Source: a virus
Strand: one strand, 5' to 3'
Length of the DNA: 20,374 nt
IMG/VR virus record: IMGVR_UViG_3300001419_000080
Coordinates: 1-20,374 of that record
The translations under genes were made by a program, and so were the position numbers. Of this stretch, positions 1-20,374 are shown in pieces (position 1 is the first letter of the stretch; each line of letters begins with the position of its first letter). Under the pieces are notes generated by a model. The model was not told the origin of the DNA. It made no database searches and saw nothing but the letters and a program-made list of their open reading frames with translations.

Positions 1-1358
1 CATCTATAGTACGCTGCCCAAGCATCGCTCCACTTGATGTGGTTATCTTTTCCGATTCTCTCGTCAGTTGTAACAGCAACAACTTTTCCGCTTGGGATCG
101 CGGAGGCCGAAGCATAGATCTCCTGATCGATTAAGAAATCCTCAATCGCTTGATGAACATCAGCAGCAGTGGAGGGGTTATAAGCAATCCGGCGAACTCT
201 TACAACTAAATCTCTATCGGCTGTAAGAGCAACTGCGGCTCCGCCTTCTGTTGCAGATACAGTAAACTGATCATTAGCAGCGTCTACGCTTTGTACGTAG
301 TAGATTTTGCTATATACAAGATCACCAGCAGCAGCAACTGCGCTAGTTCCACCAACATCTCCAGATACGTCATAACCACCTGCGGTAGTCTGGTATCCTT
401 CAAATACGACCATGTCATTGACCGCGAGTGCATCCGTTCCAATAGAGAGATCGTCGATGTCTCTCATGGTGATTTCGTTATCGGCACTTACAAAAGATCC
501 GGTCTCGGCTGTAAGTCCAGATACAGAGGCCTCTTCGATAAAGTTACCGATTGCGCCACCGTCGATAGAGGTGATTGCCTCAGAAGTAGCAAGGTCTCTA
601 GAAACACAACGAAGGTTGATGTCCTTGATAGGAACATAACGGCTAATAGTTGATGCGTCTGTAGGAGATGCGTAAGCGGTATCAGAGATCTGATATGCTT
701 TAAATGACTCAATAGTAGGAACTTCTCTGGTGTCTTTAGAATAGATTCTGAAAGTCGCGTTTCTGGACTCTTCAGGTGTTTGCTCGATTCTATAGAAAGT
801 CTTGAAGTCAGGGTCGTCGTTCTTTAGATATCCAACGATGTCAAAGGCGTTGTCGTTGGCATCAAGAGCGGTAGTTGTGATTACTCTGATATCAATACCA
901 GTACCAGATTCTGTGCCGATCTTAGTATCGCCAAAGTATCTTCCACCGATTTTAAGGGCAAATAAGTTCCAACCTGCACCTTTTGTCACGGTTACTTTAG
1001 ACTCAGGAGTCGGAGTTACGCGTGTATAATAGAGGATTCCGTTAACACCCACGTTCTCGAAGAACGCTTTAACAGAATCATAAGAGATTATAGACTGGGG
1101 ATTTGAAGAGGCAGTGGGGACTCCACCGGCTTTCTGAACCCAATCGTCTAGGGAACCAATCTGAGTTGGTGTATATGGGAGTAGAGATGCGTAGTTATCG
1201 ACAGGTGAATCATCATAAGGATCTGTGGGTGTAGATCCAAAGATATAACCAATAGCATGAGATGCCAAGGGTTGGGGTAATCCACCAGTTACGGACTGTG
1301 CAACAAACACTCCAGGGCGCTGAATCGCGCCTACGTTAATGTTTACAGGATTAGCCAT
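1..1358 (-). CDS. Contractile tail sheath protein (partial, C-terminus off the left edge)
   Basis: The minus strand is open from an ATG at 1358-1356 to the window edge, giving 452 codons without a stop. The N-terminus (MANPVNINVGAIQRPGVFVA) has the RPGVF(V) signature near residue 14 that begins many phage tail sheath proteins. It is followed by 'SHAIGYIFGSTP' and, further in, an 'AIEDFLIDQEIYASAS' stretch consistent with the sheath fold. The sheath polymerises around the tail tube and contracts to drive it into the host. The visible part should hold the N-terminal and insertion domains; the C-terminal domain that makes the inter-subunit contacts is missing because of the window edge. Codons are rich in ATC, AAC and GGT compared with the AT-rich 1313-aa gene, which fits a highly expressed virion protein. 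A GTTTAAAG box lies 38 nt upstream, and the ribosome site is weak. The family assignment is from motif recognition. Confidence 0.85.
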   Translation of the reverse strand, partial: MANPVNINVGAIQRPGVFVAQSVTGGLPQPLASHAIGYIFGSTPTDPYDDSPVDNYASLLPYTPTQIGSLDDWVQKAGGVPTASSNPQSIISYDSVKAFFENVGVNGILYYTRVTPTPESKVTVTKGAGWNLFALKIGGRYFGDTKIGTESGTGIDIRVITTTALDANDNAFDIVGYLKNDDPDFKTFYRIEQTPEESRNATFRIYSKDTREVPTIESFKAYQISDTAYASPTDASTISRYVPIKDINLRCVSRDLATSEAITSIDGGAIGNFIEEASVSGLTAETGSFVSADNEITMRDIDDLSIGTDALAVNDMVVFEGYQTTAGGYDVSGDVGGTSAVAAAGDLVYSKIYYVQSVDAANDQFTVSATEGGAAVALTADRDLVVRVRRIAYNPSTAADVHQAIEDFLIDQEIYASASAIPSGKVVAVTTDERIGKDNHIKWSDAWAAYYR

Positions 1359-1396
1359 AAATTATTCTTTGCAAAGTAAGAGGCCTTTCAGAGTGT

Positions 1397-1404
1397 CTTT
1401 AAAC
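1397..1404 (-). promoter_or_regulatory. GTTTAAAG box upstream of the tail sheath gene
   Basis: The minus strand reads TTGTTTAAAGACAC here, 38 nt before the sheath ATG and in the 65-nt gap after the 80-aa gene. It is one of nine exact copies of the box in this window that precede gene starts in the sense direction. It is inferred to be a phage promoter element or activator site giving the sheath its own transcript. Confidence 0.5.
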
Positions 1405-1423
1405 AAACGGTCATTTAATACCC

Positions 1424-1666
1424 TTAATCATCCCCATTGCTCTTGTAAAGCTCAAATAGGTTATTCATGAGCCAATCTGAACAGCTATCCGCCCCACATT
1501 TTTGTGTCTCTAGGATCTTTAAGGACTTTCGCATAATCTTATTAAAATCGGAGTCAGTCACGTGCCTAGAACAGACTTTAATAAACTCTTTGAGTTTTAA
1601 TTGATCCTTATTAACAACTATAGAGCATAGAATTAAAATAAGTTTTAGGCGAAGTATGTCCGTCAT
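1424..1666 (-). CDS. Unrecognised 80-aa protein, third gene of the chaperone-like cassette
   Basis: This small protein is not recognised. It is mostly helical in appearance, begins with a hydrophobic run (ILRLKLILILCSIVV, about residues 4-18), and carries four cysteines. The hydrophobic start could be a short membrane-associated or buried helix, but it does not look like a cleaved signal peptide. Its ATG overlaps the stop of the preceding 144-aa gene in an ATGA arrangement, so translation is probably coupled. The next gene downstream is the tail sheath. Its position between chaperone-like genes and the sheath suggests a tail-assembly accessory role, which is inference from context only. Confidence 0.6.
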   Translation of the reverse strand: MTDILRLKLILILCSIVVNKDQLKLKEFIKVCSRHVTDSDFNKIMRKSLKILETQKCGADSCSDWLMNNLFELYKSNGDD

Positions 1667-2097
1667 TTTTTATCCCGAGGTTTATTCATTTCTGCAATTG
1701 CATTTTCATGGACTTGAATCATCGCCATAACTTTTGTCATAGGCTGAGACTCAAAGTAATCTATAGCAACAAAAGAATTATTTTGTAACGCATAGCATAC
1801 TTCTAACCATTTAAATTTTGTAATAAAATTACATAATATTTCTTGTCCTACTATTTCAAATACCTCTTTTATGACTCTAGGAGTTAATTTTTCTATCCCA
1901 ATCTTTGATAAATTGATCCTTTTTAAAATGTCTATAACGCCATCTATAGTTAGACTCTCCTCCTCGTCTATGTACTTCTCTAAAAACTCTAGATCTTTTC
2001 CTGTGATGTCTCTGAATGATAATTTATTTCCCTTCCTATCTACTATAGAAATAGTATAGTTATGCTCTCTAATTACAGAGTATTTCTCATCACTCAT
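1663..2097 (-). CDS. Putative tail-assembly protein (144 aa), coupled to the chaperone-like gene
   Basis: A 144-aa protein of uncertain family. It has a short beta-rich N-terminus (YTISIVDRKGNKLSF, about residues 14-28) followed by helices with acidic patches (DLEFLEKYIDEEESL). The size, the beta-then-helix layout and the position just after another chaperone-like gene fit the second component of a tail-assembly chaperone pair. Such proteins hold the tape-measure protein during tail assembly and are absent from the virion. The start ATG overlaps the previous stop by 8 nt (ATGAGTGA), and the end overlaps the next ATG (ATGA), so all three genes form one coupled unit. I saw no slippery heptamer that would make the two proteins a frameshift fusion. 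It could instead be a baseplate assembly factor. Confidence 0.55.
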   Translation of the reverse strand: MSDEKYSVIREHNYTISIVDRKGNKLSFRDITGKDLEFLEKYIDEEESLTIDGVIDILKRINLSKIGIEKLTPRVIKEVFEIVGQEILCNFITKFKWLEVCYALQNNSFVAIDYFESQPMTKVMAMIQVHENAIAEMNKPRDKK

Positions 2098-2434
2098 CTG
2101 ATCCTAGCAGAGATGATAGCGCGCTACCAATTTTCTTAAGCTGTCTAGCTGTAAGCTTCTTAGCATCTTTTAAAGAGAGTCTTTTTCCATTTTCAGGCGC
2201 GTGAAGTACACAGATTGTCTGAAGAGTCGCTTCGATCTCGGAGAGTTTCTCGTTAGAGTTAATCTCAGAAATTACGATAAGATCCTCTGCACAAGGTTCT
2301 TTTAAGTATAGGAATTTCCCGTTTGAGATTTCTACAGGAACTACTTCAGGCTCTCCAAAATCAAATTCAGAGATCTCATTCACTGTAATAACTTCTCCCT
2401 CCGAGGAATGTCGGCTCATTTTGCTAGTTGGCAT
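2090..2434 (-). CDS. Putative tail-assembly chaperone (Mu gp41 / P2 E-like)
   Basis: A 114-aa protein whose central part (residues about 30-110) resembles the Phage_TAC / Mu gp41-type pattern. It has a beta-strand 'NGKFLYLKEPCAEDLIVISEI', a helical middle 'LSEIEATLQTICVLHAPENG', and a helical C-terminus 'LTARQLKKIGSALSSLLG'. Proteins of this family bind the tape-measure protein during tail assembly. The call rests on this pattern, the size, and the position upstream of the sheath. The gene is first in a three-gene minus-strand cassette and is preceded, 25 nt upstream, by a GTTTAAAG box. A second in-frame Met lies at residue 6, so the start could be slightly downstream. No tape-measure gene is visible; it may lie outside the window. 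Confidence 0.5.
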   Translation of the reverse strand: MPTSKMSRHSSEGEVITVNEISEFDFGEPEVVPVEISNGKFLYLKEPCAEDLIVISEINSNEKLSEIEATLQTICVLHAPENGKRLSLKDAKKLTARQLKKIGSALSSLLGSDE

Positions 2435-2459
2435 TTTAGAATGTTTATTAGGTAATTTT

Positions 2460-2467
2460 CTTTAAAC
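2460..2467 (-). promoter_or_regulatory. GTTTAAAG box driving the minus-strand chaperone cassette
   Basis: The minus strand reads AGGTTTAAAGAAAATT, with the box ending 25 nt before the ATG at 2434. It is the left half of a back-to-back pair in the 78-nt divergent intergenic region; the partner on the plus strand is at 2485-2492. Inferred promoter element. Confidence 0.5.
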
Positions 2468-2484
2468 CTCAAATTTAATTTTTT

Positions 2485-2492
2485 GTTTAAAG
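2485..2492 (+). promoter_or_regulatory. GTTTAAAG box upstream of the 132-aa gene
   Basis: The plus strand reads TTGTTTAAAGGGAGGA, 20 nt before the chosen ATG at 2513. It is the right-hand partner of the divergent pair with 2460-2467, and 17 nt separate the two boxes. A strong SD-like GGGAGG follows immediately (2492-2497). If the box acts as a -10 element, that SD would fall at or before the transcript start. Confidence 0.5.
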
Positions 2493-2512
2493 GGAGGATA
2501 GATCTTAAGAAA

Positions 2513-2911
2513 ATGGCAATTAATTCTTCTAAAACGCCTTATAGTTCTTGGAACGAAGATAAGCAAAATTCGGACTATAGATCAAATACAACACAAAACT
2601 TCGCGTACGTGCGTCAGGCCCTTGCGCAAGAGAGATATCTAAAAAATTCAAATAGAGTAAATCCAGGACCCACTAGAAACACTAGAGCAAATATGGCTGA
2701 TAATTCTCCACAAAACCCCCACGTCTTTGGATCAGAAGATATGTGGGGCTGGCAAAAATGGACAGAAATCAAAAGTAAAGAATCTTCTACTTTAGCACCT
2801 GGACTCTATGAGGTTGGAAGCGCTGAAGATATCCCAGGTAATAACTATCCAGGACCGTCTAGAGTAAGTGGATGGGCCGGGTGCTCTAGTTGCAAAAGGA
2901 GGAGAATATGA
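2513..2911 (+). CDS. Unrecognised 132-aa protein with a C-terminal CxxC and basic tail
   Basis: No family recognised. The protein is polar, rich in Asn, Ser, Pro and Trp, and probably largely unstructured. It contains 'GSEDMWGWQKW' in the middle and ends in GWAGCSSCKRRRI, a CxxC pair followed by a basic tail. The ATG at 2513 is chosen over an upstream TTG at 2483 because the TTG lies before the SD-like GGGAGG (2492-2497), although the SD-to-ATG distance is rather long. The stop overlaps the next gene's ATG (ATGA), so the two are probably co-translated. Trp/Pro/Gly-rich short proteins in structural blocks are sometimes minor virion components, but nothing here proves that. The CxxC tail could bind metal or form a disulfide. 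Confidence 0.6.
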   Translation: MAINSSKTPYSSWNEDKQNSDYRSNTTQNFAYVRQALAQERYLKNSNRVNPGPTRNTRANMADNSPQNPHVFGSEDMWGWQKWTEIKSKESSTLAPGLYEVGSAEDIPGNNYPGPSRVSGWAGCSSCKRRRI

Positions 2912-3213
2912 CCACAAGAAGACCCAGAAGATCTCAGGCCGCTAAAGCGGAAGAACCAACTCAAGAAGATCAATATAAGATCCCTCAGCAAGAGCTAGAG
3001 GAGTTTTTTACGGATCCAGGACCTAAGGAAGATGAAAAAGAAATAGTGGAAGAAGTAAAGCTTCCTGAGGCCCCTAAAGAAAGAAAGAGGGTTAGACCTC
3101 CTAAAACAGGGAAAGTGTTTTTAGGCAAGGAAGAGATGAGAGAATGGGGCGATTACGTTTCTTGGCTGAAAAATGAACAAGGGCTGAAAAACGTTCGACA
3201 TAAGAAGATTTAA
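2908..3213 (+). CDS. Unrecognised 101-aa highly charged protein
   Basis: No family recognised. The N-terminus is basic (MTTRRPRRSQAAKAEE). It is followed by a long acidic, Pro/Glu/Lys-rich segment (about residues 15-65) that looks disordered, then a more ordered end with 'GKVFLGKEEMREWGDYVSWLKNEQ'. The ATG at 2908 is selected because it is preceded by AAAGGAGGAG, a near-ideal SD. An upstream TTG in the same frame lies before that SD and is unlikely. It overlaps the previous gene by ATGA. The alternating charge blocks resemble small DNA-binding or scaffold-like phage proteins, but this is only an impression. Confidence 0.6.
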   Translation: MTTRRPRRSQAAKAEEPTQEDQYKIPQQELEEFFTDPGPKEDEKEIVEEVKLPEAPKERKRVRPPKTGKVFLGKEEMREWGDYVSWLKNEQGLKNVRHKKI

Positions 3214-3223
3214 GTGATATAAT
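3194..3223 (+). promoter_or_regulatory. Sigma70-like promoter for dCMP deaminase
   Basis: There is a perfect TATAAT at 3218-3223 with a TTCGAC (-35-like, one base off a shifted TTGACA) at 3194-3199, spaced 18 bp apart. A TG precedes the -10 by one base, as in extended -10 promoters. The predicted start falls near 3230, about 15 nt before the deaminase ATG at 3245. It overlaps the end of the upstream gene. No GTTTAAAG box is present, so this gene is probably read by host-type RNA polymerase holoenzyme. Confidence 0.55.
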
Positions 3224-3244
3224 AGTCTAAGAGACGCCCCTACA

Positions 3245-3652
3245 ATGAAGCCAGAGATCAAAGAAGCATATATGCAAACTGCCGAGTTATTCTCTCAGGT
3301 TTCAAATTGTAAGAAACTCAAAGTAGGGGCTATTGTAGTTAAGAACGGGAGTATCTTAGCCCACGGATGGAACGGGACACCGTCTGGATTTCATACTAAT
3401 TGTTGCGAAAAGGAAGATGGTAGCACTAATCCGTTTGTTCTACATGCAGAACAAAACGCATTGATTAAAATGGCTAAATCTTCAGAGTCTATTGACGGAG
3501 CGGAATTGTTTTGTACTCACAGCCCGTGTCCCGATTGCTCCAAGATGATTGCGCAAGCCGGGGTTAAAAAGGTATATTATAGAAACGAATATAGAATCAC
3601 AGACGGCATCGGTGTGCTTCAGCAACTCGGTGTAGAAGTTGAAAAAATGTAA
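3245..3652 (+). CDS. dCMP deaminase (zinc-dependent cytidine/deoxycytidylate deaminase family)
   Basis: A 135-aa enzyme that deaminates dCMP to dUMP, feeding thymidylate synthesis for phage DNA replication. The zinc and catalytic motif is intact: H67-A-E69 (LHAEQNALIK) and PC-x2-C with C95 and C98 (SPCPDCSKM). The substrate-pocket motif GWNGTPSGF (residues 41-49) is typical of dCMP deaminases rather than cytidine or tRNA deaminases. It is shorter than T4 Cd (about 190 aa), lacking the long insertion, and resembles the compact ComEB-like forms. It sits among structural and orphan genes with its own TATAAT-type promoter at 3194-3223, which suggests early expression unlike its neighbours. There is no obvious SD (GAGACGCCCCTACAATG). 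The stop overlaps the next ATG by one base (TAATG). Confidence 0.93.
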   Translation: MKPEIKEAYMQTAELFSQVSNCKKLKVGAIVVKNGSILAHGWNGTPSGFHTNCCEKEDGSTNPFVLHAEQNALIKMAKSSESIDGAELFCTHSPCPDCSKMIAQAGVKKVYYRNEYRITDGIGVLQQLGVEVEKM

Positions 3653-3999
3653 TGTTTGAACATCCAGAAGCCAGAGAAAAAATTAAAAGCATATTTAAAA
3701 ATATCTCTAGATTCGAGGAAGAATTAGTTCCTAAGTTTAGAGCCTGTCTTAAAAATAACGATCCAATAGCTCTCTACGTTGCTACACAAGATCAAAATGA
3801 CTTGATGTGGATATTTGAAAAAAACGAAATCTCTCGGATGCTCGGAGGATCTGACTCCTTGGAGAGCATTTCAGAACAACTTCTGCCAGATGAAGAAGAT
3901 AAAGACGAAGGAGTTGTGTTTGTAGTACTAAAAAAAGTCGGACCGATTTACGCGATCCGACTAGAAAAAGCTGTACTTGAAGAGGTGTTTTTAGGTTAG
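3652..3999 (+). CDS. Unrecognised 115-aa protein downstream of dCMP deaminase
   Basis: No family recognised. The protein looks helical in its first half (AREKIKSIFKNISRFEEELVPKF written in part as residues 7-29) and has an acidic centre (LLPDEEDKDEG). A short beta-like end follows (VVFVVLKKVGPIYAIRLEKA). Its ATG overlaps the deaminase stop (TAATG), so it is probably translated by re-initiation and shares the deaminase promoter. Its last 9 nt overlap, tail to tail, the 3' end of the minus-strand fibre gene. Coupling with a nucleotide-metabolism gene hints at an early, non-structural role, but that is inference. Confidence 0.6.
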   Translation: MFEHPEAREKIKSIFKNISRFEEELVPKFRACLKNNDPIALYVATQDQNDLMWIFEKNEISRMLGGSDSLESISEQLLPDEEDKDEGVVFVVLKKVGPIYAIRLEKAVLEEVFLG

Positions 4000-5040
4000 A
4001 GCCGCAATTGCAGTTTTAAATGCGGCAAAGTCTGCTGATGCTGAAGCCGCGCTCTTAAGCTCTGCAAGAGTCACACCTACAACTCCTTTTATAATTTGAC
4101 CAGAGTTGTTTATTTGCACGTTAGGTCTCGCGGTTACTACCTCAGGAGGGTTAGTAAGAGTTATAGTCTTAGGGCCTATCTCGTCTCCTTCGCTGGAAGG
4201 TTTACCAAATTGTATCCATTCTGCGGGGATTTGACTAGAACCAGATTCGATATTACCCGCCCAACTAAACCCAATGTAGGTAGATCTTTCGTTGTTATCC
4301 CAAGCTGTACCTGCTTTTGCAATAATCGCAGCTCCTAGAGTTTTTTGGTTTCCGTCGCTACCAAAGAAATTGATTGTGCCAATAGGATCCTCTCTAAATA
4401 AACTTCCCGCTAAATCTGCGTTGGTTCCTCTTGTTTTATAAAAATCAATACCAGCCGTATTGTTATTACCACCTGTTCTAATATAAGATCCGATTCTGTT
4501 AAGAGAGGAGCTTGTGGCAGCTTCTAAACTTGTGACCCTTAGCTCTGTTGACTGTGCTAGTGCATCTAACTGCCCGATTTGGTTTTGTAAAGTAGGGATC
4601 TGCTCTAGTTCCTCTAGTCTGGCATTAATAAGTTCTGACCTATCATCGAACTTTTTATTTATGTTATCTTGCTCTGTCTCTAACAACTCGAAAGCGTTTT
4701 CCAAGTTAGTCAGTGATACAGAAGAAGCATCGGATAAAGCCGCTTGTGCGGATGCAATTGCGGTAGAAAAAATCTTTAGGTCCCTGAAGCTTGCGTAGGT
4801 TCTATCAGCATATCTTACGTTTACTACACCTTGATCTGTGGTCGGGTCAATTACTTCGCATAGAGATGCCCCTAACTTTAATCCGCTTTTTGTTCCCGTC
4901 CCGTCCTCTACAAATAATGTTCCGCCGGTTAACAATCCGTCTTGGGATAGTACTTGCCCCGTACTGGCCAGTTCTTGCCTAGAAACGTTTAACAATCCAC
5001 CGGCGTAGTCCTCAATAAATTTAGATCTAAGGTCTGCCAT
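3991..5040 (-). CDS. Cyanophage-type virion structural/fibre protein with coiled coil
   Basis: A 349-aa protein. Its first ~95 residues match a module I know from marine cyanomyovirus structural proteins: MADLRSKFIEDYAGGLLNVS, then 'FVEDGTGTKSGLKLG', 'VVNVRYADRTYASFRDLKIFSTAIASAQAALS'-like sequence (positions about 74-104). Residues about 105-175 are heptad-like (LENAFELLETEQDNI, LEELEQIPTLQNQIGQLDAL) and probably form a trimeric coiled-coil stalk. The C-terminal half (about 185-349) is beta/Gly/Asn-rich and could be a globular tip or attachment domain. It probably belongs to a tail-fibre or baseplate-associated complex. It is last in a three-gene minus-strand operon, and its ATG lies 14 nt inside the preceding LRR gene. 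Its 3' end overlaps the convergent 115-aa gene by 9 nt. Confidence 0.75.
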   Translation of the reverse strand: MADLRSKFIEDYAGGLLNVSRQELASTGQVLSQDGLLTGGTLFVEDGTGTKSGLKLGASLCEVIDPTTDQGVVNVRYADRTYASFRDLKIFSTAIASAQAALSDASSVSLTNLENAFELLETEQDNINKKFDDRSELINARLEELEQIPTLQNQIGQLDALAQSTELRVTSLEAATSSSLNRIGSYIRTGGNNNTAGIDFYKTRGTNADLAGSLFREDPIGTINFFGSDGNQKTLGAAIIAKAGTAWDNNERSTYIGFSWAGNIESGSSQIPAEWIQFGKPSSEGDEIGPKTITLTNPPEVVTARPNVQINNSGQIIKGVVGVTLAELKSAASASADFAAFKTAIAALT

Positions 5041-5845
5041 AATACTGATCTATCTGTTCTTTTTTAAGATTATTTGTGAAAGAGGCGTACATTTGGATAG
5101 GAATAACACTTGTTGGAGGAGGATTATCCCACAAAACCGCCCAGTTATTTGTTAATAGCATTCTAATTTTGGACGCCACCCTACGATTACTCCAGGTAAT
5201 CTCGTTGCCCCTTAGATCTAAGAGAGTGCTTATATTTTTTCTAAAAGGCGGGAGTGTGCCTGGGATGATATTAGAAGTACTACAAATTGTAGGAATCAAA
5301 GAAGAGAGAATCTTTTCCAACCCTATATCTGTCAACCTACAATTCTTTAAACTCAATCTCTTGATATTCTTTGAGAAACCTAATTCTACTACTTCTAAGC
5401 CAGAGCAATCTGTTAAATTTACGTCCTCTAAAATAGGAGCGTCAGTGGCAATAAAGGCCTTTAATTCCGTATTCCCTTCTAAATTTACCTCTCTTAGATG
5501 TTCTCTTCTAATATTCATATTTACATAGACCAAAGAGTTTCTTTGAAGGTTTATCTTCTCTATCCTAGGATCAACGCTGTCTCCAGATTGAGCTTCTATC
5601 CACAGATCGTCCCAAGTTTTTATATCTTGATTGCTTAGTTTTAATTCCTCTATAACGTAATTTGCATCGTGCGTAATTGTTAATATTGCAGAATTATTTT
5701 TTTCTTTTGATATAAATACACTATCATTAGAAACAACGTTTTTTTCTTTAAAACTTACGTAATTAAAACTACTATTTTGCACCTTATCAAGAGGTAAAAA
5801 TATTGTTTTATTTGAATTCAATAAGAAATTGGTGTATATTTTCAT
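5027..5845 (-). CDS. Leucine-rich-repeat protein (272 aa)
   Basis: Residues about 95-217 contain irregular leucine-rich repeats with the LxxLxLxxN-type spacing: IEKINLQRNSL, LREVNLEGNTEL, LEDVNLTDCSGL, IKRLSLKNCRLTDIGL and STLLDLRGNEIT. The N-terminal ~90 residues are beta-rich, and the C-terminus is Trp/Pro-rich (NNWAVLWDNPPP). LRR solenoids mediate protein-protein or protein-glycan contact. Here it may bind the neighbouring fibre or the giant protein, or be an exposed adhesion domain. The start ATG overlaps the 1313-aa gene's stop (ATGA) and is preceded by an SD, GGAGGG (plus-strand CCCTCC at 5854-5859), at 8-nt spacing. The end overlaps the next gene by 14 nt. There is no signal peptide, so it does not resemble a secreted LRR effector. 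Confidence 0.7.
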   Translation of the reverse strand: MKIYTNFLLNSNKTIFLPLDKVQNSSFNYVSFKEKNVVSNDSVFISKEKNNSAILTITHDANYVIEELKLSNQDIKTWDDLWIEAQSGDSVDPRIEKINLQRNSLVYVNMNIRREHLREVNLEGNTELKAFIATDAPILEDVNLTDCSGLEVVELGFSKNIKRLSLKNCRLTDIGLEKILSSLIPTICSTSNIIPGTLPPFRKNISTLLDLRGNEITWSNRRVASKIRMLLTNNWAVLWDNPPPTSVIPIQMYASFTNNLKKEQIDQYYGRP

Positions 5846-8800
5846 TTGTTTAACCCTCCAGCAAGGGTCTTAGGACAGAATCTGAGGAAGGAAGCATTGT
5901 CTGAAGTTTTAAATTTCTTGCATTTAAGTAGGTTCATACAAGCGAGATAGGCATAAGTATCTCCTAATAAGGAGCATTTAAACGGCTCGTCTTTCTCGTA
6001 TTTAGCCTTAATTGCCTCTATTAGTCCCATCGAAGAATTGAAATACAATGAGTTATATTTATTATTCTGATCTGTTTCTTTGAATACGATAGGATTTTCG
6101 TATATTTTATTTAAAATTGGTTCGCCGCCTATTCCTATCTTTATATCAAATTCGGCTGGCTGATCAGCAATGAAGTCCCCTAAACCACTTGATCCTTCTG
6201 ATCCATCAAGATTTGAGAATAGATCAAACCACAGAGGCCTATTACTATTTCCTTTACTAGGAACGAAGGCGTTAGGTAGTTTATTCTCTGAGTTCCTACC
6301 GCTAGCCCGATCGATGGGAACACTACTTGGAGCCGCAGGGGCGATATCTGTTAGGTCTTCTTCGGGATAAATCGATCTGTTAGTTAAATCTCCACACGGG
6401 TTAATGCCGTCCTTGTATCTATTTTCACAGTCTGTCCCTCCGAACTTTTTACAGAATTCTATAGGACTGAATTCTTCTAGTAATCCAGTTAACACTAAAT
6501 TTTTAATTACTTTATCTTCTATTTTATCTACAACTTCATTGGGGCCAAATGAACTCAAATCTATTGTATCTACGTCCCTTTTAAAGTTTACTTCTTCCTG
6601 TTTTAATACGTCAGTTGCTGGACTTATAGCATCTGAGGACTTGGTAACATAATTACTCCTTAGAGGTGATCCTAAGATTTCTTTGTTTTTATCAACGTAC
6701 TTGATAAACTTTCTTATTACGTCGTTACTATCAGTGTTTTCTTTATTCAAAGGCGCTTTAAATGAGAAGTTAGAGACAATCTCTGAAGAAAGTTGATTTG
6801 CTTGTTCTGGTGAAATAGTACCCACTCTAGTTATTGCCTGAGGCATGGGGGAATTACCAATACCTGGAGGGCTTAATATATCGCTACTTGAGCTCAAAGA
6901 CGGATAATTTATGTTTTTTATGTCTCCATCTATCGGTATTAAATTTTTAATTAGTGCAGAAATATCTTCAATCTTTCTATTATATGAGTCTTTTATATTT
7001 TTAAAACTATACAATGTTTCAGAGCTTAAGGGCACTTCATCTTCTATATTATTAACAAAATTAGTTAGTGTTATATTTATAGAAGTAGTCAAACTCGATA
7101 AGACCTGGACAATCGCCTCTAGTTTTATCGGGCTTCTTCCTGAGATAAAGAAATTAGGAACTTGATAGGAATTATTATAGTATCCTATTTTATATAACAA
7201 CCCACTCAGGTACGCATAATTCATAAACTTTGTTAATCTTCCGCCCTCGTACCCATCTATTATTTGTCCTAGTTCATTATGAAAAGAATCTGGATTTAAT
7301 ATTAAGAGCAGTTCTTTTGTGGTTAACCCAGAACTCTTATCGTATAAATTTTTAATGAGGTTCGTTGACGCGTTGCCCAAGTTCTCATCTAATGTTCTTG
7401 TCCATTGTTTCAGGGCAACAGGAGCCTCTTTATATATTGTGTCATAATCAATAGCATTTGAGTCTAATCCAAAGGGAGATTTTCCGTAGATTAAACTGTC
7501 TGCAACTGGCTTTAATAAATTGATTTCTTCTTTATCTAGTAGTATATTTGCTTCTTTATTATTAATCAAATACGTGATAGATTCAAAAAATGTTAGTCTA
7601 TTACCCTCAAGAAACTCTTTAAATTTATCAAGCTGAGAAGGATCTATTGCATGAGTTAGATTTATTAACAATCCTATTAACTTTGCAAATCTCTGGCTGT
7701 TATATGTGGAGGCTCTTGTTTGGTCCTTTAACGTAAAGTTTAACAAAGAAATTAAGTTATCTTCTTTATTGGAATATAGATAAGATATATAAGAATCAAT
7801 TGCGCTCTCTCCTCCAAATTCATAAATTAATTGAGTTAATTCATACGCTTTAAAGAACGAAGTTTGGTCTTTCGAGTCTGTTATTGGAGCAAATTTAAGC
7901 AGCAACTCTTCAAAAGTCTCACAAGAAAGAAACTGATTTATCTCTGATTCTTGAAAATTTAAAGATCTTAGTTGGTCAATTAGGCTTTCTCTATCTGCAG
8001 AGAAAGATTTAAAAGATATGTTTGGAATAAAAGACCCCACTCGATATCCTATACCTTCTATTTCTGACAAGATATTCTCTAAAGCGTACTGAATCTGTCT
8101 TCCCCACAAACTTATCTTGCGTAAAGATTCACCTGTAAACGAGACATCTGGTGCTACTGCGATTAATTTTTGATAGCTACTAAGCAAATACTTTGATAAT
8201 CCGCTTAGTCCAGGCATTATTTTCTTGTTATTATATAGATAGTCTATCTCGTTTTTACTTAGGAAAATCTTAGATAGTTCTTCTATTTGAACAGAAATGG
8301 GGCCTAGTCCTTCATACCCAGGCAATGTGCCCCCTTCAGATAACGAGCTTTTTACCGCGGAGAGTAATCCTCCTAAATTAGTGGAAATGTTGTATATGGT
8401 CTCTATTCCAAACAATATGACATCAACATTTAGTTCGTATTCTTCCACGTAAGGATTTTTTACGTCAAATTCAAATCTATCTTCTAATCCGGTTATGTAC
8501 TTAGTGTATATGGGATTATGCTTTATACCTATAAAGTACTTATCCCCCTTTATCTCTGTTTTCTTAACATCCTCGTCTATAAAAATATCTTTATAAGTAT
8601 CGTATATTTTTAGTCTGTGATTAAAAGACTTTAGCTTAGAGAAGCCATCAAGAAAGGATAAACCCGCTATTTTATTTTCTACATTCCCATAGAAAAAAAG
8701 CTCGTTAAATTTTCCAAATAGGCTAATACCGTCAATGCTAGTAAAGCCTTCTTCTAAAGACCTTCCGTAGCAAGACGCGTAAAGATACTCATAGAAAGAA

Positions 8801-9783
8801 GCGAGGTAGTCCACGTTTCCTACCGGAGAGGCTTCGCTATTTCCAAAATAATAGCAAAACGTTTTAAGACTAATTACGTTATCTATCACATCTTGTCCCT
8901 TTCCTGCAAAACTATTTAATAGGTCTTTTTCTGTATATTGCAAATTAGACTCTGCTTTTTGTATAGAAGAGTCAGAGATGGATTGGTTAATGTCTTGAGA
9001 TATCGTCAGAGCCTGCGTAACGTATTTATTTATATTAGATTTTAGTCTGTTATTAAAAGTTTTTTCTTTATTTAAAAGTCTAGGAACGTACTCCGTCCAT
9101 TCTTCAGCAAAGAAGCTTACATCAACTTTTGAAATTCCTTTATTGATATTATACAGCTTATTTTTATAAATCGTCTGAGGAAACGACACGATCTGCCCTT
9201 TGCTATTTGCGATTATTTTTACTTGCTCTTCCCAGTATTTATCTCTATTAAAGAGGGTGTAGTTTACCCCATCAAAAGGCTCTTGTTTATCAACTACAAG
9301 ATTCTGTTCAATAAGGGTTTTAGAAGGAGCATAGGGCGAAATTAATTGAATTAACTGATCAGAAGTAAGGCCCTTTGTAAAAATATCTAAATTTATAACG
9401 GACTTATTAATCTTATCAATATACAAAGATATAAATCTCTCTGTAGTTGTGTTTGATCGATTTGTCGCTTTAAATATGAATTCTGGGATTATCTGCTTTA
9501 GAGCGATTAGAGTCACTATGAAGAACTCTACATTGAAATTATTTATAACTAAAGTGTTTGATATTACCGGAAAAAGAGGAAAAACCGACATTGGCTTTTC
9601 TTTTTCTATTCGGTCTATTACAATACGCGCTAACTCATAAGTAGAGTCTATTGCCTTTTGTCTTTCTATTTTCGTAGAAATCGGAGAGACTTGTTTTTCA
9701 TAGGCATCTACAGCCTGCTCAACGATAAACGTCAAGCTGCCCTTAATAAGGGCTAGTTGCTTGATTGTGTCTCCGAATAACAT
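5842..9783 (-). CDS. Giant unrecognised protein (1313 aa), probable virion component
   Basis: The largest gene in the window, with one uninterrupted frame and no recognised family. The protein is Asn/Ile/Lys/Ser-rich and mainly helical in its first ~950 residues (for example ISTNLGGLLSAVKSSLSEGG, DQLRSLNFQESEINQFLS). It lacks the long regular coiled coil and hydrophobic segments usual in tape-measure proteins. Residues about 975-1240 are Ser/Pro/Asp-rich and likely flexible. Seven of its ten cysteines fall after about residue 1110 (FCKKFGGTDCENRY, NPCGD, FKCSLL, LACMNLLKCKKF, RFCPK), suggesting a small disulfide- or metal-stabilised C-terminal module. It is first in the operon with the LRR and fibre-like genes, so a baseplate or fibre-hub role is plausible but unproven. 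No SD precedes the ATG; a palindromic pair of GTTTAAAG boxes does. Local GC falls to about 28% (9001-9060). Confidence 0.7.
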   Translation of the reverse strand: MLFGDTIKQLALIKGSLTFIVEQAVDAYEKQVSPISTKIERQKAIDSTYELARIVIDRIEKEKPMSVFPLFPVISNTLVINNFNVEFFIVTLIALKQIIPEFIFKATNRSNTTTERFISLYIDKINKSVINLDIFTKGLTSDQLIQLISPYAPSKTLIEQNLVVDKQEPFDGVNYTLFNRDKYWEEQVKIIANSKGQIVSFPQTIYKNKLYNINKGISKVDVSFFAEEWTEYVPRLLNKEKTFNNRLKSNINKYVTQALTISQDINQSISDSSIQKAESNLQYTEKDLLNSFAGKGQDVIDNVISLKTFCYYFGNSEASPVGNVDYLASFYEYLYASCYGRSLEEGFTSIDGISLFGKFNELFFYGNVENKIAGLSFLDGFSKLKSFNHRLKIYDTYKDIFIDEDVKKTEIKGDKYFIGIKHNPIYTKYITGLEDRFEFDVKNPYVEEYELNVDVILFGIETIYNISTNLGGLLSAVKSSLSEGGTLPGYEGLGPISVQIEELSKIFLSKNEIDYLYNNKKIMPGLSGLSKYLLSSYQKLIAVAPDVSFTGESLRKISLWGRQIQYALENILSEIEGIGYRVGSFIPNISFKSFSADRESLIDQLRSLNFQESEINQFLSCETFEELLLKFAPITDSKDQTSFFKAYELTQLIYEFGGESAIDSYISYLYSNKEDNLISLLNFTLKDQTRASTYNSQRFAKLIGLLINLTHAIDPSQLDKFKEFLEGNRLTFFESITYLINNKEANILLDKEEINLLKPVADSLIYGKSPFGLDSNAIDYDTIYKEAPVALKQWTRTLDENLGNASTNLIKNLYDKSSGLTTKELLLILNPDSFHNELGQIIDGYEGGRLTKFMNYAYLSGLLYKIGYYNNSYQVPNFFISGRSPIKLEAIVQVLSSLTTSINITLTNFVNNIEDEVPLSSETLYSFKNIKDSYNRKIEDISALIKNLIPIDGDIKNINYPSLSSSSDILSPPGIGNSPMPQAITRVGTISPEQANQLSSEIVSNFSFKAPLNKENTDSNDVIRKFIKYVDKNKEILGSPLRSNYVTKSSDAISPATDVLKQEEVNFKRDVDTIDLSSFGPNEVVDKIEDKVIKNLVLTGLLEEFSPIEFCKKFGGTDCENRYKDGINPCGDLTNRSIYPEEDLTDIAPAAPSSVPIDRASGRNSENKLPNAFVPSKGNSNRPLWFDLFSNLDGSEGSSGLGDFIADQPAEFDIKIGIGGEPILNKIYENPIVFKETDQNNKYNSLYFNSSMGLIEAIKAKYEKDEPFKCSLLGDTYAYLACMNLLKCKKFKTSDNASFLRFCPKTLAGGLNK

Positions 9784-9802
9784 GTTAAAACGCTTTTTTA
9801 AA

Positions 9803-9810
9803 CTTTAAAC
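9803..9810 (-). promoter_or_regulatory. GTTTAAAG box facing the 1313-aa gene
   Basis: The minus strand reads AAGTTTAAAG followed by a TTTAAAAAAGCG tract, with the box ending 19 nt before the ATG at 9783. It is half of a perfect inverted repeat with the plus-strand box at 9816-9823. Inferred promoter element. Confidence 0.5.
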
Positions 9811-9815
9811 TTTAA

Positions 9816-9823
9816 GTTTAAAG
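9816..9823 (+). promoter_or_regulatory. GTTTAAAG box facing the LOG-like gene
   Basis: The plus strand reads TTAAGTTTAAAGCTTTG, with the box ending 22 nt before the ATG at 9846. It is followed by a poly-A leader (10 or more A) and no SD. It is the plus-strand partner in the palindromic divergent pair. Confidence 0.5.
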
Positions 9824-9845
9824 CTTTGTAGCTTAAAAAAAAAAT

Positions 9846-10310
9846 ATGTCTTCTAAACTATCAGTAGTTGTTATAAAGTCTAAGTCGGTAGACACTACTT
9901 CTGACTTAAATAAAATGGTTGTTCATTTAGAACAAACTTTAACAGAAAAAGAAAACATCGAATTAAAAACAAGACAATCGATTACTGATGCTTTGATAAA
10001 GAGCTCCGATTTTATCATCTTCTCTGGATGGGATTCTGCTCTATTATCTAGCTTTTTTCACACGCTAAGCTTGCTAGAAAAATCTGAACTAGACAAAAAG
10101 GTGTTTTTATTTGACGAACCGGGAACTAATTGCTGGACGGACATAAATAGGCTTTTGACTTTCGGAATGGATATTGGAAGAATAGATCCTTCAATATTTG
10201 ATAAAGTTATTGACTGTTGGAATTATCGTGATATAATGAGCTATATAGACTTAGAGATACGTAAGCTCGAGAAATCAAATGCAGATTCAGGAACTGTTGC
10301 TACTGTCTAA
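9846..10310 (+). CDS. LOG-like / Rossmann-type protein with degenerate motif (154 aa)
   Basis: The middle and C-terminal part looks like the second half of LOG (lysine-decarboxylase-like, cytokinin-riboside 5'-monophosphate phosphoribohydrolase) proteins: 'SSDFIIFSGWDSALLSSFF' (about residues 53-71), then 'KKVFLFDEPGTNCWTDINRLL', then a short 'FDKVIDCWNYRDIMSYI' end. In true LOG enzymes the first segment carries PGGxGTxxE. Here it reads SGWDSALLSSFF, so the catalytic Gly/Thr/Glu residues are absent. It is therefore probably not an active LOG enzyme, though it may keep a nucleotide-binding fold. It is short (LOGs are usually about 180-220 aa). There is no SD; the leader is poly-A. The stop lies 32 nt inside the next gene. 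Assignment is tentative; it could be an unrelated alpha/beta protein. Confidence 0.4.
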   Translation: MSSKLSVVVIKSKSVDTTSDLNKMVVHLEQTLTEKENIELKTRQSITDALIKSSDFIIFSGWDSALLSSFFHTLSLLEKSELDKKVFLFDEPGTNCWTDINRLLTFGMDIGRIDPSIFDKVIDCWNYRDIMSYIDLEIRKLEKSNADSGTVATV

Positions 10311-11244
10311 TATCTCTGACGCGGCCCTTGATAAGGTTTTATTGCACGATAAGTGGAAACACGAACAGACATTAGCCCACGAGAAATGGATCGCCGAGTT
10401 AAATGTAAATGCAAAATCTGGGAATAAACCAAGCGTTGTAACATCAGAAGCCCTTTCAGAAGATGATATCTTAATAAACGAATTAACGGGATACGGAGAA
10501 CTTGACCATTCCCATATAGGAAAACTTTCAAAAACTCCTATCTGGCAAGCAGCAGAGGTGAAAGCGCTAGATATATTTTATGACTGGAAGAAATCAATCA
10601 TAGATATTGATGACTTACCTAAAAAAGACCTTTCCGACCCTAGGATTAAAAAGCTACTCACCACTTTCTTGTGGGCAAACTCCTTGGCACAGAGAAAAGC
10701 CTATTGGCCAGATGGAAAAGATATGCATTACGCAGCCGCTGCTCAGAGGGAGATAAAACAAAAACTGCAGACCTACGCAAATTCTACGATCGTAAAAGGA
10801 TATGATGCTTTCAAAAAATTCTGGGAGAGAGTCAACGAAGGAACAAAAGTTGAATTTAACTCAACATTTATTGCCGACATCTTAGATAACGCGTATGAGG
10901 AAACTATAAAGAAAGAGAGAAAGGAAGAAAAAACAGATCTATTTAGATCCCCTCTGTTCCACGAGGTAAAGAAAAACTTCCCCCACATCGATCTAAGGGA
11001 CCTAAAGAAACAAATGATTGCCAAGAGGGGAGATTTTATGAGCGCCATATTAGCAATGGAACTCAATTATTTTTCCAAAAACATCCCAGAAGAGTATAAA
11101 GATCTATACACCCAAGAAACTTGGGAGTCAAGTTACTTCAAGCATCTTAGGAAGTACGAAGAAATTTGGCGCGAGACCTACTCTAACTTTTACAGAAAAA
11201 TTCGCAAGGACTTTGAAAAATGGAAGAAGGAATCAACATTCTAA
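10279..11244 (+). CDS. Unrecognised 321-aa helical protein upstream of the portal
   Basis: No family recognised. The protein is strongly helical in appearance and rich in Lys, Glu, Trp and Tyr, with 'TPIWQAAEVKALDIFYDWKK' near residue 90. The C-terminus is highly charged and aromatic (KYEEIWRETYSNFYRKIRKD). No transmembrane segment or signal peptide is visible. The ATG at 10279 overlaps the LOG-like gene by 32 nt. No nearby in-frame alternative exists before a distant Met, so this start is the best one. It is followed, with a 25-nt overlap, by a 64-aa gene and then the portal. The position suggests a head/neck, packaging-accessory or terminase-associated role, inferred only from location. Confidence 0.6.
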   Translation: MQIQELLLLSNISDAALDKVLLHDKWKHEQTLAHEKWIAELNVNAKSGNKPSVVTSEALSEDDILINELTGYGELDHSHIGKLSKTPIWQAAEVKALDIFYDWKKSIIDIDDLPKKDLSDPRIKKLLTTFLWANSLAQRKAYWPDGKDMHYAAAAQREIKQKLQTYANSTIVKGYDAFKKFWERVNEGTKVEFNSTFIADILDNAYEETIKKERKEEKTDLFRSPLFHEVKKNFPHIDLRDLKKQMIAKRGDFMSAILAMELNYFSKNIPEEYKDLYTQETWESSYFKHLRKYEEIWRETYSNFYRKIRKDFEKWKKESTF

Positions 11245-11414
11245 CAACAGGTCACAACGTTGTTGTTGAAGGAGCTGAACAGCTCATAGAAGAATGGGAG
11301 GCAGGAACGCTTACCCGAGAAGAACTAACAAATAGGCTAATGGAGCTAGAAACAGTATACATTGATCTTCAGAAGGTAAATGAGCCAACTGAGTTTAAAG
11401 ATACTAAAGAATAA
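11220..11414 (+). CDS. Small acidic protein (64 aa) upstream of the portal
   Basis: A small Glu/Thr-rich helical protein (MEEGINILTTGHNVVVEGAE, then 'EWEAGTLTREELTNRLMELETVY'). Family not recognised. It starts inside the last 25 nt of the 321-aa gene and ends 12 nt before the portal ATG. The 'EWxxGTLTREEL' segment resembles short helical modules that cap portal or packaging proteins, but this is weak. Its C-terminal codons (Glu-Phe-Lys-Asp) contain the GTTTAAAG box at 11393-11400, so the sequence may serve both as coding and as the portal's promoter. Confidence 0.6.
   Translation: MEEGINILTTGHNVVVEGAEQLIEEWEAGTLTREELTNRLMELETVYIDLQKVNEPTEFKDTKE
11393..11400 (+). promoter_or_regulatory. GTTTAAAG box ahead of the portal gene, inside the previous gene
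   Basis: An exact box, TGAGTTTAAAGATAC, ends 26 nt before the portal ATG. It lies within the 3' coding end of the 64-aa gene. The spacing to the ATG matches the intergenic copies (19-43 nt), which supports function despite the coding location. Confidence 0.5.
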
Positions 11415-11426
11415 TGTTTTGACTTA

Positions 11427-13295
11427 ATGACCTCTGAAAATCCCCAAAGGCATATTAAATCTGGGTTTTTCGATCGTTATTTTTCCTTGGGAACTCCTCA
11501 GGGTAACTTAGCAGGATATAAATCAGATCCATACTCCTATTCAGGAGCGCCCTATCTAACAAGTGGGGTAATCCTCCCTCGTCGCGATGATATCCTCTTA
11601 GAGGAGGGTGGCGGAGGCCCACGGGCCATCGAGAAGTACATGAGGCTATTTAACGATAGCCAAATTCTTGCTGCCTGGGAGAAACTAATAGGAGAGATAG
11701 TTCAAAGGCCTTGGGAAGTTTACCCTTCCTCAGACTCCAACGAAGACGAGAAGATCGCAGAATTTGTGCGACAAGTCATAAATCGTATGGGAAGTAACAC
11801 AAGGCAATCCTATGGCAAAGAACAGCTAGTAGCAACTAACTCTGGATTTGATACTTTTATCAGAGGGATGTGCGAATCGATTGTCCTAGGGATGTCGATC
11901 GGCGAGATTTGTTGGATGAAGCAGGGCAAATACATCGTGCCCTCTGAGATTAAGATAAGAGACCCCCGGCGCTTCTTGTTCAGACTCAATGAAGATGGCA
12001 CTGTAAGTCCTAGGCTTATTACGATGTTCTCTCCTGTGGAGGGCATGGGTATACCGCTTAGGTCTATGATTATGCATAGACACTGGGCCTATAGTAATTT
12101 CATGGATGTTCATGGCTCTGGCCTCGGGCGGCAGCTATATCCCTTAGTAGAGTTTAGAAGAACTCTTTTAAATTTCTGGTTACAGTACGCCGATAAGCAC
12201 ACTACACCAACTGCTGTGGGTAAATTTAGCTTAGGCACCCCAGAGGAAGAGGTTAATTCTCTATTCACTGCGCTCCAGCGTTTAGGCCAAGAGACGGCAG
12301 TTGTGATCCCTGATGAGATGGATATCAGCTGGCTAGAGAGCAATGGTCGCCCAGAACTCTATAATCAGCTCATTACATATATTGACCAGCAAATCAGTTT
12401 TGTGATTAACGGCGAGACAACTGTTGGCCAGGAGACCGGGAGTGTTGGCTCATTTGCGCGCGATCAAATCGCCGACTCTGTGCGTATGAGAAAGGCCAAG
12501 GCATTCTCTGAAGAACTCGATGAGACAATCAACTCTACATTGGTCCGATGGATAGTAGAACTCAACTACCCTGGTAAGACTCCTCCTAGATTGGTTCGCA
12601 ACTTTGAAGACCTCAAGCAGCGCGAAGATCCAGTGCGCATGGTACAAGTACTTTCTCAACTTGGGGCTTTGGGCTATCAAGTAGAAGATATTGATTGGCT
12701 TAAAGAAAAACTTAACATCCCCTCTCTAACAAAACAAGAGATGCCCGAGGGAGGAATGATGGGAGGAATGATGCCTCCTATGGAAGGAGGAGCGGAAGAA
12801 GAGGCTCCGATGGCCGAAGACATGGACTTCGGTACGGATCTCATGAAACTCTTTGATTTTGAAGAGCCTTCTGAAAAGCAGAAGATATCTCAAGAGATTT
12901 CCGCTAAGTTCAAAGGAGACCTGGATGACGTAGGGTTCCAGAGAATTGTCACTGACTCCACCGGTAATGAGATGAATATCTCTAAGCTTAAGATTGACGA
13001 GTTCACGTCTCCAGGGGAGATCATCTTCGTTGTAGAAAGACTGCTAGAAGAAGTCAGAAACCTTCGCAGGATTTCTCCAGAGGCTGTGGAGTCTAAATCT
13101 CTATGCGAGACAGAACTCCAGAGAATGAAGTCGTTAATAGAGCAAGAGAGTCTTTCTGAGTGTGATTCAAAAGATCTTGTGGGTCTATATCAGAAAGCCT
13201 TCAGGTTAAATAGGTACTCTGTGCACAGGGAGGCCGTTACTTTGGACACAGAGGGTAAGGGATATTGGCGCTGGTTCGACCCTTATTTTCAATAA
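11427..13295 (+). CDS. Portal protein, Mu gp29-like (DUF935) with C-terminal extension
   Basis: A 622-aa portal protein that forms the dodecameric ring at one capsid vertex through which DNA is packaged and ejected. Residues about 60-390 follow the DUF935 order: 'AAWEKLIGEIVQRPWEVYPS', 'SIVLGMSIGEICW', 'IKIRDPRRFLFRLNEDG', 'RLITMFSP', 'HRHWAYSNFMDVHGSGLGRQ', 'KHTTPTAVGKFSLGTPEEEV', 'ETAVVIPDEMDISWLES', 'YIDQQISFVINGETTVGQET' and 'GSVGSFARDQIADSVRMRKA'. After about residue 435 there is an acidic, Met/Gly-rich linker (GGMMGGMMPPMEGGAEEEAP), then an extra ~150-residue domain without a recognised family, ending GYWRWFDPYFQ. The extension is beyond the usual Mu-like length. The start lies 12 nt after the upstream stop, with no strong SD. 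Portals of T4-like cyanophages belong to a different (gp20) family. Confidence 0.88.
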   Translation: MTSENPQRHIKSGFFDRYFSLGTPQGNLAGYKSDPYSYSGAPYLTSGVILPRRDDILLEEGGGGPRAIEKYMRLFNDSQILAAWEKLIGEIVQRPWEVYPSSDSNEDEKIAEFVRQVINRMGSNTRQSYGKEQLVATNSGFDTFIRGMCESIVLGMSIGEICWMKQGKYIVPSEIKIRDPRRFLFRLNEDGTVSPRLITMFSPVEGMGIPLRSMIMHRHWAYSNFMDVHGSGLGRQLYPLVEFRRTLLNFWLQYADKHTTPTAVGKFSLGTPEEEVNSLFTALQRLGQETAVVIPDEMDISWLESNGRPELYNQLITYIDQQISFVINGETTVGQETGSVGSFARDQIADSVRMRKAKAFSEELDETINSTLVRWIVELNYPGKTPPRLVRNFEDLKQREDPVRMVQVLSQLGALGYQVEDIDWLKEKLNIPSLTKQEMPEGGMMGGMMPPMEGGAEEEAPMAEDMDFGTDLMKLFDFEEPSEKQKISQEISAKFKGDLDDVGFQRIVTDSTGNEMNISKLKIDEFTSPGEIIFVVERLLEEVRNLRRISPEAVESKSLCETELQRMKSLIEQESLSECDSKDLVGLYQKAFRLNRYSVHREAVTLDTEGKGYWRWFDPYFQ

Positions 13296-13303
13296 TACGT
13301 TTA

Positions 13304-13311
13304 GTTTAAAT
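13304..13311 (+). promoter_or_regulatory. GTTTAAAT box variant upstream of the tail tube
   Basis: This is a one-mismatch version of the box (final G to T), TTAGTTTAAATATTC, 33 nt before the tube ATG. It overlaps the first arm of an AT-rich inverted repeat (13309-13326). The gap between the portal and tube genes is 49 nt. Confidence 0.4.
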
Positions 13312-13326
13312 ATTCTTTAGAATATT
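13309..13326. repeat. AT-rich inverted repeat (7-bp stem, TTTA loop) before the tail tube
   Basis: AATATTC (13309-13315) and GAATATT (13320-13326) are exact reverse complements around TTTA. The stem holds only one G-C pair and no T-run follows, so an intrinsic terminator is unlikely. It could be an operator or the upstream part of the tube gene's promoter. Confidence 0.55.
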
Positions 13327-13344
13327 GCATATACGTAATCTGCT

Positions 13345-13776
13345 ATGCTAAAATATAAGCCCATTACTCAAGCACAGTATTGGATTCAGTGTTCTGGTTT
13401 CACAAACCACTACTTCACTACTTTTTCCGGTATTAGAGACACATCTGGTACAACCCAATATGCCGATGGTGTAAGAGGACGTATCTTCCAGCTCAAGGGT
13501 CCTCGTACTCTTGCTGAAGTAACAATCTCTACTCCTTTCGACCCTGAAAAGCACGCTGACATCGTTGACTTCTGGAAGACCTATGACTGTTCCTTTGTAA
13601 CTCTAACCGTTACTCCCGTTAATTGCGGCGAAGACCCTACTCCTCTAGGCAGCAGAACAATCACTGTACCTGACGCTCAGATCACTTCACTTAACTTCGG
13701 TCAGGCCGACAGAGCCTCTACAAATGTCTCTACACTAGAGCTTACATTTGTAATGGATACATTCACCTATAACTGA
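13345..13776 (+). CDS. Tail tube protein (gp19-like)
   Basis: A 143-aa protein of the size and pattern of phage tail tube monomers. The N-terminal half holds short beta strands (YWIQCSGFTNHYFTTFSGI) and a 'RIFQLKGPRTLAEVTISTPF' strand. 'DFWKTYDCSFVTLTVTPVNC' and a long beta-loop-beta ending TLELTFVMDTFTYN follow. Tube subunits stack as hexameric rings inside the sheath and form the channel for DNA. It is next to the portal on the plus strand and about 12 kb from the sheath, which is on the minus strand. In most contractile phages sheath and tube are adjacent. C-ending codons dominate, consistent with high expression. An alternative is a related tube-like initiator or baseplate protein. Confidence 0.78.
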   Translation: MLKYKPITQAQYWIQCSGFTNHYFTTFSGIRDTSGTTQYADGVRGRIFQLKGPRTLAEVTISTPFDPEKHADIVDFWKTYDCSFVTLTVTPVNCGEDPTPLGSRTITVPDAQITSLNFGQADRASTNVSTLELTFVMDTFTYN

Positions 13777-13798
13777 TATATTACAAGAGGGTTGAGGT

Positions 13799-15535
13799 AT
13801 GTCAACCTCTAATTTATTTTTTAAGGGTTGTTTTGATTCTGATCCTTTTTCCCACGAAGCGTTGTGCGAACTTGAAAGATTAGGTACAGAGAGCAATCTT
13901 AAAGATAAGTCCTGCTCGCGCGAAACAAATACGTGCGGGATGACTTTGCAACAACTTACAGACACTTATGAGTTCTATAACGATCAGAAAGGTTTATATA
14001 GGAACTGGGGAGATATTATTTTTCCTTGGGAAATTAAGAGCACTACAGACAATCTAGATTACGATAACGTTACAGACGACAGATGGAGCGTATCCCTTTA
14101 TAAGTCCTTAGTGTCTTATTTTATTGGGGATAAAGTTTTATACGTAGAAGATGATGGCTATAAGCTATCTCTATATGAAGCAACAGAAGACGTAAGTTCT
14201 ATCAGCGGTCCATTCGACCGGAGTAAATGGAATGAGATATGTAGCATCGAGTTGCCGGAGCCTTTTGGTTTACCGACAATAGAAGAATTACAGCAGAGAT
14301 ATAATTACTATCTCCCTTCTTTATTTTTTAAAGAATGGGAAGAACTTAGTTCTGATTGGGAAGAGGATCTATTTTTTCAATCCAAGGAATCTTGTAATAT
14401 TGCTGGCGAAGTCAAAAAACTAAATGACACGTTCTATTCTTACCAATCTAAAGGAAATTACTGGAAGCAGCTGCCTAGAACCGATGCTCATTGTTTAAGT
14501 GATAAAAGTTCAGACATTTGGAACGAGGCAAGAATAAGAAAATTATTCTTTTATAGAAGAAGAGACTTTGTACTTATAGATTCAAATTGCAAAGACACTC
14601 TTTGCCTGTATATGTGCGAAAGAGATCTACCCGCAAGTGTAGACAACCTAGAGAAATTTAAAAATTTTTCGACTCATTATGATTTTGACGGAACGTGGGC
14701 CTCGACTCTAGGCTCTCCTATAATAACCGCAACTATTCCCGACCATCCATTTAAAGTCGGGGATCAGATTAAAGTGGGTGTTTTATTTGAGGATACAAAC
14801 TATCCTGCAGGGATAAGAGATCACTCTACAGTATATAAAAACTACACTATAAGTACTATAGTGGATAAAGATACGTTTACGTACTCTGTGGGTAATAATT
14901 TAGACGAAGCTGCGGGTGGTAAAATTAATGTTATTGACTTTGGTCCTTTTTGGGTTAAAATTTATTGCGTGAAGACGGGAGTTAATAAGTGTCTAGAGCT
15001 TACTTCTGAGAAGGGGCTACCAAACTATCAATTTGTAGAGATAGGTTCTAAAGGCAATTTTGTTGAACAACCTCTTCCGTTTTATAACTTAGAAGGTAAT
15101 AATTTCTGTGGGGATCCACAAGAAACATTAAATGAAAAAGCAAATAAGCAAGCAAGAAGAGTATTAACTCAACAAGAAATTGACGCTCTTGATAATACCA
15201 ATTCTGTCTACACGTATGCAGTAACTGTACAAAGTACTAGCTGCGGCAATCGCTACTTTATTGAGGGCGTACAACAAAAAACTTTAAATCTTGTAGAAGG
15301 TAGGACCTATCGCTTTAATCAAAGTGACAGCTCTAACTTGAACCACCCTCTACGTTTTTCAATTACGTCTAATGGTACTCATAACGACGGAATCGAATTT
15401 ACTGAAGGCGTAACTATAGCCGGTACCGCCGGTAGCAACGGGGCTTATACTGAGATTATCGTGCCCACAGGGTCGCCTACTCTATACTATTATTGCGTTA
15501 ATCATTCGTTGATGGGTGGAATCGCATATACTTAA
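13799..15535 (+). CDS. Cysteine-rich virion structural protein with C-terminal cupredoxin-like domain
   Basis: A 578-aa multidomain protein. Residues about 100-145 have a 'YFIGDKVLYVEDDGYKLSLYEA...SKWNEI' layout reminiscent of small carbohydrate-binding modules of the CBM5/12 type. Residues about 295-375 contain an 'HPFKVGDQIKVG...YTISTIVDKDTFTYSVG' beta domain that recurs in cyanophage structural proteins. The last ~105 residues resemble a cupredoxin (blue copper) fold, with H516 in NHPLRF and C566, H569, M572 in YYYCVNHSLMGG. These fit the His-Cys-His-Met ligand set of type-1 copper sites. The protein has 15 cysteines, which is unusual for a virion protein. Its ATG follows an SD-like AGAGGG (13786-13791) at 7-nt spacing. 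Context (tube upstream, fibres downstream) points to a tail-tip, baseplate or fibre-base role. Confidence 0.7.
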   Translation: MSTSNLFFKGCFDSDPFSHEALCELERLGTESNLKDKSCSRETNTCGMTLQQLTDTYEFYNDQKGLYRNWGDIIFPWEIKSTTDNLDYDNVTDDRWSVSLYKSLVSYFIGDKVLYVEDDGYKLSLYEATEDVSSISGPFDRSKWNEICSIELPEPFGLPTIEELQQRYNYYLPSLFFKEWEELSSDWEEDLFFQSKESCNIAGEVKKLNDTFYSYQSKGNYWKQLPRTDAHCLSDKSSDIWNEARIRKLFFYRRRDFVLIDSNCKDTLCLYMCERDLPASVDNLEKFKNFSTHYDFDGTWASTLGSPIITATIPDHPFKVGDQIKVGVLFEDTNYPAGIRDHSTVYKNYTISTIVDKDTFTYSVGNNLDEAAGGKINVIDFGPFWVKIYCVKTGVNKCLELTSEKGLPNYQFVEIGSKGNFVEQPLPFYNLEGNNFCGDPQETLNEKANKQARRVLTQQEIDALDNTNSVYTYAVTVQSTSCGNRYFIEGVQQKTLNLVEGRTYRFNQSDSSNLNHPLRFSITSNGTHNDGIEFTEGVTIAGTAGSNGAYTEIIVPTGSPTLYYYCVNHSLMGGIAYT

Positions 15536-15545
15536 CCGCTTAGAA

Positions 15546-15553
15546 GTTTAAAG
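15546..15553 (+). promoter_or_regulatory. GTTTAAAG box immediately before the 275-aa fibre gene
   Basis: An exact box, GAAGTTTAAAGTAGA, ends only 6 nt before the ATG at 15560, much closer than the other copies (19-43 nt). If it is a -10-like element, transcription would begin at about the start codon, giving a leaderless or near-leaderless message. Confidence 0.45.
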
Positions 15554-15559
15554 TAGAAT

Positions 15560-16387
15560 ATGGCAAATGTATTTGGCGGTAATAATAATAATTCTGGATC
15601 TTGTGGATCTGGAGAGATAATATCTGCTCCTAGGCATCAGGTCACTTCTTCTCCTGTATCCTCGCCTCAGCCAAACGTGTTTAGGGACGGAGGCTCTACT
15701 TCTACGTCATTAAATCCTAGGGATTTTTATACAAGAAGGGAGATAGATAAATACCTAAAAGGTAAAGCGGAAAAGTCCAGCGTTTATTTTCAAGAGAACT
15801 TATATACTAGATCACAAGTAGATCAATTAATATCTGCTTTAAATATATCTAGTTACGCTACAGCCTCATTTGTAGATACACAGATATCTTCTCTAAGATC
15901 AGAGAGAGAACTAAACTTAGCAGAGAATTACTATCAAAAAACGTCTCTATACACACGAGGCGAGGTTGATACTCTACTAACTAATTTGTCAATTACTGGG
16001 TTTGTATCTCTAACCCCGGCCTCATTAGACGACATTACAATAGACCCCTCCTCTTCTACTTTATCTACAAGTTTATTAGTTAGATCTTCTAATAACTCCT
16101 CGGAAACAGAGATCCAGAGATGGGAAAACTCTTCTACAGACTACGTCGCGGCCGTTTACGCAGATGGCAAGTCAAGATTTACAAACAGGATGACTATCGG
16201 CGAAAATGTAAATCAGGGAGAAGTTGCGTTAGATACCAGCGAAAGAAGAATAGCAAATGTTGCTCCTCCAGTTGATAGATTTGATGCAGTAAATAAATTA
16301 TACATGGAAACATTTATCACAAGCACTATTGATGATGTTCTACAAGATTCTGATGAAAACTATTTAATAGACGCACTAGAGTACTAA
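15560..16387 (+). CDS. Trimeric fibre/appendage protein with YTRxEVD repeats
   Basis: A 275-aa protein. The N-terminus is Gly/Asn/Ser/Pro-rich (MANVFGGNNNNSGSCGSGE). It contains three copies of a fibre repeat: FYTRREIDKYL (residues 56-66), LYTRSQVDQLI (81-91) and LYTRGEVDTLL (130-140). The Y-T-[RK]-x-[EQ]-[VI]-D pattern with a following short helix is common in trimeric phage fibres and predicts alternating coiled coil. The C-terminal part (about 175-275) is beta-rich with 'YADGKSRFTNRMTIGEN' and 'VDRFDAVNKLYMETFITSTI'. The latter is a registration or joining segment seen in cyanophage fibres. It probably forms a stalk joining the virion to downstream fibre proteins. The next gene starts 1 nt after its stop. 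No SD is seen; a GTTTAAAG box lies 6 nt upstream. Confidence 0.72.
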   Translation: MANVFGGNNNNSGSCGSGEIISAPRHQVTSSPVSSPQPNVFRDGGSTSTSLNPRDFYTRREIDKYLKGKAEKSSVYFQENLYTRSQVDQLISALNISSYATASFVDTQISSLRSERELNLAENYYQKTSLYTRGEVDTLLTNLSITGFVSLTPASLDDITIDPSSSTLSTSLLVRSSNNSSETEIQRWENSSTDYVAAVYADGKSRFTNRMTIGENVNQGEVALDTSERRIANVAPPVDRFDAVNKLYMETFITSTIDDVLQDSDENYLIDALEY

Positions 16388-16388
16388 A

Positions 16389-18422
16389 ATGCCAACATCA
16401 ACTTCCACTTCTCCCAGAGACGTAATACTTCATAGAAGATCACCCGTACTTAATAAAAGACCTTTAACTACTGATCTTCAATACGGAGAAATAGCAGTAA
16501 ATTATAACGAAGACGAGGTCTCCTTGTACATCAAGGACTATGAGAACGCTGTCAGGAAAGTCGGTGGTGTTTTCTATTCTGATTCTGCTCCTGATCCTTC
16601 TGTCCTTAGCACGGGATATCAAAACCTATCTCATGGAGAACTATGGGTGAAAAGGATCTCTCCTCCAGAGGAGGGGTCGGATCAAGAAGAAGATGCGCAT
16701 TTGTTCATATTCAATAAATATATCAATTCAGGTAGTGGTGGGTGGCTTGAGATAGGAAAGTTCAGATTTGCTCTTGTTGATGAGTATTTAGATCAGTTCA
16801 AGGACGCAACAGATGGTAGTGATTATATACACACCGTAAGAAACGAATTAAGAATTAATAATAAAGCTGCGCTGAAGGGATTTGCAACTTCCATCCCCAG
16901 CGACGACGAAACAGACACCTCTAAAGCAGACACTCTGGTTATCAATGACGAGCATAATTTCGCCACAGGAGTGCTGCTTAATGCAAATAACCTAACAATA
17001 GATTCTTCTGATATCGACGTAACCTCTGATTCTGTTGTAATAAACTCAGAGACTACATCTTTATTTCAGACAGATTCCGCAACAGGGACCGTAGAAACAA
17101 CGTTTACGTATAACGATCACGGATTATTTAACGGTGAAGAGATCTTTGTAGAGCAATACTTAAACGACGGAACGACTCCCAGCGGAGTGACTCAGGGTAA
17201 CTATACGGTTGCAGAGGCAAGCTTAAATACATTCAAGCTCTATGATGGCTCGCAAAACGTTCTTGCTACTGGTAATGTTAGAATTAGATACTCTCCTAGA
17301 CTAATTTTAGATCAGGCTTATAACGTACTTCAGTCTGGAAATTTTAAATTAAAAGAGATCGCTGACGTACCTAACTCTTCTCAAATAGCAGAAGGTAGGT
17401 GGGACGTATACAGAAACTCTTTAAATGGAAACGTAAGAGTGTATGCAAGAGCTAATAACATAGTTTCAGAGGCAACCTCTAGAGCCATTAAATTAGACGT
17501 TAAAAATGCTTCGGGGTTGCCTATTGCTCAAGGTGCTCCCGTTTATTTTGCTGGCACCGATCCTATAAAGGGGTACACAATTGTCGGGCCCTCATTGGCT
17601 TCTAACTCTGGATCAATGAATGCCATAGGTATCACAGATGCTACTATTGTAGGTAATGGCTATGGCTCAGTCACAGTTCTTGGCGAAACTACTCTATTAG
17701 ATACTACTTCAATTGGCGATCAGATTCCCAACTCTGATGATAGTGGCAAAGTGGTTTATGTTGCAGAGAACGGTGGCTTGACTTTTACTCCGCCAACAGA
17801 AGCGCAGGGTATAAGACAGCCTATTGGTGTTTTATTTAAAGAGGATAGTAGTGAAGGAAAAATATTTGTAAACCATCCAGACATATATAATACAGTTCAG
17901 TTAGAAGAAGGGTATATATGGATTGGCGCTACTGGAGATAACGCAGTTGCATATAGGGTTAATACGGACAATTTTCAGAGAGTAGCCGCTTCAGACGGAG
18001 AAATTGAGTTTCAATTATCCGATGAGATTAAGTTCGGTGCTTATGAATTTCTTTGGGACGGAGATAATACCGAAAGTAAGACTCAGACAAAAGTAACTAC
18101 ATCCTCCCAAGCTCTTGGTGGTGTCGATGAAATAACGGTGGATTCTTTTCCTTCGACCTACAGATCTGCTAAGTTTTTTGTTCAGCTAAGTTTAACGGGT
18201 ATAGGCATAACCCCTAACTTTCAAGTCACAGAGCTACTTGTGATCCACAACGGTACGGATGTAGATATTGTAGACTATGGAACTGCTTCTACATTGAACG
18301 AGAGACTAGGAGATTTTTCTGGTAGTATTAATGGGTCTAATATTGATATAACTTTTCAAAGATACAGGGCCACAGAAGGCCAGATTGAAGTAAAAGTAAT
18401 GAGAACTGCAGTTATCTCTTGA
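16389..18422 (+). CDS. Large fibre/structural protein with recurring marine-phage virion domains
   Basis: A 677-aa protein. The N-terminal 'LHRRSPVLNKRPLTTDLQYG' followed by 'EIAVNYNEDEVSLYIKD' (residues about 14-50) is the common fibre-anchor motif (RR...P...L..GEIAVN...LYIK). Residues about 233-303 hold the same 'DHGLFNGEEIFV...GNYTVAEASLNTFKLYD' beta domain type as the upstream 578-aa protein. Residues about 365-500 (LDVKNASGLPIAQGAPVYF, later 'QPIGVLFKEDSSEGKIFV') form a known marine-phage fibre domain. The last ~115 residues ('YRSAKFFVQLSL', 'TELLVIHNGTDVDIVDYG') match a beta-sandwich very common in marine phage virion proteins. It probably forms a tail fibre or whisker-like appendage. 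It follows the 275-aa gene by 1 nt, so it is co-translated. No terminator follows it. Confidence 0.75.
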   Translation: MPTSTSTSPRDVILHRRSPVLNKRPLTTDLQYGEIAVNYNEDEVSLYIKDYENAVRKVGGVFYSDSAPDPSVLSTGYQNLSHGELWVKRISPPEEGSDQEEDAHLFIFNKYINSGSGGWLEIGKFRFALVDEYLDQFKDATDGSDYIHTVRNELRINNKAALKGFATSIPSDDETDTSKADTLVINDEHNFATGVLLNANNLTIDSSDIDVTSDSVVINSETTSLFQTDSATGTVETTFTYNDHGLFNGEEIFVEQYLNDGTTPSGVTQGNYTVAEASLNTFKLYDGSQNVLATGNVRIRYSPRLILDQAYNVLQSGNFKLKEIADVPNSSQIAEGRWDVYRNSLNGNVRVYARANNIVSEATSRAIKLDVKNASGLPIAQGAPVYFAGTDPIKGYTIVGPSLASNSGSMNAIGITDATIVGNGYGSVTVLGETTLLDTTSIGDQIPNSDDSGKVVYVAENGGLTFTPPTEAQGIRQPIGVLFKEDSSEGKIFVNHPDIYNTVQLEEGYIWIGATGDNAVAYRVNTDNFQRVAASDGEIEFQLSDEIKFGAYEFLWDGDNTESKTQTKVTTSSQALGGVDEITVDSFPSTYRSAKFFVQLSLTGIGITPNFQVTELLVIHNGTDVDIVDYGTASTLNERLGDFSGSINGSNIDITFQRYRATEGQIEVKVMRTAVIS

Positions 18423-18423
18423 G

Positions 18424-18465
18424 CCAATTATTGTTTAAAGTCTTAGATAGATAATACAATTTGGC
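18424..18465. repeat. Interrupted inverted repeat around a GTTTAAAG box
   Basis: GCCAA, a two-base TT bulge and ATTGT on the left can pair with ACAAT-TTGGC on the right, giving a 10-bp stem around a loop of about 21 nt. The stem overlaps the first bases of the GTTTAAAG box, and the rest of the box lies in the loop. No T-run follows, so it is not a convincing terminator. It may be chance. Confidence 0.3.
18433..18440 (+). promoter_or_regulatory. GTTTAAAG box upstream of the 78-aa gene
   Basis: An exact box, ATTGTTTAAAGTCTT, lies 43 nt before the ATG at 18484. A GATAAT (18450-18455) and a TACAAT (18455-18460) follow, so a composite promoter (activator box plus sigma70-like -10) is also possible at this site. 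GCCAA/ATTGT on the left and ACAAT/TTGGC on the right (18424-18434 and 18456-18465) form an interrupted inverted repeat around it. Confidence 0.45.
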
Positions 18466-18483
18466 ACAGGGGAAAGTGAACCT

Positions 18484-18720
18484 ATGGCATCAAAGAAACA
18501 TTTTCATGTCAGGCATGGTCTGACTGCGGGCAGCGGAGTAGATCAAAATGGCATTCCGACCAGAGAGGTAATTACCAATACCGGACAGTTGGTTGATGTC
18601 GGAGCACTTAGTTCTTTAACAACAACTAATAAAACAAATGTAGTTGCTGCTATTAACGAAGTTATAGACGGAAACGCAAGAATCGACGACGTTATTGCTT
18701 TGGCAATTGCATTAGGGTAA
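18484..18720 (+). CDS. Small fibre-related protein (78 aa)
   Basis: A short protein beginning MASKKHFHVRHGLTAGSGVD and containing 'LSSLTTTNKTNVVAAINEVI'. The 'L.T..KTN.V.AINE' segment is a typical phage fibre helix that precedes a trimeric coil. It ends shortly after in a hydrophobic segment (IDDVIALAIALG). It looks like an isolated fibre-base or connector module rather than a full fibre. An AGGGG SD-like site (about 18468-18472) precedes the ATG. The next gene begins 9 nt after its stop, so it belongs to a small-gene operon of appendage proteins. Confidence 0.65.
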   Translation: MASKKHFHVRHGLTAGSGVDQNGIPTREVITNTGQLVDVGALSSLTTTNKTNVVAAINEVIDGNARIDDVIALAIALG

Positions 18721-18729
18721 TTTATTGTC

Positions 18730-19110
18730 ATGGCAAATACATTTAAAGCATTTACAAAAGCAGGCGTCGGAACAACAACTGCTACGGCATACGAAGTTGA
18801 GCTCGGAGGAGCTACGGGCAAAACTTCTATTGTAATTGGTATATCGTTATCAAACGTGGCCTCAACTCCGATTAACGTAGATGTTCAGATAGACCGCCCT
18901 GCAGCTGGAACAACTGCGGCTCCTTCTGATGACGTTTACCTAGCTAAAAACATTCCGATACCTTCGGGCTCTACTCTAGAAATCATGGCGGGTCAGAAGC
19001 TGATCCTGGAGTATAATGGCACGGCCTTGGCCGGGGACAAGATTGTGGTGACGTCGGATACAGTGAGTAGTCTCGATGTCATTGTCAACGCACTAGAAAT
19101 TACTTCATAA
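18730..19110 (+). CDS. Small virion structural protein (126 aa), cyanophage type
   Basis: The protein is predicted to be a single beta domain: MANTFKAFTKAGVGTTTATA, 'TSIVIGISLSNVASTPINVD', 'YLAKNIPIPSGSTLEIMAGQ', 'LILEYNGTALAGDKIVV' and the ending 'SSLDVIVNALEITS'. I recognise this arrangement from a family of small marine cyanophage virion proteins of about this size. Its exact position in the particle is not known to me; decoration or tail-appendage roles are both possible. There is no clear SD. Its stop codon forms part of the SD of the next gene (TAAGGAGG), indicating coupling. Confidence 0.68.
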   Translation: MANTFKAFTKAGVGTTTATAYEVELGGATGKTSIVIGISLSNVASTPINVDVQIDRPAAGTTAAPSDDVYLAKNIPIPSGSTLEIMAGQKLILEYNGTALAGDKIVVTSDTVSSLDVIVNALEITS

Positions 19111-19126
19111 GGAGGCAATACCTATT

Positions 19127-19474
19127 ATGGCGTATATTGGCAACAATGCAGATGGAATTTTTATTCCAAGTAGCGTAAACACTTCGACGGACTTAAGAAT
19201 CAGTGGGGGAGCACTAACGCAAACCGGCGGAGATGTCAACCTCGACGAGGGGACATTGTTTGTTGACGAGTCGGAGAATAGAGTCGGGGTGGGGACAACC
19301 GCGCCCGAAGTCACTCTTGACGTAGTCGGGACGATTAAGGCAACTACATATGCAGATTTGCCCACATCTCTTACTGTACTAAGTCGCGACGGCACCGGGG
19401 TGGTCATCAATGCCCCCACCGCCACCCTCCAGGTCCTCAATCGATCTGGTACCGAGGTCCCTGTAACCTTCTGA
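19127..19474 (+). CDS. Small fibre protein with GxGTTxPxxxLDVxG motif (115 aa)
   Basis: MAYIGNNADGIFIPSSVNTS begins the protein. The motif 'RVGVGTTAPEVTLDVVGTI' (about residues 52-70) is the beta-repeat found in many phage tail fibres. A short C-terminal beta segment follows. A strong SD, AAGGAGG (19109-19115), overlaps the previous stop and lies 11 nt upstream. Base composition is unlike its surroundings: 19381-19440 is about 67% GC (40 of 60) with many GCC, ACC and CCC codons. By contrast, parts of the 1313-aa gene are below 30%. This suggests recent exchange of fibre sequence. The protein is short for a fibre and may pair with the longer downstream protein. Confidence 0.65.
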   Translation: MAYIGNNADGIFIPSSVNTSTDLRISGGALTQTGGDVNLDEGTLFVDESENRVGVGTTAPEVTLDVVGTIKATTYADLPTSLTVLSRDGTGVVINAPTATLQVLNRSGTEVPVTF

Positions 19475-19489
19475 AGCCGAAGGCATTAA

Positions 19490-19497
19490 GTTTAAAG
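19490..19497 (+). promoter_or_regulatory. GTTTAAAG box plus T4-late-like TATAAATA upstream of the last fibre gene
   Basis: An exact box, TTAAGTTTAAAGTACAC, ends 42 nt before the ATG at 19540. Six bases further on, TATAAATA (19503-19510) matches the T4 late promoter consensus, 29 nt before the ATG. I noticed only one other TATAAATA, inside the 1313-aa gene, so its meaning here is uncertain. Confidence 0.45.
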
Positions 19498-19539
19498 TAC
19501 ACTATAAATAGATAACTAAGAACGCAGTTCCTTTCTACC

Positions 19540-20374
19540 ATGGCAAATCGCTACCCACTTATTCTCAATGGCTCCGCCGGGCAACTTCAAGAACTACCGG
19601 TGGGCGATTCACTTGATTTGGGAGGGGAGAGCCTTTTAGGCGTTAAGTTGGGTAGTGCGGGGGCGCCGAGTATAAGCTTCACCGGCGACACCAACACCGG
19701 CATCTACAGCCCCGGCGCAGACCAAGTAGCGGTAGCAACTAATGGGGTTGGGAGGTTGTTTATTACTGCCAATGGCGATCTTTGCTTTGGCAGCCAAGTT
19801 GGCGCAAACAACGATGGAAGTGGCATCTCTATTTACAACACTTCTTTTCCACGGCTTTCCCTAAGAAATAGCACAACAGGAAACACGCTTACAGACGGCA
19901 GCCAGCTTTATCTAGTAGATTCAGATCTTTACGTTACCAATAATGAAAACGCTAACTTAATACTTAGAACCAACAGCGCCGAACGCCTTCGCATCGACAG
20001 CTCTGGCAACGTAGGCATAGGGACTAGTTCGCCTAGCACTACTCTTCACGTTGACGGTACTGCAACTGTTGATCGCATCATAAATGCCACAACAAGTTCT
20101 AATCCTTGGCTTAAAGGTGTAAATGGAAGTGGGACTGAAACTTCGTTTATTAAACAAGATGGGCAAGGCTATCTAACTAAATTAGGGATTGGCACTACGA
20201 CGCCTGACGCTTTGCTGGATGTAGAGAATTCATCGGGCGCAGCTGAAGTTCAAATCAAGTCCCTTAATTCATCAGACTGTACACTTGCTTTTGGCGATAA
20301 TGCAGATACAGATGTAGGTCGGATTAGATATGCGCATAGTGCTGATGCAATGTTGTTTTTTACGGCAGCAAATG
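19540..20374 (+). CDS. Tail fibre protein (partial, C-terminus off the right edge)
   Basis: Open from ATG 19540 to the window edge, 278 codons, with no stop. It begins MANRYPLILNGSAGQLQELP, then 'PSISFTGDTNTGIYSPGADQ' followed by 'VAVATNGVGRLFI', a very common cyanophage and marine fibre module. Two beta-repeat motifs follow: GIGTSSPSTTLHVDG (from about residue 159) and GIGTTTPDALLDVENSS (from about residue 216). Between them is a 'NPWLKGVNGSGTETSFIKQD' segment. Such proteins often end in an intramolecular chaperone domain, which would lie outside this window. It probably contacts the host surface. No SD is seen before the ATG (TTCCTTTCTACC). GC is higher than in the left and middle of the window. 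Confidence 0.8.
   Translation, partial: MANRYPLILNGSAGQLQELPVGDSLDLGGESLLGVKLGSAGAPSISFTGDTNTGIYSPGADQVAVATNGVGRLFITANGDLCFGSQVGANNDGSGISIYNTSFPRLSLRNSTTGNTLTDGSQLYLVDSDLYVTNNENANLILRTNSAERLRIDSSGNVGIGTSSPSTTLHVDGTATVDRIINATTSSNPWLKGVNGSGTETSFIKQDGQGYLTKLGIGTTTPDALLDVENSSGAAEVQIKSLNSSDCTLAFGDNADTDVGRIRYAHSADAMLFFTAAN

Follow-up and report, generated by a model that had tools for sequence, protein, structure and literature searches.

In phage phiEco32, the available text of one report (PMC8948821) describes middle and late promoters dependent on gp36 as a single element, tAATGTAtA, with transcription starting 6–8 bp downstream; gp36 is a sigma factor without region 4 that works with the host RNA polymerase. 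The same source, in the part available, describes the late promoters read by gp47 of phage 7-11 as two separated elements, GTAAtg-16-aCTA, and gp47 as having region 4. Late promoters of T4 are recognised by a diverged phage sigma factor, gp55, at the downstream site only, according to the accessible parts of two sources (PMC2988020, PMC2984593). For the cyanophage Ma-LMM01, the available portion of the report gives early, middle and late classes and host-type-looking promoters, no phage motif having been found (PMC5780444).

The window analysed here is a 20,374-nt stretch of viral DNA that is part of a TIM5-like cyanomyovirus (Aurunvirus). Its preliminary description proposed that the box GTTTAAAG is a lineage-specific, possibly late, promoter element. 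In our view GTTTAAAG is probably the central part of a late promoter and acts on its own as an extended −10 element, read by a phage SigF-like sigma factor together with the host core enzyme. Beyond that description, we add the TAGA element, a probable start point and sigma factor, and the finding that sister clades have differing boxes. The TIM5-like lineage is widespread in the sea; the literature consulted describes no promoter box of S-TIM5 or S-CBWM1, and the original genome papers may mention one.

Results

The box in the window

The window holds 10 exact copies of GTTTAAAG, compared with 1.45 expected, and none of 100 shuffles reached 10. All ten are found where the preliminary description had placed them, nine of them in the sense direction 6–43 nt before starts, as it said, and the tenth inside the LRR gene; the variant that it reported before the tail tube gene is also present. 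That nine of ten copies lie sense-upstream and at most 45 nt from a start has a binomial probability of 5 × 10^−14, based on 23 chosen window starts whose qualifying positions make up 2.6% of both strands. The sites are as follows.

1397..1404 (−): GTTTAAAG, predicted promoter of the tail sheath gene; start 1358, 38 nt; no TAGA, then ACACTCTGA
2460..2467 (−): GTTTAAAG, predicted promoter of a 114-aa gene; start 2434, 25 nt; predicted +1 an A near 2453
2485..2492 (+): GTTTAAAG, predicted promoter of a virion gene; start 2513, 20 nt; TAGA 2499–2502; predicted +1 A2500
3215..3223 (+): TGATATAAT, host-type extended −10 before the dCMP deaminase gene; start 3245
5345..5352 (−): GTTTAAAG inside the LRR gene, then AATTGTAGG
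9803..9810 (−): GTTTAAAG, predicted promoter of a 1313-aa gene; start 9783, 19 nt; without TAGA
9816..9823 (+): GTTTAAAG, divergent partner of the 9803 box; gene start 9846, 22 nt; TAGC; predicted +1 A9830
11393..11400 (+): GTTTAAAG before the portal gene, within the end of the preceding ORF; start 11427, 26 nt; AAGA; predicted +1 an A near 11408
13304..13311 (+): GTTTAAAT variant before the tail tube gene; ATG 13345, 33 nt; TAGA 13318–13321; predicted +1 A13319
15546..15553 (+): GTTTAAAG, virion gene; 6 nt ahead of ATG 15560; predicted +1 A15560
18433..18440 (+): GTTTAAAG; gene start 18484, 43 nt; TAGA 18444–18447 and 18448–18451
19490..19497 (+): GTTTAAAG; gene start 19540, 42 nt; TATA; predicted +1 A19504

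A box also stands ahead of the orthologues of these genes: in 10 of 12 matched sequences for the tail sheath (the window and S-TIM5 among them), 27 of 27 for the 114-aa gene, 18 of 25 for the virion gene at 2513, 29 of 30 for the 1313-aa gene, 42 of 47 for the gene at 9846, 35 of 35 for the portal (near relatives only) and 17 of 18 for the gene at 18484. Among 20 distinct rows for the 15560 gene, the exact box stands at 6 nt in 12, the window being one of them, and a one-letter variant is at that place in two more. The T variant before the tail tube is present in relatives with tube identities as low as 77.5% and missing in two at about 61%.

The copy at 5345 fits the longer consensus because AATTGTAGG comes after it, and it is either an internal promoter or a coding coincidence; similar in-gene copies occur in S-TIM54 at 53290 (same following letters) and in S-TIM5 at 52656 (one change). 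The other promoter class of the window is represented by TGATATAAT, with an equivalent in S-TIM54 at 50431. A T4-like TATAAATA is present at 19503–19510, also ahead of the gene at 19540.

Enrichment and gene classes in complete relatives

In the two complete relatives S-TIM54 and S-TIM5, GTTTAAAG ranks first among the 8-mers enriched upstream of genes: these upstream stretches, 3.6% of the sequence, hold 53 of its 74 copies, a very strong upstream enrichment in the genome-wide count against start codons that the preliminary description had called for. The box is kept in relatives at about 60% portal identity, and is upstream of genes in 66 of 93 cases in near and 59 of 75 in distant TIM5 loci. 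Virion genes make up 35 of the 59 genes behind a box compared with 57 of 362 without one, the other 24 box genes having no virion annotation; behind TGNTATAAT they number 2 of 28, and no gene has both elements. Upstream enrichment and virion bias thus support the proposed lineage-specific (late?) promoter element, where ‘promoter’ and ‘late’ are words that we infer from sequence.

The earlier claim that a box precedes most transcription units holds for virion units but not beyond them. Leaving aside mixed directons (7 in each genome), six of the eight S-TIM54 directons in which virion genes make up 30% or more are box-led and seven contain a box (GATTAAAG counted too), while 5 of 14 without virion genes are box-led; in S-TIM5, 7 of 9 virion-rich directons are box-led and 7 of 9 box-containing, compared with 1 of 15 box-led among those without virion genes. 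The box was also rightly set apart from the T4 late box: TATAAATA stands ahead of only 1 of 209 S-TIM54 genes, compared with 28 for GTTTAAAG, and ahead of 1 of 212 in S-TIM5, which is not the pattern of T4-type late promoters.

A second element and the predicted start point

A second element, TAGA, lies 5–7 nt downstream of the box, with its A and G strongly conserved. Its EM score is 174, compared with 23–38 in eight shuffled sets run with fewer restarts, and it is present at 133 of 166 upstream boxes versus 20 of 59 in-gene boxes, scored with a matrix trained on those same 166. TAGA is missing from roughly one upstream box in five, and TAG stands at the right place in only 4 of 10 window promoters. 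Conservation of a −35 box was not seen upstream of TIM5-type, third-clade or S-CBWM1 boxes. The arrangement is that of a gp36-type promoter, a single conserved element without a −35 box upstream of genes that are late by gene content.

Start codons seldom fall 7–17 nt past a box. The distance is 6 nt for one of 53 boxes from the two annotated genomes and 18–52 nt for the others; the 83 third-clade boxes include one at 6, the others being at 20–54; and the 33 boxes of S-CBWM1 are at 4, 6 and 6, and otherwise at 20–62. With ORF-called starts, 6 of 105 TIM5 boxes are 7–17 nt from a start, perhaps through start miscalls.

Sister clades carry different boxes

A further (third) clade has GTTGAAAGC in place of GTTTAAAG, and S-CBWM1 has GGGTAAAA. 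Third-clade GTTGAAAG is upstream of genes in 23 of 43 and 64 of 111 cases, and is followed by C in 95% and then by A in 92% at nt 7. In S-CBWM1, GGGTAAAA is upstream of genes in 25 of 34 cases, with a purine at nt 7 after the box in 26 of 33, A in 17. The three groups are alike in having a purine, mostly A, 7–9 nt past the box.

A phage-encoded SigF-like sigma factor

The TIM5 sigma factor matches region 2 (PF04542) with 25.7 bits in the genome scan, above the cut-off of 24, and with 23.8 in a plain scan, and its profile matches SigA chains with E = 2e-05. Alignments to SigF and SigA profiles run on to residues 134–172, and fold comparisons with sigma factors align to about residue 140; Pfam region 3 gave no match in it, and region 4 no profile match in the phage sigma. 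The two fold models have low confidence (pLDDT 57 and 62). Foldseek alignments of the weak sigma model to sigma chains extend to as many as 261 columns, most of the long ones at 14–18 Å rmsd, and a degenerate region 4 may be present. The VIA-align 2 rows cover residues 1–140 only, the C-terminal part having no listed match, and their Z of 9.5–12 may, according to the tool, mean a mere common arrangement in helical proteins. SigF is the best-scoring family, but the phage protein is not a member: PRK07408 gives 44.3 bits against a curated cut-off of 261, and SigBFG 28.9 against 234. A PHROGs scan of seven further S-TIM54 genes (of 209) gave one DNA-binding family (phrog_624), the others nothing or weak matches.

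Of 17 aligned TIM5-clade proteins, 16 share one recognition helix, which none of the 7 third-clade proteins has; helix and box differ together, between clades that are unlike in much else. The sigF operon is led by TGNTA[TC]AAT in 31 of 31 distinct TIM5-clade loci, with the box in that stretch in one; in the third clade the strict host-type pattern precedes sigF in only 1 of 7 loci. This SigF-like sigma, without recognisable region 4, is the probable reader of the box.

Discussion

In the mechanism that we infer for the start points, the SigF-type reading of the box and the late timing, a host-type promoter would make the sigma factor first, and virion genes would be switched on afterwards by host core RNA polymerase reading the box with it. 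The box would span positions −15 to −8 or so, with no −35 box ahead of it, and the first nucleotide of the RNA would lie 7–9 nt past it, in most cases the A of a TAGA-like initiator. If so, the copy at 15546, 6 nt before ATG 15560, would give a leaderless mRNA.

Several other readings of the box have to be weighed against a stand-alone extended −10. TAGATA as the −10 element was favoured at first, with the box at about −26 to −19 bound by a separate phage activator or sigma part, and most late mRNAs would then begin at the start codon or no more than some 15 nt from it. The bipartite spacing of 5–7 nt suits this too, as do the strong conservation of the A and G and the scarcity of Shine–Dalgarno-like sites behind boxes, which is not significant (5 of 43 vs 82 of 362, p = 0.12). 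It was dropped on the sister lineages: little is conserved past TAG in the third clade, where nt 9–14 are 44–61% A+T, and S-CBWM1 has merely a purine at the TAGA position. The 6-nt boxes of three lineages would moreover put the RNA start within the gene, and a box at −26/−19 would occupy a region with few sigma base contacts. We regard this arrangement as unlikely. It is highly improbable that the box is instead the −35 of a SigB/SigF-type promoter with its −10 about 12–14 nt downstream, even though the phage sigma scores best with SigF and SigB/F/G profiles. Bacillus subtilis SigB promoters have GTTTAA at −35 and GGGTAT 12–14 nt downstream, and this combination is not found here: EM on 166 boxes gave TAGA and no strong element 12–14 nt past the box. 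Region 4, the reader of −35 boxes, has no profile match, a start at 15560 would be impossible, and GGGTAAAA of S-CBWM1, a −10-like word, stands at a similar distance from genes.

A MotA-like regulator of the phage, repressor or activator, that binds the box and acts on host-sigma promoters would account for a short conserved word ahead of many genes and for the palindrome TTTAAA at its core; CTTTAAAC, the reverse word, shows a mild upstream enrichment of its own (19 of 74), to which divergent gene pairs probably contribute. Sense copies nevertheless prevail (53 of 74), TGNTATAAT is found in 0 of 59 box genes and the near-fixed distance to the initiator A suits a core promoter, making such a regulator very unlikely. 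Least probable of all, to the point of being nearly negligible, is a promoter of a phage-encoded RNA polymerase. Single-subunit polymerases do use short lineage-specific promoters, but the annotations of S-TIM54 and S-TIM5 list no RNA polymerase, and neither genome gave an Rpb2-type match in a search whose control worked; the search for single-subunit enzymes gave no match, with a control equally silent, and is uninformative.

Returning to the stand-alone extended −10, a more far-reaching version is that sigma factor and promoter changed together, GTTTAAAG, GTTGAAAGC and GGGTAAAA each having its own SigF-like sigma. The initiator (T)AG(A) would be a second specificity element, some late mRNAs would be leaderless, and the box's fourth letter would be set by helix positions 70, 73, 75, 77 and 78 (TIM5 protein numbering), at which the TIM5 and third clades are unlike. 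We offer this version tentatively, as somewhat more doubtful than not.

In relatives the box points to probable late transcription units, and genes with a box at 6 nt are predicted to have leaderless late mRNAs. The difference in boxes between sister clades provides a test of a joint change of specificity in a sigma factor and some 25–30 promoters per genome.

Among described systems, Ma-LMM01 is likewise a cyanophage with temporal classes, but its promoters, in the available account, look host-type. T4 late promoters and NATAAATA of T4-like cyanophages, as far as the sources at hand describe them, resemble our predicted promoters in that a diverged phage sigma recognises only the downstream site; here, however, TATAAATA is rare and the sigma is nearest SigF. 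The gp36 promoters of phiEco32, as given in the part of the report available, are alike in their single conserved element, in a start (here predicted) a short distance downstream, in a sigma without recognisable region 4 and in the use, here presumed, of host RNA polymerase, a likeness of promoter layout and sigma domains; they differ in sequence, whereas the present promoters have a TAGA initiator, more copies per genome and a cyanobacterial host. The phage 7-11 promoters are two-element and gp47 has region 4, for which the sigma here gave no profile match, but the accessible description of that system agrees with ours in that related phages with diverged sigma factors have differing late promoters.

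Distribution of the box

The window is a virus record of 20374 bases whose portal protein shares 89.9% identity with its counterpart in cyanophage S-TIM54 and 83% with the one in S-TIM5 (genus Aurunvirus), and whose gene order broadly follows S-TIM54 from 45 to 82 kb. It holds 10 exact copies of the box, GTTTAAAG, against 1.45 expected. The preliminary description placed the box upstream of starts in the sense direction, and 9 of the 10 copies do lie there, within 45 nt of one of 23 starts picked on the basis of gene order and the listed ORFs; such positions make up 2.6% of both strands. The box is also the best 8-mer at these positions (9 copies), the runner-up being AGTTTAAA, which overlaps it (7 copies).

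Counting the 8-mer against start codons over whole genomes, as had been proposed, bears out the enrichment. S-TIM54 (209 CDS) has 38 copies, 28 of them no more than 60 nt upstream of a start, and S-TIM5 (212 CDS) has 36, of which 25 are so placed; 53 of 74 copies thus fall within 3.58% of both strands, and among 149 8-mers tested the box is the most enriched (log10 p −58.8). The reverse word CTTTAAAC is upstream as well in 19 of 74 cases, in part from divergent gene pairs. Of 24 one-letter variants, the clearest is GATTAAAG (16 upstream of 36 in total), with GTTTAAAT at 6/20 and GTCTAAAG at 5/15. In the control, 60–110 kb of the T4-like cyanophage syn9, the box precedes none of 26 genes and ATAAATA precedes 5.

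Conservation was followed in 97 sequences (95 IMG/VR loci, the window and S-TIM5) by inspecting the 90 nt upstream of every match to an S-TIM54 protein. The box is kept before individual genes in 27/27, 29/30, 42/47, 17/18, 13/14 and 11/11 sequences, before the portal gene in 35/35 (near relatives only) and before the sheath gene in 10/12; it is less well kept before others (14/25, 18/25 and 1/5). Only 1 of 69 sequences has the exact box before the tail tube gene, because GTTTAAAT occupies that place.

Genes behind the two putative promoter types

Of the 59 genes preceded by GTTTAAAG or GTTTAAAT at no more than 60 nt, 35 carry a virion annotation, against 57 of the 362 without (p = 9e-12); behind the host-type extended −10 TGNTATAAT it is 2 of 28, and no gene has both elements. 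The split suggests two temporal classes; that the box genes are late we infer from gene content. Three further motifs were seen in the window:

3215–3223 (+): host-type extended −10 TGATATAAT, before the dCMP deaminase gene
10229–10237 (+): second TGATATAAT, within ORF 9846–10310, 41 nt before the next start
19503–19510: T4-late-like TATAAATA, overlapping the predicted start point of the window's last gene

A second element and the predicted RNA start

Expectation maximization on 166 non-redundant upstream boxes located [AT]TAGA 5–7 nt downstream of the box, with a log ratio of 174 against 23–38 for 8 shuffled sets run with fewer restarts. The element follows 133 of the 166 upstream boxes, on which the matrix was itself trained, and 20 of 59 in-gene boxes. 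Among the window's 10 promoters, 4 (2485, 9816, 13304 and 18433) have a clear TAG at the expected spacing. One in-gene copy was also observed:

5345–5352 (−): box within the LRR gene, with a TAG at the correct spacing; S-TIM54 and S-TIM5 also carry such an in-gene copy

This copy may serve the next gene as an internal promoter, or it may be a by-product of LRR coding.

If the box acts as an extended −10, RNA would start 7–9 nt downstream, at the A. No start codon lies 7–17 nt after the box in the annotated genomes S-TIM54 and S-TIM5 (0/53), in the third clade of relatives (0/83) or in the distant relative S-CBWM1 (0/33); when starts are called more loosely from ORFs, 6 of 105 TIM5 boxes have one. 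Boxes 6 nt before ATG occur in each of these lineages (in the window, at 15546), and for these the predicted RNA start is the A of ATG. The gap and the 6-nt boxes both fit a start 7–9 nt after the box. Among 20 distinct rows for the gene behind the 15546 box, the exact box stands at 6 nt in 12, including the window, and a one-letter variant in 2; of the remaining 6, 5 have a Shine-Dalgarno-like GGAGGA or GAGGAG there.

Boxes of sister clades

The third clade (portal 57–58% identical to the window's in its first three loci) has the box GTTGAAAG, upstream in 23/43 and 64/111 copies in two sub-groups, where GTTTAAAG is upstream in 0/5 and 2/9; overlapping words such as TTGAAAGC score equally well. 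After 83 such boxes, C comes next in 95%, followed by T at nt 6 (72%), A at nt 7 (92%) and G at nt 8 (77%). S-CBWM1 (portal identity 36%) has no GTTTAAAG within the 39 kb examined. Its top upstream 8-mer is GGGTAAAA (25 of 34 copies upstream), and 26 of 33 boxes have a purine at nt 7 after them, which is A in 17. Neither set of boxes shows a −35 element. In S-CBWM1 (MG450654; locus handles L119–L121), GGGTAAAA or a one-letter variant lies no more than 70 nt upstream of a start 33 times, alongside two sigma genes (gp142 and gp152). We see GGGTAAAA as a second promoter class, from another cyanophage genus, of which we have seen no earlier description.

A candidate sigma factor

Exactly one gene in each complete genome, S-TIM54 and S-TIM5, matches sigma region 2; it is annotated SigF, and in S-TIM54 it follows a thioredoxin-like gene. 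Profiles of SigF and SigA align with the phage protein from residues 14–26 to 134–172, and Pfam regions 3 and 4 have no match in it. At residues 1–140 the second fold model is similar to sigma domains (Z 9.5–12, a range that is not conclusive by itself where a protein is helical); the rows from Foldseek extend further, at large rmsd, and a degenerate region 4 is possible. Homologues are 61–68% identical in the distant TIM5 clade, plus one 78% fragment, and about 39–41% in the third clade, where 7 of the 13 contigs, each of which may be a fragment, carry one. In S-CBWM1, gp152 is distantly homologous (33/124 identical; hhalign probability 94.9). The recognition helix, which we take to correspond to region 2.4, is WVNRCLQFHMLNYLRD in 16 of 17 TIM5-clade proteins, the other (L041) having N for Q; in 7 third-clade proteins it reads WLNRSLT, F or Y, Q, V or L, LNYLRD.

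Of 46 TIM5-clade sigF loci, 31 were left after short or duplicate ones were excluded. All 31 have a host-type extended −10 about 350–430 nt upstream of sigF and one has a box in that stretch; the strict host-type pattern precedes sigF in 1 of 7 third-clade loci. In five distant-clade loci (L125, L130, L137, L140 and L145) this −10 runs into a palindrome, TAATAC...GTATTA, upstream of the gene preceding sigF; in the near clade this region contains a hairpin-like repeat. Either could possibly be an operator or attenuator.

Proposed reading and comparison with known promoters

Host sigma would direct synthesis of SigF, which with host core polymerase would then read GTTTAAAG, RNA starting at the A of TAGA. 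From the sequence comparisons we consider it likely that the box is a late promoter used in this way; we do not put it higher because region 3 of SigF rests on a profile alignment and a weak fold, without a Pfam hit. The closest rival, in which the box is an element further upstream and TAGATA is the −10, seems improbable, as it accounts poorly both for the boxes 6 nt from ATG and for the sister clades. The box differs in sequence from both the phiEco32 and the T4 late promoters. Read by SigF as proposed, it would nevertheless resemble in its mode of action the T4 late promoters and those of phiEco32, which have a single element, a start 6–8 bp downstream and a sigma without region 4.

Follow-up and report, generated by a model that had tools for sequence, protein, structure and literature searches.

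Does a marine phage carry a type-1 copper site on one of its structural proteins, and, if so, what could the site do there? The question was raised by the window analysed here, a 20,374-base IMG/VR virus record whose gene order is syntenic with that of the marine myovirus S-TIM5 (Aurunvirus), the host of which is Synechococcus WH8102. A first-pass annotation had proposed a cupredoxin-like copper site at the C-terminus of a phage structural protein, hereafter the carrier protein. The features of the window that bear on this proposal are as follows.

11427-13295: portal gene, phrog_113, 5' of the carrier gene
13345-13776: tail-tube-like gene, phrog_5102, 5' of the carrier gene
13799-15535, + strand: open reading frame of the carrier protein, 578 aa (ORF list)
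13799-14668, + strand: conserved N-terminal scaffold, residues 1-290, common to all orthologues (alignment; 24 IMG/VR orthologues)
14669-14941, + strand: internal slot, residues ~291-381 (alignment; short orthologues)
15149-15199, + strand: linker, residues 451-467, predicted to be disordered with pLDDT < 50 (full-length model)
15200-15532, + strand: predicted cupredoxin (type-1-copper-like) domain, residues 468-578 (AlphaFold2, structure matches and profile matches)
15344-15346, + strand: His516, predicted first copper ligand (invariant in viral copies; aligns with the amicyanin ligand His)
15494-15496, + strand: Cys566, predicted copper thiolate ligand (copy alignments, amicyanin register)
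15503-15505, + strand: His569, predicted copper ligand (copy alignments, amicyanin register)
15512-15514, + strand: Met572, predicted axial ligand, Gln in two cellular relatives (copy alignments, amicyanin register)

The residues named as ligands in the first-pass annotation, H516, C566, H569 and M572, were found at exactly those numbers (codons beginning at 15344, 15494, 15503 and 15512, respectively). The C-terminal domain that it had drawn at 15211-15532 is real and spans approximately residues 468-578 (15200-15532); the start at 15211 had to be given up, being out of frame, with stops.

The carrier protein is the orthologue of cyanophage S-TIM5 AEZ65678.1, whose record annotates it as "virion structural protein and packaging", and by that annotation it is a putative virion structural protein. 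The two proteins showed 40% identity over residues 1-465 and 70% over the cupredoxin domain in blastp. The order portal, tail protein, carrier gene and next structural genes is shared with S-TIM5, and a run of minor-tail and tail-fibre genes lies 3' of the carrier gene. The full-length model of the carrier protein (pLDDT 68.8) was too weak for its N-terminal fold to be named. A deaminase-like ORF was also observed between structural genes at 3245-3652, and its S-TIM5 counterpart is annotated as a deaminase.

The structure of the C-terminal domain was predicted with AlphaFold2 using an input of 33 sequences, namely the window domain and its relatives from virus contigs. The model (pLDDT 92.8, pTM 0.87) is an eight-strand beta-sandwich, as expected of cupredoxins, which are Greek-key beta-sandwiches of about 8 strands. 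In domain numbering, the Cys ends strand 96-100, the Cys-His-Met loop precedes the last strand, 107-111, and His50 lies just before strand 52-55. The domain has the cupredoxin pattern His...Cys-x(2-4)-His-x(2-4)-Met with the Cys ending the penultimate strand; in the model, the placement of strands and ligands is the cupredoxin arrangement, and the predicted proximity of the ligands follows from this topology. The top Foldseek matches in the PDB were AcoP, the extra cupredoxin domain of Hyphomicrobium nitrite reductase, and rusticyanin. Their E-values were only ~1e-3, which we counted against the copper-domain reading, and lower rows included non-cupredoxins, among them a Shewanella aspartic peptidase and a titin Ig domain. 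VIA-align gave a Z of 9.5 to 2dv6 (nitrite reductase cupredoxin domain; 96 residues, 2.5 A) and 8.9 to rusticyanin, where models without a clear match typically peak at Z 7-8. The best 50 rows were all cupredoxin-domain proteins, and many laccase domains stood just below as near-ties. The structure prediction and comparison suggested in the first-pass annotation thus yielded a confident beta-sandwich, matched best in the PDB by what are mostly type-1 copper proteins. In BFVD, giant-virus "beta-sandwich" proteins (Pithovirus LCPAC302 and LCPAC304; Marseillevirus LCMAC201) also matched the domain model with E ~1e-6.

Kinship with copper proteins was examined using three profiles: A1 was built from close relatives alone, A9 from A1-type sequences and more divergent phage copies with zero cellular sequences, and A6 with cellular members added. 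PDB cupredoxins were not found with A1. Antibody chains led its PDB matches (E 0.1) because of a YYYC string, but the fold search and the broader profiles then led us to reject an immunoglobulin domain. A9 matched copper nitrite reductase (7.8e-5), amicyanin (9.5e-5), rusticyanin (2.7e-4) and plastocyanin (4.2e-4) in the PDB, and its His, Cys, His and Met line up with those of amicyanin 2gb2. A6 matched plastocyanin (2.5e-6) and amicyanin (5e-5), values that are slightly circular because two A6 sequences themselves match PF00127. When PF00127-matching proteins from SAR86, Pelagibacter and Bacteroidetes genomes (A4 and A5) were used as hhalign targets, the E-values were 5.7e-6 for A1 against A5, 2.4e-8 for A6 against A4, and 6.3e-6 for A9 against A4. 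These computations establish the homology with type-1 copper proteins.

None of the Pfam and NCBIfam models matched the window domain, including PF00127 Copper-bind (gathering cut-off 21.2 bits) and the amicyanin model TIGR02657 (cut-off 110.2 bits). Among its relatives, one P-SSM2 copy scored 21.0 bits and a SAR86 relative 17.9 bits with PF00127; the former also scored 21.5 bits with TIGR02657 and weakly matched a rusticyanin model. Pfam PF25489 (At5g54830-like domain) was hit weakly by several copies (L285, L289, L262 and others), a hint that the plant domain it describes is a cupredoxin too.

Compared with known copper proteins, the window domain is closest in its loop to amicyanin (TIGR02657; PDB 1aac and 2gb2), with which it shares the cupredoxin fold and a His followed by Cys-x2-His-x2-Met. 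The loops align without gaps, which bears out the type-1 order and spacing that the first-pass annotation had read from the four residues. After the first ligand, the domain has HP where amicyanin has HN; it also differs in belonging to a multidomain, putative virion protein and in standing outside any methylamine dehydrogenase context. It has the ligand order, fold and strand topology of plastocyanin and azurin (PF00127), whereas the plastocyanin loop is Cys-x2-His-x4-Met, so that alignment needs a two-residue loop gap, and the window domain contains a long Gly/Thr-rich insert (residues 523-548). A host-derived photosynthetic plastocyanin gene was rejected as its origin: the domain is fused to structural proteins and the plastocyanin model is unmatched. 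Rusticyanin and AcoP are its best single-domain structural matches, but both have longer loops and are soluble periplasmic electron carriers of acidophiles. The evidence from sequence and model supports the C-terminal 110 residues as a cupredoxin with an intact, amicyanin-spaced type-1 copper site, as predicted.

If the site matters, its ligands should not vary freely. In a search that was partly motif-seeded, His, Cys, His and Met were present in 138 of 138 distinct copies from virus contigs; in the same kind of search, 64 of 67 copies from genome contigs had all four, the exceptions being two with Met replaced by Gln and one whose site was lost. The Gln-bearing cellular copies are L124 and L138, and Gln is the axial ligand of stellacyanin-type copper sites. 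The ligands stay fixed down to approximately 25-30% identity. A chance motif was rejected, since the DNA motif occurred once in the window and in 0 of 100 shuffles, and the ligands are conserved across copies. H528 was considered as a fifth ligand and is not required, as Trp replaces it in 8 of the 138 viral copies and the gp9 group lacks it.

A further set was collected without motif seeding, from tblastn matches in named phages and by searching 18 whole phage records with a profile. It comprised 49 copies in 18 named phages: 26 with all four ligands, one without Met only, and 22 site-less. Every Cys-bearing copy had both His (27/27) and all but one had Met (26/27), and the Cys-less copies retained the first His in 1/22, the second His in 0/22 and Met in 1/22, with core Tyr and Phe persisting. 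The ligands are therefore kept or lost jointly (Fisher p < 1e-10, uncorrected for relatedness). The ligand-less copies, which retain the core, show that the fold does not need the ligands and that phages use it without metal too; this was counted against the copper reading. Read from the alignments, joint retention or loss of the ligands, in a fold that can do without them, is what selection on a metal site would predict. Both states can occur in one protein: gp7-like cyanophage proteins (L231, L264, L287, L279, L263 and L275) contain two tandem copies, of which the first keeps the ligands and the second has lost them. The first copy of the S-RIM4 gp7-like protein keeps all but Met. Separately, cyanophage PSS2 gp080 (L233:3992-4330) is a free-standing 112-aa protein consisting of a single ligand-less copy and is annotated as a baseplate wedge subunit.

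The proposal that this domain type occurs in marine phage proteins proved correct on a large scale, as tblastn detected it at 573 places in 348 phage records, all of marine types. The carriers are phages of Synechococcus, Prochlorococcus, Pelagibacter and Methylophilales, together with marine single-cell or fosmid viruses. Each of the 18 phages examined has 1-5 copies, which record annotation assigns to tail fibres, to gp7 and gp9 and to structural proteins of great length. The domain matched phrog_30742 (5e-22), phrog_693 (1e-16) and phrog_677 (5e-8), the first two being matched by 34 of 34 relatives, and it is common to annotated tail-fibre and baseplate families (phrog_30742, 693, 677 and 708). 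Virion proteomics of S-CREM2 detected 24 peptides of gp130, which bears the sole detectable copy in that phage, a ligand-less one. In cells, proteins of Marine Group II archaea, SAR86 and SAR92 (L117, L120, L122, L142 and L130) have a lipoprotein-like start (lipobox-like N-terminus) and the domain at the C-terminus with intact ligands; these are candidate exported cupredoxins without a curated family. The Bacteroidetes relatives are long repetitive surface-type proteins, and some genome-contig matches (Pelagibacteraceae L106 and L111-L113) resemble phage fibres.

The domain is also mobile within the carrier protein itself. It was absent from the carrier orthologues in 24 other virus contigs (one orthologue truncated), and most of these orthologues are 352-381 aa long; the slot is empty in short orthologues. 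In L303, which is 61% identical to the carrier, a different beta domain occupies the slot. The window protein has an L303-type beta domain in the slot and the cupredoxin domain added C-terminally after the predicted disordered linker, and S-TIM5 and S-TIM54 have the cupredoxin domain inside the slot itself. Accordingly, a single protein has acquired the domain at two different sites, and the domain-less orthologues and the differing placement indicate that it is dispensable for the scaffold. The slot beta domain is apparently mobile as well. It weakly matches End_beta_barrel (PF12195, endosialidase beta-barrel), below the cut-off. The S-TIM54 orthologue (L251:181-6603) has 2140 aa, with ~1640 extra N-terminal residues that are absent from S-TIM5 and the window phage. 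Judged from sequence, the domain is a portable accessory module placed in tail fibres, baseplate gp7 and gp9 of marine phages.

Fold, topology, sequence profile and ligand conservation agree on a type-1-copper cupredoxin domain on a phage structural protein, as had been claimed. The alignments and the model make it probable that the window domain binds copper, and its exposure on the virion is likewise probable. Overall, we find it rather more plausible than not that the domain is an accessory module of the adsorption apparatus with a copper site.

The domain could instead be structural only, that is, a cupredoxin-fold decoration domain with an Ig-like role, metal-free in the virion, whose ligands are relics or stabilise the fold. 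About half of the copies in named phages are site-less yet keep the fold. Furthermore, its mobility resembles that of the Ig-like decoration domains of tailed-phage virion proteins, which are also beta-sandwiches in tail and fibre proteins and variably present among orthologues, although these have a different fold and no metal site. However, relics would decay one by one, whereas these ligands go together and hold at such low identities, and the ligand-less copies argue against a fold-stabilising role; we regard a purely structural domain as unlikely. That the site holds another metal in the virion, zinc or, by analogy with T4 gp37, iron, is very unlikely. Type-1 sites do bind zinc in vitro and seawater zinc can exceed free copper, but a Cys-His-His-Met set whose thioether ligand is conserved is characteristic of copper, and the swap of Met for Gln parallels known copper proteins.

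If copper is bound, it might serve purposes other than adhesion. It has been proposed that marine phages attach with the help of iron bound at His-x-His sites of their tail fibres, the iron Trojan Horse (PMC11705849). By analogy with this nearest published idea, a copper-loaded domain might be recognised by a host metal-uptake receptor or carry copper with the virion. The domain does sit on adsorption parts, and lipoproteins of marine cells bear it too. T4 gp37-like fibre tips and the R22Y fibre likewise bear a metal-binding motif on an adsorption protein, but theirs is iron between trimer strands, with unrelated fold and ligands (PMC11705849). On the other hand, no copper receptor is known for these phages, no site-specific partner was found, and the domain also occurs in baseplate wedge proteins, away from the fibre tips. 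A copper version of the iron Trojan Horse is possible but unsupported, and we consider it quite improbable. A redox function has a similarly poor chance. In that reading the type-1 site would accept or donate electrons at the surface of the cell or remove oxidants, perhaps to protect the virion or as a redox trigger. The ligand set is that of electron-transfer proteins, but neither a redox partner nor an oxidase domain nor a second copper site was found in the carrier or its neighbours, and the copies are scattered over unrelated carriers.

Returning to the accessory module, we picture the domain as tethered through a flexible linker to a structural protein whose gene lies between tail-protein and tail-fibre genes in an S-TIM5-like marine cyanophage. 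The apo-domain would fold in the host cytoplasm and take up one copper ion after lysis. The copper would then pin the His516 loop to the Cys566-His569-Met572 loop, forming a rigid surface patch, which could provide a further contact to the host surface or to an adjacent tail protein. That the module acts in metal-stabilised adhesion or decoration rather than in redox chemistry or metal uptake is a tentative proposal. A bolder scenario, which we think unlikely, is that type-1 copper domains on marine phage baseplates and fibres, of cyanophages above all, are exchanged with archaeal and bacterial surface lipoproteins, and that loading with copper taken from seawater controls adsorption or tail triggering; if true, copper would be a cofactor of ocean phage infection.

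The type-1 copper domain is of a known kind. We found no description of cupredoxin- or plastocyanin-like domains in phage tails or on virions in the open-access literature, most subscription papers lying outside the search; a widespread, exchangeable copper-site domain on marine phage tails, unnamed in curated libraries, is thus a setting that we did not find described. Metals on marine phages have been discussed so far for iron, on indirect evidence. The copper site predicted here recurs in hundreds of marine phage records, on host-contact proteins, and the analysis gives an identity to a library-unnamed domain that SAR86, SAR92 and Marine Group II archaea also bear, repeatedly, on their surface proteins. 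Since ligand-less copies in the same genomes provide a built-in natural control, whether ocean phages carry and use copper becomes directly testable. These viruses may carry copper on the parts with which they contact their hosts.
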